A stretch of DNA of 64,000 nucleotides from Actinophytocola xanthii (GTDB taxonomy: Bacteria; Actinomycetota; Actinomycetes; Mycobacteriales; Pseudonocardiaceae), in NCBI RefSeq assembly GCF_001921205.1, contig NZ_MSIE01000050.1, positions 1 to 64,000 on the forward strand, in the 5' to 3' direction. Below the pieces are notes generated by a model. That model did not search any database and was not told where the DNA came from. It was given only the letters and a program-made list of their open reading frames with translations. Numbering within the stretch: position 1 is the stretch's first letter; each line of letters opens with the position of its first letter. A program made the translations under genes and the position numbers. Of this stretch, positions 1-64,000 are shown in pieces.

Positions 1-7692
<7,692 letters not shown>

Positions 7693-8071
7693 CGGGGCAC
7701 GCTCGCGCCACACCTTGGAATTGCGCTCATGTTTTCCCCACAGCCCCGACGGTGATCATCCTTTTCGACGCTAGCTCACGTCCGACCACAATCCAGGGTT
7801 GACAGCTGTGGGGTAGTTCAACTAGTCAAGAAAGTCAAACCAGCGCAGCGACCGCACGATCGACCTCAAAGGACATTCCGCGACCTGCCGAAACCGCGCC
7901 GAACACCGCGACGCGCGCCGCTCGAACGAAACCACGTCAGGGTCCGCCGGAACGACGTCGTTCTCCTCCCACGTTCGTCCCGGGCTTGAGCACGGACCGA
8001 GCACACCGCGCTCGAGGTGATCCGCGCGATTCCTGTCCGGGCGCTGCTCGAGCCGGAACGAAACCTGGACG
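7693..8071 (-). promoter_or_regulatory. Upstream region of the PKS gene, with three spaced GTCAA-like repeats
   Basis: No gene is supported in this ~380-bp stretch. At 7816-7839 the plus strand carries AGTTCAA, AGTCAAG and AGTCAAA spaced 8-9 bp apart, so the PKS strand reads three TTGA(A/C)T-type boxes about 125 bp before the PKS start. They could be operator half-sites for an activator or -35-like boxes. SARP sites normally repeat at 11 bp, so the match to that class is imperfect. No clear -10 was found. Confidence 0.4.
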
Positions 8072-8117
8072 CGCGCTTGTGCGGTTGCCCCTGGGCAGGG
8101 ACAACCGCACAAGCGCG
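8072..8117. terminator. Strong hairpin terminator after the lectin gene
   Basis: A perfect 16-bp inverted repeat has arms 8072-8087 and 8102-8117, with further pairing (CCC/GGG) inside the loop. It begins 13 bp past the lectin stop codon and separates the lectin from the PKS gene on the same strand. There is no long U-tract, which is common for actinomycete terminators. Confidence 0.75.
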
Positions 8118-8130
8118 GGACAGGTGTGGA

Positions 8131-8733
8131 TCAGTACCAGTGCTGCAGGTTGTTCCCCGGCGCCACGTACGTCCACAGGCCGACCGGGCTGCCGTTGCCA
8201 TGCCAGTAGTCGCCGAACGCGTCCATGGCGACCACGAAGCTCGTGGCCTCGAAGGTGAACGTCAAGTCACCGTTGCTCTGAATGGTGACGTGGAAGTTCT
8301 GCCCCGGCGCGGCGCCGTTCTTGCAGTCGTAGACGTTGAACTGCCAGCCGATGTTGTTGCCGGCCGACGACGGGTAGTCCAGGCACCGTCCACTTCTCTC
8401 GTTGACCAGGTTGTAGCCGTAGTAGTGGCCGCTGTTCCACACCCGGAAGCGCCACCGCTCGCTGATTCCCCCGTTGCACTCCCACAGGCCGACCGGCGAG
8501 TTGTTCGCACCGCCCCCGTTGGCGAAGTTGTCCAGGCAGTAGCGGTCGCCGCGGCCGGCGACGCGCAGGTAGAACGGGGCGGAGTCGCGCACCGCGGCGG
8601 ACGTCCTGGCGTTCGCCGTGAACTGCTGGAAGGCCTGTGCCGCGGTGACGGTCGCCTCGTCCGCACTCGCGGCGGGGGTCAGCACTCCCAGGGCCAGGAG
8701 CACGGACAGCATGACAGTAAACAATCTTCGCAT
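8131..8733 (-). CDS. Secreted ricin-type beta-trefoil lectin-domain protein
   Basis: 200 aa. The N-terminus has the MRRLF...SVLLALGVLTPAASA pattern of a Sec signal peptide with an AxA-type cleavage site near residue 24. The mature part contains repeated RxCLDxx...(Q/E)xWxF-like units (RYCLDN then ERWRF; RCLDYP then GQNFHV), typical of ricin B / carbohydrate-binding trefoils. No catalytic domain is attached, so it is probably an extracellular carbohydrate-binding protein. ATG 8733 is preceded by GAGGGG at good spacing. It has its own promoter and terminator, so it is likely a monocistronic bystander rather than part of the biosynthetic pathway. Confidence 0.75.
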   Translation of the reverse strand: MRRLFTVMLSVLLALGVLTPAASADEATVTAAQAFQQFTANARTSAAVRDSAPFYLRVAGRGDRYCLDNFANGGGANNSPVGLWECNGGISERWRFRVWNSGHYYGYNLVNERSGRCLDYPSSAGNNIGWQFNVYDCKNGAAPGQNFHVTIQSNGDLTFTFEATSFVVAMDAFGDYWHGNGSPVGLWTYVAPGNNLQHWY

Positions 8734-8791
8734 GACTACCCCTCGAATCGCGTGGTCGCCCCAGAATCCGACGACGGATGAGTCCCCAGTA

Positions 8792-8844
8792 CGCGTAAAC
8801 TGAGGTTAATCCAAGATCTTTTTCTATCATTACCAGTTTACGCG
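8792..8844. promoter_or_regulatory. Inverted-repeat operator candidate upstream of the lectin
   Basis: Perfect 11-bp inverted repeat CGCGTAAACTG (8792-8802) and CAGTTTACGCG (8834-8844), enclosing an unusually AT-rich spacer. The distal arm overlaps the transcription start predicted from the adjacent -35/-10 pair, which suits a repressor or a looping regulator. Confidence 0.55.
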
Positions 8845-8849
8845 ATATC

Positions 8850-8878
8850 AGTAAAGCCGAGGCATATCCGACTGTCAA
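8850..8878 (-). promoter_or_regulatory. Sigma70-type promoter for the lectin gene
   Basis: On the minus strand TTGACA (8878 to 8873) is followed 17 bp later by TTTACT (8855 to 8850). The predicted start near 8843 lies about 110 bp ahead of the lectin ATG. The -35 is a perfect match; the -10 matches 4 of 6. Confidence 0.5.
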
Positions 8879-8891
8879 CGGTATGTGCGTC

Positions 8892-10057
8892 CTAGCGCAA
8901 AAACTGGGCCACCACAGGGCTTCGGCGGTAGGCGTCAGCCACGCCGGTCAGCCAGCGCGCCTCCTCGTCGATGTCGGCGGGCCGCACCGCGGTGGGAGGA
9001 GCCGCATCCCCGTTGACCCGGTTGTCGGCCTTGGCACGGAGTGCCGCGGCCAGCGTCGCGGCCTCGACCACCGCTTCCTGGCCGTCCCGGTCCAGGCCCG
9101 CTGCCGCCGCCGACTCCCGGGCGGTGTTCGCGACCTGCTCGTCCACGTACGGGCGCAACGTGAGTACGGCGTCGCGGATCTCGATGATTCTGCGGTACAG
9201 GCGAAACTCCACGGTCTGCCACCGGGCGGGGCGCGACCGCGGCAGAACCAGCGCGATGTGCGGCATCACCTCGTACACCGCCGCCAGAGCGGGTCGAGTC
9301 GCCGGTATGCGTGGTACCGCCGCAGCCGCAGTCGCAGCCTGACGAGCTTCGGAGCCCATCCGGCGACGGTCGCCCCGACAGCGAGCAGCAGTGCGGCACC
9401 ACAGACCAAAGTCGTGGAGACCGGCCCCTCAGACCACGGCGGCTCGAGGCCGAACCGTCTCGCCAACGCGTAGCCCGCCTTGTGCAGGGCGAACACGATT
9501 CCGACGAGGCCGGCCGAGGCCAGCAGCCGCAGTCCGGTCGGCAGGCAACGCCGCCGCGTCAGTCGCGCGTGCCGGACCGATCGAAGACAGACCGCGCCGA
9601 GGGACAACACGGCGAAGGTCAGGAAAACCAACAGGTACTCGGTGACGAACGGCGCCGCGGCGTACTGGTTCACGAAGTCGTCCGCGTCGGTGCCGACCGG
9701 TGCGAGTACGAAAAGGACGACCATCGCGACGAGGGTCACGACCGTATAGGGCACCCAGAACCGGTAGACCGTCGCCGTCGCCCCGGCCACGTGCCCTCCC
9801 AGTACCTGCATCGCCAGCCCGGCCAGCACCGCCAACAGGTGCTGAACGAGCCGAACGCCGCTCGGGTACCACATCAACGGTGGGATGCTCTGGTACACCG
9901 GTGGCAGCCCGATGGTGACCGCGATGGCGAAGGCCAGCAGCAGCGCGCACAGCGCGCGGAGCGCGGGGTTTCTCGGGTTGTGCCACAGGTCGCGCAGCTT
10001 GTAGGCGAACCCGCCCCAGGACAGCACGATGGCGGCGATGATGATGCCATAGCGCAT
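8892..10057 (-). pseudogene. MAB_1171c-like multi-pass membrane protein, frameshifted
   Basis: Starts at ATG 10057 behind GGGGCGGAG. The first part (to 9266) encodes several hydrophobic helices (YGIIIAAIVLSWGG, RALCALLLAFAIAVTIGL, TVVTLVAMVVLFVLAP and others) and then RRLDPLW, where it goes out of frame and stops after RRCTR. The family continues after this point with a soluble domain. That continuation is present in another frame at 9290-8892 (AVYEVMPHIAL, then EFRLYRRIIEIRDAVLTLRPY). Restoring one base near 9287 joins the two into one protein of about 388 aa. It is either a genuine inactivating deletion or a sequencing error. It follows the peptidase gene by one base. Function in the family is unknown. 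Confidence 0.75.
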
Positions 10058-10058
10058 G

Positions 10059-10586
10059 TCAGCTCCGCCCCGGTGAACCGAGCACCGCCCACACCCGACG
10101 CACCAGCTCGGACATCTCCTCCGGCGGCTCCGGCACGCTGAGCGGCACGACGGCGAAACCGGTCTCGGACAGGATGAGGCTCGCGAACAGCTCGGCCTCC
10201 TGCTCGTCGCTGTCGGAGTAGTGGGACCTCGCGAGCGTGCGGCGAACGAGGGCGGGGTCGAGGTTGGGCAGGAGCAGTCGGGCCGTGCTGTCGCTGAGAA
10301 CACCGCCGCCCGTGTGGCCGAAGAGGAGGTGGCCGATCTCGTGGAGGATGATGTGCTCGCTGTGCAGCCGGCTCGTGTTCTGTTCGTAGAACACGTAGTC
10401 CGCCGTCTGCGAGGCGATCCAGATGCCGGACGGGTCTGTCGGCCGCGCGGTCATCGGCAGCGGGTGGATGGGTCGCCCCCGCTGCTCGCCGAGCCGTGCG
10501 CACAGGGCGCCGATGTCCAGCGGCGGCCTCAGGTCCAGCCGGCGAACCTCGCGCACGCACCTCTCGTGAACCCGCCGCAGATCCAT
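10059..10586 (-). CDS. ImmA/IrrE-family zinc metallopeptidase
   Basis: 175 aa. A short alpha-helical N-terminus is followed by HEIGHLLFGH (HExxH at residues 82-86), then an acidic C-terminal segment (SDSDEQEAELFASLIL) that supplies the third zinc ligand in this family. Such peptidases usually cleave or inactivate a partner XRE repressor, and an XRE gene sits immediately upstream on the same strand. ATG 10586 has GGGGGAG in front; longer in-frame starts upstream read through the neighbouring gene and are not credible. It is probably the switch component of a three-gene regulatory cassette with the XRE protein and the membrane protein. Confidence 0.85.
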   Translation of the reverse strand: MDLRRVHERCVREVRRLDLRPPLDIGALCARLGEQRGRPIHPLPMTARPTDPSGIWIASQTADYVFYEQNTSRLHSEHIILHEIGHLLFGHTGGGVLSDSTARLLLPNLDPALVRRTLARSHYSDSDEQEAELFASLILSETGFAVVPLSVPEPPEEMSELVRRVWAVLGSPGRS

Positions 10587-10627
10587 GCTCTCCCCCAGAG
10601 CTCGGTTACCCTCCGGCACCTGAGAGT

Positions 10628-11083
10628 TTACTCGTCGGGGGCAGGTGAATCGGGGTCGGTGGGCTGTAGGCCCTCGAGTTCGCGGATCCGGCTCAGGATC
10701 TCGTTGACGGTGTCGAGGCTCGCGGGAGAGAGGTGCGCGGCACGCAGCGCGACCCGCCGCACCGACCCATCCCGCAGCGCCGCCAGCAGGGCCAGCTCGG
10801 TGTCGATCTGCTCGGCGGTCCGGTCGTCGAAGAAGTAGGCGGGAGAGACGCCGAAGAAGGCGGCCAGCCCCTCGAGGTGTCGTTTCGTCGGGTTGGTGCG
10901 CACGCCCTTGCGGAGCTGCCACACGTAGGTGTGCGAGATCGGGACGTCCTGCTCGCGGATGGCACTGGCCACCTCGTCGTAGGTGTACTCCTCGCCCGTG
11001 GGCGACCGGACGGTCTGGAAGAGGCGGTTGAGCTTGTCGGCCAGCGTCCGGGCAGCGTCGGCGTCATCGCCTCGGTCAGGCAT
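10628..11083 (-). CDS. XRE-family helix-turn-helix regulator
   Basis: 151 aa. The N-terminal half has an HTH pattern (YTYDEVASAIREQ, then ISHTYVWQLRKG and GLAAFFGVSPAYFF) like XRE proteins paired with ImmA peptidases. The C-terminal half is a helical, Leu-rich segment that may mediate dimerisation. ATG 11083 is chosen over a start 21 bp upstream because GGGGAGGT lies just before it. It heads the operon with the peptidase and membrane protein. It is likely to autoregulate through the palindromic sequences upstream of its start. Its targets are unknown, and there is no evidence that it controls the antibiotic cluster. Confidence 0.8.
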   Translation of the reverse strand: MPDRGDDADAARTLADKLNRLFQTVRSPTGEEYTYDEVASAIREQDVPISHTYVWQLRKGVRTNPTKRHLEGLAAFFGVSPAYFFDDRTAEQIDTELALLAALRDGSVRRVALRAAHLSPASLDTVNEILSRIRELEGLQPTDPDSPAPDE

Positions 11084-11145
11084 GCCCACCTCCCCCGTCA
11101 ACACCTACCGACGGAGTCCACCGACCACGTCCGCGTTGTTCAGCC

Positions 11146-11203
11146 TATCAACTCAGCTTGATCTCGGAAGATCTTCCCGATCGACAGTTGATGACGTATC
11201 AAC
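11146..11203. promoter_or_regulatory. Palindrome-rich operator/promoter of the XRE cassette
   Basis: A perfect 12-bp palindrome GGAAGATCTTCC (11166-11177) is flanked by ATCAACT (11147-11153), its inverse AGTTGAT (11186-11192) and a third ATCAAC (11198-11203). The region is AT-rich for this genome and lies 60-120 bp before the XRE start. Confidence 0.5.
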
Positions 11204-11254
11204 CGACCTGCGGAACGACATCGCGGGAGCACATCGTGTCGGCGCCCGCGCCGA

Positions 11255-12523
11255 TCACGGAGTTGTAGAAAGACCGGCCTCCTCGGGACCGGTCGCGGCC
11301 GTGTCGTAGCGCGTGCGGACCAACGACAGCGCGTCGAGCAGTTCGGCGCTGGTCGGGGTGTGTCGGGGACGCACGTCGGCCGTTCCGCGCAGGGGCAGCG
11401 AACCGAGGTCGGACCAGAAGATCGTGCCGTCGGGGGCGACGCCGCTGCGGGCGCGACCGGCGTTGTCGTCGTGGACGCAGTACGGGACGTCCAGGATGCC
11501 GGCGGCGAAGGCCGCCACCAGGGCCTCCCCGATGTCATCGTGCAGGTCGAGCGTCGCTTCCAGCAGCGACCTCGCCTCCCGGTAGACCTCGTTGTCCCCG
11601 TCGGCCGGCGCGGCGGGGGGCGGCACCACCGACCCGGCGTGCTCGAGAGCCTGCACGTTCTCGGCCGCGGACGGAATCCTGGACGCCTCCACGGCGGACT
11701 TGACGATCAGCCGGGTGGCGCCGGCCCGGCTCGCCAGGTGGACGGCGTCACGCACGACGGCTCGGGACCCCGCTGCCGTGCGCGGAAACAGGCCCATGTA
11801 CGTGTACACGACCAGGTGCCAGCCCGGGGGCGGCCCGAGCCGCTCGGTGGCCAGCCGCCGCAGCGCGGCCAGGGCCAGCAGGTCCTGCCGCGTGTTCGAC
11901 TGTTGCGCCAGGCTCATCGACACGTCGCGGACCCCGTTCTGCCGGAAGAACAACGCCTCCAGCACGGTCAACGCGACCAGCAGCCCCGGCGGGCAGAGCT
12001 GTCCCATCATGCAGCCGCCGAAGCTCTCCAGGTGCGGGTTGGCACACCTGTCCGCCAGCTCGCGGCAGGACCGGCGCCAGCTGTCGACGGCCGTCCTGAG
12101 CGGGACCCGACCGTAGGGCAGGCAGTACGAGACCGGCCCTCCTTCGGTGGCATCGAGGCCACACGCGACGAGCGCCGCGACGACCTCCTCCGCCTCGGCC
12201 GAGCCATGCCGTACCTGGACCGGGAACCCGGCGTCGAGTACGCCGTCGAGCATCGCCCTCGTCGTGGGAACGCCGTGGGCGATGATGGGATACCCGTTGA
12301 GCGGCCTGCCCGCGGCGACCGCCCGCGCGGCGGAGGAGAAGTCCCGGACCCTCGTGTAGCTGTCCAACGTGATCGTGCCGACCGTGTTGGCTCGCGCGGC
12401 CTTCGTCGCCAGCAGACCCGCGCGCATGAGCGCCGGATCGCTGAACCCCATGCGCGGCTGCACGATCAGCTCACCGGAGCGCCGCGCCTGCTCGACGCGT
12501 CCGGCGAAGCTAGGCCGAGTCAC
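11255..12523 (-). CDS. Glutamate mutase (methylaspartate mutase) epsilon-like subunit
   Basis: 422 aa from GTG 12523. The sequence begins TRPSFAGRVEQARRSGELIVQPRMGFSDP and continues with the TIM-barrel pattern of MutE/GlmE (HGVPTTRAMLDG, QVRHGSAEAEEV, SFGGCMMGQLCPP, SLAQQSNTRQDLLAL). With the cobalamin-binding subunit it rearranges L-glutamate to (2S,3S)-3-methylaspartate using adenosylcobalamin. It overlaps the small subunit gene by 14 nt, so the two are translationally coupled. It is somewhat shorter than catabolic MutE proteins of about 480 aa, as in biosynthetic relatives. In this setting it most likely supplies 3-methylaspartate or a derivative as a building block. Confidence 0.88.
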   Translation of the reverse strand: MTRPSFAGRVEQARRSGELIVQPRMGFSDPALMRAGLLATKAARANTVGTITLDSYTRVRDFSSAARAVAAGRPLNGYPIIAHGVPTTRAMLDGVLDAGFPVQVRHGSAEAEEVVAALVACGLDATEGGPVSYCLPYGRVPLRTAVDSWRRSCRELADRCANPHLESFGGCMMGQLCPPGLLVALTVLEALFFRQNGVRDVSMSLAQQSNTRQDLLALAALRRLATERLGPPPGWHLVVYTYMGLFPRTAAGSRAVVRDAVHLASRAGATRLIVKSAVEASRIPSAAENVQALEHAGSVVPPPAAPADGDNEVYREARSLLEATLDLHDDIGEALVAAFAAGILDVPYCVHDDNAGRARSGVAPDGTIFWSDLGSLPLRGTADVRPRHTPTSAELLDALSLVRTRYDTAATGPEEAGLSTTP

Positions 12524-12989
12524 GGACGTGCCCCGCCGGCCCGGCCGCCGTGTCCAGCGCCCGAGCCAGGAACTCGTACGGCGTCTCGGGGTCGGTGTCC
12601 TCGTACACAGCACGGTATCCCGCCGCGAGCAGGTCGCGGCGGCACTCCCCCGCCGCTCCGCCGATCCCCAGCTTTCCGCCGATGACCGCCGGGACCGCGC
12701 GGGTGGCCGGGTCGCGGTACAGGGACCGGACCAGCTCGAGGCCGTCGGCCGCCCCGTGGCCGTTGACGGTGCTCACCACGAGGAGTGCCGGCGGGCGCCG
12801 CCGGCAGCTTTCCACCACTGTGGACACCGGAACGCAGGGGCCGAGGTTGGTCACCTCCCGGCCCAGCTCGACCAGCAGCAGCTCCAGGTACACCAGGTTC
12901 CAGGTGTGGGCGTCCGAGGCCACGGTGGTGAGCAGGACATGGCGGGCCTCCGGCTGCCGGAACCACCCGTTGTGCAAGGGAGTCAGCAT
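12510..12989 (-). CDS. Glutamate mutase sigma-like subunit (cobalamin-binding)
   Basis: 159 aa. Rossmann-like B12-binding protein. The motif region reads SDAHTWN, so the Asp and cobalt-ligating His of DxHxxG are kept while the Gly is Asn. Later elements (LLVVSTVNGHG, VIGGKLGIGG, YEDTDPETPYEFLARAL) match the family. It forms the holoenzyme with the epsilon-like subunit encoded just downstream. ATG 12989 lies 7 nt inside the end of the P450 gene, giving P450-sigma-epsilon coupling in one operon. Confidence 0.85.
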   Translation of the reverse strand: MLTPLHNGWFRQPEARHVLLTTVASDAHTWNLVYLELLLVELGREVTNLGPCVPVSTVVESCRRRPPALLVVSTVNGHGAADGLELVRSLYRDPATRAVPAVIGGKLGIGGAAGECRRDLLAAGYRAVYEDTDPETPYEFLARALDTAAGPAGHVRDSA

Positions 12990-14209
12990 GAGAACACCAC
13001 CGGGTACCGCGACCACCTGGTCTCCCGCGTCGAGAACCGGTCCGGCACGGGGGTGGCGGCCGGGTCCCGTCGCACCCCCCTGCGCAGCAGTGCCTGCACC
13101 ATCAACGGGACCACCCCGTGCAGGTGGTCGTCCGGTCGTTCCTCCGGGGCGGGCACGGGCAGGCCGACGGCGAGGGTCCGGCCGATACACGCGTGCGCGC
13201 CGCTGCCGAAGGCGTGCGCGTACCTCGGCACCTTGGCCGGCACCTCGCGCCACGGGTTGAACTCGCCGGCGTCCGGCCCGAACACGGCCACGTCCCGGTT
13301 GGCGGCCTCGGCGTCCAGCTCGACGACGGTCCCGGCGGCGACCGGTCGCCCGCATACCGACGTGTCGGCCGACGCCCTGCGCCGGATCTGGGGCACGGTG
13401 GGGCGCAGCCGCACCGCCTCGTGGACGAAACGCTGGATGAGGAACAGATCATCGGCCAGCCCGGCCGCCGAGGACGGGTCGGCCGCGATGTGGTCGAGGA
13501 TGAAGTCCATCGAGTTGGTCAGCGCCTGCGCATTGGTGTCCGCCCCGGCCTCGAGGTAGAACGCCGTCTCCCGGGCGATCTGGTCGTCGTCGAGGCCGTA
13601 CCGCTCCTGGTTGCGCAGCAGCGTCGTCAACAGGTCCCGCGGCAGGTCGTGCTCCGCCAGGTCGCCGGCCGCCACCCGGTCGAGCAGCCGTGCTCTTCGC
13701 TCCCACGAGGGCCGCAGAAAGGTGTCGGTGAACTCCCGGAGCGCCCTGGCCGACGCGGCCCGGATCTCCTCCTCGCCGGTCACGACGACGTCGAGCGCGA
13801 CGGCTCTGGTGAACGCCGTGGCGAGCTCGATCAGCTGCTCGCGCTCCTCGATGGAGTCGTCGTCGACGTCCACCCCCGCGGTGCGGGCGGAGAGCACGAT
13901 CGCGAGCAGCGACCCGGCCTGGACCAGATCGGTGGAACCCGTACCGGCGATGGGATCGAGGGTCGCCGCGATGATCCGCGGGAACAGCTCGCGTTCGTAG
14001 TAGGTGAGGATGTCCCGCCGGAACAGGGCGTTCTCCAGCGCGCGCCGCTCACGGTGCGGGGCGCCGTCGAGCATCAGGACGACACCCTCCACGACGTTGT
14101 CCCGCTCGTACCGTGCGGGGTCGATGCTCCTGGTGAGCGTTCGGCTGGCCAGTCCACGGTGTACGTCCCGATAGGTGCTGAACACCATCGTGTCTGTTGT
14201 AGCGTGCAC
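12983..14209 (-). CDS. Cytochrome P450
   Basis: 408 aa. I-helix oxygen-binding motif (EAGADTNAQ), ExxR (EAVR) and heme-binding loop FGSGAHACIG with Cys341 are all present, so it should be an active class I P450 that needs external ferredoxin and reductase. GTG 14209 is chosen because GGGAGGAA sits just upstream; the longer upstream ATG has no such site and would overlap the divergent gene. It is first in an operon with the glutamate mutase subunits, so the substrate may be the methylaspartate-derived unit or the assembled product; the sequence does not decide. Confidence 0.9.
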   Translation of the reverse strand: MHATTDTMVFSTYRDVHRGLASRTLTRSIDPARYERDNVVEGVVLMLDGAPHRERRALENALFRRDILTYYERELFPRIIAATLDPIAGTGSTDLVQAGSLLAIVLSARTAGVDVDDDSIEEREQLIELATAFTRAVALDVVVTGEEEIRAASARALREFTDTFLRPSWERRARLLDRVAAGDLAEHDLPRDLLTTLLRNQERYGLDDDQIARETAFYLEAGADTNAQALTNSMDFILDHIAADPSSAAGLADDLFLIQRFVHEAVRLRPTVPQIRRRASADTSVCGRPVAAGTVVELDAEAANRDVAVFGPDAGEFNPWREVPAKVPRYAHAFGSGAHACIGRTLAVGLPVPAPEERPDDHLHGVVPLMVQALLRRGVRRDPAATPVPDRFSTRETRWSRYPVVFSC

Positions 14210-14270
14210 TCGTTCCTCCCTCTTCCCTACGGCACAACGGATCGGATGCAGCGCGGTGGAGAGTTTCCTT

Positions 14271-15614
14271 GTGCAGTCGGCGTTCAACGACTACCTCGGT
14301 CCGCCGGGTCCCGCGCCCGAGCTGGCCGCGCTGCGGGAGGCCCTGGACGCGACGAAGGCCGTCCGGACCCGCGACGACATGTACTTCACCCCGCTGCCGG
14401 CACCACTTCTGCTCGATCGCGAGCAGAACGCCTATCTCCGGCACGCGAGTGAGCGGCTCGTCGCGCTGCTCACCACCGAACTGGGCACGTACGTGGCCGA
14501 CGAGGCGGAGCTGCTCGACGTACTGCGGATCGGCCCGGTGCTGCGGCCGTTCGTCCGGGAGGCCCTCGCGGCGGACGTGACGGTGGCGCGCTGCGACTTC
14601 CTCTGGTCCCGGGAGGGCTGGCGGGTGGTCGAGGTGAACATCGGCGGACCGGTGGGCGGCCTGGACGTTCGGGGGTACAACGACCTCGCGGCGAAGAACC
14701 CGCTCGTCGGACCGTTCCTGACCGAGAACGGGCTCGACGCCGGGTCGCCCATCGACGCGCTGGCGGAGGCGACCCGCCGAGCCTGCGAGCGGCTGGGTGT
14801 CGCCGCGGCCCGGCCGGTGATCGCGATCGTGGACAGTCCGGAGTTCGAGCCGATCTACCACCTGGCTTACCGCAGGCTCGTGGAGCACTACGCGGCCAAC
14901 GGGTTCGACGCGGTCATCTGCCACCAGGGCACGCTCTCGGTCCGGAATGGACATCTGTTCTCGGGTGAGCTCCACATCGACGCCGTCCACCGCCAGTTCA
15001 TCCTCGAGGACATGCTGACCGAACCCGAGCTCGCCCTGCCGGTGCTCCAGGCCGCCTCGGCCGGCACGACCGCCCTCATCTCGGGCTTCCGCGAGGAGCT
15101 GCTGGGGTGCAAGGGAATGCTGGCGGTGCTCCGCGACGCGGCGGTACGAGGTCTGCTGTCCGCCGAGGACGCCCACCTGGTCCTCGACGTCGTCCCGGAG
15201 ACCGTTCTGCTGCACCGGCCGGACCGCGCGGGCTTCTCCGGCGCCGGCGACCCGCAGGTCCTGCGGGACGCCACCGCGGCCGACTGGGTGGTCAAACCGT
15301 CCATCGGCAGCTCCGGTGGCGGGGTCACCCTCGGCGCCGGTGTGGACGAGGGGACGTTCCGCGACGCGGCGAGGGCCGCGACCGGCTCCGACGACGCCTG
15401 GGTCGCCCAGCGGTTCGTCCGTAGCGACCCGGTGACCCTGCCGCTCCTGCGCGACGAGGAGCTCACGTTCGGCGGGTGCCAGATCCATCCCAGCTTCTTC
15501 GTGACCGAGGGAAGGGCGACCGGCGCGTGGACGCGCGCCCTCCCGGGGCAGGCGGCGCGGCTCGTGGCGATGGTGAACGGGGCGCTCTTCGGCGGCGTCT
15601 ACGCGCCGCACTAG
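14271..15614 (+). CDS. Circularly permuted ATP-grasp ligase-like protein
   Basis: 447 aa. The acidic metal/ATP loop comes early (FLWSREGWRVVEVNIGGPVGG) and the lysine-glycine ATP loop late (DWVVKPSIGSSGGGVTLGAG, then WVAQRFV). This is the order seen in circularly permuted ATP-grasp proteins related to the glutathionylspermidine-synthase fold. These enzymes form amide or peptide bonds through acyl phosphates. GTG 14271 follows GGTGGAGAG; an in-frame ATG 96 bp upstream lies inside the divergent P450 gene. It is transcribed away from the P450 and converges on the second ATP-grasp gene, their stop codons sharing the same four bases. The substrates are unknown. Confidence 0.7.
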   Translation: MQSAFNDYLGPPGPAPELAALREALDATKAVRTRDDMYFTPLPAPLLLDREQNAYLRHASERLVALLTTELGTYVADEAELLDVLRIGPVLRPFVREALAADVTVARCDFLWSREGWRVVEVNIGGPVGGLDVRGYNDLAAKNPLVGPFLTENGLDAGSPIDALAEATRRACERLGVAAARPVIAIVDSPEFEPIYHLAYRRLVEHYAANGFDAVICHQGTLSVRNGHLFSGELHIDAVHRQFILEDMLTEPELALPVLQAASAGTTALISGFREELLGCKGMLAVLRDAAVRGLLSAEDAHLVLDVVPETVLLHRPDRAGFSGAGDPQVLRDATAADWVVKPSIGSSGGGVTLGAGVDEGTFRDAARAATGSDDAWVAQRFVRSDPVTLPLLRDEELTFGGCQIHPSFFVTEGRATGAWTRALPGQAARLVAMVNGALFGGVYAPH

Positions 15615-16825
15615 TGGCTCCCGTCGGTGGTCGCCACCGCCAGGTGGTTCGTCATCTCCGTCACCCGGGCGAGGGCGTCGGACAGCGCGGGAGCGCGGGC
15701 GACCACGAACGCGACATGGTCCATGTTGTCGCGCGGCTCCCGCAGGCGAGTGCCGACGGTCGCGGCCAGGCGCACCTCGACAGCTCCGTCGACGGCGGCG
15801 GCCTGTTCGATCCCGCGCAGACCGGTGAGCGTGCCCTCCTTGCCGCAGAGGAAACGCATCGCCTCGTGGTGTGTCCATTCGAGACTCACCGACGGGGTGG
15901 CACCCAGCGCCATGTCCAGTGCCGCCAGGTAGGGGTTGAACCCGGAGCAGTGCCAGATCATGTCCATGATCACGTCGCCCGGCGTCCTGGCGTTGATCTC
16001 CACCACCTTCGGGCCGCTCTCGGTGATGATCAGCTCGGTGTTCGAGAAGCACCGGTCGACGCCGAGCGCCGCGAGCCCGGTGCGCACCGCCGCCTCCGCC
16101 GCCTCGGCGTGGGCGTGCTGGTAGGGCAGCGCGTGACCGTTCACGATCGGGGACTCGCCCGCCACAACCTCCTTGCGGACCTGGCAGAGCACGGTCGTCT
16201 CGCCGTCACAGGTCAGCGCCTCGACGCTGATCTCCTGGCCGCGGACCTGCTCCTCCACCAGCAGCGGCGCGTTCGCACGCAGCCGGCTGTGCCACGCCCG
16301 CCGCGTGATCTCGCCCAGCTCCTCGGCGGACCCGGCCAGGCCGACCCCGATACTGCCCGCCTGGTCGACCGGTTTGACGCACACCGGGAAACCAAGCTCC
16401 TCGACGGCCGCGCGCACCTCGTCCAGCTCGTGGCAGATCCGGAACCTCGGCTGGGGAACCCCTGCCTCGGCCAGCACGGTCCGCTGGACGCTCTTGACGG
16501 TCGCGGCCCGGGCCGCGTCCGCGGACATGAACGGGATGCCGAACTCGGCCGCGAGGGTGGCGGTCAGGACCATGCACTCGTCGAAGAACGTCATCACCGC
16601 GTCCGGCCGGTCCGCGCCGAGCACGTCGGCGACCGCCGAGCGCACCTGCCGCTCGTCGAACAGGTCCCCGACACCCCGGTACCGGTCGGCGAGGCGCAGG
16701 TGCGGCGCGTCGACGAAGTCCACGAGCAACAGCCGCACCCCGGCACGCAGCAGGGTGCGGATCGCGAACTCGCGGTTCTCGACGATGCCGATGACGAGAA
16801 CCGTCCGGCCCTCGGTAGAGCTCAC
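15611..16825 (-). CDS. ATP-grasp carboxylate-amine ligase
   Basis: 404 aa. N-terminal Rossmann-like part (TVLVIGIVENREFAIRTLLRAG), central ATP-grasp core (VKSVQRTVLAEAGVP, FPVCVKPVDQAGSIGVG, LLVEEQVRGQEISVE) and the metal-binding KVVEINARTPGD. It resembles L-amino-acid/dipeptide ligases and PurK-like enzymes: a carboxylate is phosphorylated by ATP and then captured by an amine. GTG 16825 has AAGGAGAAG upstream and overlaps the amidohydrolase stop (ATGTGA). It is the last gene of the long operon starting at 34235, so it probably joins a unit made by the upstream enzymes to another amino acid. Confidence 0.85.
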   Translation of the reverse strand: MSSTEGRTVLVIGIVENREFAIRTLLRAGVRLLLVDFVDAPHLRLADRYRGVGDLFDERQVRSAVADVLGADRPDAVMTFFDECMVLTATLAAEFGIPFMSADAARAATVKSVQRTVLAEAGVPQPRFRICHELDEVRAAVEELGFPVCVKPVDQAGSIGVGLAGSAEELGEITRRAWHSRLRANAPLLVEEQVRGQEISVEALTCDGETTVLCQVRKEVVAGESPIVNGHALPYQHAHAEAAEAAVRTGLAALGVDRCFSNTELIITESGPKVVEINARTPGDVIMDMIWHCSGFNPYLAALDMALGATPSVSLEWTHHEAMRFLCGKEGTLTGLRGIEQAAAVDGAVEVRLAATVGTRLREPRDNMDHVAFVVARAPALSDALARVTEMTNHLAVATTDGSH

Positions 16826-17919
16826 ATCTTCTCCTTCGGGGTGTGCCGCGCGCCGCCGCGCAGCACCTCGGTCACCTGGACGCGGCCGTCCACCAGCTCG
16901 AACACCGTGATGTCGGCCGGGGTGCCCACCGCCCACGGCTCCTGCCACCACGGTCTGCCGAGGATCCGCGCACAGGTCGTGGTCACCGCTGCCACGGCCC
17001 GGCCCAGCGGCATCCCCAGCGCGAGGAACTCCGACACCAGGCCGGGCAGGTCCGGGACGACCGCGCCGTCGTCCGGGCGGTAGGCGTCGGTGCTGATGGT
17101 GTCCGGCCAGAGCCCGGCGTCGGCGGCACGCCGCGCCACGTCGGTGCTGAACAGGGTGCCGGCGTGGCCCACGTCGAACAGCACGCCCCGGTCCCGCGCG
17201 TCCGCCACCCAGGGGTGGAGGCGCCCGGCGGCGGTGAGGATGCCCGCCGGCCCGCCGTGGAAGGCGTGCGTCACCACGTCGCCGGGGCGGAGCAGGTCGT
17301 ACACGTCGGGCATCGGCGCGGGAGGGTCGGTGATGTGTGCCATCACCGGCAGCCCGGTCGCGGCGGCCGCCTCGATCGCTCGGCGCAGGATCTCCAGTGG
17401 CGGAGCCGGGACGCTCGAGGTCAGCCGCACCTTGATCCCGACGATCTCGCCCGGATGCTCCTCGGCGCACTTCACCGTGCGCTCGACGTCCGCGTAGCGC
17501 AGGTCGGACAGTTCGCCCACGCCCGCGGCCAGCGGCTGCAACCCGATTCCGCAGATGTGCAGGAACGCCAGCACCCTCGTCCTGGACCGTCTCATCTCCA
17601 GCTCGCGGAACGCCGGGAAGTTCGCCCAGCCGGTGGAGCCCGCGTCCACGACGGTGGTGACGCCGACGTCGACGCCGACCCGGTCCGGCTCGATCGCGAT
17701 CGGGAAGCCGTGGGCGAAGTAGTGGCCGTGGATGTCGGTGAACCCCGGCGACACGTACGCCCCGCGCGCGTCGACCACTCGCGCGCCTCCCGGGTCGATG
17801 TCGGTGCCGACCGCCGCGATCCGCCCCGCCAGGATCGCCACGTCACCGGGGACGACCGTGTCCGCATGCGGGTCGATCACGCGTCCGTTGACCAGGACGG
17901 AGTCGTAGGTCGGGGTCAC
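16822..17919 (-). CDS. Metal-dependent amidohydrolase
   Basis: 365 aa, amidohydrolase superfamily (dihydroorotase/deacetylase-like branch). Metal ligands visible: DIHGHYFAHG (HxH), the lysine in EIVGIKVRL that is usually carboxylated, LPVMAHITDPP, DVGHAG and ISTDAYRPD. The N-terminal strand YDSVLVNGRVIDPHADTVVPGDVAI is the usual beta-sandwich half. It would hydrolyse a cyclic or linear amide, such as a cyclic ureide, lactam or N-acyl group. GTG start, overlapping the tautomerase stop by 4 nt; its own stop overlaps the ATP-grasp start. Its place directly before a ligase suggests removal of a group before or after ligation. Confidence 0.85.
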   Translation of the reverse strand: MTPTYDSVLVNGRVIDPHADTVVPGDVAILAGRIAAVGTDIDPGGARVVDARGAYVSPGFTDIHGHYFAHGFPIAIEPDRVGVDVGVTTVVDAGSTGWANFPAFRELEMRRSRTRVLAFLHICGIGLQPLAAGVGELSDLRYADVERTVKCAEEHPGEIVGIKVRLTSSVPAPPLEILRRAIEAAAATGLPVMAHITDPPAPMPDVYDLLRPGDVVTHAFHGGPAGILTAAGRLHPWVADARDRGVLFDVGHAGTLFSTDVARRAADAGLWPDTISTDAYRPDDGAVVPDLPGLVSEFLALGMPLGRAVAAVTTTCARILGRPWWQEPWAVGTPADITVFELVDGRVQVTEVLRGGARHTPKEKM

Positions 17920-18311
17920 GGCTGCCGCTCCCCCGCCACGAGCTGGGCGACGCCGTCGCCGAAGGACCAGTCGCAGAGCTGGTTCTCGGTGATCGTGACC
18001 AGCACGTTGCGCGGCTCGATCCCGGCGCGCTCGGCGGCCAGCTCGGTGATCCGCCGGTACAGCGCGCGCTTCTGCTCCACCGTCCGACCCGCCCGCATCG
18101 TGATGGCCACGAACACGACGTCGTCGTCCCGCTCGATCCCGAGGTAGCCGGGGTGGTAGCGCAGGTGTCCCGGATCGTGTTGGTGCAGCACCTGGAACAG
18201 GTCGTCGGCCGGCACGTCGATCGTCTCCGTCATGGCCTGGTGCACGGCGTCCCCCAGGGCGGTGAGGTCACGCCCGGGCCGCCGCAGCGCGTGGATCTGA
18301 ACTAGGGGCAC
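17916..18311 (-). CDS. Tautomerase-superfamily protein (cis-CaaD/MSAD-like)
   Basis: 131 aa. After the initiator the protein begins with Pro (MPLVQIHALRRPGR), the catalytic Pro-1 of the tautomerase superfamily. The length and the second beta-alpha-beta unit (VVFVAITMRAGRTVEQKRALYRRITELAAER) place it with the fused 4-oxalocrotonate tautomerase / malonate semialdehyde decarboxylase-like group. It may isomerise an enol/keto or dehydro-amino-acid intermediate. GTG start 4 bp after the cupin stop. Confidence 0.75.
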   Translation of the reverse strand: MPLVQIHALRRPGRDLTALGDAVHQAMTETIDVPADDLFQVLHQHDPGHLRYHPGYLGIERDDDVVFVAITMRAGRTVEQKRALYRRITELAAERAGIEPRNVLVTITENQLCDWSFGDGVAQLVAGERQP

Positions 18312-18315
18312 GGGG

Positions 18316-20394
18316 TCACCCGGCGACCGGACGGGTGGCGGCCTCGCGCACCACCAACAGCGTGCAGCCGTGCTCGGAGCTGACCCGGTGCACGCTGTGG
18401 GGTTCCTCCACGACCAGGTCGCCGACCCCGTAGCGGTCGCCGTTGTCGTTGCACAGCTCGCCGTCGAGCACGAACATCAGCTCGTAGTCGAGATGTTCGT
18501 GCAGGTCCCCGTGGGCTCCCGGGCCGAACCGCACGAGGAAGGCGGTGGCCTCGGTCTGCTCCACCCGGTAGAGGCGGTGGATGTCCACGCCGGCCCGTCC
18601 CGGCTCGACCCACCGCTGCCAGGGCACGGCGTCCCGGCCCGCGCCCGTCAACAGGTCCTTCCACACCGCGACACTGCGCTGCTGAACGTCCATCTGGCTT
18701 CTCCTCGGTCGCTCGAACGATCGGGTTTCGGTACTGGGTCCCGCGCTGGTCCCGGCGACGATCTCCGCCCGGAGGTCCGCCCGGCGGACCTTGCCGGAGG
18801 CGGTACGCGGCAGGCGCCGGCGGAGGTCGACCGACCGGACCCGCAGCTCTCCGGCGACCCGGGCCGCGACGTGGTCGAGGAGCTCGCGCTCCAGCTCGGG
18901 CCCGCCGGCCTCGGGCTCGACCGGCTCGACGACGGCGTGTGGGACCGCGCCGCCGACGGGATGCGGGCGGGGCACGACGGCCGCGTCGGCCACCGCGGGA
19001 TGACCGCGCAGCACCGCTTCCAGCTCGTAGGGCGAGATCCGGTGGTCGAACGACTTGAACACCTCGTCACGCCGACCGTGGATCCGCAGCCACCCGTCCG
19101 CGCTTCGCTCGCCGAGGTCGCCGGTTCCGTACCACCCGTCCGGTCCCGCCGACGGCGCGTCGGAGCCCAGGTAGCCGTGCATCACGCCGACCGGCGCCGG
19201 GTCGAGGTCGACCCCCACCTCGCCCTCGTCGCCACGCTCGCCGCTGCCGGGGTCGCGCAGCGAGATCCGGTACCCCGGCAGCGCCTTGCCGAGCCAGCCC
19301 GGGCGGGACGGCAGGCCGGGGGTGGTGCCGACGAGGCCGGTCGTCTCCGTCTGCCCGTACCCGTCGCGGACCCGAACCCCCCAGGCGCGACGCACGACCG
19401 CCGCGGTGTGCGCGTCCAGCGGCTCACCCGCGCTCAGCGCCTCGCGCAGCCCGGGGCGGTGCGCGGGCACCGCCGGGAGCATCGCCCGCCACACGCTCGG
19501 CGGCGCGCAGAACGTGGTCACCCGGTGCCGGTCCAGGAGGCCGGGCAGCCGGGTCGCCGCCACCTCCCGCGCGGGCAACGCCACCACTGTCGCCTCGGCG
19601 TTCCACGGCGCGAACAGGCTGCTCCACGAGTGCTTCGCCCAGCCGGGGGCGGCGACGTTCAGGTGCCGGTCCCCGGGCAGCAGCCCGGCCCAGTACATGC
19701 CCGAGAGGTGACCGACCGGGTAGCTGAGGTGGGTGTGCGCGACGAGCTTGGGCGCCGTGGTGGTCCCCGAGGTGAAGTAGCAGAACGCGACCGCGTCGCC
19801 GGAAGTGGGCTCGGTGGGGACGAACCGGCCGCCCGCGCGTTCCCCGTCGAGCAGGTCGTGCCAGCCCGGCGGCGACGCTCCCAGCGTGGTCCGCGTGCGG
19901 ACGTGGGCGCCGCCGGCGAAGTGCGGGACGAGCCGCGGCTCGCACACCACGTGGCACACCTCGCCACGGTCCAGCCGGTCGGCGGCCTCCGTGGCGGTGA
20001 GCGTGGTGTAGGTGGGTATCACGACGACACCGGCCTTGAGACAGGCGAGCAGCGTCACCCACAGCTGCGACCGCTGGTCGAGTGCCACCAACATCCGTTC
20101 CCCGCGGCGGACCCCGAGCTCGCCGAACCAGTGCGCGACCGCGTCCGAACGCCGCGCCAGGGCCGCGAAGCTCACCTCGGTCTCCCCGCCGGCCGCGTCC
20201 AGCAGCACCAACGCCGGCGCGTCGTTGCCGTCGGCCACGACGTCGAACCAGTCGAGCGCCCAGTTGAAGTACCGTGGGCGAGGCCACCGGAACAGCTCGC
20301 AGGCCCGGTCGTGGTCCTCCCGCAGCTCGATGAGCAGGTCCCGGGCCGCTCGGAACTCCTCGTGCGCGGGGGTGCGGCCGCCTCCACCGCTCAT
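18316..20394 (-). CDS. Acyl-AMP/CoA ligase fused to a C-terminal cupin
   Basis: 692 aa in one frame. Residues ~1-540 are an ANL enzyme of the benzoate/medium-chain acyl-CoA synthetase type: YFTSGTTTAPKLVAHTH (A3), DGYGQTETTG (A5), GWYGTGDLGE (A7), GRRDEVFKSFDHRISPYELE (A8) and PRTASGKVRR with the catalytic Lys (A10). A linker rich in Ser, Arg and Thr leads to a cupin (~568-692: GPGAHGDLHEHLDYELMFVLDGELCND, VEEPHSVHRVSSEHG) with a His-rich metal site. Inside the linker an ATG (18693) follows GAGGAG by 7 nt, so the cupin can also be made alone (125 aa). It activates a carboxylic acid; whether the acceptor is CoA, a carrier or an amine is unknown. ATGA overlap with the upstream gene. Confidence 0.88.
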   Translation of the reverse strand: MSGGGGRTPAHEEFRAARDLLIELREDHDRACELFRWPRPRYFNWALDWFDVVADGNDAPALVLLDAAGGETEVSFAALARRSDAVAHWFGELGVRRGERMLVALDQRSQLWVTLLACLKAGVVVIPTYTTLTATEAADRLDRGEVCHVVCEPRLVPHFAGGAHVRTRTTLGASPPGWHDLLDGERAGGRFVPTEPTSGDAVAFCYFTSGTTTAPKLVAHTHLSYPVGHLSGMYWAGLLPGDRHLNVAAPGWAKHSWSSLFAPWNAEATVVALPAREVAATRLPGLLDRHRVTTFCAPPSVWRAMLPAVPAHRPGLREALSAGEPLDAHTAAVVRRAWGVRVRDGYGQTETTGLVGTTPGLPSRPGWLGKALPGYRISLRDPGSGERGDEGEVGVDLDPAPVGVMHGYLGSDAPSAGPDGWYGTGDLGERSADGWLRIHGRRDEVFKSFDHRISPYELEAVLRGHPAVADAAVVPRPHPVGGAVPHAVVEPVEPEAGGPELERELLDHVAARVAGELRVRSVDLRRRLPRTASGKVRRADLRAEIVAGTSAGPSTETRSFERPRRSQMDVQQRSVAVWKDLLTGAGRDAVPWQRWVEPGRAGVDIHRLYRVEQTEATAFLVRFGPGAHGDLHEHLDYELMFVLDGELCNDNGDRYGVGDLVVEEPHSVHRVSSEHGCTLLVVREAATRPVAG
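18701..18706 (-). promoter_or_regulatory. Internal ribosome binding site before the cupin
   Basis: GAGGAG on the minus strand sits 7 nt before ATG 18693 inside the ligase-cupin fusion. It suggests that a free cupin is co-produced, or that the fusion arose by loss of a stop codon between two genes. Confidence 0.5.
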
Positions 20395-22337
20395 CGGGCC
20401 TCACCGGCGCCGGCCGGGGTCTGGTGCCGCGTGCCGGACGCCACACCGGACAGGACGTCCTCCGCGATCGCGTCGGCATCCCTGGTGAACGCGGTCCACC
20501 GTCCCGGTCTTCCGCTGCCGACCTGGGTGAACCAGCGCGTGTGCTCGGTGGGGATGCCCAGTACGTAGATCCCCGGGTCGGCCTGTCCGTCGGTCCCGAC
20601 GGGGTGGTACGGCGCCTGGGTGACCGCGGCGCCGCCGGTGTCGAAGGCCGTGCCGCCGTCGGTGTTCACGAAGCTCGTCAGCAGACCCCTCGCGTGCAGC
20701 CGCCGCGTCAGCTCGGCGGTGTCGCGCCACAGGCACTGCTGGGGGATCCGGGCGTCGAGCACGCCGTCGAGCAGGACCCTGCTGCCGCCGACCCTGGGCG
20801 ACCAGGCCGCGAACCGGCCGGCCGCCGGGTCGGTGCCGAAGCGGACCGACGGTCCGAGGACGCGCAGCACGCCGCACTCGATCAGCGCCCTGACCTGGCG
20901 CAGCCGCACCAGCGGCGGTCCGGCGGCGAGGAACGAGGCGAGCGGGGTGAACCACTCCACCAGGTCGAACCGGTGCGAGGCGGGGGTCAGCCCGGCGAAG
21001 TCCACCGCCTCGCGCAGGACCTGCCGGGTGTCGCGGAGCACGTCGCAGGCCGCCTTGCGCGGGCCGTCGACGGTCCCCGCCTCGGCGTCGCGGAGGTCGG
21101 CGTCGATGAGGTCCAGCAGCTCGGCGTGGAACAGCTCGGGGTCGGCGAACCAGCGGCCCTCGAGCGGTCGGCTCCACTCGTGGAGGTCGAGCTCGGGCAG
21201 GTCGTCGACGCCGAACGCGGCCGCCAGTCGTGCCGTCGTGTCCCGTGCCGGCCCGTCGCCGGCGGCGGCCACCGCCTGCTCGGTGAACCGTTCGGCGACC
21301 TCGGCTCCGAACCGCAGGCGCAGCGCGGTGGCGTAGTACACCAGCCGCATCTCCGTCTCCAGGAGCCCGATCAGGTCCGCCCGCAGGTCGATCCGGCCCG
21401 CCCGGCGCAACTCACGGACCCGGTCGGTGGTGAACACCCTCGGCGTGTACGTGTGCGTCGCCGTCTTCTGGTTGCGGCCGCGCGCCAGGATGGGCACGCC
21501 AGCGCGCGAGCCGGCCACGAGCACGGGCTCCTCCCCGCTCGGCACGAACCGCAGCCTGCCCTCGCCCGCCGGCTCGAACCGCCCCCCGCGCCCGATCGTG
21601 AGCGCCACCATCACGTCGTAGAACGAGAGCCCGAGACCGACGACGCCGACCGTCTCCCCCGGCTGGATCTCCCCCAGCGGCATGTCCGACGCCGAGTCCC
21701 CGCGGAGGTAGCGCAGCCCCGGTCTGGTCGCGGCGAAATCGGCCAGGCGTTGTTGCTCGGTGTCCAGGCGGGGCCTCGGGTGGCCGGTGGCCAGCAGCAC
21801 CCGGTCGGCCCGCACCCGGGTGCCGCCCGCCGTCGCGAGCAGGTACCCGTCGTGGTCCGGGACCAGGTCCACCACCTCGGTGCGCAGCCGGTGCAACGCC
21901 ACCGACGCCGGCAGGCCCGCCTCCACGGTGTCGAGGACGAACCTCAGGTAGCGGCCGTAGAGGGCCCGGGGCGCGTACCCGTCGGGGCCCGGGCAGTCGG
22001 GGTCCACGCTCGCCCACCACTGCGCCAGCGTCGGTCCGTGGCCCGGCCGCGCCCGCCGGCCGTCCGCCGGCCCGGAGAACATGGTGACCTCGCCGGCCAC
22101 CGTGTTCATCATGAACCAGGACGGCTGGTCGGTGCGCCAGATCCGGCCGCAGCCGACCTCGACGGCGTCGAGGACGTGGAGCTCGACCGGTCGGGCGGGT
22201 GGCCGCGCCGCCAACCGCGCGGCGAGCCGCTCCAGGACCGCGATCCCCCGCGGTCCGCTGCCCACGACCGCCACCCGGTACGGGTCGGCGTCGCCGCGCG
22301 CCCCGACCTCCTCCGGTGCGGGCCCCTCGTCGATCAT
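20391..22337 (-). CDS. FAD/NAD(P)-binding protein (NAD_binding_9-type)
   Basis: 648 aa. The N-terminal dinucleotide motif YRVAVVGSGPRGIAVLERLAAR is followed by a second nucleotide-binding element (GETVGVVGLGLSFYDVMVALTIGRGG). It belongs to the large actinobacterial group of FAD/NAD(P)-binding proteins that recall lysine/ornithine N-hydroxylases but are mostly uncharacterised. The C-terminal 250 residues are helical and then close with HPVGTDGQADPGIYVLGIPTEHTRW. The start is ATG 22337, with ATGA overlap to the preceding gene and the same at its end. Its position between PLP/FMN enzymes and the acyl ligase suggests oxidation or N-hydroxylation of the amino acid intermediate. Confidence 0.8.
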   Translation of the reverse strand: MIDEGPAPEEVGARGDADPYRVAVVGSGPRGIAVLERLAARLAARPPARPVELHVLDAVEVGCGRIWRTDQPSWFMMNTVAGEVTMFSGPADGRRARPGHGPTLAQWWASVDPDCPGPDGYAPRALYGRYLRFVLDTVEAGLPASVALHRLRTEVVDLVPDHDGYLLATAGGTRVRADRVLLATGHPRPRLDTEQQRLADFAATRPGLRYLRGDSASDMPLGEIQPGETVGVVGLGLSFYDVMVALTIGRGGRFEPAGEGRLRFVPSGEEPVLVAGSRAGVPILARGRNQKTATHTYTPRVFTTDRVRELRRAGRIDLRADLIGLLETEMRLVYYATALRLRFGAEVAERFTEQAVAAAGDGPARDTTARLAAAFGVDDLPELDLHEWSRPLEGRWFADPELFHAELLDLIDADLRDAEAGTVDGPRKAACDVLRDTRQVLREAVDFAGLTPASHRFDLVEWFTPLASFLAAGPPLVRLRQVRALIECGVLRVLGPSVRFGTDPAAGRFAAWSPRVGGSRVLLDGVLDARIPQQCLWRDTAELTRRLHARGLLTSFVNTDGGTAFDTGGAAVTQAPYHPVGTDGQADPGIYVLGIPTEHTRWFTQVGSGRPGRWTAFTRDADAIAEDVLSGVASGTRHQTPAGAGEAR

Positions 22338-23878
22338 CGTCCGGTCACCTCGGCCGCCGGACCGGTCACGGTGAGATCCGCGGTGAGCTCCACCGCCGCG
22401 GGCACCAGGTGCTCGGTCAGGGCCGCGGCGAGGTGGCGGGCGATCCGTCGGACACAGGACTCGGGGTCCTCGCCCACGCTCACCCTCAGGAACGGGTTGG
22501 TGAGCCGGGCACCGCCGGTGGCGGCGACACCGATGTGAGTGGAGTTGAACCCGAAACTGGTGCTGTGGTGCAGGACGGTGCCCTCGCGCGCGCACAGCTC
22601 GAGCGTCGTCGCGATCACCCGCAGCAGCACGTCCATCCCGACCTCGCGCCCGAAGCTCAGCGGGACGACGCCGCCGAGATACCGGTACGACCGCCGGTAC
22701 ACCTCGTGGTCCTGGTGCGTGGCGGCGATCGGTGTCGTGAGCGAGACGTCCTCGCGCAGCTCCGGGGGCAGCGCGTCCCGCAGCTCCGCGCAGAACACCT
22801 CGCCGTTGTGCTTGATCCGGCGCATCCGGCGGTCGTGCCCGCTCCCGCCGTGGGCGAGCATCTCGAAGGACTGCAGGTCCGGCAGGAACGCGCCGCAGCG
22901 CTCCCGCTGGACGAAGACCTCCCGTGCGAACCGGCTCTCGACCAGCACGACCCCGGCGTTCACCCGGTCCAGCCCCTGCTGGCGGTACTTCAGCAGGCTC
23001 TCGATCTGCACGAGGTGCAGGCGCGGGTTGCGGCGGAGCTCCTCGATGTCGAACAGCCTGCCCTCCCCACCCGCCGACATCGAGGTGTCCACGACGAGGT
23101 AGGTGTCCCGGTCCAGGCGCAACCGCCCGAGACCGCGCACGATCTCGTCGAGGGGCACGAGCCGGGTCAGGTCCTCGTTGTTGACCGGCTCGACGACGAA
23201 GACGGCGGGCCCCGCCGCTCGGACGAAGTCGACGACGTCCGCCGCGCACGTGACGTCCACGGCACGGGTGGCCACGCCCTTGAGCTTCGCCAGCTGGTCC
23301 CGCGACTCGAAGTAGGTCCGCGCCATGTAGGCGACGAGATCGCCGTCGTCGAGCCGGTCGCGCACGAGCCAGTTCTCCACCACGGTGAAGGCGCCCATCC
23401 CGGAGCTCGTGAGGTAGCAGGCCAGGTCGTCGCCGGTGTAGCCGAGCTCCGTCCGGTACCGGAGCTCGAGCTCGGTCAGGATCGGGTGGTGCACCCGCCG
23501 GTAGCCGAGCAGTCCCCGGTAGCCGTGGTCCCCGGTGTGGAACACGTGCGGCCGGGTGCTGCTCTCGTAGGCGGGCGACTGCCAGTCGTGGGTCGTCGCG
23601 AGGTTGGCCAGCTCGCGGACGAGCACCCGGAAGACCTCGCAGCGGTCCAGGTAGTCCTGCCAGCCGACGGCGCCCGTCGAGGCGCGGAACTCGTGGATCT
23701 CCTCGCCCAGGGCGGCGATGCGGGCCTCTGTCGCCGGGACGACGAGCGGGTTGGTCCGCATGCCGGTGCGCTCGCACAGGCCGCGGTAACCGCGCCAGGC
23801 GTCCAGGACCCAGCGGTGCAGGCGGCCCAGCTCCTCGCCCAGCCCGTCGAGCTGCTCGGTGTAGTAGTCCGACCTCAT
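22334..23878 (-). CDS. Cystathionine gamma-synthase-like PLP enzyme
   Basis: 514 aa. Fold type I PLP enzyme of the Cys/Met-metabolism class. LTSSGMGAFTVVENWL is the SGM(A/G) phosphate-binding segment, TYLVVDTSMSAG carries the PLP-contacting Asp, and IESLLKYRQQGLDRVNAGVV carries the Schiff-base Lys. It is about 100 residues longer than MetB because of an extra N-terminal helical region. Family members carry out gamma- or beta-elimination/replacement on O-acyl or O-phospho homoserine or serine. It is coupled by ATGA to both neighbours. With SbnA and a kinase in the same operon, it may replace a phosphate or acyl leaving group on the side chain; this is inference. Confidence 0.8.
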   Translation of the reverse strand: MRSDYYTEQLDGLGEELGRLHRWVLDAWRGYRGLCERTGMRTNPLVVPATEARIAALGEEIHEFRASTGAVGWQDYLDRCEVFRVLVRELANLATTHDWQSPAYESSTRPHVFHTGDHGYRGLLGYRRVHHPILTELELRYRTELGYTGDDLACYLTSSGMGAFTVVENWLVRDRLDDGDLVAYMARTYFESRDQLAKLKGVATRAVDVTCAADVVDFVRAAGPAVFVVEPVNNEDLTRLVPLDEIVRGLGRLRLDRDTYLVVDTSMSAGGEGRLFDIEELRRNPRLHLVQIESLLKYRQQGLDRVNAGVVLVESRFAREVFVQRERCGAFLPDLQSFEMLAHGGSGHDRRMRRIKHNGEVFCAELRDALPPELREDVSLTTPIAATHQDHEVYRRSYRYLGGVVPLSFGREVGMDVLLRVIATTLELCAREGTVLHHSTSFGFNSTHIGVAATGGARLTNPFLRVSVGEDPESCVRRIARHLAAALTEHLVPAAVELTADLTVTGPAAEVTGR

Positions 23879-25194
23879 GCCCGGCCCGCTTCCCGCTCGT
23901 CGTGCCGGCGCAGGCAGGACAGGTCCAGCTCGCGCGGCGAGCGCCGGCCGAGCAGCCAGGTCAGCAGCCGGACGTCCTGGTCGAACCGCTCCGCGTAGGC
24001 ACGCACGCCGACCGCGGTCCGCGCCACGTCGATGGTCGCCAGCGTCTCCTCGTCGTGGTGGGTCAGCTCGAACGGCGAGACCCCGAGCCGCACGGCCACG
24101 TCGTTGACGGCGGCGGCGGCGTAGAGGAACCCGCGTGCGACGAACACCGCGTCGGCGCCGTGGGCGAACGCCGACACCGCGTGGGCCGGCACGTGCAGCG
24201 AGCCGGACGCGCACACCACCACCCGGTCGCGCAGCCCCGCCGCCCGCAGGACGTGGTCGACGAGGCGGACGCTGTCGTGGACGTCGCCGTAGCCGACGTA
24301 GTTGGCGATGCACGCGTTGGCACTGGACGTGCCGCCCCACGCGCTGTCGACCGTGATGAAGTCCGGGGCACTGCCCGTGCGGGCGAACCGGTCCACCATC
24401 GCGGTGAGCTCCTGGGGGCGCCCGACGCACAGCTTGATGCCGACCGGCAGGTGGCTCACCCGGCGCACGGCGTCGATCCAGGCGCACAGCCTGTCGTACT
24501 TCTCCTCCCTGGTCGGCGCCAGCAGTTCGTAGTGCTGGGGTGGTGACACCGCGTCCTCGCCCGCACGCACGCCGCGCACCTGGGCGACGAGCGGGGGCAC
24601 GCGTGTCCCCGGCAGGCTCACCGTCCCCGGCTTGGCCCCCTGCGAGAGCTTCAACTCGATCAGCCTGATGGTGTCGTTGCCCCGCACGAGCTCGGCGAGC
24701 CGGTCGAGGTCGAGCCGCGCGTAGGTCCTGCCACCCGCAAGGATCGGCGTGCCCAGCCCGAACTTGGCGGTGCCGACCTGCAGCACGGAGTCCGCGCCGG
24801 TGGCGAGGTGGACGTCCGGCCCACCCTCGCCCGTGTTGACCAGCCCGAGCCCGCGCAGACCCGATCCGATGGCCGACACCAGCTTGTGGTTGATGCCGCC
24901 CAGGCTCATCGCCGAGACGTTGACCAGGTGCCGCAGGACGAACGGGCGAACATCCCGCTCGGCGTCGCCGAAGACGACCCGGTAGTCGACCGGGTCGTCG
25001 AACGTGTCGTCCGGCGGCAGGTTCTCGTGCAGGAGCTGGTAGGGAAACACGGGATCCGGGTCCGGTCGGGTGGTACCGAACTGGACCATCGGCATCCGGC
25101 CGTGCGCGGCCTGGACGATGTAGTCGATGTCGGCGAGGGGGAACGGAGACCCGACCGCTGGCAGCGTCTCGTCCGCACTCTCCCGTATGAGCAT
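23875..25194 (-). CDS. FMN-binding glutamate synthase-like protein
   Basis: 439 aa, matching the FMN domain of glutamate synthase: VSAMSLGGINHKLVSAIGSGL, VNTGEGGPDVH, KFGLG, IELKLSQGAKPGTVSLPG, SPPQHYEL, PVGIKLC and DFITVDSAWGGT. It lacks the glutaminase domain and the cysteine-rich Fe-S region of full GltB, so it should act as a stand-alone FMN enzyme, possibly transferring reducing equivalents or ammonia to an imine/2-oxo intermediate. ATG 25194 follows GGAAAGGAC; an ATG 30 bp upstream has a poorer site. It stops in an ATGA overlap with the PLP enzyme gene, so the two are made together. Confidence 0.85.
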   Translation of the reverse strand: MLIRESADETLPAVGSPFPLADIDYIVQAAHGRMPMVQFGTTRPDPDPVFPYQLLHENLPPDDTFDDPVDYRVVFGDAERDVRPFVLRHLVNVSAMSLGGINHKLVSAIGSGLRGLGLVNTGEGGPDVHLATGADSVLQVGTAKFGLGTPILAGGRTYARLDLDRLAELVRGNDTIRLIELKLSQGAKPGTVSLPGTRVPPLVAQVRGVRAGEDAVSPPQHYELLAPTREEKYDRLCAWIDAVRRVSHLPVGIKLCVGRPQELTAMVDRFARTGSAPDFITVDSAWGGTSSANACIANYVGYGDVHDSVRLVDHVLRAAGLRDRVVVCASGSLHVPAHAVSAFAHGADAVFVARGFLYAAAAVNDVAVRLGVSPFELTHHDEETLATIDVARTAVGVRAYAERFDQDVRLLTWLLGRRSPRELDLSCLRRHDEREAGRA

Positions 25195-25236
25195 GGTCGT
25201 CCTTTCCGCCGGCGCGGCTCGCACCGGGACGCTCAG

Positions 25237-26352
25237 TCAGGCCAGGTAGTTCTCACAGGCCCCGTCGCGGGAGATGTCGAGCGTCACGCAGTGGAACCCG
25301 CCGCCCAGCACCCGCGCGTGGCGCAGGCGGCGCGGGACAACCGTGATACCGGCCTTCTCCAGCGCCCGGAGCAGGTCCGGCTGGTCCGCGTCCACGATCG
25401 CCGTTTTCGGGTCGACCATGAGCAGGTTCATGCTGATCCAGGGCTCGCTCAGGGTGTGCGGTAGGGCGGTGGGGTGCTGGGTGATCTCCGGGCACCAGAT
25501 CTTGTCCCAGGTGTCGAACGGCGCGGGCACGGTGTCCGGCTGGATGCGGGCCGGGTTCAGCAGGACCAGACCGGGGCGCAGGATCGCGATCGTGCTGTCG
25601 ATGTGGGTGTAGCCGTAGACGTCGCGCAGCGGGTGCAGGCGCAGGTCCGACCCCAGCAGGCGCAGCACCGACGCCAGCCACCGCATGCCGGCCTCGTTGC
25701 CGCTGCGGGAGACCTGGTAGAACAGGTCCCTGCCCAGCCGCAGCACGTTGGCCGCGTCGAACACCGGCTCCGCCTCGCCCAGCAGCGGACGCCCCTGTTC
25801 GTCCTGTTCGAACAGCTCGTCGCGCAGCTGCGGCCGCGGCGCCGAGATCCACGTCGCCCCCTGGTCCAGGTACCGCTGGAACAGCGGCCGGAGGTTGAAG
25901 ATCTCGAAGTAGCGAGACCGCATCGGGCTCGGTACCTCGATGATCGTCGAGCCGAGGATCAGCGTGATGTCCCTGGGGCAGTAGGAGATGTACCCCTCAC
26001 CGGTCCAGTGCGGCGAGCGGAAGTCGCGGGAGTGGTCGACCGAGGGTGGGCGGTGGGTGACCACCCCGAGCTCGCGCAGGGTGAGCGCCAGCTCCTCGAG
26101 GTCCTCATTGGACTCCTCAATCACCTGCGCGGGGAACTGGCCCTGGTGCACGCCCTTGATCTCGGCCGGGGTGAGCGTCGGGTAGCACGCGAGCCAGGCG
26201 GAGGGGTCGGTCATGCTCGGCACCCGCGCGCCGGTCGCGTCCCCGACGATGACCTCGCGGAGCGTGGTGAACTCGTCCCAGGAGTTGACCGGGGAACGAG
26301 CGTCGGCCGGCGCCGCCTCGGTACCGCTGTGGGTGGCGAGCTCTGATGTCAT
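25237..26352 (-). CDS. L-arginine amidinotransferase family protein (GATM/StrB1-like)
   Basis: 371 aa, the usual length for arginine:glycine/inosamine amidinotransferases. The catalytic Cys355 lies in VLGGGFHCVTLDI, the active-site His in YGYTHIDSTIAIL, and the conserved acidic segment is PVFDAANVLRLG. These enzymes move the amidino group of arginine onto a primary amine through an amidino-Cys intermediate. The likely acceptor is the diaminopropionate-derived amine made by SbnA/SbnB, or a related amine, giving a guanidino unit (inference). ATG 26352 is preceded by AGGGGAG. It lies 28 bp after the kinase gene and 42 bp before the GltS-like gene in the long operon. Confidence 0.88.
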   Translation of the reverse strand: MTSELATHSGTEAAPADARSPVNSWDEFTTLREVIVGDATGARVPSMTDPSAWLACYPTLTPAEIKGVHQGQFPAQVIEESNEDLEELALTLRELGVVTHRPPSVDHSRDFRSPHWTGEGYISYCPRDITLILGSTIIEVPSPMRSRYFEIFNLRPLFQRYLDQGATWISAPRPQLRDELFEQDEQGRPLLGEAEPVFDAANVLRLGRDLFYQVSRSGNEAGMRWLASVLRLLGSDLRLHPLRDVYGYTHIDSTIAILRPGLVLLNPARIQPDTVPAPFDTWDKIWCPEITQHPTALPHTLSEPWISMNLLMVDPKTAIVDADQPDLLRALEKAGITVVPRRLRHARVLGGGFHCVTLDISRDGACENYLA

Positions 26353-26380
26353 GTCGTTCTCCCCTGGCAGGTGTTGGCTG

Positions 26381-27358
26381 TCATCGGTCGACGAGGCGGG
26401 CCGCGGCGTCCACCGCGGTCCGCCCCAGCTGGATCAGGTAGTCGTTCTCGGCGCTGCGGTTGCCCTTCCGCACGGACTCGCGCACGGAGCCGAGCAGCTC
26501 CATTGCCGCCGTGGCGTACACGTAGACCGGGAGTGCGTCCAGCTCGCGCGGGCTGAGCGGGTCGGCCACCGCGTAACGGCGGACCAGCTCCGCGAGCCGC
26601 GCGTCGTATCCGCGCGGGTCGCCGTGCATCAGGTTCACCGCGATCATGGCGAGTTCGTGGACCCGGGGGTACCGGTTGGCGACGGCGAAGTCGATGACCG
26701 CCACGGTGTGGTCCGAGGTCGGGATGACGTTGGCCTTGGTGAGGTCGCCGTGCACCAGGGCGTGGGGCAGGGTGGCGAGGTCGAGGCGGGCGAAGAGCTC
26801 GACGGCGCCGCTCACCCTCCCCCGGTCGTCGTCGTCCAGCAGCGGGAGCACGTCCCGGGCGAGCGCGGCGATGTTCGGGGTCGCCCACCAGTCGTGGACG
26901 GCGGGGAACTCCCGCTCGACCGCGTGCACCCGGCACACCTGACGCATCAGGTCGTCGAGCTGCGCGTCGTTGGGGTGCTCGCCGCGTTCGAGGAAGTCGC
27001 CGTGGTCGAGGTGGTCCATCACCACCAGCTGGTTGCCCGACGCCGGGTGGTGCAGCAGGTGCCCGCCCGGGGGGCCGTGCAGGGCCGGGTGCGAGACACC
27101 GGCACGCAGCACGCATTCCAGGACGTCGACGTAGCGCCGGGTGAGGTGCGCGGGACGGGCGGTGGTGAACACCTTCACCAGGAACCGGCCGCGCTCGGTC
27201 ACCACCGTGAGGTTGCAGTCGTCGTACCCGCTCTCGCACACGGTGTGGCCGTGCACGGCACCGAGCCCGCACACCTGCGCTGTCCACGCGAGGAGCAGGT
27301 CGACCTGCTCCGGGTGGTGGATGCGCAGCAGCGGGTTGGGCGGGTTGTCGATCAGCAT
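26381..27358 (-). CDS. APH/homoserine-kinase-type phosphotransferase
   Basis: 325 aa. Kinase core of the aminoglycoside phosphotransferase / choline-homoserine kinase fold: FLVKVFTT (ATP-binding Lys), LVVMDHLDHGD (hinge), LVHGDLTKANVI (catalytic loop) and VAVIDFAVANR (metal-binding Asp). Two roles are possible. It could phosphorylate the product for self-protection, like viomycin- or aminoglycoside-type kinases. Or it could make an O-phospho amino acid (phosphoserine or phosphohomoserine) for the neighbouring SbnA and cystathionine-synthase-like enzymes. The sequence alone does not choose. ATG 27358 follows GAGGGGG; the gene is 10 bp after sbnB. Confidence 0.82.
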   Translation of the reverse strand: MLIDNPPNPLLRIHHPEQVDLLLAWTAQVCGLGAVHGHTVCESGYDDCNLTVVTERGRFLVKVFTTARPAHLTRRYVDVLECVLRAGVSHPALHGPPGGHLLHHPASGNQLVVMDHLDHGDFLERGEHPNDAQLDDLMRQVCRVHAVEREFPAVHDWWATPNIAALARDVLPLLDDDDRGRVSGAVELFARLDLATLPHALVHGDLTKANVIPTSDHTVAVIDFAVANRYPRVHELAMIAVNLMHGDPRGYDARLAELVRRYAVADPLSPRELDALPVYVYATAAMELLGSVRESVRKGNRSAENDYLIQLGRTAVDAAARLVDR

Positions 27359-27368
27359 CGGTACCCCC

Positions 27369-28382
27369 TCACCCGTGCTCGCGGCGCACGTCGCCGAGGA
27401 AGTCGGGGATCGGGACGGCTCCGCCGGAGGCGATCGCCTCGTCGAGGACGTGACCGGCAACGGCGACGTCGAGCACGCCGAGGCCGAACGGGGACACGAC
27501 GACCGGTCGCGTGTGGTCGGGTGCCGGCCGGCCGGCCAGCAGCTGCCCGATGGTGGCGGAGACGAACGCGCGGGAGCCGCTGAGCTGTTCGGCGAGGTGC
27601 GGGGAGGTGTCTGCCCGAAGGCAGTGGTCCACGTCGTCGACCACGTTGTGGGCGTCGAGCAGGAGCTCGGGCGCCAGGTCCCGCAGGGAGATGTTGAGCA
27701 CCACCTGACCGGGTCGCAGCACCGTCTCGGTCCCGATGTGCGGCGCCAGCGCGCTGGTCGCGAGCACGACGAGGTCCGCGGCGAGGGCCTCGGCCTTGGC
27801 AACCGCCCGGGCGGGGACACCGGCGGCGCGCGCGGCATGGCGCGCGAACGCCGCCGAGCTCGCCGCGTCCAGGTCGTGGCAGACGACCTCGGTGACCGGG
27901 ACGGGGGTCCGGAGCACGTGGTCCAGGACGGACGCCGCGATCGGTCCACTCCCGACGAACCCGACCGTGCCCCCGGTGAGCCGGTCGCCGAGGACCAGGC
28001 GCGCGGCGACCGCGGCCGCCGCGCCGGTCCGCGCCGCGCTGATCCGCGCGCCCTCCAGGCAGGCGACCGGGCGACCCGTCTCGTGGTCGTTGAGCACGAT
28101 CACCGCCGAGGCGCGGTGTTCCCCCCGCGCCACGTTGTCCGGGAAGCTGGAGATCCACTTCATCCCGACCCGGCGCGCGTTCCCCTCCTTCAGGTGCGCG
28201 GACAGGGCGATCACCCGCGCGTTCGGGCGGTCCGGGAAGCGCAGGAACGCGCTGGGCGCGATCGTGGCCTCGCCGTTCTCGTGCGCGAGGTAGGCATCCG
28301 CGACCGCGGACATCACCTGCTGGTGTGAGCGGGCGAGCACGTCGGCGACCACCGGGCCGGGCACCACGTGGAACTCCGTCAT
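27369..28382 (-). CDS. sbnB: SbnB-like N-(aminocarboxyethyl)glutamate dehydrogenase (diaminopropionate synthesis)
   Basis: 337 aa, ornithine cyclodeaminase/mu-crystallin fold. NAD-binding GTVGFVGSGPIAASVLDHVL, with family segments AFLRFPDRPNARVIALSAHL, GMKWISSFPDN and EGARISAARTGAAAAVA. In staphyloferrin B synthesis SbnB oxidatively cleaves the SbnA product to L-2,3-diaminopropionate, 2-oxoglutarate and ammonia. It starts in an ATGA overlap with the sbnA-like gene directly upstream, the classic pairing, which makes the assignment strong. Confidence 0.9.
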   Translation of the reverse strand: MTEFHVVPGPVVADVLARSHQQVMSAVADAYLAHENGEATIAPSAFLRFPDRPNARVIALSAHLKEGNARRVGMKWISSFPDNVARGEHRASAVIVLNDHETGRPVACLEGARISAARTGAAAAVAARLVLGDRLTGGTVGFVGSGPIAASVLDHVLRTPVPVTEVVCHDLDAASSAAFARHAARAAGVPARAVAKAEALAADLVVLATSALAPHIGTETVLRPGQVVLNISLRDLAPELLLDAHNVVDDVDHCLRADTSPHLAEQLSGSRAFVSATIGQLLAGRPAPDHTRPVVVSPFGLGVLDVAVAGHVLDEAIASGGAVPIPDFLGDVRREHG

Positions 28383-29368
28383 CCGGTCCGCTCCTCACGC
28401 GTGGCCGCGGCGCCGCCGGACAGCTCCAGGTCGCGGGCGGCGATCCAGTCGTCGCTGTACACCGTGTCGAGGTAGCGGTCGCCGAGGTCGGGGCTGATGG
28501 CCACCACCGTCGCTCCGCGCCTGAAGGTCGCCCGCAGCCGTCGCACCGCGCAGAGCACGCTGCCGGTCGAGCCGCCGACGAGGACGCCGTGCCGGGCCGC
28601 GACCTCCCGGCACACCGCGACGGTCTCCTTCTCGGACACCACGCAGGTCTCGTAGCCGCCGCCGGTCGGCACGATCTCCGGCACGCGGCTCGTGCCGAGC
28701 CCGGGGATGTGCCGTGGACCAGGCGGGCCGCCGAAGGTGACCGAGCCCTCGACGTCCACACCGATGACCCGCGTGCTCGGGCTGCGCTCGCGGAAGTACT
28801 CGACGCAGCCGGTGAGCGTGCCCGTCGTGCCCGCTCCCACCGCGAGCACGTCGACGTGCCCGAACTCCTTGTGGACGCTGTGTGCGGTCTGCCGACGGTG
28901 GGCGTCCGGGTTGGCCGGGTTGGCGTACTGGTTGAGCCAGACGAGCCCGGGGTCCCTGGCCAGTGCGCGCCGGATGTAGTCGATGCGGCCGTGCAGGAAA
29001 CCGCCGTTCGCGTCCTCGTCCCTGATGATGACCAGCTCGGCGCCGAGACCGCGCATCGTGGCGACAGCGGCCGTGGTGGCCCGGATGTCGGTCACGATGG
29101 TGAGCGCGTACCCCCTCGTGGCGCAGACGACCGCCATCGCGATGCCGAGGTTTCCCGAGGAGGACTCGATGATCCGCGACCCCGGTGACAGCCGCCCGTC
29201 GCGCTCGGCGGCCGCGACCATCGACTGCGCGGTCTTGAGCTTGAGCGAGCCGGCGACGTTGAACGCCTCGATCTTGAGGTACAGGTCGACGTCCCGACGG
29301 TCGAGGAACCCGGGCAGGGTGAGGAACACGTCGTCGATGACGATGTCGGCGGCCGAGGAGTAGATCAT
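28379..29368 (-). CDS. sbnA: SbnA-like N-(aminocarboxyethyl)glutamate synthase (diaminopropionate synthesis)
   Basis: 329 aa, cysteine-synthase-like fold type II PLP enzyme. The Schiff-base Lys is K43 in FNVAGSLKLKTA, the carboxylate loop is ESSSGNLGIAMA and the phosphate-binding glycine loop is VGAGTTGTLTG. SbnA condenses O-phospho-L-serine with L-glutamate by beta-replacement; SbnB then releases L-2,3-diaminopropionate. It is shorter than typical CysK and lacks CysK's NPGGSIKDR, matching the diaminopropionate subgroup. ATG 29368 is preceded by GAGGGG and overlaps the stop of the LanB-like gene (ATGA). Confidence 0.92.
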   Translation of the reverse strand: MIYSSAADIVIDDVFLTLPGFLDRRDVDLYLKIEAFNVAGSLKLKTAQSMVAAAERDGRLSPGSRIIESSSGNLGIAMAVVCATRGYALTIVTDIRATTAAVATMRGLGAELVIIRDEDANGGFLHGRIDYIRRALARDPGLVWLNQYANPANPDAHRRQTAHSVHKEFGHVDVLAVGAGTTGTLTGCVEYFRERSPSTRVIGVDVEGSVTFGGPPGPRHIPGLGTSRVPEIVPTGGGYETCVVSEKETVAVCREVAARHGVLVGGSTGSVLCAVRRLRATFRRGATVVAISPDLGDRYLDTVYSDDWIAARDLELSGGAAATREERTG

Positions 29369-31797
29369 CCGTCCGTCCCCTCGCCGCCGGCCGGTCTCGC
29401 CCGGCCCCGGTCGCGCCACAGCTGGACGCGGATCTCCGCGGTCAGCCTGCCGGTGGGCGTGGTCAGCCAGAGCTGGTCGGGTGTCGGCAGCGCCTCGGTG
29501 AGGACGACCCCCTGGGCGGCGGCGAGGCAGCGGGAGAAGTTGCGCACCGAGGTCACGGACGCGAGGTCCAGGTACATCGGCTTCTCCTCGGTGTCGACGG
29601 TGAAGTAGAGCCGTCGCGGCAGCCCGAGCCGGTGTCGCCACCTCGTGATCGCCAGCCACTCCTTGGCCGTCGGCTGGTTGCCGCGCGGCGCGGGGACGTC
29701 CGAGCGGGTGAGGACCCAGCGGCGGCGTTGCACGACCACCCCGTCCAGGACGATGCGCGGGGTGTGCGTCCCGGTGGCCAGCCGGGGCAGCTCCAGGGCC
29801 GGCAGGGCGCAGTTCATCAGGCCGCCGACCGCGACGTAGGTGTCCTCGTACTCGGGCAGCAGCCACAGGTCGCGGTCGTCGCCGGGGTCGTGCAGACCGA
29901 CGAAGCCGTTGGGCCACCGGCGCACCTCGAGCCGGTCCACGGCGACCGTCCGGGTGCCCGGCACGGGGATCGTCGTGTCCAGGCAGAGCACCCGGTGGCC
30001 GCAGGGTGAGGAGTCGGTGCCCTTCTGGTCGCGGCGGATCTGCTGGAGCGTCGGCACCGCGGGTGCGAGCTCCCGCGCGACGACGTCCCACAGTTCCTCG
30101 ACGCCGAGCTGGCCGTCGTCGTAGAGCGCGCGGATCTGGCAGGCCGTGGTCGGCCAGATGTGGTGCAGCTCGCTGAGGATGACCTGCGCGGGGTCGTCCG
30201 GCGCACCGCCGGCCAGCATCAGGTCGGCCGCGCCGAACAGCGGCCAGGCATGCAGGTCGTCGCGAATCAGACCGGCCGCGACCAGGTCGGAGCGGGTGAG
30301 CTCGACGACGGGCTGGGCGGGGTCGACGAGGTCGGCGAACCGGCGCATCGAGCGCTCGACCGTCCCGGCCCCGTCGCGCGGCATCCCCCGGACCTCGGTC
30401 GCCGGCAGGGTGTCGACGCCCCGGTCACGCAACGCCCTGGTGAGCACCTCCTGCCCGGCGAGACGCTCCTCGATCGCGACGGAGGCGAGGAAGTCCATGA
30501 CCGTCGAGAGGCGTTCGCCCAGCCGCTCGGCGCCCGCCCGCGTGGCCGCCGCCCCGAGCACGTTGTCCTGGGCGTCGTCGTAGAAGACGGCACGGTCGCC
30601 CATCAGCACACCGCCCCGCCGCCAGGGGGCGTGGTTGGTGAGCTCGGTGAACCGCGAGGCGATGTCGCCGACGAGCGCGGGCCTGCCCGCCTGGTCGGTC
30701 TCGGGGTAGGCGGCGATCCGGCGGAGCAGCTCCGTGGCCAGCGCCGCCCGTGGGGTGTCCAGCCGGCGCACCAGGTCGGCCAGGGCCGATCCCGCGTCGA
30801 CGGTGAAGTCGGGGATGTACCAGTCGTCCAGGACGAGCCCGAGGGCGGTGAGCCGCGCCAGGCTCGCCTCGACGACGTCGCGGGGCAACCCGAGCGCGGC
30901 GGCCAACGAGGCCCGGTCGGCCGCGGTGTCCAGCCGGGCGAGCACCCGCGCGTCCAGTTCGGACAGCCCCGCGACCGCCGCCGGCGGCGCGGCGATGACC
31001 CGCCGCGGCGTCCGGTGCGCCGCGCCCGCCGGCAGGTCCTCGAGCAGGGCGTTGCCGACCGCGCTCGCCGCCCAGTACGCCATGAACGTGCGCCGCCGGG
31101 CCGCGCGGCCGTCACCGGCCGCGGTGTAGGACACCGGCCCCAGGACGGCGTCCCGGTGGATGCTGCCTTCCGTGACCTGGTCGCCGTCGAAGGTGAACAG
31201 GTTGAGCGGGCCGGTGTACCCACCGGTCTCGTTCTTGCCGCAGAACCGTTGCAGGTACCGGTAGGCGAGCAGCTCCCGCCCGCGCCGGAACCTCTTGTGC
31301 TCGGCGGACCAGCACATCTCCGGGTAGGCGTTCGGACTGCTCAGCAGTACCGCCTCGGTGAAGTAGTCCTCGCCGACGTGCTCGACGAGCAGCCGGACCT
31401 CCCGCGCCGACGACTCGTACAGGGCGACCGCGAGGCTGTCGGTGGCGGCCGAGATGGCACCGAACGCCTCACGCCACGAGGCCAGCAGCGGTCGGGCGTC
31501 GTCGTCGAACTGCTCGTCCGGGACATCGTGGTAGCGCGACACGCGGTTCACCGCCCAGCGCAGGCGCTCGTCGTCGCTGTGCGCGGCGAGCGCCCGCAGG
31601 CCTCGGACGACCTCCCATCGGGTCTCGTACAACCGGCCGCGGGCCTCGAGCGCTCGATCCGTCAGGTCGTCCAGGGCCGGCTCGGCCAGTGCCTCGAGCC
31701 AGTCGAAGGGCAGCCCGGCCGAACGCAGGAACCCGGTTCGGAACACCTGCCAGCCCTGCCCACCCGTCGCGTGCCGTTCGTCGGGAGCCACCGGCAT
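29365..31797 (-). CDS. Lantibiotic dehydratase (LanB) N-domain protein, PEARL-like
   Basis: 810 aa. It matches the tRNA-dependent glutamylation region of class I lanthipeptide dehydratases: an N-terminal strand-helix start (FRTGFLRSAGLPFDWLEAL), the RFCGKNETGGYTGPLNLFTF region that replaces the usual KTSPFSTFT loop, and a C-terminal YFTVDTEEKPMYLDLASV typical of the family. No elimination (SpaB C-terminal) domain is attached or nearby. Stand-alone proteins of this kind include PEARLs, which attach an amino acid from aminoacyl-tRNA to the C-terminus of a carrier peptide. No lanthionine cyclase or obvious lantibiotic precursor lies nearby. Its coupling to SbnA and the aminotransferase suggests it acts on the diaminopropionate/arginine-derived unit. 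Confidence 0.85.
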   Translation of the reverse strand: MPVAPDERHATGGQGWQVFRTGFLRSAGLPFDWLEALAEPALDDLTDRALEARGRLYETRWEVVRGLRALAAHSDDERLRWAVNRVSRYHDVPDEQFDDDARPLLASWREAFGAISAATDSLAVALYESSAREVRLLVEHVGEDYFTEAVLLSSPNAYPEMCWSAEHKRFRRGRELLAYRYLQRFCGKNETGGYTGPLNLFTFDGDQVTEGSIHRDAVLGPVSYTAAGDGRAARRRTFMAYWAASAVGNALLEDLPAGAAHRTPRRVIAAPPAAVAGLSELDARVLARLDTAADRASLAAALGLPRDVVEASLARLTALGLVLDDWYIPDFTVDAGSALADLVRRLDTPRAALATELLRRIAAYPETDQAGRPALVGDIASRFTELTNHAPWRRGGVLMGDRAVFYDDAQDNVLGAAATRAGAERLGERLSTVMDFLASVAIEERLAGQEVLTRALRDRGVDTLPATEVRGMPRDGAGTVERSMRRFADLVDPAQPVVELTRSDLVAAGLIRDDLHAWPLFGAADLMLAGGAPDDPAQVILSELHHIWPTTACQIRALYDDGQLGVEELWDVVARELAPAVPTLQQIRRDQKGTDSSPCGHRVLCLDTTIPVPGTRTVAVDRLEVRRWPNGFVGLHDPGDDRDLWLLPEYEDTYVAVGGLMNCALPALELPRLATGTHTPRIVLDGVVVQRRRWVLTRSDVPAPRGNQPTAKEWLAITRWRHRLGLPRRLYFTVDTEEKPMYLDLASVTSVRNFSRCLAAAQGVVLTEALPTPDQLWLTTPTGRLTAEIRVQLWRDRGRARPAGGEGTDG

Positions 31798-33266
31798 CAG
31801 ACCTCCCCACTCGTGCCGGCCGGCTCCGAGAGCCCGGCCGGCACCCGGTCGTGCCGCCCGCTGGCGCCTCCGGTGAGCTCGTCACAGGCGGCGGCCAGCC
31901 GCTCGAGCCCACGTACCCACTGCGGTTCGGGGAGCGCGAAGGACAGGCGCGTGTAGTAGCCGCGGCGTCGCCACCAGCCGGGGTCGTGCCCGAACGCCGG
32001 TCCGGGGAGGGTCTGCAGACCGAACCGACGGAAGAGGGTGTGCGTGGTCTCCAGGTAGTCGCGGCCGTCGAGGGCGGGCACCCGGACCAGGGTGTTGAAG
32101 TCGCCGCGCCAGCGGGGGAACCACCCGACGAGGTCACCGAAGTCGCGGCGCAGGACGGCCTCGTTGGTGGCGAGCACGTCACGCAACGCGGTGCGCCACG
32201 CGCCGACCGACGCCGTGACCCCGGTCGAGCGCACCTCGTCCACGATCCGCGCGGCGAAGTCCACCAGCCCCGGGAACGTCCTGGCGTGCGGGGTGAGCAG
32301 GGCGAGCAGGGTGTCGCGGGCCGAGAAGCCCCCGTCCTCGAGCCGCTCGGCGTCGATCATCGCGAGCCGGTCGAGCACGAGCGCGGGCGACGCCAGGCCG
32401 GGCGAGGACGGCGCGATGAGCTCGTTCACCCGCGCCGCCGCCCTGATGGTGGCCGTGTCGCCGATGAGCCAGGCCACGCGAAAGCCGGGCAACGCACGGG
32501 ACTTGGACAGGCTGCCGACGGTGAGCACGCCCTCGGCGTACCGTTCCTCGGCGGCGATCGACGGCAGGTGCGGCAGGTCCCCGTCGCGGGCGAGGTCCGA
32601 GGAGACGATGTCGTGCAGGATCACCACGTCGTGGTCCCGCGCCCAGGCGACCAGCCGCCGCAGCTCGTCGTCCGGGTAGAACTCCCCGGTCGGGTTGTTG
32701 AACGTGTTGACGTACAACACCGTCGTGTCCTGGCCGGCTCCGGCGGTGAGCTCGTCGACGGTCGGCAGCCAGCGCCGCGGCAGAGCGGAAGTCACCTCGG
32801 TGAGCTCGAAACCGGAGTCGCGCAACGCCGCACCGACGAGCGGGAACGTCGGTGCCGGTAGCACGGCGTGCGGCCGGCGCCCGCGCGCCTGTCCGGCCGC
32901 GGCCAGCGTGCGGGCCGCCAGCCCGACCGCGGCGCTCGCCCCCGCCGTCACGATCACGTTCTCCGGACCCGGCCGGGTCCGGCCGCCGCTGCGGGCCGCC
33001 TCGTAGGTCGCCACCGCGGCGCGGGCCAGCAGGTGTCCGTCGGGTCCGTCGTAGTCGTGCCACAGCATGGGGTTGCGGGCGGCGGAGAGCACGAAGTCGA
33101 CGAAGTCCCACGGCGGGTCGGTGAAGTTGACACCCGAGGCGAGGTTGACGATCGGCGTGCCCGGGTGGCGGGACAGGAAGTCCGCCTGCTCGTCGAGGTC
33201 GTAGTTCACCTCGTCGACGGTCAGCATGAACCGCCACGGGGCGAACTCCGGGACACAGCTCGACAT
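31797..33266 (-). CDS. Class I/II PLP aminotransferase-fold enzyme
   Basis: 489 aa. Fold type I: VIVTAGASAAVGLAARTLA (PLP phosphate region), LYVNTFNNPTGEFYPD (Asn-Pro), VVILHDIVSSDL (Asp) and VGSLSKSRALPGFRVAW with the Schiff-base Lys. Immediately behind a VioC-type arginine hydroxylase homologue, such enzymes can be capreomycidine synthase-like (VioD/OrfR) cyclases instead of transaminases. The protein is longer than VioD and could equally be an ordinary aminotransferase. The start is taken as ATG 33266, directly abutting the hydroxylase stop; ATG 33227 is an alternative, and neither has a strong ribosome site. One-base overlap (TGATG) with the LanB-like gene. Confidence 0.75.
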   Translation of the reverse strand: MSSCVPEFAPWRFMLTVDEVNYDLDEQADFLSRHPGTPIVNLASGVNFTDPPWDFVDFVLSAARNPMLWHDYDGPDGHLLARAAVATYEAARSGGRTRPGPENVIVTAGASAAVGLAARTLAAAGQARGRRPHAVLPAPTFPLVGAALRDSGFELTEVTSALPRRWLPTVDELTAGAGQDTTVLYVNTFNNPTGEFYPDDELRRLVAWARDHDVVILHDIVSSDLARDGDLPHLPSIAAEERYAEGVLTVGSLSKSRALPGFRVAWLIGDTATIRAAARVNELIAPSSPGLASPALVLDRLAMIDAERLEDGGFSARDTLLALLTPHARTFPGLVDFAARIVDEVRSTGVTASVGAWRTALRDVLATNEAVLRRDFGDLVGWFPRWRGDFNTLVRVPALDGRDYLETTHTLFRRFGLQTLPGPAFGHDPGWWRRRGYYTRLSFALPEPQWVRGLERLAAACDELTGGASGRHDRVPAGLSEPAGTSGEV

Positions 33267-34235
33267 TCAGATGATCCGGGAGCCGTGCCGGTGCAACCGG
33301 GCGATCGACGAGCAGACCATCGTGCGCAGCAGCCACCGGTCGTGCCCGTCGTAGGCCGCGCGGAACGGCGTGCGGGCGTGGACGACGCGACGGTTGTCCA
33401 GCATGATGAGATCTCCCGGCTCCAGCACGTGGCCGGCCTTCGCCTCGTCGAGCGCCTCCTTGAGCTCGGCGAGCGCCTCTTTCGCCTCGTCGTCGCCGTC
33501 GACGGGGCGCAGGTAGTGGTCGTCGTAGCAGATCTCCAGCGCGTGGTCGGGTCCGAACAGCACCGGCGTGACCGACTTCGTGACCGACGGCGAGACGTGC
33601 GCGGAGTCCGCGTGCATCTCGAACCGCGGCTCGGCGAGCACGCGCCGGACCTCCGCCGGGAGCCGCAGGTCGCGGGCCGCGGCATAGCGGGTCACCGCGT
33701 TCTCGGCCCCCCGCAGGCACAGCAGTCCGAAGTAGTCGCACCGGTCGGGGCTGAACCCGTCCTCGACGTGCCAGTCGAGGGTTCCGCTGCTGCTCTCGCT
33801 GGTCTGGGTGTTCTCCATCCGGGGCACCGGAACGACGTGCTGCACGACCTGACCGTCATAGAGGCTGCGGAAGTTGAACGGTTCGCCGAGCAGCAGCGCG
33901 ACCGCGAGCAGGATCATGGCGCCACGCTGCGCCTGCTCGGTGTCCAGGGGTGCGCCGGACGCCATGGGGTTCGGTCCGAACTCAACGGACGGCAGGAGAC
34001 CTCGCAGCAACAGCACGTCGCTGTGCGCGCTCCGTACCCGGTACTCGTGGACGCGGCGATGCACCTCGGCCGGGAGCTCCGCCACGAGCGGTACCGCCGC
34101 GGAGACGAGCTGGTCGGCGGACGCTCGCGAGAAGTCCGTCGAGCCGAGACGGTCACCGGCCGCGCGCCAGAGATCTGCCGCGTCCACCGACGAGAGTTCG
34201 ACACACTGAAAAGGATGAGAAACAGTCAACGCCAT
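33267..34235 (-). CDS. Fe(II)/2-oxoglutarate hydroxylase, VioC/AsnO-like
   Basis: 322 aa. Clavaminate-synthase/AsnO/VioC-type dioxygenase: DWHVEDGF gives His156 and Glu158, and DNRRVVHARTPF gives the distal His286, followed by RWLLR for 2-oxoglutarate. The HxE form of the facial triad and the DNRRVVH motif are typical of the free-amino-acid beta-hydroxylases acting on Arg or Asn. VioC 3-hydroxylates L-arginine before cyclisation to capreomycidine, so an arginine-derived substrate is plausible here. ATG 34235 follows CAGGAG; the first codons are unusually GC-poor, consistent with efficient initiation. It is the first gene of the long minus-strand operon. Confidence 0.87.
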   Translation of the reverse strand: MALTVSHPFQCVELSSVDAADLWRAAGDRLGSTDFSRASADQLVSAAVPLVAELPAEVHRRVHEYRVRSAHSDVLLLRGLLPSVEFGPNPMASGAPLDTEQAQRGAMILLAVALLLGEPFNFRSLYDGQVVQHVVPVPRMENTQTSESSSGTLDWHVEDGFSPDRCDYFGLLCLRGAENAVTRYAAARDLRLPAEVRRVLAEPRFEMHADSAHVSPSVTKSVTPVLFGPDHALEICYDDHYLRPVDGDDEAKEALAELKEALDEAKAGHVLEPGDLIMLDNRRVVHARTPFRAAYDGHDRWLLRTMVCSSIARLHRHGSRII

Positions 34236-34385
34236 GAGTTCCAGCTCCTGCCCGATGATAGCCAGACGGTAGCCACGGGAATCGCGGGAACGCAATCGTT
34301 CGACCCTTGTCGCCGAACTGGACAGTCGTTAATGGACGACGCGTACAGTCCAAGCATCGACGACCGCACCTGACTGGGGATTCGC
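34236..34385. promoter_or_regulatory. Divergent promoter region between the large operon and the N-oxygenase gene
   Basis: 150 bp separating two divergently transcribed units; it must hold the promoter of the 14-gene minus operon. It contains an imperfect inverted pair GTTCGA (34298-34303) and CGAAC (34314-34318) that recalls StrR half-sites, but the spacing does not fit the StrR consensus. No convincing -35/-10 pair was identified. Confidence 0.4.
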
Positions 34386-35123
34386 ATGGACCGGTTCGAC
34401 GGGTGCGAGGGCACGGCATTCGGCAGGCGTCCCACCGGCACGGTCCCGGACCCGGTCAAGGACCTCGTCCAGGACCAGCTCCACGGGCTGGTGTCCGCCA
34501 GGACCTTTCCCTGCCTGGGCGCACGTTCGGCCCTCGCCAGCGGCAACTACCTGTTCAACGTCTACGAGGACATGGAGTCGGCGGACAGCCTGCTGGCACT
34601 GGCCGAGGACCTGCGTCACTTCGCCGGCGTGCGGCTCGGGATGGGCGACTTCTACACCCATGTCGCCGCTTTTCTGGAACCGAGGATGATTCAGGACGAG
34701 AGCGTCTGGGAACGTCAGCTCTGGGGACTGCTCCAGCGTTTACACGATATCGACGAGTCGCCGTGGGACGACCGTTTCTCCACCGATCCGACCAGCCCTG
34801 AGTTCGCGCTCTCCTTCGCCGGTCTCGGCCATCTGGTGGTGACCCTCTACCCCGGTGCAAACCGGTTCGCTCGCCGTTTCGCCTGGCCGACCCTGGTGTT
34901 CAACCCGCTGGAGCAGGACCGGGCGAAGTTCCCGGAGGACGAGGCGCTGCTGCGGTTCCAGGGCAGGATCCGCGCGCGCGACGCCCGGCTGCAGGGCGAG
35001 GTCAACCCCGCCCTGCCGAAGACGCTCGACGACCCGCAGGCGCCCGGGTTCTCCGGTGCACCGGTCACGTCCGACTGGCGGTGTCCGCTGCGGGTTCGGG
35101 CGAACCCGCCGGAGAAGCCCTGA
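34386..35123 (+). CDS. YqcI/YcgG-family protein (candidate heme-dependent N-oxygenase)
   Basis: 245 aa. The N-terminal FPCLGARSALASGNYLFNVY and the C-terminal TSDWRCPLRV are hallmark segments of the YqcI/YcgG family. As I recall the literature, RohS of azomycin synthesis and GntA of guanitoxin synthesis belong here and oxidise guanidine-type nitrogens in a heme-dependent way. The genes opposite include an amidinotransferase and a VioC-like enzyme, so a guanidino substrate is plausible. ATG 34386 has only a weak upstream site. A TTA leucine codon (34740-34742) is rare in such genomes and could make expression depend on bldA tRNA. The 3' end overlaps the convergent MFS gene by 59 bp. Confidence 0.78.
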   Translation: MDRFDGCEGTAFGRRPTGTVPDPVKDLVQDQLHGLVSARTFPCLGARSALASGNYLFNVYEDMESADSLLALAEDLRHFAGVRLGMGDFYTHVAAFLEPRMIQDESVWERQLWGLLQRLHDIDESPWDDRFSTDPTSPEFALSFAGLGHLVVTLYPGANRFARRFAWPTLVFNPLEQDRAKFPEDEALLRFQGRIRARDARLQGEVNPALPKTLDDPQAPGFSGAPVTSDWRCPLRVRANPPEKP

Positions 35124-36348
35124 GCACCCGGATCGCCCAGACGCTGGTGGCGAGCACCAGGGGGATTCCCAACACGAACGGGGCGCGCACGTCGATGGCC
35201 TGAGCCAGGACACCGCCGAGGACAGCGCTCACCGCCGAGGCCGCGGAGACCACCGTCCTGGAGATGCCCATCACCCGGCCGAGCTCCTCGGGGCGCGCGA
35301 CCCGCTGGCGGACGGTCACCGCGGCGATGTTCCACACCGCGAGCGCCATGCTGCTCACGACGAGCAGAGCACCGACCGTCACGGCGTCGACGGCGAAGAC
35401 GAGCCCGAGCTGTGCGGCGATGACCCCGGTCGTCGCGACGACCAGGGTCGTGGGCTCGCCGACCCGGCTGCCCACCCGCTCCATCACCAGCCCGCCGACG
35501 ATCCCGCCCACAGCGCTCACGGCGAGGAGGACGCCGAAGGACGACATCCCGGCCCCGATCTCCTCGGTCACGTAGATGACCAGCACGGCGTACCAGGCGC
35601 TGTCCGCCGCCGCGACGGCCGCCCCGGCGAGGACGATCGACCTGAGCACCCGGTCGCGGAGCACCGCGCGGAACCCGTCCGCGAGCTCGGTCCGGATCCG
35701 CCGGCGCTCCGGGCGCGCCGGTGGCCGGTCCGGCACCTCGACGTCGCGGGTCCCGCGTCGGCGGTCGATCAGGAGCACGGCGGAGAGGTACATCGCCGCC
35801 GAGTGCACGAGGAACGGGAGCGACCTCGCCAGCTCGAACAGCCGTGCGCCGAGGAACGGGCCCACGAACTCGTTGAAGGTGATCCACGCCGAGGAGAGCA
35901 GGCTGTTGGCTCTCGGCAAGGCCGCCGGTGCCACCACCCGGGGGACCGCGACCTGGGTCGCGGTGTCGTACAGGCACTCGCCGACGCCCAGCACCACCGC
36001 CGCTAGGTAGAGCGTCCACAGCTGGGCGCCGCCCAGCAGGACCATGAGCGTGACTCCGGTCAGCACCACCGCGCGCAGCCAGCTGACCGCGAGCATGAGC
36101 CTGCGGGGGTCAACCCGGTCCACGACGACACCGGCGAACGGTCCGAACACGACCCACGGCACGAACTCCATGGCCGCGAGCCCGGCGACCGCGACCGGGT
36201 CCTTCGTCAACGTGAGCGCGAGCAACGGGAACGCCGTGATGCGCACGCCGTCCCCCAGGTTGGCCAGGCTCACCGATCCCAGCAGCCGCCAGTACCTCGG
36301 TCCCAGCTTGTCCTCAGCGGGACTACCAGCTCGTGAAATGTGTCTCAC
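35065..36348 (-). CDS. MFS exporter (MFS_3/EntS-like)
   Basis: 427 aa with about 12 hydrophobic segments and the motif-A-like loop GVVVDRVDPRRLM between helices 2 and 3. It resembles EntS-type drug/siderophore exporters (YWRLLGSVSLANLGDGVRITAFPLLAL). It probably exports the cluster product or an intermediate and may give self-resistance. The start is taken as GTG 36348, just before the conserved N-terminal sequence; upstream reading frame belongs to the StrR-like gene's shadow. The ribosome site is poor. It lies 68 bp after the regulator on the same strand and overlaps the N-oxygenase gene tail to tail. Confidence 0.87.
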   Translation of the reverse strand: MRHISRAGSPAEDKLGPRYWRLLGSVSLANLGDGVRITAFPLLALTLTKDPVAVAGLAAMEFVPWVVFGPFAGVVVDRVDPRRLMLAVSWLRAVVLTGVTLMVLLGGAQLWTLYLAAVVLGVGECLYDTATQVAVPRVVAPAALPRANSLLSSAWITFNEFVGPFLGARLFELARSLPFLVHSAAMYLSAVLLIDRRRGTRDVEVPDRPPARPERRRIRTELADGFRAVLRDRVLRSIVLAGAAVAAADSAWYAVLVIYVTEEIGAGMSSFGVLLAVSAVGGIVGGLVMERVGSRVGEPTTLVVATTGVIAAQLGLVFAVDAVTVGALLVVSSMALAVWNIAAVTVRQRVARPEELGRVMGISRTVVSAASAVSAVLGGVLAQAIDVRAPFVLGIPLVLATSVWAIRVLRASPAGSPEPAADTASRT

Positions 36349-36416
36349 CTCTCTGAGATGCCGCCGCCCGCCGGTGGGGAAGTTCCCCAGTCGAACAGCC
36401 CTTGACGACGGCTCGC

Positions 36417-37433
36417 CTACCGCCCCGCACCCTTGTCCAGCTGCGCGGCGAACTCCTCCCACCCCACGGCCAGCTCCCGCGCCAGGTCCGCGACCGTCGA
36501 CGCCCAGTGCACCGGGACGCTGTCGACCAGGCTGTTCCACTCGCGTGCGGCGAGCGAGTGCGTTCCCAGCACCCGCAGCAGGACCCGGCCGGCCTCGGTG
36601 AAGCGGAGTGAGGGATCGACCCGCATCCGCTCGATGACCTGGGCGAGCGACACGCTTTCGGGCCCTCGCACGGACAGGCGGGGGGTGCCCTCCCCCGCTC
36701 CGCCGTCGCGGTCGCCCCGTCCCCCGCCGATCGCCACGACCGACCCGCCGCCCGGCCCGACTCCTTCGGCGGCACGCGGGTCGGCGTGTCCCACCAGGTT
36801 CATCCGCCGCCGCACGTCGTGCGCGGTGCTGACCGAGATCCCCGCGGCCGCGGCGACCTTGCGCAGCGAGATCCCAGGATGCCGGTTGATGAGCTCCTCC
36901 GCCAGCGCCCGCCCATGCCCCGCGACCGGGCGGACATGACCGTCCATCCCGATCCGAACAGGGGTCTCCGCCACTCGTTCGGACAGTCCCCGGCGGATCC
37001 TCCCCACCGTCTTGTGCGCGATCCCGGCGACCGCCGCGATCGTCCGGTCCGACCAGAACGGATGCGAGATGAGGATCCGGCTCGCCGCCGCCTTCCGATC
37101 AGCGAGCGACAGCGGCAACCCGTGCGCGACGTTGGCCCGCACCGACTCGACGAAGATCTCGCCGCGCGAACAGTCGAGGAACCTGGCCGCGATGACCTCC
37201 TCGCCGCGACGCTCCGCGGCCCGCAGCCGGTGCACGCCGTCGACCACCACCATCGTGGCGCGGTGCACCAGGATCGGGGGGAACATCCCCTCCGACTCGA
37301 CCAGCCGCCGAACGTGCTCCTCGTCCGGCCCGTTCAGCCGAGGCGACTCCGACACCACGAGATCCTCAAGCTGGACCAGCTCAACGGCATCGCCGCCGAT
37401 CGACCCACCTTCCACCGCCTGAGAACGCAACAC
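36417..37433 (-). CDS. ParB-domain pathway regulator, StrR-like
   Basis: 338 aa. N-terminal ParB/Srx fold (GMFPPILVHRATMVVVDGVHRLRAAERRGEEVIAARFLDC) followed by helix-turn-helix stretches (FWSDRTIAAVAGIAHKTVGRIRRGL and GISLRKVAAAAGISVSTAHDVRRR) and a glycine-rich linker before the C-terminal part. This order is that of the StrR/NovG/Bbr type of antibiotic pathway activators, not of chromosome-segregation ParB. GTG 37433 is preceded by GGAAAGAGG. It faces a divergent oxidoreductase operon across about 250 bp and is followed by the MFS exporter. It is a likely activator of the cluster. Confidence 0.87.
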   Translation of the reverse strand: MLRSQAVEGGSIGGDAVELVQLEDLVVSESPRLNGPDEEHVRRLVESEGMFPPILVHRATMVVVDGVHRLRAAERRGEEVIAARFLDCSRGEIFVESVRANVAHGLPLSLADRKAAASRILISHPFWSDRTIAAVAGIAHKTVGRIRRGLSERVAETPVRIGMDGHVRPVAGHGRALAEELINRHPGISLRKVAAAAGISVSTAHDVRRRMNLVGHADPRAAEGVGPGGGSVVAIGGGRGDRDGGAGEGTPRLSVRGPESVSLAQVIERMRVDPSLRFTEAGRVLLRVLGTHSLAAREWNSLVDSVPVHWASTVADLARELAVGWEEFAAQLDKGAGR

Positions 37434-37682
37434 CAGCCTCTTTCCACACCCACGACGTCGGTTTAGGACCAGGTATAACCCTCATACCGATGTCCAGCAC
37501 CCTTCCCGGCCACTGAACAAACCCCAGCTCCCGCGACGCCGACGACGACCGCGTGGGCTGAGGAAACGGATCGATGTCCAGCCGCACCCGTCTTCCTCGG
37601 GACAAACAGCTCCGCACCAGGGAGTACCGGCCGATAACCGAGCCTCGCTACCGTCCCGCGCCAAACCCGGAAGGGAGCCGCG
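37434..37682. promoter_or_regulatory. Divergent promoter region of the StrR-like regulator and the plus-strand operon
   Basis: It contains a small inverted repeat GGTAT (37472-37476) / ATACC (37484-37488) in an AT-richer patch close to the regulator start, a candidate operator or -10 region. No StrR consensus pair was found, and no further gene is supported. Confidence 0.4.
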
Positions 37683-37736
37683 ATGGCGACGAGGACGAGA
37701 CCACACGACGCCGACCACCGGTGTGCCCGGGGATGA
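37683..37736 (+). CDS. Leader ORF of 17 codons, coupled to the oxidoreductase
   Basis: ATG 37683 has a near-ideal ribosome site (GGAAGGGAG) five bases upstream, while the following oxidoreductase has only GGGG. The 17-residue peptide (MATRTRPHDADHRCARG) ends in a TGA that overlaps the next ATG as ATGA. It probably serves to load ribosomes on the downstream gene by coupling. Its short length and lack of homology keep confidence modest. Confidence 0.45.
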   Translation: MATRTRPHDADHRCARG

Positions 37737-38608
37737 CCCGTCCCTTCGAGTTCGCGCTCGTCAGCGAGGGCGAGCAGAGCCCGGCCGAATGGCGAGGACT
37801 GCTGCGGCAGGCGGAGGACCTCGGCTACGGCGGCGTCTTCGTCACCGACCACTGCGGTCAGGCGCTCTCGCCGGTCGCGGCGTTGTCGGCCGCGGCCGCG
37901 ACAACCGACACGCTGCGGGTCGGCACCTTCGTCCTCAACGTCGACCTGCGCAACCACGCGCTGCTCGCCCACGAGCTGGCGACCCTGCAGTTGCTGTCCG
38001 GCGGCCGCACCGTCGCCGGGCTCGGCGCCGGCTGGCTGGACGCGGACTACCAGCACACAGGGATCGCCCGTCGGGCCGGCCACGCCCGTCTCGCCGGTCT
38101 GCGGGCGGCCGTGGCGCGGCTTCGCGAGGACCTGGCGGACAGGGGCGTTCCGCAGCCGACGATCCTGCTCGGCGGGGCGCGGCGGCGCATGCTCGAGTAC
38201 GCCGCCGCCGAGGCCGACATCGTCAGCGTGATGTCCACGATCGACGGGCAGGGCGCGGAGGGCTACCGGGACATGCTGCCGGGGCGGACCGACACGAAGG
38301 TCGGCTGGGTCCGCTCCGCTGTGCCGGCGGGCCGGGCTCGTCCCGTACTCAACCACGTGGTGTGGGAGTGCTTCGTGACCCCGCGGCCCGCGGCCACGGT
38401 CCAGGCGTTGGCCGGCGGGCTGGGCTGCACCGTCGAGGAGGTCGGCGAGCTGGCCGGGTTCCTCGTCGGCACGGCACGCGAGGTGGCAGACGTGTTGTTG
38501 CGACGCCGCGAGCGGTGGGGCTTCTCGCTCGTCACCGTGCCGTCCCGGGCAATCCGCTCCTTCGCACCGGTCGTCGAGCTGCTCTGCGGACCGGAAGGCC
38601 GTGCGTAA
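37733..38608 (+). CDS. LLM-class (luciferase-like) flavin or F420-dependent oxidoreductase
   Basis: 291 aa. It begins RPFEFALVSEGEQSPAEWRGLLRQAEDLGYGGVFVTDH and continues with the LLM TIM-barrel pattern (TLRVGTFVLNVDLRNHALLAHELATLQLLSGGRTVAGLGAGW). The AGLGAGW segment and overall length are those of F420-dependent members such as N5,N10-methylene-H4MPT reductase-like proteins. It may reduce or oxidise a pathway intermediate; the substrate is unknown. ATG 37733 is favoured because the conserved domain starts there; an upstream GTG would add non-conserved residues. It is first in the plus-strand operon. Confidence 0.82.
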   Translation: MTRPFEFALVSEGEQSPAEWRGLLRQAEDLGYGGVFVTDHCGQALSPVAALSAAAATTDTLRVGTFVLNVDLRNHALLAHELATLQLLSGGRTVAGLGAGWLDADYQHTGIARRAGHARLAGLRAAVARLREDLADRGVPQPTILLGGARRRMLEYAAAEADIVSVMSTIDGQGAEGYRDMLPGRTDTKVGWVRSAVPAGRARPVLNHVVWECFVTPRPAATVQALAGGLGCTVEEVGELAGFLVGTAREVADVLLRRRERWGFSLVTVPSRAIRSFAPVVELLCGPEGRA

Positions 38609-38658
38609 CCGGGGACTAACTCCACCCTCCTAGTGTTCGCCAACGAGGAGGTCACGCC

Positions 38659-38844
38659 ATGCCCAGTTCATTTTCGCGCTTTCTGGATGAGACCGAGCTG
38701 AGCAACGTCCGATCGGCTTACCTGGAATCACTGGCCGCGCTCGAGCTCGAGGAGAGCGCGCAGGACGACACCGAGAGGAGCCACGATGGAGACCCGCTTT
38801 CTGTCGATCCACGACCCGGAGATTCCACGGGCTCTGGATCGTGA
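38659..38844 (+). CDS. Small acidic protein of 61 residues, unknown
   Basis: It has an excellent ribosome site (GAGGAGG, 7 bases before ATG 38659). The N-terminal half (FSRFLDETELSNVRSAYLESLAALELEE) should form an amphipathic helix, and the C-terminal half is disordered, rich in Asp/Ser/Gly and ends in STGSGS. The last 59 bp overlap the dioxygenase gene in another frame. I recognise no family. Because a LanB-like enzyme is encoded nearby, it may be a leader or carrier peptide for tRNA-dependent amino acid addition; it could also be a small regulatory or scaffold protein. Confidence 0.6.
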   Translation: MPSSFSRFLDETELSNVRSAYLESLAALELEESAQDDTERSHDGDPLSVDPRPGDSTGSGS

Positions 38845-39733
38845 CGGTGTTGTCTTCCTGAGCGACGTTCTCGACCCACACACGGTCGAGGAGGCGCGGG
38901 ACCGCCTCGACAAGTACGAGTCGGACGTACTGCCGACCATTCCGCGGTCGAACTACGACCTGCAGGACGACGGGAAGCTCCACCAGTACCGCGACGTCGA
39001 GCGGTTCGACGAGTGGTTCCACGATCTGGTGCACCGGCCGACGATCACGGACGCGGTGCGGCGCGCGGTCGACTGGGAGCCGCGGCTGTTCTACCTCGAG
39101 GTGTTCCCCAAGCCGCCGGGCGCGGCCGGGGCGGACCCGCACCAGGACCTCTACACGGCGCCGGTGGAGCCGCCGCAGTTCCTGCACCTGTGGATACCGC
39201 TCGTGGACGTCGGCCCGCACAACGGCGGCATCTTCTTCTACCCGGGCACGCACCGGCTTGGCATCGCACCACACATCGAGCGGGCAGGGAAGCCGCCCAC
39301 CGTCGATCCGCAGGTGTTGGAGAGGTTGGCGAGCTACCGGATCCAGGTCGCCTGCCCGGCCGGCTCGGCAGCGCTGTTCGGCGGAGACATGATCCACTAC
39401 AGCGAGCGCAACACCAGCGACCGCTCGCGCCCCGCGCTGGTGATCGGTTTCCGCGGGGTCCACACCGTCATCAACGACGAGGTCGACATCGTGACCAGCC
39501 TGGTCGCCCGGCTCTACCGCGAGGAGATCGGCCTCACCCGCTGCCGACCCGACGACGACTTCTACCAGCTCGGCGGCGAGGACGCGGCACGTGACCGCAT
39601 CCTCGACCGGCTCGCGTTGGACTACGGCGTCACGGTCGCGCCGGAGGACCACCGGGAGTTCGCGTCGCCGGAGGCGCTGGCGAACCTGGTCGTCGGGCGA
39701 CGGGACGACCGCCTGCGGCAGACGTCGCGCTGA
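38786..39733 (+). CDS. PhyH-type dioxygenase with a serine-less carrier-like C-terminal domain
   Basis: 315 aa. Residues 1-230 are a phytanoyl-CoA dioxygenase (PhyH) Fe(II)/2-oxoglutarate enzyme: PHQDLY gives His119 and Asp121, and GGDMIHYSERNTSDRSRP gives His204 and the 2-oxoglutarate-binding Arg. Residues 233-305 resemble a peptidyl carrier protein (LVARLYREEIGLTRCRPDDDFYQLGG...), but the phosphopantetheine Ser is replaced: LGGDSL becomes LGGEDA, with Asp266 at the Ser position. The same segment of the next gene's PCP is strikingly similar. The enzyme probably hydroxylates a carrier-bound residue, and the tail may be a docking mimic. ATG 38786 follows GAGAGGAG. Confidence 0.87.
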   Translation: METRFLSIHDPEIPRALDRDGVVFLSDVLDPHTVEEARDRLDKYESDVLPTIPRSNYDLQDDGKLHQYRDVERFDEWFHDLVHRPTITDAVRRAVDWEPRLFYLEVFPKPPGAAGADPHQDLYTAPVEPPQFLHLWIPLVDVGPHNGGIFFYPGTHRLGIAPHIERAGKPPTVDPQVLERLASYRIQVACPAGSAALFGGDMIHYSERNTSDRSRPALVIGFRGVHTVINDEVDIVTSLVARLYREEIGLTRCRPDDDFYQLGGEDAARDRILDRLALDYGVTVAPEDHREFASPEALANLVVGRRDDRLRQTSR

Positions 39734-39756
39734 GGCGTGGAGAGTCGGAGCGACTG

Positions 39757-41367
39757 GTGAGCACAGCTTCCTCGGAGTCCGACCGGTCCGCCGCCGACGG
39801 GTCGGAGGCCGTGGCGACCATCGTGGGGCTCTTCCGCGACGAGCTCGGCGTCCCCGGATGTCGTCCCGACGACTCCTTCTTCCGGCTCGGGGGCGACTCG
39901 CTCGCGGCGAGCCGTGTGCTCGCCGCGATCAGGCAGCGTTACCAGGTCGTCGTGCCGCTGGCCGACATGTTCGCCACGAGCACCCCGGCGGGCCTGGCCG
40001 CTCTCCTGGTCGAGCTGCGACGGGCCGGTCGACCCCGACGCCGTTCCATCAGCGACAGCGCACGACGACACCGTGGCGAGTACTACCCCCTGGCACTGAG
40101 CCAGGACGGGATCTACCGCATGGACCGAGCACTGGGTGGTATCGGCATCTTCAACAGCCTGACCCGCCTGGAGTTCACCGGTGACGTCGACCCACGGGCG
40201 CTGTGCGAGGCGATCGAGCTGACCGCCCAGCGTCAGGCCGCCCTCCGAACCGTGTTCGGCGTGGCCGACGGACAACCCGGCCAACGCCTGCTGTCCGCAC
40301 CGCCGAGAGTCCGGCAGATGGATCTCGGCCCCGACGGCGAGGCCGCCCTGCGCACCCTGATGCCGCGGCTCCGCGCCGAGGCCTTCGACCTGCACGAGGA
40401 ACCAGCAGCCCGGTTCCACCTGGTGCGCACGGCGCCGAACAGCTGGTCCGTGCTGGTGACCAGCCACCACATCGCCTTCGACGGCATGTCCGCGTCGATC
40501 CTGGCCGACGAGCTGGTGCACGGCTACCAGGTGTGCACCGGCGCGGCGACCGCGCTGCCACCGCTCCGGGCGGACTACCTCGACTTCACGCAGTGGCAAC
40601 GCGAGACGTTGCGGGGAGACCGGCTCGAGGCCCACCTGTACCAGCTCCAGGAGCTGCTCGACGAGCCGGTGGCTCCGCTCGTGCCGGCCGCGGAGACGCC
40701 CGGGTACCGGTCCAGGGCCGAGACGTTCGAGATCGAGCCCGCGATCCTGACCCGCCTGGACTCTCTCGCGACCGACCGCGCGGCGACCCTGTTCGTCGTG
40801 CTCGTCGCCACCCTCCTGGAGTTCTCGCGGCGATGGACGGGGACCGGGCGGCAGCTGCTCACCATCCAGGCGGCGAACCGCACCTGGCCAGGCAGCGAGG
40901 CACTGATCGGGTGCTTCTCCAACCTGCTGCCCGTGGTCGGCGACCTCAGCTCCGCGACCGAGCCCGCGGAGCTGGTAGGCCAGGCCAGGGCGAGCGTCGA
41001 GCGTGCCCTGCGCAACGAGGAGATGCCGTTCGAGCACGCGCTCTCGCTGCTGGCCGAGCGGAGCGGGGACCGGTCCGGTCCGAACTATTCCCCACAGCTC
41101 GGTTTCGTGCTCCAACCGCCGCTCCGGGGCAGCTGGCAGCTCCCCGGATGCGTGGTCAGGACCGAAGCGGTGCTGCCCGCGGGGGACAATGTGGACGCGA
41201 CGGCGTTCCCCTTGGTGCTGGAGTTCTTCCGGAACGGCGACCACCTGCGGGTGCTCAGCCAGCGACTGCTCTCCGTGTGGCCTACGGAGCTGTTCGAGCG
41301 CGCGGTCGGGGAGATCAGGTCGGTGTTGCGTGACCTGGTCGGTGACCCCGCGGCGATCGGCCGGTGA
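39757..41367 (+). CDS. NRPS PCP-C didomain protein
   Basis: 536 aa. N-terminal PCP (residues ~17-90; FFRLGGDSLAASRVL, attachment Ser48) followed by a condensation domain: LALSQDGIYRMDR (C1), SHHIAFDGMS (HHxxxDG beginning at residue 237) and later segments (FVVLVATLLEFSRRW, NRTWPGSEALIGCFSNLLPVV). There is no adenylation domain, so the PCP must be loaded in trans by one of the A domains at 46-58 kb. GTG 39757 follows GGAG at 7-nt spacing. Its stop overlaps the first ABC transporter start (GTGA). Confidence 0.92.
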   Translation: MSTASSESDRSAADGSEAVATIVGLFRDELGVPGCRPDDSFFRLGGDSLAASRVLAAIRQRYQVVVPLADMFATSTPAGLAALLVELRRAGRPRRRSISDSARRHRGEYYPLALSQDGIYRMDRALGGIGIFNSLTRLEFTGDVDPRALCEAIELTAQRQAALRTVFGVADGQPGQRLLSAPPRVRQMDLGPDGEAALRTLMPRLRAEAFDLHEEPAARFHLVRTAPNSWSVLVTSHHIAFDGMSASILADELVHGYQVCTGAATALPPLRADYLDFTQWQRETLRGDRLEAHLYQLQELLDEPVAPLVPAAETPGYRSRAETFEIEPAILTRLDSLATDRAATLFVVLVATLLEFSRRWTGTGRQLLTIQAANRTWPGSEALIGCFSNLLPVVGDLSSATEPAELVGQARASVERALRNEEMPFEHALSLLAERSGDRSGPNYSPQLGFVLQPPLRGSWQLPGCVVRTEAVLPAGDNVDATAFPLVLEFFRNGDHLRVLSQRLLSVWPTELFERAVGEIRSVLRDLVGDPAAIGR

Positions 41368-43151
41368 AGCCGACCGCTCCGGTCGTGCTGCTTACCAGGC
41401 ACGCCTTTCGCACCGCACCGGGATCCACGACCGGCCTGGCCCTGCTCGTACTGCTCGCCTCCGCGCTTCCCGCCGGGCTGGCCATCGCCTCCGGCGCCCT
41501 CGTCGCGACGGGCACGACCCTGCCGGACGCGAGTGGTCCGCTGCTCGGCACGGCGTTCGCCCTGGGCATCCTCTTCGTACTGCAGCAGGTCCTGCTGCCC
41601 GTCGCGCAGGTCTTCGCCGAGAGCGTCGGCCGGCGGCTGGACCGGGAGGTGGCACAGCGGGTCCTGGCCGCCCTCGACCGGCCACGCGAGCTGGCCGCGC
41701 TCACCCACTCCCGCACGACGGAGCTGGTGAGCGCGATCAACGACGGCCTCGCCGGCGCGACCGCGCGGGACGCGCTGGTCGGCGTGGTCAACATGGCCGT
41801 GGCACGGCTCGGCTCCGCCGCCGGCGGGGTCGTCCTGTGCGCCTACCAGTGGTGGCTGGGCGTCCCGGTGCTCCTTGTGCACGCATACGTGATGGTGCTC
41901 GTGTCCCGTTGCTACCAGCGGGCACTGGCCTCGGCCGAGGGCGCGCCGGCGCGGTTCCGGCGGGCCCGGTACCTCAGGGACCTGTTGTGCACCGCCCCCG
42001 CGGCCAAGGAGATCCGGGTTTTCGGCCTCGCCGCCTGGATCCTCGACCGGTACGCCGAGGAGTCGAGCCGCGCGCTGGAGCAGGTCAGGAGCACGCGCAT
42101 CGGTGCGGGACGGGTCGGCGTCCAGAGCGCACTCCTGCTCCTCGCGGTACACACCGCGACGTTCGTGATGCTGGCGCTCGACGTCCGGGACGGCGGCCTG
42201 TCGGTCCCGATGTTCACCACGTTCGCCGTCGCGGCGACCGGTCTGCTCGGCATCACCACCGTCTGGCCGGACCTGCTCAACATCGCGGTCGGCGGCGGGA
42301 CCCTCCTGCTGGTCGACCAGCTCGAGGACCGGCTCGCCCACGAGGACGCCCTCGGCTCCCCCGCTCCCCCGCGGCCGTTGGGGACGATCGTGTTCGAGGG
42401 CGTCGGCTTCCGCTATCCGGGATCGTCGACCTGGGTCGTCCGCGGGCTCGACCTCACCTTCCGCCCGGGCAGGACGACGGCGATCGTCGGGGTGAACGGG
42501 GCCGGCAAAACGACGGTAGCCAAGCTGTTGTGCGGCCTCTACCGGCCTACGGAGGGCCGGATCACGGTCGACGGCGTGGACATCCGCACGCTCGACACCG
42601 CCCAGTGGCAACGCCGGTTCGCCGGCCTGTTCCAGGACTGGGTCCGGTGGTCGCTGTCCCTGCGGGACAACGTGGCCTTTCGGGCCCCGGCCGGCCCCGC
42701 CACCGATGCGGAGTTGACCGCGCTGGCGCGGTGGTGCGGGCTGGCCGAGGTGGTCGACCGGCTGCCGGCCGGGTGGTCGACCCCGTTGAGCCGGGCCTTC
42801 GGCGGCGTGGACCTGTCCGGTGGCGAGTGGCAGCGGGTCGGCCTGGCCAGGGCGCTGTGGGAGCTTCGTGCGGGAGCCGAGGTGCTCCTGCTCGACGAGC
42901 CCACCTCGGCGCAGGACGTGCGCAGTGAGACCGGGTTCTACGAACTGCTGAGGTCGGCGACCTCCGACCGGTCGGTGGTCCTCATCTCACACCGGTTCAG
43001 CATCGTGCGACAGGCCGACCACATCGTGGTCCTCGCCGGCGGAGCCGTCGTCGAACAGGGCGACCACATCAGCCTCATGTCCGCGAACGGGACCTACGCA
43101 CACATGTTCACCCTCCAGTCCGCGCCCTTCTCCGAAGGGGTGCGGTCATGA
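41364..43151 (+). CDS. ABC exporter half-transporter A
   Basis: 595 aa. The N-terminal half contains about six transmembrane helices (LLVLLASALPAGLAIASGAL, AFALGILFVLQQVLLPVAQV and others). The C-terminal ATPase has Walker A IVGVNGAGKTT, signature DLSGGEWQRV, Walker B VLLLDEPTS and switch His SHR. Type I exporter half that should pair with the half encoded immediately downstream (ATGA overlap), giving a heterodimeric exporter for the peptide-polyketide product. GTG start coupled to the PCP-C gene. Confidence 0.92.
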   Translation: MKPTAPVVLLTRHAFRTAPGSTTGLALLVLLASALPAGLAIASGALVATGTTLPDASGPLLGTAFALGILFVLQQVLLPVAQVFAESVGRRLDREVAQRVLAALDRPRELAALTHSRTTELVSAINDGLAGATARDALVGVVNMAVARLGSAAGGVVLCAYQWWLGVPVLLVHAYVMVLVSRCYQRALASAEGAPARFRRARYLRDLLCTAPAAKEIRVFGLAAWILDRYAEESSRALEQVRSTRIGAGRVGVQSALLLLAVHTATFVMLALDVRDGGLSVPMFTTFAVAATGLLGITTVWPDLLNIAVGGGTLLLVDQLEDRLAHEDALGSPAPPRPLGTIVFEGVGFRYPGSSTWVVRGLDLTFRPGRTTAIVGVNGAGKTTVAKLLCGLYRPTEGRITVDGVDIRTLDTAQWQRRFAGLFQDWVRWSLSLRDNVAFRAPAGPATDAELTALARWCGLAEVVDRLPAGWSTPLSRAFGGVDLSGGEWQRVGLARALWELRAGAEVLLLDEPTSAQDVRSETGFYELLRSATSDRSVVLISHRFSIVRQADHIVVLAGGAVVEQGDHISLMSANGTYAHMFTLQSAPFSEGVRS

Positions 43152-44950
43152 CGAAGCCGGCGAAGGCGCACCGGAACGCCCTGTACGCGGCGATCGCCCT
43201 GTCCTGGACGGCCGACCGGCGCGCGACCCTGTTGACGTTTGTCGGCTTCGGACTGCGCCCCGCCCTCCCCGTCCTCATCGCCTACCTGGTCAAGGTCATG
43301 GTCGACGCGGCGGTCGTCGGCGACACCGACCTCCTGGTCAGGGCCGCACTCGGCATCGGGACGGCCGCCGCGCTGTCCGCCGGGAGCGTCCCCTACGCCG
43401 TCGAGCTGTCCACCCGGATGATCGAAAGTACCGCCGTGCTGGTGGACCGGAAGCTGATGACGTTGACCGGCAGCCTGCCGACGGTCCAGGACCTGGACGA
43501 CCCGGAGGTGCTGGACCGGCTGGAGGTACTGCGACAGGAGCGCGTGCGCCTGTCCGAAGGCGCGGACGCCGTCGCCCTCGTGCTCGGAGCGGCCGTCCGC
43601 GCGGGGGTGACCGCGGTCGTCCTCGCCGTCGTCGACCCGTTCCTGTTGCTCACCCCGTTGCTCGCCGTCCCCGCCGTGGTCGCGGCGAGTCGGATGCAGG
43701 CGCGCCGGACCGCTGCGCTGGACACGGCCGCCGCGGACGCGAGGCTGGCACGGCACCTGTACGAGGTCGGCAGTGCTCCCCGCTGGAGTTCGGAGACTCG
43801 GCTGTTCGGTCTCGGACCCGCCATCAGGCGGCGGTACCACGAGGCCGCGGAGCGCGCGGACCGGCACGTGGTCGGGGCGCTCGGCCGCGCCCTGCTGCCC
43901 GTGACCGCCGCCGGGGTCCTGTTCGCCGCGGGGTACATCGGCGCGTTGCTGCTCGTGACACGTCAGTTCGCCGCCGGCGGTGCGACCCTGGGCGAGGTGG
44001 TGCTCACCCTCAACCTGGTGACCCTGATCAGCATCCAGGTCGGGCAGGCGGTCCAGTTCCTGGCGTTCCTCCACCAGACCGTCGACGCCTCCCGCCGGTT
44101 GCTGTCCCTGGAGTCCTATGTGGAGAACTCGGTCGCGCGGACCGGCGGGGACCGGAGCGCGCCCGCCGTCCTCCGGTACGGCATCAGCCTGGCCGGCGTC
44201 GGCCTGCGCTACCCGGGAAGCGGACGGTGGGCGCTGCGCGACGTCTCCCTCCACCTCCCGGCCGGTTCGGTGGTCGCGGTCGTCGGGGTCAACGGTGCCG
44301 GCAAGTCCAGCCTGATCAAACTGCTCACCGGCCTGTACGAGCCGACCGAGGGAACGATCACCGTCGACGGCGAGAGCCTCACCGGGTTTCGACCCGGCGC
44401 GTGGCAGGCCCGTACCAGCGGTTGCTTCCAGGACTTCGTGCGGCCGGAGTTCACCGTCGCGACCGCGGTCGGCGTCGGCGACCTGGCGACCGCGGACGAT
44501 CCGGACGCGGTACGCGCGGCGGTCCGGCACGGCGCGGCGGACGGGATCGTCGCCGCCCTGCCCGACGGGCTCGCCACCCCACTGGGCTCCTCACACGCCA
44601 ACGGAACCGAGCTGTCCGGTGGGCAGTGGCAGCGGCTCGCCCTGGCTCGTGCCAGGATGCGGCCTTCGCCCTGCCTGCTCGTGCTCGACGAGCCGACCTC
44701 GGCGATCGACCCGCTCGCCGAGGACGTGACCCTCCGACGCTACCTGGCCGCCGCCCGGCTGACCGCCGCGCGAGCCAACGGCGTCACCGTGGTCGCCTCC
44801 CACCGGCTCGCCACGGCTCGGGCCGCGGACCTGGTGATCGTGATCGCCGCGGGCGCGGTCGTTCAGTTCGGGTCGCACCAGCGGCTGATGGCCGACTCCG
44901 ACGGCCCGTACCGCGAGCTGTACGAAAGGCAGTCCGGCGCGTACTCGTGA
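43148..44950 (+). CDS. ABC exporter half-transporter B
   Basis: 600 aa. Six-helix transmembrane domain followed by an ATPase with Walker A VVGVNGAGKSS, signature ELSGGQWQRLALARAR, Walker B LLVLDEPTSAID and SHR. It has the same architecture as the preceding half but clearly diverged sequence, as expected for a heterodimer. ATGA overlap upstream. Its stop overlaps a possible GTG start of the SARP gene. Confidence 0.92.
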   Translation: MTKPAKAHRNALYAAIALSWTADRRATLLTFVGFGLRPALPVLIAYLVKVMVDAAVVGDTDLLVRAALGIGTAAALSAGSVPYAVELSTRMIESTAVLVDRKLMTLTGSLPTVQDLDDPEVLDRLEVLRQERVRLSEGADAVALVLGAAVRAGVTAVVLAVVDPFLLLTPLLAVPAVVAASRMQARRTAALDTAAADARLARHLYEVGSAPRWSSETRLFGLGPAIRRRYHEAAERADRHVVGALGRALLPVTAAGVLFAAGYIGALLLVTRQFAAGGATLGEVVLTLNLVTLISIQVGQAVQFLAFLHQTVDASRRLLSLESYVENSVARTGGDRSAPAVLRYGISLAGVGLRYPGSGRWALRDVSLHLPAGSVVAVVGVNGAGKSSLIKLLTGLYEPTEGTITVDGESLTGFRPGAWQARTSGCFQDFVRPEFTVATAVGVGDLATADDPDAVRAAVRHGAADGIVAALPDGLATPLGSSHANGTELSGGQWQRLALARARMRPSPCLLVLDEPTSAIDPLAEDVTLRRYLAAARLTAARANGVTVVASHRLATARAADLVIVIAAGAVVQFGSHQRLMADSDGPYRELYERQSGAYS

Positions 44951-45918
44951 CCGGCAGACGCACCGCACCGCCGATTCTGCCGGTGGAACCGCGTGGACCG
45001 GGCCACGCCGTTTGCGGATCATGGAACCGGATGAGCCGTCGACAGTTGGGGTACATTGTGGACAAGGCGCTACCCACGCATCCTTCCGATGGTATGCAAC
45101 CGATTCCTCGTCCACGCGGGGAGCGGGACGTGGCGGGCGCCGCTCCGGTCGAGGTCCGTTGTCTCGGCGTGTTCGCCCTCACGATCAACGGCCGGACGGT
45201 CGAGCGCTGGCGGGCGGGAAAGGCTCGGGAACTACTTCAGTTCCTGCTCCTCAGGCCGGGTCGAGTCGTCCCGAGGGACACGCTCTGCGACGCACTGTGG
45301 CCCGACTCCCCCGGGACGGGGCGGACGCGTGGCTCGCTGAAGGTCGCCGTCCACGCGCTGCGACGCATCCTCGACGACCACCTCGGTCTCGACGGCCGGG
45401 ACGTGGACACCCAACCGCTGCGGGTGATCACCGTCGAGCAGGGATACCTCCTCGACGTGGACCGCCTGCACATCGACTTCGAGGTCTTCGACGAGCTCGT
45501 CGACCGCGCCCACCGGGCGGACACCGCGCACTCGACGACCGAGGCTGCCGCACGGTTCCGAGCGGCGGTCGAGCTCTACGGTGGTGACTTCCTCGCCGAG
45601 GTCGACGCCGAATGGGCATGTGTACAGCGCGAGTGGCTGCGCAGCCGCTACCTCTACGCCCTCCAACGCCTCGCCGAGCTCGACCTGGCGGCACAGGACC
45701 ACCTGTCGGTGGTGCGGTGGTGTCGACGCATGATCGACGCGGAGCCCCTGTGCGAACAGGCCTACCGCACGCTGATGGTCGCCCACGCCGAGCTGGGCCA
45801 GCTGAGCCAGGTACACCGGTGGTACCAGCTGTGTGTCCGGCGCCTGCGTGAGGTGCTGCAGGCGCCGCCGGACCCGGTCACCGAGCAGGCGTACAGCCGC
45901 GCCCTGCGGCGCGGCTGA
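44947..45918 (+). CDS. SARP/BTAD-type transcriptional activator
   Basis: Up to 323 aa. An OmpR-like winged helix (VRCLGVFALTINGRTVERWRAGKARELLQFLLLRPGRVVPRDTLCDALWPD, then LKVAVHALRRILDD) is followed by the bacterial transcriptional activator domain (HIDFEVFDELVDRAHRA..., RYLYALQRLAELDLAAQDHLSVVRWCRRMIDAEPLCEQAYRTLM). Such proteins activate antibiotic clusters by binding direct repeats near -35 regions. The start is uncertain: GTG 44947 gives a GTGA overlap with the ABC gene, while ATG 45030 or ATG 45093 would trim a non-conserved leader. It converges on the MbtH gene with 5 bp between. Confidence 0.87.
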   Translation: MTGRRTAPPILPVEPRGPGHAVCGSWNRMSRRQLGYIVDKALPTHPSDGMQPIPRPRGERDVAGAAPVEVRCLGVFALTINGRTVERWRAGKARELLQFLLLRPGRVVPRDTLCDALWPDSPGTGRTRGSLKVAVHALRRILDDHLGLDGRDVDTQPLRVITVEQGYLLDVDRLHIDFEVFDELVDRAHRADTAHSTTEAAARFRAAVELYGGDFLAEVDAEWACVQREWLRSRYLYALQRLAELDLAAQDHLSVVRWCRRMIDAEPLCEQAYRTLMVAHAELGQLSQVHRWYQLCVRRLREVLQAPPDPVTEQAYSRALRRG

Positions 45919-45923
45919 GCCGG

Positions 45924-46157
45924 CTACTCCTTCCCGGCTTCCTCGCTCCGGCCCTCCATCGCCACAACCAGCGAGCGTGGGCGCATGTCCGTCCACTCCC
46001 GATCCACGTAGTCCAGGCAGGACGTACGGGTGTCCGGTCCGTGCACGAGCACCCAGCCCGGTGGGACGTCGGCGAACTCGGGCCACAGCGAGTACTGGTC
46101 CTCCTCGTTGCGCAGCACCAGAAAGGTCCCGTCCTCCTGGTCGAAGGGATTGCTCAT
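45924..46157 (-). CDS. MbtH-like protein
   Basis: 77 aa, the usual size. It contains the family pattern [33 protein letters not shown] and the later tryptophan in [12 protein letters not shown]. MbtH-like proteins bind and activate adenylation domains, here probably the stand-alone A domain encoded immediately upstream and the A-PCP protein at 56.4 kb. ATG 46157 is picked from three adjacent possible starts because it lies at the best distance from GGGAGG. Last gene of the NRPS minus operon. Confidence 0.95.
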
Positions 46158-46159
46158 CA

Positions 46160-47704
46160 TCACCCTCCCGTGGTCGAGGTCAACAACGCGGAGAGCGCGC
46201 GTCGATCTCGTTTTCCGTTGGTGTTCGTGGGCAGTTCCCCGACCCGGACCACCCGCGCGGGCAGCAGATGGTCCGGTAGCCAGGTGGCCAGCTCGGCACG
46301 TACCCGGCCACGGAGATCGGCGCCGGCCTCCGGTGTGACCACGAAGAGCACGAGCACCGGCTCCCCCCGCGCGGAGGTGTCGACCACAGCCGCGGCATCC
46401 GTCACCCAGGACAGCGCCCGCGCCGCGTGGTCCAGCTCCCCCAGCTCGATCCGGAAGCCCCGGATCTTCACCTGGTCGTCCCGTCGCCCGTGGAAGCGGA
46501 TGTCCCCCTCCGGGTCGAGGTGCCCGAAGTCGCCGGTCCGGTACCAGCGACCGGGCCGGTCGGGCACCTCCAGAAATCTCGACGCGCTCAGCTCCGGGTT
46601 GTTCACGTACCCGCGAGCGACCTGGCGGCCACCGACGAAGATCTCACCGACGGTGCCGTGCGGTGCCGGGCGGTGGTCCTCGTCGAGCACGACCACCGGG
46701 CTGTGCCGGTAGCCCTGCCCGATCGGCGTGGCCGGGTCCGCCCTGGTGAGCTCGTGCGGGGCAATCTCGGCGAAGGTGTTGTACACGGTGGTCTCGGTGA
46801 TCCCGTAGACGTTGTACCAGGCGGGCGCCATCCCCGGGTGGGCGTCGACCCAGGTACGCATCGCCCGGTAGTTGAGCGGCTCTCCGCAGAAGGTCACCCC
46901 GCGCAGCGGCACACGCAGCCGCTCCTCCGCGACGGCCTCGGCCAGCTGGGCGAACACGCTGGGCACGACGTGCAGCCGGGTGGCACGGTGGCGGAGCATC
47001 AGCTCGGCGAGGAGCTCGGGGTTGCGGCCGGCTTCTCCCTCCACCGCCACCAACGTCGCCCCGACGGCGATGCCGGCCCACATCTCCCACACGCTGACGT
47101 CGAAACCGTGCGCGTGCTGGAGTGGCCACACCTCGTCCTCGCCGAAGGGGAACAGCGGCACCGCGTCGCTCAACAACGCCAGGACGTTGGCGTGCGTGAT
47201 CGCCACTCCCTTGGGCCTGCCGGTGGACCCGGAGGTGTACATGACGTACGCCTCGGGTCCGGGGGTCGCCTCGCGCGAGGCCGGCAGCCGGGGCCCGCCG
47301 GGGAGCAGGTCGTCCTCGTGGACGTCGACGAGGTCGAGCGAGGTGTCGGTGAGAGCGCGTCGGCCGCCGGCGTCGCACACCGCCGCGGCCATCCCGGCGT
47401 CGGCCACGATGTGTCGGATGCGGTCGACCGGGTTCCGCGGGTCCAGCGGCACGTAGGCGCAGCCGAGCCGCATCAGGGCGGCCGAGGCGACCAGCGGGAG
47501 CGGGCCGCGTTCGACGCACAGGCCCACCCGCTGTCCCGGTTCGGCGCCCGCCGCGCGGAAACGGCCGGCCAATGCGTCGACCCGCGCGTCCAGCTCGGCG
47601 TAGGTGAGCGCGGTCCCCGCGCCCGTGAGAGCCGGCCTGTCGGCGAACCGGCGCGCTGATCGGCGCAGCAGTCCGGACAGCGACCCGAGGACGGGACTCA
47701 CCAT
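46160..47704 (-). CDS. Stand-alone NRPS adenylation domain
   Basis: 514 aa with all core motifs: LTYAELD (A2), [15 protein letters not shown] (A3), [11 protein letters not shown] (A4), [12 protein letters not shown] (A5), [16 protein letters not shown] (A6), WYRTGD (A7), [22 protein letters not shown] (A8) and NTNGKRDRR (A10 Lys). By hand alignment to PheA the binding-pocket residues read approximately D-V-W-V-T-C-V-V-Y-K, which I cannot match to a known substrate. There is no PCP, so it works in trans. The start is ATG 47704 or GTG 47701; both overlap the acylase stop. The stop overlaps the MbtH start region. Confidence 0.93.
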
Positions 47705-49809
47705 GCCCTCCCGGAGGCGATGGAGCGTTCGGCCGGCAGCGGGTCCGCCTCGCCGTCGGCCCAGGCGGACCATTGGCTCACCGTGCTCGCACCGCTCGGC
47801 GCACCGGGCACCGCGAGGGTCCCGTCCCCGGGGCGGGCCAGGTCGACGACGAAGCGCACGGCCGCGCCGAAGTCGGGCTCGGCGACCAACAGGCTCTCCG
47901 CGCAGCCGGAGAGCTCGATGCCGAGGAGGTGCGGCGCCACCGAGAGCCTGTTCACCTGGCCCCACCGGACCGGCTCGGCGCTGCCGGTGCGGCGCGTCAG
48001 CAGGGCGCGGGCGGCGACCAGCTGCGCCAGGACGAACTGGCGAGGCCGGGTCCAGGGCGCCGGCACCAGCCCCGCGTCGAGCGCGCCCAGCATCCGGCGC
48101 AGCGGCCGTTCGTGGCCGTGGAAGCAGTAGGTGAACCGGTCGTCGTATCGCACGCAGCGGTCGGTGACCGCGGCGAACATGCGCTCGCGCACCAGGTCGC
48201 GGAACACGACCAGCAACGCGAGACCGACCTCGTCCCGGTGCGCCGTTCCCCGCCACGCCGCGATCTCGGCCGCCAGGGCGGCCACCCGGTCGTCCGCGCG
48301 TCCCGCGCCAAGCTGCCGCAGCGCGAGGTCGCGGTAGAACGTGTAGTAGGAGGCGTCGAGGTCCAGCTGCAGGCGAGCCGACGCCGTGAGGTCCTGCCCT
48401 CGCCCCGCGGCTAGCCCGATCCCGGCGCGGCGAGCGCGGCAGCCGGGGAAGAAGTTCCACGCCAGCCCTGCCTCTCGAGTCTCGGCGTTGCCGTTGTTGC
48501 AGTTGACGATGAAGCCTTCGGGCGAAGCGACGCGACGCGGAAGGTGCTCCGGCGGCAGCAGGAGCCCACCCTCGCCGGTGGTGAAACCGTGCGGGCCCGG
48601 ACCGGAACGGACGGGGTAGCGTCCGGCGGCGGTCCAGAGCACCACACCTCCCGCGTCCGCCACGACGGCGTTGAGAGGCGGCAGGCCACTATGGACGATC
48701 ACGTCCGCGGCCGCGTTGGCGTCCCCGGCGGTGGCGATGCGAGCCAGCGTGAAGTCGAGCGCCCTCGGGTCGGTCAGGGTGGACGAGAAGGCGACCGGTC
48801 GTCCGGCGAGCTCGCCGGTGACCGGGCCCCAGCGGGTCTCGCGAACCGCCAGGACGACGTCGTCTCCCCCGCGCACCCGGATCACCTCCCGGCGCACGCC
48901 GAACTGCTCGACCCCCTCACCCACGCGGTAGCCGCCGCTCGGGACCTCCTCGACCTCCCGCAGCTCGCAGACATCGCCGGGCAACCGGGTGAACCCCCAG
49001 GCCACGCGGCCGTTCGTGCCCATGATGAGCATGGGCAGGCCGGGTACGGTCACACCGGTCAGCTCGGTGCCGGGCAGGACGAGCCGGGCGGCGTAGAGCA
49101 CCGACGGGTCGGTCAGCTCCAGGTGCATGTCGTTGGCCAGCACGACCGAGCCGGCGCGTGCGACAGCCCAGATGTTGCTGCCGACCGGCGGCCCGTCGTG
49201 GACCACGACCCGGGTACTCGGCTCCACCGCTTCGGACAACAGCCCGGCGAGCAGGTCGACCGGCATCGGGGCCGGCGTCGAGTCCGGGGTGGGGTCCGGT
49301 GGCGTCCCGTCGAGCTCGGTGGCGAACTCGTCGGTCGCGTCGAGCAGGAACGTCACCACCTCGGCGGGCAGCGTCCGGCGCATGACCTCGACCATCCGGG
49401 TGTCGGCGCCGTCGGAGACGAGGGCCTGGAACAGGTGCTGCGCCACGGCGACGGTGTCGCGTGGCCGCCAGGGCGACGTGCTGGTACCGGCGAGGTTGAC
49501 ACCGGCGGTGTGGAACTCGAGGAGCCGGCGCTGGTCGGCGGGCAGACCTGCCAGGCAGCGGTCCGCCACACCGGCCAGGTCCAGGGTCCGCTGTCGGATG
49601 TCGCCCTGGACGGCCGCCGGGCCGACCCGTTCGGCCAGTCGGCCGTGGCTGCGGCGACGCAGCAGGTCGAGCTGCGCGCGGCGGTGCGTCGCGCAGACCC
49701 AACCCAACCCGAACGCCGCCGCGTCCAGGGTCGGCGCCTCGATGGATGGCCGTCCGGCCGCGTCGAGGGTGATCTCGACCGGTCCGTCCTCGGTCGCCAG
49801 TACGGTCAT
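47698..49809 (-). CDS. Penicillin-acylase-family Ntn hydrolase, no signal peptide
   Basis: 703 aa. The maturation and nucleophile site is GPPVGSNIWAVA, with Ser211 as the new N-terminus of the beta subunit after self-cleavage. Downstream segments (NDMHLELTDPSVLYAARLVLPG, VPGLPMLIMGTNGRVAWGF, IVNCNNGN) fit the family. Unlike periplasmic or secreted acylases, the N-terminus (MTVLATEDGPVEITLDAAG) shows no signal sequence, so it is probably cytoplasmic. It lies between PCP-C and A genes with overlaps at both ends. A likely job is removal of an N-acyl protecting group or release of an acyl chain from the product or a carrier-bound intermediate. Confidence 0.88.
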   Translation of the reverse strand: MTVLATEDGPVEITLDAAGRPSIEAPTLDAAAFGLGWVCATHRRAQLDLLRRRSHGRLAERVGPAAVQGDIRQRTLDLAGVADRCLAGLPADQRRLLEFHTAGVNLAGTSTSPWRPRDTVAVAQHLFQALVSDGADTRMVEVMRRTLPAEVVTFLLDATDEFATELDGTPPDPTPDSTPAPMPVDLLAGLLSEAVEPSTRVVVHDGPPVGSNIWAVARAGSVVLANDMHLELTDPSVLYAARLVLPGTELTGVTVPGLPMLIMGTNGRVAWGFTRLPGDVCELREVEEVPSGGYRVGEGVEQFGVRREVIRVRGGDDVVLAVRETRWGPVTGELAGRPVAFSSTLTDPRALDFTLARIATAGDANAAADVIVHSGLPPLNAVVADAGGVVLWTAAGRYPVRSGPGPHGFTTGEGGLLLPPEHLPRRVASPEGFIVNCNNGNAETREAGLAWNFFPGCRARRAGIGLAAGRGQDLTASARLQLDLDASYYTFYRDLALRQLGAGRADDRVAALAAEIAAWRGTAHRDEVGLALLVVFRDLVRERMFAAVTDRCVRYDDRFTYCFHGHERPLRRMLGALDAGLVPAPWTRPRQFVLAQLVAARALLTRRTGSAEPVRWGQVNRLSVAPHLLGIELSGCAESLLVAEPDFGAAVRFVVDLARPGDGTLAVPGAPSGASTVSQWSAWADGEADPLPAERSIASGRAW

Positions 49810-51383
49810 GGAAGTGCCACCTCGCTCGGCGCGAAGGGGTGGTCCGCCACGGCGAAGTCCCGCGCGGCGGCGCTGATCGCACCCGCGACGGCCGCCGCAC
49901 CCGGCCGGTGGTCGTCGGCGGCCTCGACACCCACCCGAACGGCTCCGTTCTCCGCCACGTGGAGCGCCACGGTGAGCGAAGCGCCGACGATGGTGTCGAC
50001 CAACGGTTCACCCTCGTCGGAGACCTGCACGAGAGTCGGGGACGCCCCCGGCTCCGAGCGGTACGGTTGTTCGAGCGTCGTCACCACGTCCACCAGGTCG
50101 CCCGGCTCGAACCCCAGTTCCGCGCACGGACCGTCCAGCATGGCGCCGAGCGGCGCCGCCGCCCAGCGGCGGGCCGCGACCAGTTCCGACCGCACAGCGC
50201 GGACCAACTCACGCGGGGTGGACGCGCCCGCGACATCCGCGACGAGCAACGTGCTGGTGCCGAAAGGGCCGATCGTGCGCTCCAGGCCGGCCAGCGTCCG
50301 GTTGTCCACCAACGTTCCGAGGCCGATCCTCGCCCTGCCGGTCACCCTGGACAGCCCGTGGGCGACGACCGACGAGAACGCCACGAAGTCGGTGACACCG
50401 TCGGCTCTCGTCCAGCGCCGCAGGCGAGCCGTCGTCTCCGGCGCCAGGGTGAGGACCTCGCGCCGACAGCGGGTGGCACGCCCTGCCGGCCCACCCGGTG
50501 CGCGGTCCCGGGTGAGGTCGCCGACCACTCGCCGCCAGTGCTGGCGGGACCGTGCGACCAGGTCGTCCAGGTGGGCCCGCTGCCACCGCGCGTAGTCGAG
50601 ATAGCTCGGTCCTTTCTCGGGCGGGACGGGATCGATCCCGTCCCGCAGCTCCCGGCACGCGGTCGAGAGGTCGTCCAGCAGCACGGCCTGGGACACGCCG
50701 TCCACCGACAGGTGGTGCAGGTGCAACACGAGCAGGTCCCGCTGTTCGGAGCGGAACAGTTGGGCGCGCACGAGGTTTCCACTCGTCAGGTCGTGCGGAC
50801 GAAGGTGCCGGCGTCGCACGGCCGTGCGGACCGCCGCGGGGGACGATGCCCCTTCGACCACCTCGAAGACCACCTCGGACAGGGCGAGCGGCGGGCCGAC
50901 CACCTGCTGGCCGTCATCGGAGAAGCGCAGGCGAAGCCCGGGGTGCCGGTTGACCACCCGGTGCAGGGCACGCCGTAGGAGCTCCGGCTCGACGCGAGGC
51001 GTGACCTCGACCGCAACGACGACGTTGTGCACGGGTGAGGGCCCCAGCACCGCCTCCACCCGGAGCAGCTCCTCCTGTTGGGCGGACACAGGCCCGGTCT
51101 GCCGGTCGGTGGCGACCGGACCGGACCGGTCGGTCGCGCCGGCCAGGCAGACCCGAACCTGGTCGACGAAGTCGCCGAAGACGGGATGTTCGAAGATCAG
51201 GCCGACGGGCAGGCCGGAGCCCAACTCCCTGCGCAGTCGGGACATCAGCCTGCTCGCCAGCATCGAATGGCCGCCCAGGGCGAAGAAGTCGTCCCGACCG
51301 GTCACCGTGGACGCGCGAAGCAGCTCCTGCCACGCACGCCGGACGGTCGCGGCCAGGTCGGGTGGCGGTGGGCCGGCGGTCAA
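49806..51383 (-). CDS. NRPS PCP-C didomain protein
   Basis: 525 aa. PCP at residues ~5-80 (DDFFALGGHSMLASRLM, Ser ~40), then a condensation domain starting VSAQQEELLRVEAVLG with intact LHHLSVDGVS and a C-terminal DFVAFSSVVAHGLSRVTGR segment. No adenylation domain. TTG 51383 is chosen because it gives a TTGA overlap with the thioesterase stop and GGAG lies 8 bases upstream; no ATG or GTG precedes the PCP helix in frame. ATGA overlap with the acylase gene. Confidence 0.88.
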   Translation of the reverse strand: MTAGPPPPDLAATVRRAWQELLRASTVTGRDDFFALGGHSMLASRLMSRLRRELGSGLPVGLIFEHPVFGDFVDQVRVCLAGATDRSGPVATDRQTGPVSAQQEELLRVEAVLGPSPVHNVVVAVEVTPRVEPELLRRALHRVVNRHPGLRLRFSDDGQQVVGPPLALSEVVFEVVEGASSPAAVRTAVRRRHLRPHDLTSGNLVRAQLFRSEQRDLLVLHLHHLSVDGVSQAVLLDDLSTACRELRDGIDPVPPEKGPSYLDYARWQRAHLDDLVARSRQHWRRVVGDLTRDRAPGGPAGRATRCRREVLTLAPETTARLRRWTRADGVTDFVAFSSVVAHGLSRVTGRARIGLGTLVDNRTLAGLERTIGPFGTSTLLVADVAGASTPRELVRAVRSELVAARRWAAAPLGAMLDGPCAELGFEPGDLVDVVTTLEQPYRSEPGASPTLVQVSDEGEPLVDTIVGASLTVALHVAENGAVRVGVEAADDHRPGAAAVAGAISAAARDFAVADHPFAPSEVALP

Positions 51384-52120
51384 CGCGACCGCTCCGCGAC
51401 CGGACCCGCGACGGCCAGGGCGCTTCGCACCGCGTCCAGCACCGCCGCGCGGTTGTGTTCGACAAACATGTGCCCTCCGTCCACCTGGAACTCCCGGATC
51501 GGCTGGTCGGTCTCGGCGGCCCAGCCCGCCATCGTCTCGGGAGCCGCGTCGTCGTCCTCCCGGCCGGCGATCGTCGCGATGGGTACCGGCAACGGCGGAG
51601 CCGGGCGGTACCGGTAGGTCTCGCCGAGCGCGGCGTCCGCACGCAGAACCGGTAGCAGGATCGACAGCAGCTCGTCGTTGTCGAGCACGTCGGGCGGCGT
51701 CGCACCCATGGCTCGTACCCACGTGAGGAACTCGTCGTCGGGAAGCGTGTGGACCCCGTTCGCCGGGCGCGGCAGGCTCGGCGGCTCGCACGCCGCGACC
51801 ACCAGAAGCCTCGGTGCCCGGCCCGCCGCCACGAGCCGCCGGGTGAGCTCGAACGCCAGCAACCCGCCAAGGCTGTGGCCGAACAGCGCGAGGGGTGTTC
51901 GGGGGTCATCGACCAGCTCCTCGGCCAGGTCGTCGGCGAGCTGGTGCAGGTTCTCGGGCAGCGGCAGGTGCCACCGGTCGGCGCGGCCAGGCAGGCTGAT
52001 CGCCTGGACGGTGGCCAGGCCGCCCAGCTCCTCCTGCCACCCTCTAAACGTGGTCGCCGATCCGCCCGCGTACGGCAGGCACACCAGGTGTGTCGGGCGA
52101 GGTCGCACGGTGGAGCTCAT
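51380..52120 (-). CDS. Type II thioesterase (Ser)
   Basis: 246 aa, the normal size for editing thioesterases. GHSLGG carries the nucleophile Ser83; the Asp is in the IATIAGREDDDA region and the His in VDGGHMFVEH. It hydrolyses misprimed or stalled acyl groups from carrier domains. ATG 52120 is preceded by AGGAGG. It sits between the free C domain and PCP-C genes. Confidence 0.92.
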   Translation of the reverse strand: MSSTVRPRPTHLVCLPYAGGSATTFRGWQEELGGLATVQAISLPGRADRWHLPLPENLHQLADDLAEELVDDPRTPLALFGHSLGGLLAFELTRRLVAAGRAPRLLVVAACEPPSLPRPANGVHTLPDDEFLTWVRAMGATPPDVLDNDELLSILLPVLRADAALGETYRYRPAPPLPVPIATIAGREDDDAAPETMAGWAAETDQPIREFQVDGGHMFVEHNRAAVLDAVRSALAVAGPVAERSR

Positions 52121-52127
52121 CTCCTCC

Positions 52128-53462
52128 TCAGGCGGCGAGCACGGTGGTGGTCTCGACCACGAGCGCGGTCAGTTCCGCGACCAGCTCGTCGAGGCCCCCG
52201 CCCGACCAGCGGGCGCTCGGGTACAGCAGGGTCGCGGCCTGGTCGGGCTGGCTGGGCACGCTGAGCGTGAGGTCGTGCCGCAGGCGCACCTGGGTGCGCG
52301 GCGTCGGCGTGACCCGCAACTTCCCGAACCGCACCTGCCCGGTCGGCGCGTTCATCTCCTCGATGCCCACGTTGGTCAACGGATCGTCGCCGGCGGGTCC
52401 CCAGCCGGCCGCCCGGACCACCTCGCGGTACGGGACCTCGGTGTGGCGCAACGCCGTTCCCACCGCCGCCGTCCCGGTCGCCACGACCGCGCGGACGGCG
52501 GAACCGGCGACCGCGGGGACCACGATCGGGACCACGGAGATCAGGCACCCGAGCAGTGCGGCGCTGCCGCCCGACCGGTCGGCCACGGGAGCGGACAGCA
52601 CCACGGCGCCCTGCCCGCTCACCCGCCCCAACGCCAACGCGAACAACCCCGTCAAGCCCATGAACCTGGTCGTTCCGAACCGCCGGCAGGCCGCATCGAA
52701 AGCGACCCAGCCGCCAGGACCCACCGGAATCGGGAGCTCGGCGGCAACGCGGTCCGGGTGGGTCGGGTCCAGGCCGGGTACCCGCAGCCGGTACGGCACG
52801 TCGCTCAGCCGCGAGGCCACCTCGCTCGCCCGGCCGGCCGCGACCGCCTCGCGCTCGCGGCGCACCCGCGCGGCGAGCCACGCCGGGTAGCCGGGCTCGC
52901 CGGGCGGAGGCTCGCTCCCCTCGGCGAGCAGCGGGTACCCACGCGCCAGGGCTCGCAGCAGGACACCGTGCGACCACCCATCGGTGATCAGGTGGTGCAG
53001 CACGACGACGAGGACGTGGTCGGTCTCGGACAGGCGCACCAAACGGGCTCGCCACAGCGGGCCGGTCGCCAGCTCGAACGGCTCCACGGCCGCCACCGCC
53101 ACCAACCTGTCGACCCGCGCCCGGCGGTGCTCCTCGGGCACCCCGGAGAGGTCGACGTACCGCCAGTCGACCGCGTCCACGTCGAAGAACTGCCGTGGTT
53201 CGCGGTCGGTGTCCACCACCCGGGCGCGGAGGGCGTCGTTGCCGGCCTGGAGGTGGGCGAACACCAGCGCCAGCAGGTCGGGGTCCAGTGGTCCCTCGAT
53301 GCGCAGAACGACGGTCTCGTGGTAGCCGGAGGTTCCCGGGTCGAGCTGCTCGGCCAACCAGATCCCCTGCTGCGTGGCGGTCAGCGGCGACCCGGCCGGT
53401 CCCCGGGCCCGGAGAGCGACGAGTAGCCGCTGCCGATCCGGGCTGAGCCCGTCGTGGTTCAC
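52128..53462 (-). CDS. Stand-alone NRPS condensation domain
   Basis: 444 aa. A single C domain: LTATQQGIWLAEQLDPG (C1), LHHLITDGWSHGVL (C3, catalytic HHxxxDG intact), RFGTTRFMGLTGLFALALGRVSGQ (C4) and TEVPYREVV (C7-like). No carrier or adenylation domain is attached, so it must dock with separate PCPs. GTG 53462 starts 7 bp after the C-PCP stop. Compact length and separate coding are typical of dissociated NRPS lines. Confidence 0.9.
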   Translation of the reverse strand: MNHDGLSPDRQRLLVALRARGPAGSPLTATQQGIWLAEQLDPGTSGYHETVVLRIEGPLDPDLLALVFAHLQAGNDALRARVVDTDREPRQFFDVDAVDWRYVDLSGVPEEHRRARVDRLVAVAAVEPFELATGPLWRARLVRLSETDHVLVVVLHHLITDGWSHGVLLRALARGYPLLAEGSEPPPGEPGYPAWLAARVRREREAVAAGRASEVASRLSDVPYRLRVPGLDPTHPDRVAAELPIPVGPGGWVAFDAACRRFGTTRFMGLTGLFALALGRVSGQGAVVLSAPVADRSGGSAALLGCLISVVPIVVPAVAGSAVRAVVATGTAAVGTALRHTEVPYREVVRAAGWGPAGDDPLTNVGIEEMNAPTGQVRFGKLRVTPTPRTQVRLRHDLTLSVPSQPDQAATLLYPSARWSGGGLDELVAELTALVVETTTVLAA

Positions 53463-53469
53463 GGCGTGC

Positions 53470-55131
53470 TCACACCCTGGCCGGTGGCCGCACGGCAAGG
53501 ACCTCGAGGACACCGTTGACGGACCCGGCGTCGAACAGGTCGACGAGGGCGACGGTGATGCCCAGTGACTCGCGCATCCGCAGCACCAACCGCGCTCCGG
53601 CCAGCGAACCCCCACCGATCTCGAAGAAGTTGGCGTCCGGGTCGACCTCGGTCAGCTCGAGCATCTCGGCCCAGATCGCGCACATCCGGTCCCGCAGCTC
53701 GGCTGCCGGTCCGGACGCCCAGGTAGCCGCGGCGGCCCGGTCGTCGCCGGGTGCGGGTCCCGCCTGGCCGGCACCAGCCGTCGGCACCGGCGCGGTGGAC
53801 CTGGTGGCGACCTCGACCGTGCCGACCGGCGTGCCGGGTCGCGCCATCACCTGTTCGAGGACGCCGAGGTAGCCGTCGACCATCCACTCCATCGTCGAGC
53901 GGTGGAACAGCTCGGTGGCGTAGCGCACCACCAGGTTCGCGCCGCTGTCGTCGGTCACGACGTCGACGACGAGGTCGAACTCGGCGAACACCCCGTCGTC
54001 GTCGACCATCTCGGCGAAGCGGTCGACCACCTCCAGGCCGGGCAGGCGAAGCGGCTCGCCTCCCGGTACGACCTGGAACGTCACCTGGAACAAGGGATGG
54101 CGGCTCATGTCCCGCACCGGGTTGAGGCGCTGGACGACCTGGTGGAGCGGTGCCTGTTGGTGCGCGAGCCCGTCGGACACCAGGACGGCCACCCGCCGCA
54201 CGAGGTCGTGGAACAGCTCGGTGCGACGGCAGTCGACCCGATGCACCACGGTGTTCACGAAGTGTCCCGCCAGCCCGGCCAGCTCCGGCTCGTCACGGCC
54301 GGAGACCGGGGTACCGACGACGACCTCGTCCTGCCCGGCCCAGCGCGCCATGAGCACGTCGAACGCCGCGAGGAGCACGACGAACGGGGTGGTGTCCAGG
54401 GAGCGGGCGAACCGGGCGACTGTCTCGAACAGGGCGGGTTCGACCCGTCGCTCGCACACCGCGACCGCGAACCGGCGGGTCGCGGGGCGCTCGCCGTCCG
54501 TCGGCAGGGCGAGCACCGGGAGGTCGGCGAGCTGTTCGGTCCAGTACGCCAGGTCCTCGGAAAGGAAGGGCTCGACCTCCAGCCGCTGCCAGCGCGCGTA
54601 GTCACCGTACTGGACCGGCAGGTCCGGCAGGTCCGGATCCCTGTGCTCGAGCGCCGCGCCGTAGTGCTCGGAGATCTCCGTGCGCAGTACCGCGTGGGAC
54701 CACTCGTCGGAGAAGGCGTGGTGGGTGACCAGGACCAGGATGTGCTCGGCCGAGCCGAGGCAGAACAGTTCGCCGGTCAGCTGCGGTGCCCTGGCCAGGT
54801 CGAACGGCTCGTCGAGACACCGCCGAACACGGCGCCGGACCTCCGCTCGCGCCGCGTCCGCCGGCAGCGCGGACAGGTCGGTCCTCGCCAGCTCGAACCG
54901 TACGTCCTCGCGAACCCGCTGGTACTGGCCCTCGGCGCTGGTCACCAGCTCGGTCCGCAGCACCTGGTGCCGGTCGACGAGCCGAGCGATCGCCTGCTCG
55001 AGGGCTGGCACGTCCAGCTCGCCGCCGATCGACCAGCAGAACGGCAGGGTGTAGGCGGACAGCCCGGGCACCAACGCCTCGGCCAGCCACAGCGACTCCT
55101 GGCCGAACGACAACGGGGTACGCGTGGTCAA
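53470..55131 (-). CDS. NRPS C-PCP didomain protein
   Basis: 553 aa. Condensation domain with LSFGQESLWLAEALVPG (C1), THHAFSDEWSHAV (C3), TTPFVVLLAAFDVLMARWAGQDEVVVGTPVSGR (C4/C5) and HQQAPLHQVV (C7). In C3 the HHxxxDG glycine is Glu; both His and the Asp are kept. A proline/alanine linker leads to a PCP (NFFEIGGGSLAGARLV, Ser ~510). TTG 55131 is preferred: GGGAGGAAG lies 4 bases upstream and the domain starts right after. ATG 55146 and GTG 55164 have no ribosome site. First gene of the NRPS operon ending in mbtH. Confidence 0.88.
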   Translation of the reverse strand: MTTRTPLSFGQESLWLAEALVPGLSAYTLPFCWSIGGELDVPALEQAIARLVDRHQVLRTELVTSAEGQYQRVREDVRFELARTDLSALPADAARAEVRRRVRRCLDEPFDLARAPQLTGELFCLGSAEHILVLVTHHAFSDEWSHAVLRTEISEHYGAALEHRDPDLPDLPVQYGDYARWQRLEVEPFLSEDLAYWTEQLADLPVLALPTDGERPATRRFAVAVCERRVEPALFETVARFARSLDTTPFVVLLAAFDVLMARWAGQDEVVVGTPVSGRDEPELAGLAGHFVNTVVHRVDCRRTELFHDLVRRVAVLVSDGLAHQQAPLHQVVQRLNPVRDMSRHPLFQVTFQVVPGGEPLRLPGLEVVDRFAEMVDDDGVFAEFDLVVDVVTDDSGANLVVRYATELFHRSTMEWMVDGYLGVLEQVMARPGTPVGTVEVATRSTAPVPTAGAGQAGPAPGDDRAAAATWASGPAAELRDRMCAIWAEMLELTEVDPDANFFEIGGGSLAGARLVLRMRESLGITVALVDLFDAGSVNGVLEVLAVRPPARV

Positions 55132-55221
55132 CGAGCTTCCTCCCATATCGCGACGGAAGTGCACCGAACGTATCCGGACACGGTTCAGACCCGGTTATGT
55201 GTCCCAAATGGACGTTCGTGG
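55132..55221 (-). promoter_or_regulatory. Upstream region of the NRPS operon with inverted repeat
   Basis: The only sizeable gap on this strand between 45.9 and 64 kb, apart from a 31-bp gap before the second thioesterase. Inverted repeat GGACAC (55176-55181) / GTGTCC (55199-55204) with a 17-bp spacer lies about 45-75 bp before the TTG start and could be an operator. A promoter here is likely, though no clean -10 is visible. Confidence 0.4.
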
Positions 55222-56436
55222 TCACCCTGACCCGACTCGAACGGTCACTGGAAGGCTGGTGTGACCGAGCATGAAGTTGGATCGGAGCCGAGTGGCCTCC
55301 CCCGCCATCGCGAACCGCAGGCCTCTGGTCAGGATCTCCTGCAACAGCAAGGAGATCTCCAGCTTGGCTGCCGCCATCCCGATACACCGGTGGCCACCCA
55401 CGCCGAACGCGAGGTGGCGGTTCGGTGACCGGGTGAGATCGAACGAGTTTGCCGCCGGGAACTGCGCCTCGTCCCGGTTCGCCGACGCGTTCCAGAGGGT
55501 CACCGCGTCCCCCGCGGCGATCCGCACTCCGCCGAGCTCGACCGCCCGGGTCGCCGTCCGTTGCACGTAGGCGTTGGTCGACGTCCAGCGGAAGATCTCC
55601 TCGAGCGCGGACGGCAGGATGGAGGGGTCGGCGTGCAGCCGTTCGAACTGGTCCGGGTGGTCGATGAACGCGTGCACGGCGGCGGTCGCCGTGAACGGGG
55701 TCGTCTCGTTGCCGCCAACCGCGACGTTGAGGCAGTTGTAGAGGATCTCGGCCCGGCTCATGCGCCTGCCGTTGACCTCGGCCGTGAGCAGGATGCTCAC
55801 CAGGTCCTCGCCCGGCGAACGCTGCCGGAGGCGGACCAGTTCGGCCATCAGGTCCAGGATCTCCACCTGAGTGGCGGCCAGGACCTCACGCCGCGTCGCG
55901 GCGTGGTAGGCGGGATCCTGGAACCCGATCATCCGCCTCGTGAGGCCGAGCAGGTGCAGTGCGTCCGACCGGTCCAGGCCGAACATCACCGCGAGCAGCC
56001 CCGCCGGCAGCTCCGGCGCGACGTCCTCGGCGAAGTCACCGCCCCCGGACCCGACGAACCGGTCGAGCGCCTCACCCAGGTAGGCCGAGACGACCGGCCC
56101 GACCCGGTCGAGCACCTCCGGGACGAACGCCCGGTGCACCTGCCTGCGCAGCAGCCGGTGGCGCGGGTCGTCGGAGGCGATCAGCATGCGACCGGAGGCG
56201 GTGTCCGACTCGTTGCGGAAGGAGCCGCCGAGGACCGTGCCCTGCCGGGAGGAGAACGTCGCCGGGTCGGCGTAGGCGTCGTGGACGTCGCGGTAGCGGG
56301 TCAACGCCCAGAAACCACCGTCCTCGGTCGGGTTCCAGTACACCGGCGCCTCCCGGCGCAGCACCTGCCACGCCGCGTGCGGGTCGCCGTCGGTGAACAG
56401 CCGGAGGTCGTTGAGGTTGATCAGGGCGGCCGTCAT
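55222..56436 (-). CDS. Cytochrome P450 paired with A-PCP
   Basis: 404 aa. I-helix VAVGGNETTPF, ExxR EEIFR and heme loop FGVGGHRCIG with Cys351. The GGNETT form of the I-helix is common in P450s that beta-hydroxylate amino acids bound to a carrier protein, and the gene directly follows an A-PCP didomain gene with ATGA overlap, the usual arrangement for making a beta-hydroxy amino acid. The substrate amino acid is not known. Confidence 0.9.
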   Translation of the reverse strand: MTAALINLNDLRLFTDGDPHAAWQVLRREAPVYWNPTEDGGFWALTRYRDVHDAYADPATFSSRQGTVLGGSFRNESDTASGRMLIASDDPRHRLLRRQVHRAFVPEVLDRVGPVVSAYLGEALDRFVGSGGGDFAEDVAPELPAGLLAVMFGLDRSDALHLLGLTRRMIGFQDPAYHAATRREVLAATQVEILDLMAELVRLRQRSPGEDLVSILLTAEVNGRRMSRAEILYNCLNVAVGGNETTPFTATAAVHAFIDHPDQFERLHADPSILPSALEEIFRWTSTNAYVQRTATRAVELGGVRIAAGDAVTLWNASANRDEAQFPAANSFDLTRSPNRHLAFGVGGHRCIGMAAAKLEISLLLQEILTRGLRFAMAGEATRLRSNFMLGHTSLPVTVRVGSG

Positions 56437-58217
56437 CGCACGAGGTCTCCCGTCCGCAGTCGGTCGATCATGCTCGCCTGTTCGGCCAGCACGCTGTGCT
56501 CGAACAACGCCTCCGGCTCGACCGTGGCACCCAGGTCCGCGCGCACCAGCAGGCGCAGGTGCGCCGCGAGCAACGAGTGCCCGCCCAGCTCGAAGAAGTC
56601 GTCGCCCACCCCGACCGACTCCACCGCGAGCAGGTCCTCCCAGGCCCGCACCAGGTACCGCTCGGTGTCGGTCCGGGGTGGTTGGTAGGCGCGGCGGCGC
56701 GCGGTGCGGGCGTGCAGCAGGTCCAGCAGGGCCGCCCAGTCCCGCTTCCCGTGCGCGTCGGTGGGCATCGCCTCGACCACGACGAACTCGGCGGGCACGA
56801 GGTGGGCGGGAACGGCACCGGCCATGAACTCCCGCAACGCGCGCAGCACGAAGTCCTCGTCCGCCGGTACGACGAAGGCCACCAGCCGGCGCAGGTCCTG
56901 CTCGCCGACGGCGACCACCGCGGCCTCGGCGACGGCGACCGAACGGCACAGGAACCGTTCCACCTCCCGCGGCTCAACCCGGTGCCCGCGGATCTTGACC
57001 TGCTTGTCCTCCCGGCCCAGGTACTCGAACGCGCCGCCCGGACCGCGCCGCACGACGTCGCCGGTGGCGTACATACGGGAGCCGTCGGCGGCGAACGGGT
57101 CGGCCACGAACCGGCTCGCCGTCTCCGCCGGCATCCCGAGGTATCCCCGTCCCACCCCGGCGCCGGACACGTACAGCTGGCCGGGCTCGCCATCCGGCAC
57201 CGGTCGGAGCGCCCGGTCCAGCACGTACACCCGTGCCCAGCGGAACGGGCGGCCGATCGGCACCTGGTCGCCGAGCTCGGCGACGGCCCGCACGACGTGG
57301 CCGGTGACGGCGACGGAGGCCTCGGTCGGGCCGTACAGGTTGAGCAGCTCTCCGGCGAACCCCCCGGCCAGCAGCTCGGCGCAGGTCGACGGCAGCAGGA
57401 CGTCCCCACCGGAACACAGCACCCGCAGCGTGGCGAACGCCTCCCGGTCGTGCCGGACCACGTGGTTCAGCGCGATCGCCGGCGCGAGCATCGCCGTGAT
57501 GCGTTGCCTGCGCATCTCCCGGCCGAGGTCCGCACCCATCAGCTCGGGGAGGCTCGGGAGCACCACGAGCTCCGCCCCGCCGGCCACCGAGCGCCAGAGC
57601 TCGAAGGTGAACGTGTCGAACGAGATGCTCGAGGTCTGCGCCGTGCGGTCACCCGGCCCCAGCACCGGGATTGTCGGATCCGACGCGAAGGCCAGGAGGT
57701 GTCGGTGCTCGAGCACGACACCGCGCGGTGTGCCCGTCGTGCCGGAGGTGAACAGCACGCATGCCGCGTCCTGGGGCCGTGGGCGAGGCGGGCGGGGAGC
57801 CCCGGTCTGCGGGTCGGCACCTACCCACGACCCCCACTCGAGGATGGCGACGCCGGGCACCGCGATCCGGTCCCGCCACCCGGGTGCCACGAGCACCAGG
57901 CTGACCGCCCCGTCCTCGAGCATGGCGTCCCGCCGAGCGGCCGGGTAGACGTCGTCGATGGGGAGGTAGGCGGCTCCCGTGTGGAGGATCGCGAGCACCG
58001 ACACCACGACGGGGGCGCCGCGGGGCAGGTGGAGCGCCACCCGGTCACCGGCGCCAACGCCCGTGGTGGCGAGCACGGCGGCGAGCGCGTGGACCTGGTC
58101 AGCCAGCTCGCGGTAGGTCAGCGTCCCGTGGTCGTCGCTCACCGCGGGCCGGTGCGGGTGGGCGGCCACCGCCCGCTCGAACAGCTCGACCAGTGTCGTC
58201 GGTGCGGACGCGGTCAT
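56433..58217 (-). CDS. NRPS A-PCP didomain protein
   Basis: 594 aa. Adenylation domain with CVLFTSGTTGTPRGVV (A3), ISFDTFTFELWRS (A4), NLYGPTEASVAV (A5), MYATGDVVRR (A7), GREDKQVKIRGHRVEPREVE (A8) and DAHGKRDW (A10 Lys). It is followed by a PCP (DDFFELGGHSLLAAHL, Ser ~548). The hand-derived pocket residues read roughly D-T-F-L-L-S-L-V-A-K; I do not recognise the specificity. It activates one amino acid and holds it for the P450 encoded just downstream. ATGA overlaps on both sides. Confidence 0.92.
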   Translation of the reverse strand: MTASAPTTLVELFERAVAAHPHRPAVSDDHGTLTYRELADQVHALAAVLATTGVGAGDRVALHLPRGAPVVVSVLAILHTGAAYLPIDDVYPAARRDAMLEDGAVSLVLVAPGWRDRIAVPGVAILEWGSWVGADPQTGAPRPPRPRPQDAACVLFTSGTTGTPRGVVLEHRHLLAFASDPTIPVLGPGDRTAQTSSISFDTFTFELWRSVAGGAELVVLPSLPELMGADLGREMRRQRITAMLAPAIALNHVVRHDREAFATLRVLCSGGDVLLPSTCAELLAGGFAGELLNLYGPTEASVAVTGHVVRAVAELGDQVPIGRPFRWARVYVLDRALRPVPDGEPGQLYVSGAGVGRGYLGMPAETASRFVADPFAADGSRMYATGDVVRRGPGGAFEYLGREDKQVKIRGHRVEPREVERFLCRSVAVAEAAVVAVGEQDLRRLVAFVVPADEDFVLRALREFMAGAVPAHLVPAEFVVVEAMPTDAHGKRDWAALLDLLHARTARRRAYQPPRTDTERYLVRAWEDLLAVESVGVGDDFFELGGHSLLAAHLRLLVRADLGATVEPEALFEHSVLAEQASMIDRLRTGDLVR

Positions 58218-59011
58218 GAGCTCGTCGCCGCCGGCCGCGCCGAGACCGCCTCGGCGAAGTCGTCCTCGATGATCCGCAACAGAGCCGGCGGCGCGGCGAG
58301 GTAGGTGAGCTTCCCGCCGTCCAGGTCATGCCTGCGCACCGTGCCGTAGTCGCGCCAACCGTCCATCTGGGCCGGAGCGACCTCGGGGTCGTCGGTCCAC
58401 CCGAGTGCCGTGACCGGACACCGCACCGGGACGGGCGCCGCCAGCTGGTAGCCGTAACACAGCTCGACATCCGCGCGGAGCACCCGCAGGGCGAGCGGGA
58501 CCAACTCCGGCAGGACGTCGCCGCCGCCGAGGGCCTGCGAGACCTGGTGCAGCTCGGCGGTGAACTCCTCGTCGGTCATCGAGGGGTGGTAGACACCGGT
58601 GACGCCCGGGGAGGGCGCGCGGTACCGCCGGCTCGGCGGCAGGTGGGGCACCACCGCCGAGGAGACGACGAGCAGCGCCGGTGGCCGCTCGGCGCTCCGT
58701 TCCAGACGGACGGCCAGCGCGTGGGCCAACAGAGCGCCCATGCAGTGCCCGAACAGCGCGTACGGCCGGTCCAGCCACGGGGCGAGCGCCTCACAGGCGT
58801 CGTCGGCGAACCGCTGGACGTCCTGGTACGGCTCGTGCCGGATGCGGTGCTCCCGGCCGGGGAGCTGGACCGGGCACACCTCCAACTGCCCGATCCGCGC
58901 CGGCCACCGGCGCAGGGAGGACGCGCCGGTTCCCGAGTACGGCAGGCAGAACAGCCGGGCAGGGACCTCCGGCAAGGGCTCGCGCAGCAGCCACCGGCCA
59001 GTCGCGTTCAT
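58214..59011 (-). CDS. Type II thioesterase with Cys nucleophile
   Basis: 265 aa. Alpha/beta hydrolase of the editing thioesterase family (RLFCLPYSGTGASSLRRW, VQLPGREHRI), but the nucleophile elbow reads FGHCMGALLAH, so Cys90 (TGC) replaces the usual Ser. Acidic (GWTDDPEVAP) and His regions follow. A Cys nucleophile could favour acyl transfer over hydrolysis, so the enzyme may act as a transferase. ATG 59011 is preceded by GGGAGGAG; 31 bp after the ThiG-like gene. Confidence 0.88.
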   Translation of the reverse strand: MNATGRWLLREPLPEVPARLFCLPYSGTGASSLRRWPARIGQLEVCPVQLPGREHRIRHEPYQDVQRFADDACEALAPWLDRPYALFGHCMGALLAHALAVRLERSAERPPALLVVSSAVVPHLPPSRRYRAPSPGVTGVYHPSMTDEEFTAELHQVSQALGGGDVLPELVPLALRVLRADVELCYGYQLAAPVPVRCPVTALGWTDDPEVAPAQMDGWRDYGTVRRHDLDGGKLTYLAAPPALLRIIEDDFAEAVSARPAATSS

Positions 59012-59042
59012 GGCTCTCCTCCCGCGCTGTGGTCGGACACGC

Positions 59043-59780
59043 TCACCCCACCGGTCGCACGGCGACCGCGGCGTCCTCGACCACGGCGCGCAGCTCCCGC
59101 AGCGAGGCGACCGGGTCGGCACCCTCGGCGAACAGGTAGGAGTTGACCAGCACGGAGTCGAACCCCATCGCGAACGCCTCGACGACGTGCTCGGCGGAGC
59201 CGATGCCGCCGTCGAGCATCACCGGCACCGCACTGTCGACGAGCAGGTCCTCGACGACCCGAACGCGCTCCGGGGCGATTCCGCGGCGCGCACCGATCGG
59301 CGAGCCCATCACCCGCACCATCGAGCAGCCGAGCTCGACGCACTCGTCGAACACCCGCCGGTCCGGCGTGATCAGCGGCCAGACCTCGAGGCCGTCGCCG
59401 CGCAGCTCCCTGGCCGCGACGACGACCTCGTCGTTGACGCTCGTGGTCAGCCCGGGGTCCAACACCTCCAGCTTGACCACGCGGCTGCCGGTCAGCTCGA
59501 CCGCCCGCCGGGCGCGGTGGACCGCCTCCGCGGCGCTGGTCGGGTGGTTGATGTTGAGCACAGGACGCAGACCGAGCTCGGCGCCCACCAGGTCCCGAAC
59601 CGAGCCGAAGGTGGCCGACGCGTACCCGACCGGCAGGTCGTCCCCGGACCGCGTGTCGGGCAGCGTGTGGGTGTTGACGGCCAAATACGTGCAGCCGCTC
59701 GCCCGCAGCATGTTCGCCGCCGTCTCGGTGTCCACCCGGTGCTCGGGCTTGGCGCCGAAGCAGTGAAAGAGCTGAGTCAT
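59043..59780 (-). CDS. ThiG-like (thiazole synthase family) TIM-barrel protein
   Basis: 245 aa. It matches ThiG: Schiff-base Lys103 in SRVVKLEVLDP, phosphate-binding MVRVMGSPIGARRGI and VPVMLDGGIGSAEHVVEAFAMGFDSVLVNSYLF. ThiG makes the thiazole of thiamin from a ketose phosphate, dehydroglycine and ThiS thiocarboxylate. No ThiS, ThiF or ThiO gene is seen near it, so it is probably repurposed, perhaps for sulfur insertion or carbon-nitrogen condensation on a sugar-like ketone. ATG 59780 has GAGGAG upstream; 8 bp after the aminotransferase gene. Confidence 0.82.
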   Translation of the reverse strand: MTQLFHCFGAKPEHRVDTETAANMLRASGCTYLAVNTHTLPDTRSGDDLPVGYASATFGSVRDLVGAELGLRPVLNINHPTSAAEAVHRARRAVELTGSRVVKLEVLDPGLTTSVNDEVVVAARELRGDGLEVWPLITPDRRVFDECVELGCSMVRVMGSPIGARRGIAPERVRVVEDLLVDSAVPVMLDGGIGSAEHVVEAFAMGFDSVLVNSYLFAEGADPVASLRELRAVVEDAAVAVRPVG

Positions 59781-59788
59781 GGTTCTCC

Positions 59789-60724
59789 TCAGGTGCGCAC
59801 GCCGGTTTCGGCTCGTTGCGGTACCGGCGTCAGCCAGCCCGGTGGTGTCGACGACAAGCCGCTCACCGCGTCGCGGTAGGACTGACGCAGGGCGGTGAAG
59901 ATCGGGCGGTGCTGGTCGAACGTTCGATCGTCGACCGCGGCGACGGGTACCAGGCCGAACGCGGTGCCGGTGAGGAAGACTTCGTCGGCGGCCTGCAGCG
60001 CCGCCCGGTCGACCGGGCCCTCGACCGTCCGGTAACCGAGCCTGGACGCGAGGGCCAGCACGCTGTCCCTGGTGATGCCGGGCAACAGGCTCTCCGTCCG
60101 CCACGGGGTGGTCACCACCCCGTCCCGGACGAGGAAGATGTTGGCGATCGTCGCCTCGGCCACGCGACCCGTGGCGGGGTCGAGCTGCACGGCGTCGTCG
60201 AAACCATTGGCGAGCGCGGCGGTTCGCGCCAGTGCGGACAGCGCGTACAGACCGGTTGCCTTGACCCCCACGGGAAACACCGAAGGGCCCGGCCGGTGCC
60301 ACGGCGACACGGTCAGCCGCACCGGCTCGACCGGGTCGACCACGTCGGTCGCCGGCCAGACCTCGACACCCAGCGTGAAGCGGAAGGCGGTGAGCCCGAC
60401 GCCGAGCCGGGGATCCGGCGTGTAGAGGACCGGCCGCAGGTAGGCGTCTCGTAGGCCGCCGCTCTCGGCCGCACGCAGCACCACCTCACGCAGTCGTCCG
60501 AGGTCGTACTCGTGCCGGATTCCCATCGCACGCGCCGAGGCAAGCAGTCGGCGCAGATGGTCGTCGAGCCGGAACACGGCGGAGCCGTCGGCGGTCCGAT
60601 GGCACCGGATCCCCTCGAACACCGCCGAGCCGTGCTGGACGCTGTTGCTGCCGAAGGCCACGGTGCGGCTGTCCGGGTCGTCGTCGAGAACCGTGGCCAC
60701 GGAGCGGGGTGCGCTGGTCGTCAT
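59789..60724 (-). CDS. Class IV (branched-chain-like) aminotransferase
   Basis: 311 aa. Fold type IV PLP enzyme: VQHGSAVFEGIRCHR, Schiff-base Lys155 in PVGVKATGLYALSALARTAALANGFDDAVQLD, EATIANIFLV and LPGITRDSVLALASRLG. It resembles IlvE-type transaminases that interconvert 2-oxo acids and amino acids. In this operon, next to a PKS and ThiG-like gene, it may aminate a keto intermediate or supply a branched amino acid. ATGA overlap with the preceding monooxygenase gene. Confidence 0.88.
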   Translation of the reverse strand: MTTSAPRSVATVLDDDPDSRTVAFGSNSVQHGSAVFEGIRCHRTADGSAVFRLDDHLRRLLASARAMGIRHEYDLGRLREVVLRAAESGGLRDAYLRPVLYTPDPRLGVGLTAFRFTLGVEVWPATDVVDPVEPVRLTVSPWHRPGPSVFPVGVKATGLYALSALARTAALANGFDDAVQLDPATGRVAEATIANIFLVRDGVVTTPWRTESLLPGITRDSVLALASRLGYRTVEGPVDRAALQAADEVFLTGTAFGLVPVAAVDDRTFDQHRPIFTALRQSYRDAVSGLSSTPPGWLTPVPQRAETGVRT

Positions 60725-61938
60725 GGGTCACCAGCGCCCCGGTCACGCAGCGAGGCGTTGAGCCGGGCCAGTTCCCGGACGCTGTCCAGCACCTGCTCGC
60801 GTGGCAGACCGAAGTCGACCAGGCAGCCCAGCTCGGTCACGCCCGCGGCACGCAGGCGGTCGACCACGGGTTGACAGGACTCGACGCTGCCGAACAGCCC
60901 GGAGTTGTCGATGTAGCGGCGCAGGCCGTGCTCGACGAGCGCCTGGCGGTCGGCGTCGCTCACGTCCTCGGGACGCACACCGATGTTCTGGCTGGCGGCG
61001 AACTTCTCGAACAGGTTCAGGTGGGCGGACAGGTAGCGGCGAAGCGGCTCACGCACCCGGCTCCTCGCCTCCGCGGCGTCCGCGGCGAGGTGGGTGTGCA
61101 GCATGCAGGTAACTTCCCGGTCCTCTATGGACTGTCCGGACTGGTTCAACGCAGCCCGGTACGACTCGGCGTTCCGGGCGATCTCGTCAAGGCTCTGCTC
61201 CAGCATGGCGGTCAGGACGTGGAGCCCGAGCCGACCGGCGGCCTGCCAGGTGCTGGGGTTCTTCGCGCTGGTCAGCCAGATCGGCGGGGCGTGTCGGGGC
61301 CGCGGGTAGGTTCGCACCTCGACGACCCGGTCCCCTGGTCCCGGCCGGCGCACCGAGCCCCCGGACCACAGCGTGCGCAGGTCGGCCAGGCGTTCCTCGA
61401 GCACCGTCTTGCGGCTGTCGAACCCGTCCGGGTTGAGCACGAAGTCGTCGGCGTGCCACCCCGAGGCGAGCGACATCCCCATCCGACCATTGCTCAGGGA
61501 GTCCAGCACGCCCCACTCCTCGGCGACGAGGAGCGGGTCGCGCAGCGGGAGCACGACGCTGCCCGAGCGCAGGGCGATTCGCTTCGTGCGGGCCGCGACG
61601 GCGGCGAGCAGCAGACCGGGGCTCGGGTATGGAGCCCCGAACGGGTCGAAGTGGCGCTCTGGCACCCAGATCGCGTGCAGGCCGAGCTCGTCGGCAAGCT
61701 CGGCGCAGTCGAGCACCAGGGCGTGCTTGTCCCTCGGGTCGTCCTCGACATCCGCCGAGAAGAAGAACACGCTGATCTTCAGACCGCGTCCGCCGCCCGC
61801 TCCTTCCTGAGCACCGGCCGGCGGTGACCCGGCCGACCCGGCCCGGTTCCGGAGCGCGTGCTCGATCAACGCGCGCCTGGACGGGTCCAGACCGTCCAGT
61901 GCGGACGTCGTGGTCGTCGCGCTGTTGTTGCCGCTCAC
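60721..61938 (-). CDS. MupA/Atu3671-type FMN-dependent monooxygenase
   Basis: 405 aa. Luciferase-like enzyme of the MupA/Atu3671 group often embedded in PKS/NRPS: KISVFFFSADVEDDPRDKHAL, LGLHAIWVPERHFDPFGAPYPSPGLLLAAVAARTKRI, LRSGSVVLPLRDPLLVAEEWGVLD and GMSLASGWHADDFVLNPDGF. Members typically oxidise (alpha-hydroxylate) carrier-bound acyl or aminoacyl chains. It is encoded separately but its GTG start overlaps the stop of the PKS module (GTGA), so it very likely works on that module's ACP. A flexible 45-residue N-terminus could be a docking segment. Confidence 0.88.
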   Translation of the reverse strand: MSGNNSATTTTSALDGLDPSRRALIEHALRNRAGSAGSPPAGAQEGAGGGRGLKISVFFFSADVEDDPRDKHALVLDCAELADELGLHAIWVPERHFDPFGAPYPSPGLLLAAVAARTKRIALRSGSVVLPLRDPLLVAEEWGVLDSLSNGRMGMSLASGWHADDFVLNPDGFDSRKTVLEERLADLRTLWSGGSVRRPGPGDRVVEVRTYPRPRHAPPIWLTSAKNPSTWQAAGRLGLHVLTAMLEQSLDEIARNAESYRAALNQSGQSIEDREVTCMLHTHLAADAAEARSRVREPLRRYLSAHLNLFEKFAASQNIGVRPEDVSDADRQALVEHGLRRYIDNSGLFGSVESCQPVVDRLRAAGVTELGCLVDFGLPREQVLDSVRELARLNASLRDRGAGDP

Positions 61939-64000
61939 ACCTCTCCCCTCTTCTCGAGCTCGACGAGCCGAGCTCGGACCTCCTCGTCGGACAACGCCTC
62001 GACCTCGAGGAGCAGTGCGTCCAGTTCGTCGTCCACCGCCTGCTGCCGCGGACCCTCGTCGGTATGCGGAGCGACGTCCTCGTCGTGAGCCGGTGGTCGC
62101 ACGCCGAGCGACTCCAGCTTCTCGGCGAGCCCGGCGACCGTGGGCAGCTCGAAGAGGTCGGTCATCTCCAGGTCTCCCGCACCGTGCTTGCGCAGCTGGC
62201 TGACCATCTGCATGGCCAGCAGCGAGTGCCCACCCACCTCGAAGAAGCTGTCGTGCAGACCGAAGTCCGAACGGCCGAGCAGCACGCGCCACAGCCAGGC
62301 CACGTACCGCTGCATCGGGGTGCCGTCGAACTCGGCGGGCTTGTCGGCCTTCTGGACGGGTGGCGGTGCCGACGCGGTGGCGACCGCCGGCGCGGCCTGC
62401 GGCGGTTTCGGTTCCAACCAGTGCCGGGTACGTGCGAAGGGATAGCCGGGCAGCGATATCCGCGCTCGCCGCTCCTGTCCGTACCAGGCGGACCAGTCGA
62501 CGTCGCCGCCGGTCAGCCAGTAGTCGGTCAGGACCTCGAGCAGATCCGGCGGCGTGTCGGCCTCTCCCCCGACCAGTCCCAGGTGGACCGCGTCCGGACT
62601 GGTCGTCGCCGCAAGCCTGGACAGCGTCCGACCGGGGCCGATTTCGACGAACACGGTGACACCGTCGTCGACGAGCAGTCCGAGGCCGTCGGCATACCGG
62701 ACCGGGCGACGGATCTGGTTCGCCCAGTAGTCGGGGCTCCTCGCCTCGTCCGGTTCGAGGTACCGCCCGTACACGTTGGACACCAGGAGGCTGGTCGGGT
62801 CGCTCAGCTCATACCCGGCGACCACGTCCCGGAACTGGTCGACCGCCTGGTCCATCAGCGCCGAGTGGAACCCTCGGTTCACCCCCAGTCTGCCGCACGA
62901 CACCCCTTCCGCGCGAAGCCGCTCCTCGAAGGGGGTGAGTGCCGCGTCGGCGCCGGACACGACGACCAGACGCTGGGCGTTGACCGCGGCGATGTCGAGA
63001 TCGTCCGGCAGCAGCGCGACGACCTCGTCCTCGGTGAGGTTGACGTAGAGCATGGCGCCTTCCGGCGTCGCCGCCATGGCCTCACCCCGGTGGCCGACCA
63101 GGCGTACCGCGGTCTCGAGGTCCATGACGCCGCACAGGGTGGCGCCGACCAGCTCGCCGACGCTGTGCCCGAGCATGGCGTACGGCCGGACGCCGTAGTC
63201 CAGCAGCGTGCGCCCCAGCGCCCACTCCACCGCGAACAGCGCGGGTTGGGTGACCTCCGTTCGCGCCAGGTCGGCCGAGGCGGCCTCGCGGTCGTCGATC
63301 GGACCGGTCAGCAACGGGCGGAGATCCCTACCGGCCAGGTCCGCGAACAGGTCGATGACGGTGTCCAGGTGCGCGGCGACCGTGGGCTCCCGCGCGGCGG
63401 CCACCGCCATGCCCGGGAACTGCTCTCCCTGGCCGGGAAACAGGAACGCCGTCCGCACCGATCCCCTGGTGCGCTGCTCCCGCTGCCGGCGACTGCCCCG
63501 AGTGGACAGTGCCATCGCGACATCGTCGAGGTCGGTGGCGAGGACGGCCCGGCGGATCTCGTGGTCGCGACGCCCGACGGCGAGGGTGTGGGCGACGTCG
63601 GCGACCGAGGCGGTCGGGTTCTCCCTGGCCCAGCGGCCCAGAGACTGCCCGAGGCGTTCCAGCGCCTCGCCGCTGCGTGCCGACAGCAGCACCGGGTGAC
63701 GACGACGCTTCGAGGGCTCGCTCGCGACAGTTCGCGGCGCCTCCTCCACCACGACATGGACGTTGGTCCCGCCCATCGCCAGCGAGTTGATCGAGGCCAC
63801 CAGCGGCTCGTCGGTGTCGAACGGGGTCAGCTCGGTGGCCACCCGGAACGGCGAGGACTCCAGACCGAGCTTGGGGTTGGGGCTCCTGAAGTTCACCACG
63901 GGCGGCACGCGCCGGTGTTTCAGCGCCAGCACGGTCTTGATCAGACCGGCCACTCCCGCCGCCGCGTCGAGGTGTCCGATGTTCGGCTTGGCCGAACCCA
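61935..64000 (-). CDS. PKS module, partial KS-AT-ACP (5' end beyond window)
   Basis: The 3' 688 codons of a single-module PKS. The first residues (SAKPNIGHLDAAAGVAGLIK) are the C-terminal part of a KS, ending in NSLAMGGTNVHVVVEEAP. The AT has LGHSVGE (Ser near 63163) and RGFHSALMDQ (~62870), whose FH form predicts malonyl-CoA. After a short linker comes an ACP (DSFFEVGGHSLLAMQM, Ser near 62224). There is no KR, DH or TE. An acidic helical tail (ELDALLLEVEALSDEEVRARLVEL) ends the protein and probably docks to the next enzyme. This hybrid-type KS-AT subfamily is common at NRPS/PKS interfaces. Confidence 0.93.
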   Translation of the reverse strand, partial: GSAKPNIGHLDAAAGVAGLIKTVLALKHRRVPPVVNFRSPNPKLGLESSPFRVATELTPFDTDEPLVASINSLAMGGTNVHVVVEEAPRTVASEPSKRRRHPVLLSARSGEALERLGQSLGRWARENPTASVADVAHTLAVGRRDHEIRRAVLATDLDDVAMALSTRGSRRQREQRTRGSVRTAFLFPGQGEQFPGMAVAAAREPTVAAHLDTVIDLFADLAGRDLRPLLTGPIDDREAASADLARTEVTQPALFAVEWALGRTLLDYGVRPYAMLGHSVGELVGATLCGVMDLETAVRLVGHRGEAMAATPEGAMLYVNLTEDEVVALLPDDLDIAAVNAQRLVVVSGADAALTPFEERLRAEGVSCGRLGVNRGFHSALMDQAVDQFRDVVAGYELSDPTSLLVSNVYGRYLEPDEARSPDYWANQIRRPVRYADGLGLLVDDGVTVFVEIGPGRTLSRLAATTSPDAVHLGLVGGEADTPPDLLEVLTDYWLTGGDVDWSAWYGQERRARISLPGYPFARTRHWLEPKPPQAAPAVATASAPPPVQKADKPAEFDGTPMQRYVAWLWRVLLGRSDFGLHDSFFEVGGHSLLAMQMVSQLRKHGAGDLEMTDLFELPTVAGLAEKLESLGVRPPAHDEDVAPHTDEGPRQQAVDDELDALLLEVEALSDEEVRARLVELEKRGEV

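Follow-up and report, generated by a model that had tools for sequence, protein, structure and literature searches.

The described systems closest to the locus reported here belong to five different groups. L-Aspartate N-hydroxylases of the CreE/FzmM type have a lyase partner, and in the solved enzyme the entry-chamber residue Asn413 is needed, as the N413E variant lost aspartate hydroxylation (PMC10404684). The FAD protein of our locus shares with these enzymes full-length homology, the catalytic arginines and Asn62, but falls into a separate clade in which Asn413 and the Val/Ala at position 571 are replaced, and cupin, ligase and B12 mutase genes are met at the loci of this clade instead of the lyase. 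The MetRS-cupin hydrazine synthetases PyrN and Spb40 likewise fuse an adenylating domain to a cupin in which HxHxxxE is followed further on by a His, and likewise have an N-oxygenase gene adjacent; however, the fusion found here has a PF00501 domain of the ANL (acyl-CoA ligase) type in place of their MetRS-like domain, its cupin is C-terminal and belongs to Cupin_7, and N-N formation is only putative. Guanitoxin, L-enduracididine and capreomycidine pathways (GntA, GntC, GntD, VioC, VioD, CmnC) are related through a heme enzyme that passed the GntA model, a dioxygenase similar to GntD, VioC and CmnC, and a PLP enzyme similar to GntC, although the latter two failed the GntD and GntC equivalog models; the genes for 2,3-diaminopropionate (Dap), the amidinotransferase gene and the LanB-like gene are extras of our locus. 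With ketomemicin (ktmA-F) it shares the NRPS-free logic of ATP-grasp enzyme and amidinotransferase, but only these two of the six ktm types are present, and no ketomemicin-type aldolase, C-acyltransferase, dehydratase or dehydrogenase was seen in the cluster. Finally, both enzymes of the SbnA/SbnB Dap cassette score above the curated cut-offs, but here the operon that carries the pair contains neither NRPS nor siderophore genes. Targeted searches of the open-licence literature returned no described match, so the cluster is apparently undescribed, as an earlier note on this DNA had supposed for its gene set.

Organisation and extent of the cluster

In the window, that is, the whole 64,000-nucleotide stretch of Actinophytocola xanthii DNA analysed, 14 minus-strand genes follow each other in an uninterrupted series from 15611 to about 34.2 kb (GC3/codon-model gene caller, Actinophytocola genome). 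Of their 13 junctions, seven are 4-bp overlaps and one is a 1-bp overlap; one pair of genes abuts, and the rest are gaps of 4, 10, 28 and 42 bp. GC at the third position is 0.91-0.96 in every one of the 14 genes. The operon is thus confirmed at the gene level, and the tight coupling claimed by the earlier note is borne out. The gene caller chose GTG 34187 as the start of the first gene; an in-frame ATG at 34235, with GGAG nine bases upstream as read by eye, is at least as good. A promoter and terminator scan of 11000-30999, weakly informative for such DNA, gave no minus-strand site.

The gene names proposed earlier were correct at the family level (Pfam, NCBIfam and the StrB1 match), except for thin support in the case of the CGS-like PLP enzyme. 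In contrast, treating 15611..34235 as a self-contained unit proved too narrow. Judging by homologous gene sets elsewhere, the extent is probably 11255-37358, a cluster of about 21 genes consisting of two modules and five further genes (Table 1), with no NRPS gene inside.

Table 1. Genes of the cluster, with coordinates in the window, strand and principal match
Gene product	Coordinates	Strand	Match or remark
Methylaspartate-mutase E-chain family protein	11255..12451	-	Pfam PF06368 8e-75
B12-binding small subunit (MutS-like)	12510..13016	-	PF02310 4e-9
Cytochrome P450, overlaps mutase pair	12983..14209	-	PF00067 9e-20; membership by adjacency alone
Possibly divergent ATP-grasp ligase	14271..15614	+	35-36% to gene inside Plantactinospora cluster
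ATP-grasp protein with L-amino-acid-ligase C-terminal domain	15611..16825	-	PF18603 (LAL_C2) 3e-14, ATP-grasp_4 3e-11
Amidohydrolase/deacetylase-family metallohydrolase	16822..17919	-	NF006689 346 bits, below cut-off 371
Tautomerase (Tautomerase_2)	17916..18311	-	PF14552 3e-30
Adenylate-forming (ANL) ligase with C-terminal Cupin_7	18316..20394	-	PF00501 5e-55, PF12973 1e-13
FAD N-oxygenase (by sequence), CreE/aspartate N-hydroxylase superfamily, separate clade	20391..22337	-	8cp2 8e-93; NAD_binding_9
PLP enzyme, CGS/CGL-like, divergent	22334..23878	-	NF005758 34 bits, cut-off 440
Stand-alone GltS-like FMN protein	23875..25194	-	PF01645 (Glu_synthase) 6e-42
Amidinotransferase	25237..26352	-	StrB1 1bwd 2e-90; no Pfam hit
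APH/homoserine-kinase-like kinase	26381..27358	-	PF01636 5e-17
SbnB-type Dap dehydrogenase	27369..28382	-	TIGR03944 338.6 bits, cut-off 326.9
SbnA-type Dap synthase	28379..29368	-	TIGR03945 380.5 bits, cut-off 349.95
LanB-like protein, Lant_dehydr_N part only	29365..31797	-	PF04738 1e-10
PLP aminotransferase-fold enzyme (Aminotran_1_2), GntC/VioD-like	31797..33266	-	best NCBIfam NF041364 (GntC) 112 bits, cut-off 415
Fe/2OG dioxygenase (TauD), VioC/CmnC/GntD-like	33267..34235	-	NF041363 (GntD) 227 bits, cut-off 345; CmnC 7e-40
GntA-type heme N-hydroxylase, divergent from operon	34386..35123	+	NF041366 166.8 bits, cut-off 145
MFS transporter	35065..36273	-	PF07690 9e-39
ParB-like/HTH regulator (named by eye)	36417..37358	-	43% to Plantactinospora gene; no Pfam hit

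The guanidine and Dap genes and their sister clusters

As judged by homology, module 1 extends past the operon and takes in the GntA-type heme enzyme, the transporter, the regulator and the gene at 14271. A sister cluster was found in Plantactinospora endophytica, where 11 of the 12 genes of one run are related to window genes: amidinotransferase (81% identity), SbnA (68%), GntA-type enzyme (67%), dioxygenase (61%), kinase (60%), GntC/VioD-like PLP enzyme (57%), LanB-like protein (49%) and ATP-grasp protein at 15611..16825 (39%) among them; the gene heading the cluster, related to our regulator, has HTH hits. SbnB is absent from this cluster and SbnA alone is kept. A. algeriensis carries a partial set (amidinotransferase 58%, GntC/VioD-like PLP enzyme 52%, LanB-like protein 32%), and both sister clusters have MFS genes related to that of the window. 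The guanidine half recurs in Plantactinospora without the module 2 set; a search of P. endophytica for an FAD-protein homologue at 1e-3, made without a positive control in that genome, gave none.

The SbnA and SbnB equivalog models were both passed, in agreement with the Dap synthesis claimed earlier, and the amidinotransferase is, as had also been claimed, a true family member. Its acceptor is another matter. The second amidinotransferase of the same genome, 63% identical to the window copy, sits in an apparent ketomemicin-type set, a type in which the acceptor is an alpha-amine; hence Dap is an unproven acceptor, and the amidine may go to an alpha-amine instead. The protein at 14271..15614 gave sub-threshold ATP-grasp Pfam hits (E 0.12 and 0.2) and no sequence match in the PDB.

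Enzymes of the LanB family use aminoacyl-tRNA as a substrate; for the LanB-like protein, the ribosome-independent ligation suggested by the earlier note is only a possibility. The elimination domain PF14028 was not detected in the LanB-like protein, and a search of its own genome for this domain was empty, but the controls likewise gave no match anywhere. No convincing small precursor ORF was found in cluster gaps longer than 60 bases, and only weak candidates lie at the cluster edges, at 11034-11309 (+) and 37381-37605 (-). We also observed a 47-aa repeat ORF just beyond the Plantactinospora cluster, and NRPS-like genes near the LanB-like gene in A. algeriensis.

The N-oxygenase clade and its partner genes

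By sequence, the FAD protein is an N-oxygenase of the CreE superfamily, homologous to 8cp2 over its full length, and belongs to a distinct and new-looking branch of nitrogen-oxidising enzymes: ten window-like sequences fall on one side of a tree branch with support 100/100. Residues R13, N62, R266, R409, R412 and R577 are kept in all 26 sequences compared (10 window-like, 16 CreE-like). Asn413, on the other hand, is present in 16/16 CreE-like and 0/10 window-like sequences, the window protein having Gln, and Phe571 replaces Val/Ala in 10/10 window-like and 0/16 CreE-like sequences; Arg276 is retained in four of the ten window-like ones. These replacements suggest a shift of substrate away from aspartate in the window-like clade. 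The neighbours differ as well. In the stretches read around 25 FAD loci (10 window-like, 15 CreE-like), a nitrosuccinate-lyase-like gene was found at 0/10 window-like versus 10/15 CreE-like loci, a cupin gene at 6/10 versus 0/15 and a mutase gene at 4/10 versus 0/15, so that four window-like loci had no cupin match and six no mutase in the stretch read.

The mutase pair of the window lies outside the operon, on the far side of the gene at 14271. Its two subunits, encoded together, score 252 bits against PF06368 (cut-off 26.6) and 36.9 against PF02310 (cut-off 32.1); since the E chain failed the TIGR01503 equivalog (146 bits, cut-off 390), we classify it as family-like only. The E chain is 49-55% identical to mutase genes at four FAD loci (L081, L082, L083, L085), and the B12 subunit, which contains a DAHTWN stretch, is 55-57% identical to those of S. 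xanthii and NBC_01591, in both of which B12 subunit, mutase, FAD and ligase genes stand in a row. At L085 (genome G406) the starts are ordered cupin, B12 subunit, mutase, FAD, ligase within about 4.5 kb, and in NBC_01003 a stand-alone cupin (56%) adjoins the FAD gene. The cupin part of the window fusion is 35-60% identical to cupins at six FAD loci, and HxHxxxE with the later His is kept in 7/7 sequences, which is weak evidence, since cupins in general have this motif. The ligase domain, for its part, is similar to common acyl-CoA ligases, with matches at 1e-70 in 132 of 394 genomes and one further copy in the A. xanthii genome.

In the stretches looked at in other actinomycetes, no amidinotransferase, LanB-like or GntA-type gene lies beside the recurring module 2 sets, and the SbnA-, ATP-grasp-, dioxygenase- and aminotransferase-like genes seen there are all distant (24-36%). 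The comparison of gene order suggested by the earlier note thus succeeded for each module, but only separately, as no other genome seen had both together, and the idea that all 14 genes make one unusual residue was not supported by it: the FAD protein, the ligase-cupin and the outside mutase pair recur as a separate set.

Proposed pathway and alternative readings

From these results, we propose, with a probability of roughly 0.5, that the cluster joins a guanidino acid to an N-oxidised 3-methylaspartate-type unit through tRNA- or ATP-dependent ligases. The following substrates, step order and product are inferred. SbnA and SbnB, as predicted from their equivalog scores, would make Dap from glutamate and O-phosphoserine, the latter perhaps supplied by the kinase, and the amidinotransferase would transfer the amidine group of arginine to an amine. 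A guanidino acid would be hydroxylated, and probably also cyclised, by the VioC-like and GntC/VioD-like enzymes, and the GntA-type heme enzyme would N-hydroxylate a guanidine. For the other unit, the B12 mutase would probably convert glutamate to 3-methylaspartate, whose nitrogen the flavoenzyme would oxidise; the ligase-cupin could then activate a carboxylate and bring about a rearrangement or the closure of a ring, either N-O and isoxazolinone-like, or N-N via an O-to-N shift like that of PyrN. Coupling of the two units may fall to the LanB-like protein together with one or two ATP-grasp-type ligases, and export of the product to the MFS transporter. A bolder version, which we consider doubtful, specifies a pseudo-peptide of a (possibly cyclic) N-hydroxyguanidino amino acid and a 3-methylaspartate-derived heterocycle, both unprecedented residues, the heterocycle being formed by a new N-oxygenase plus an ANL-ligase/cupin fusion that closes an N-O or N-N bond, and the LanB-like enzyme joining the two by charging a free small molecule from aminoacyl-tRNA.

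As the two modules were seen together in no other genome, the case for their cooperation is that their genes are interleaved in a single operon. Further points count against the proposal: the mutase pair is situated beyond the operon and its E chain scores far under the TIGR01503 threshold, the ligase domain is of a common type, cupin and mutase are each missing from part of the window-like loci in the stretches read, Arg276 persists in some window-like sequences, SbnB is absent in Plantactinospora, and four genes were met in neither recurring set. Two independent neighbouring pathways with separate guanidine and N-oxidised methylaspartate products, sharing the operon by chance, would account for either module occurring elsewhere without the other and for the distant flanking genes of the module 2 relatives; yet the FAD and ligase-cupin genes sit between the amidinotransferase gene and the module 1 ATP-grasp gene, and the interleaved junctions are mostly 4-bp overlaps, plus one 42-bp and one 4-bp gap, so we hold this to be rather unlikely. 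Still less probable is the building and modification of a single guanidino-Dap residue by all genes. SbnA, SbnB and the amidinotransferase are genuine and close together, but elsewhere the genes for the CreE-type N-oxygenase, the ligase, the cupin and the mutase form a recurring set that has no amidinotransferase, and an alpha-amine may be the amidine acceptor.

About as improbable is a peptide-scaffold (PEARL-type RiPP) pathway whose small precursor was missed. The LanB-like protein, in which no elimination domain was detected, and the repeat ORF in Plantactinospora would fit it, whereas the cluster gaps longer than 60 bases offer no convincing small ORF and A. algeriensis has NRPS-like genes near its LanB-like gene. 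As for a nitrite (aspartate-nitrosuccinate) pathway feeding nitrogen into a diazo or nitroso group, the superfamily of the FAD protein and the adenylating enzyme that follows it agree with such a function, but the lyase is missing from the stretches read at all ten window-like loci and Asn413 from all ten window-like sequences, and a whole-genome search with PF00206 (Lyase_1) gave five family-level matches, all on contigs other than that of the window, which makes this pathway highly improbable.

If the joining of two units is true, the FAD protein represents a branch of flavin N-oxygenases that left the nitrite pathway, mutase, N-oxygenase, ligase and cupin form a short gene set for new N-heteroatom chemistry, and a LanB-like tRNA-dependent enzyme may work outside ribosomal peptides. 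Homology alone would annotate the window-like branch and nitrite-forming clusters alike; positions 413 and 571 (numbering of the solved enzyme) would then help genome miners to separate them.

Five genes, namely those of the P450, the GltS-like protein, the CGS-like PLP enzyme, the tautomerase and the amidohydrolase, fit neither recurring set; the last four were found beside none of the 25 FAD loci and are not in the Plantactinospora stretch. The CGS-like PLP protein gave no Pfam hit, and a single weak NCBIfam hit (NF005758). Of the 394 class-sample genomes, the 393 others had no match to it at 1e-20, and its stretch SLLKYRQQGLDRVNAG resembles the CGS-family lysine motif. The best-scoring matches of the GltS-like FMN protein elsewhere have about 33-37% identity.

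Extent and organisation of the cluster

Our self-written gene caller placed 14 genes on one strand from 15611 to about 34.2 kb, and the 13 junctions consisted of seven 4-bp overlaps, one 1-bp overlap, one abutting pair, and gaps of 4, 10, 28 and 42 bp. The tightly spaced same-strand set described in the earlier note was thus borne out, and from the spacing alone we infer that the genes are probably co-transcribed; a promoter and terminator scan of 11000-30999, which gave no site on the minus strand, carries little weight for such DNA. For the first gene, that note proposed as start the ATG at 34235, which is in frame and has a GGAG before it, and the gene caller chose the GTG at 34187. Profile and sequence matches agreed with the proposed gene names at the family level, SbnA and SbnB both scoring above the curated cut-offs. 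The genome (family Pseudonocardiaceae, NCBI taxonomy) comprises 8.34 Mb in 204 contigs, the window being on contig C151.

As a unit, 15611-34235 is real but too narrow: homologous sets extend the cluster to 11255-37358. The suggestion that the whole block serves one unusual residue was not upheld, as the cluster is composed of two separately recurring modules, a guanidine/2,3-diaminopropionate (Dap) set (module 1) and an N-oxidation set (module 2), and five unassigned genes. Queries with the GltS-like, PLP, tautomerase and amidohydrolase proteins found no match in any of the 25 FAD loci analysed for module 2, so these four genes and the P450 gene belong to neither recurring set. The cluster is real and apparently undescribed, as the earlier note had held: targeted searches on module 1 and module 2 among open-licence papers gave no pathway with this gene set.

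Coordinates of the features, with percentage match to window proteins in the Plantactinospora endophytica run and in the Streptomyces xanthii/Streptomyces sp. NBC_01591 loci
Feature	Coordinates	P. endophytica	S. xanthii/NBC_01591
Large PKS gene, open at window edge	1-7692
Weak small-ORF candidates	11034-11309, 37381-37605
Mutase pair	11255-13016 (11255-12451, 12510-13016)		B12 subunit 55-57, mutase 54-55
14271 protein	14271-15614 (+)	36
ATP-grasp	15611-16825	39
Ligase-cupin	18316-20394		ligase 51-52
FAD protein	20391-22337		47-48
Divergent PLP protein	22334-23878
GltS-like protein	23875-25194
Amidinotransferase	25237-26352	81
LanB-like protein	29365-31797	49
SbnA		68
Kinase		60
Aminotransferase		57
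VioC-like protein		61
GntA-type heme enzyme		67
MFS (two pieces)		37-39
Regulator		43
Separate NRPS/PKS region	37733-64000, on C151 to 78667
Condensation-domain gene	52128-53462
tRNA-Arg call	52643-52732
Ketomemicin-type set, same genome	G000:C185:19449-25586 (L033/L034)
Second FAD homologue, same genome	G000:C112:221681-223558
ORF and nitroreductase-like gene, P. endophytica	L060:19978-21326
Plasmid PLP protein, Pseudomonas amygdali	L059:8654-11212

Module 1: sister loci and proposed chemistry

With the GltS-like protein as scan query, none of 81 pattern matches was confirmed. A second scan of the species collection, of limited reach, combined an alignment of two aminotransferase sequences with two short patterns; it yielded 2 confirmed stretches out of 25, corresponding to two loci. 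The LanB-like protein found matches in 92 of the 390 genomes of the family, the window's own included, the best other one (34%) being in the same-genus Actinophytocola algeriensis. At 1e-20 the divergent PLP protein matched nothing in 393 of the 394 sampled class genomes, the window's own being the remaining one, and a search of four plasmid records at 1e-3, run without a positive control, was also empty. Plasmids of Pseudomonas amygdali carry, in a different gene context, a protein annotated as a PLP enzyme with a 27% match to it that covers part of the protein.

In Plantactinospora endophytica NBRC 110450 we found a 12-gene run in which 11 genes are related to those of the window, the twelfth being a methyltransferase gene. 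The 60 kb around this run held no relative of SbnB or of the GltS-like, divergent PLP, FAD, ligase-cupin, tautomerase and amidohydrolase proteins, and a search of the whole genome for a FAD homologue at 1e-3, run without a positive control there, was empty. Its three SbnB-like genes are on other contigs, two of them adjoining SbnA-like and NRPS genes. A third variant occurs in A. algeriensis (NZ_JACHJQ010000010.1), with amidinotransferase (58%), two VioC-like proteins (36 and 52%), LanB-like protein (32%), aminotransferase (52%) and MFS protein (38%), plus carbamoyltransferase and NRPS-like genes. These comparisons define the guanidine module, which reaches beyond the 14 genes to the 14271 protein on one side and to 34386-37358 on the other. 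The NRPS genes from 37.7 kb rightward were left out because the 36417-type regulator heads the sister run and the 60 kb around that run showed no relative of these genes. Directly downstream of the Plantactinospora run are a 47-aa ORF with SVAYAPS-like repeats and a gene resembling, by eye, a SagB-type nitroreductase; these may be a separate RiPP.

The dioxygenase of module 1 is nearest to GntD, VioC and CmnC, the top curated match of the PLP aminotransferase-fold enzyme is GntC (112 bits against a cut-off of 415), and the heme protein clears the GntA model (166.8 against 145). The GntD/VioC/CmnC, GntC and GntA families hydroxylate, cyclise and N-hydroxylate guanidino compounds, and the three enzymes of the cluster would perform these steps on a guanidino substrate. 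The kinase could be a source of O-phosphoserine for SbnA, or could protect the host. The amidinotransferase is of the StrB1/AGAT type. It may plausibly act on the Dap side chain, though the ketomemicin amidine acceptor is an alpha-amine. The genome has another amidinotransferase, 63% identical, surrounded by genes that we read by eye as those of an aldolase, a PLP C-acyltransferase, a dehydratase, a dehydrogenase and an ATP-grasp protein, a set that fits the ketomemicin ktmA-F gene list of PMC11943689.

Module 2: an N-oxygenase clade and its partners

The FAD protein matched 8cp2, a solved L-aspartate N-hydroxylase, almost from end to end, with an E-value of 8e-93 and about 40% identity. At 1e-90, 31 of the 394 class genomes, the window's own among them, had a match; of the 36 listed rows, one was the window itself, two were pieces of genome G406, five were further places at 52-59%, and the remaining 28 scored 38-43%. 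All five upper places, the best 15 of the 28 lower ones and G406 were fetched, together with the best four of six plasmid loci listed among the 115 plasmid records matched by tblastn. The resulting 10 window-like loci (including the four from plasmids) and 15 CreE-like loci were searched by tblastn in stretches of 14-30 kb. A cupin was found in 6/10 window-like loci against 0/15 CreE-like ones, the mutase in 4/10 against 0/15, and the ligase (at least 45%) in 4/10 against 0/15. The opposite held for a nitrosuccinate-lyase-like gene (at least 56%), with 0/10 against 10/15; its query (Lyase_1) came from L093, itself one of the counted loci, and a 30% match in L102 fell below the count.

The gene order B12 subunit, mutase, FAD, ligase is shared by Streptomyces xanthii and Streptomyces sp. 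NBC_01591; the window's own mutase pair is left of the 14 genes. At the NBC_01003 locus, a stand-alone cupin gene comes after the FAD gene (55%); its product is 56% identical to the cupin half of the fusion, and a mutase pair is found at a distance of about 9 kb. G406 has the starts of cupin, B12 subunit, mutase, FAD (two frames) and ligase (58%) ordered within about 4.5 kb. The FAD and ligase genes of S. angustmyceticus adjoin a TrpB-like gene, at a locus that gave no mutase match. Counting against this reading of module 2, L089 lacked a cupin, a mutase and a close ligase in the stretch read, and a cupin was likewise missing from the stretches of L081, L082 and L084. Another set recurs beside window-like FAD genes (L083, L088, L090, L092); it encodes an isochorismatase-fold hydrolase, an aminotransferase, LeuC/LeuD-like proteins and a TauD-type dioxygenase. 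The window's genome also has a second FAD homologue (36%).

We built a tree from the window, 8CP2 and 24 loci, 26 rows in all, omitting the G406 locus, which is split between frames. A branch supported at 100/100 set the ten window-like rows (the window plus nine loci) apart from the others. According to PMC10404684, aspartate in the entry chamber is held chiefly by Arg13, Arg276, Arg416, Arg577 and Asn413, and mutant N413E lacks aspartate hydroxylation. Asn413 was present in 16/16 CreE-like rows against 0/10 window-like ones, Arg276 in 16/16 against 4/10, and Arg416 in 16/16 against 9/10; position 571 was Phe in all ten window-like rows and Val or Ala in all 16 CreE-like ones. Arg13, Asn62, Arg266, Arg409, Arg412 and Arg577 were invariant in 26/26 rows. 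This pattern fits a clade that retains the catalytic core and may have lost the known mode of aspartate recognition. The linked mutase makes 3-methylaspartate, or a compound derived from it, a natural candidate substrate, against which stands the lack of a mutase in the stretch read for 6/10 window-like loci.

A whole-genome Lyase_1 search, whose five matches all lay off the window's contig, the FAD-locus counts and the residue pattern led us to set aside the nitrite pathway, and the guanitoxin pathway was set aside because the GntC and GntD scores fell below the cut-offs; by the features tested, the cluster is not of the guanitoxin, ketomemicin or nitrite-pathway type. A distinct N-oxygenase clade with cupin, ligase and mutase partners is what stands best, and any claim on the final product stands least.

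In the ligase-cupin fusion, HxHxxxE and a later His were retained in 7/7 cupin sequences. The ligand pattern resembles that of PyrN (His50, His52, Glu56 and His90; PMC8664883), although the last His is spaced differently and cupins in general carry the motif. With MetRS-cupin hydrazine synthetases the cluster shares the logic of N-hydroxylase, adenylating domain and cupin, but its adenylating domain is of the acyl-CoA-ligase (ANL) type. The ligase domain matched 132/394 genomes at 1e-70, with one further copy in the window's genome; as close relatives are common, only its adjacency is informative. Either an O-to-N shift would give an N-N bond, or the oxygen of a hydroxylamine or oxime would attack the activated carboxyl, with an isoxazolidinone or isoxazolinone as product. 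An isoxazolinone product is an idea drawn from this chemistry and from known compounds, the ring occurring in TAN-950 (a Streptomyces) and beta-IA (pea), as stated in PMC9293202.

Possible joining enzymes and neighbouring regions

The LanB-like and ATP-grasp proteins, perhaps with the 14271 protein, may join units without an NRPS. In the former, the Lant_dehydr_N part alone was detected; a genome search for the elimination domain was empty, yet its controls matched nowhere either. Sequence searches identified no family for the 14271 protein. No convincing precursor peptide was found in cluster gaps above 60 bases, the cluster edges holding two weak small-ORF candidates.

To the left, the scanned part (2001-7692) of the large PKS gene has two KS-AT stretches. 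The separate NRPS/PKS region to the right encodes small C, A and T proteins, MbtH, a SARP-type regulator, two ABC transporters, a penicillin amidase, a ThiG-like protein, luciferase-like monooxygenases and a radical SAM protein. Within a condensation-domain gene, ARAGORN called a tRNA-Arg, perhaps falsely.
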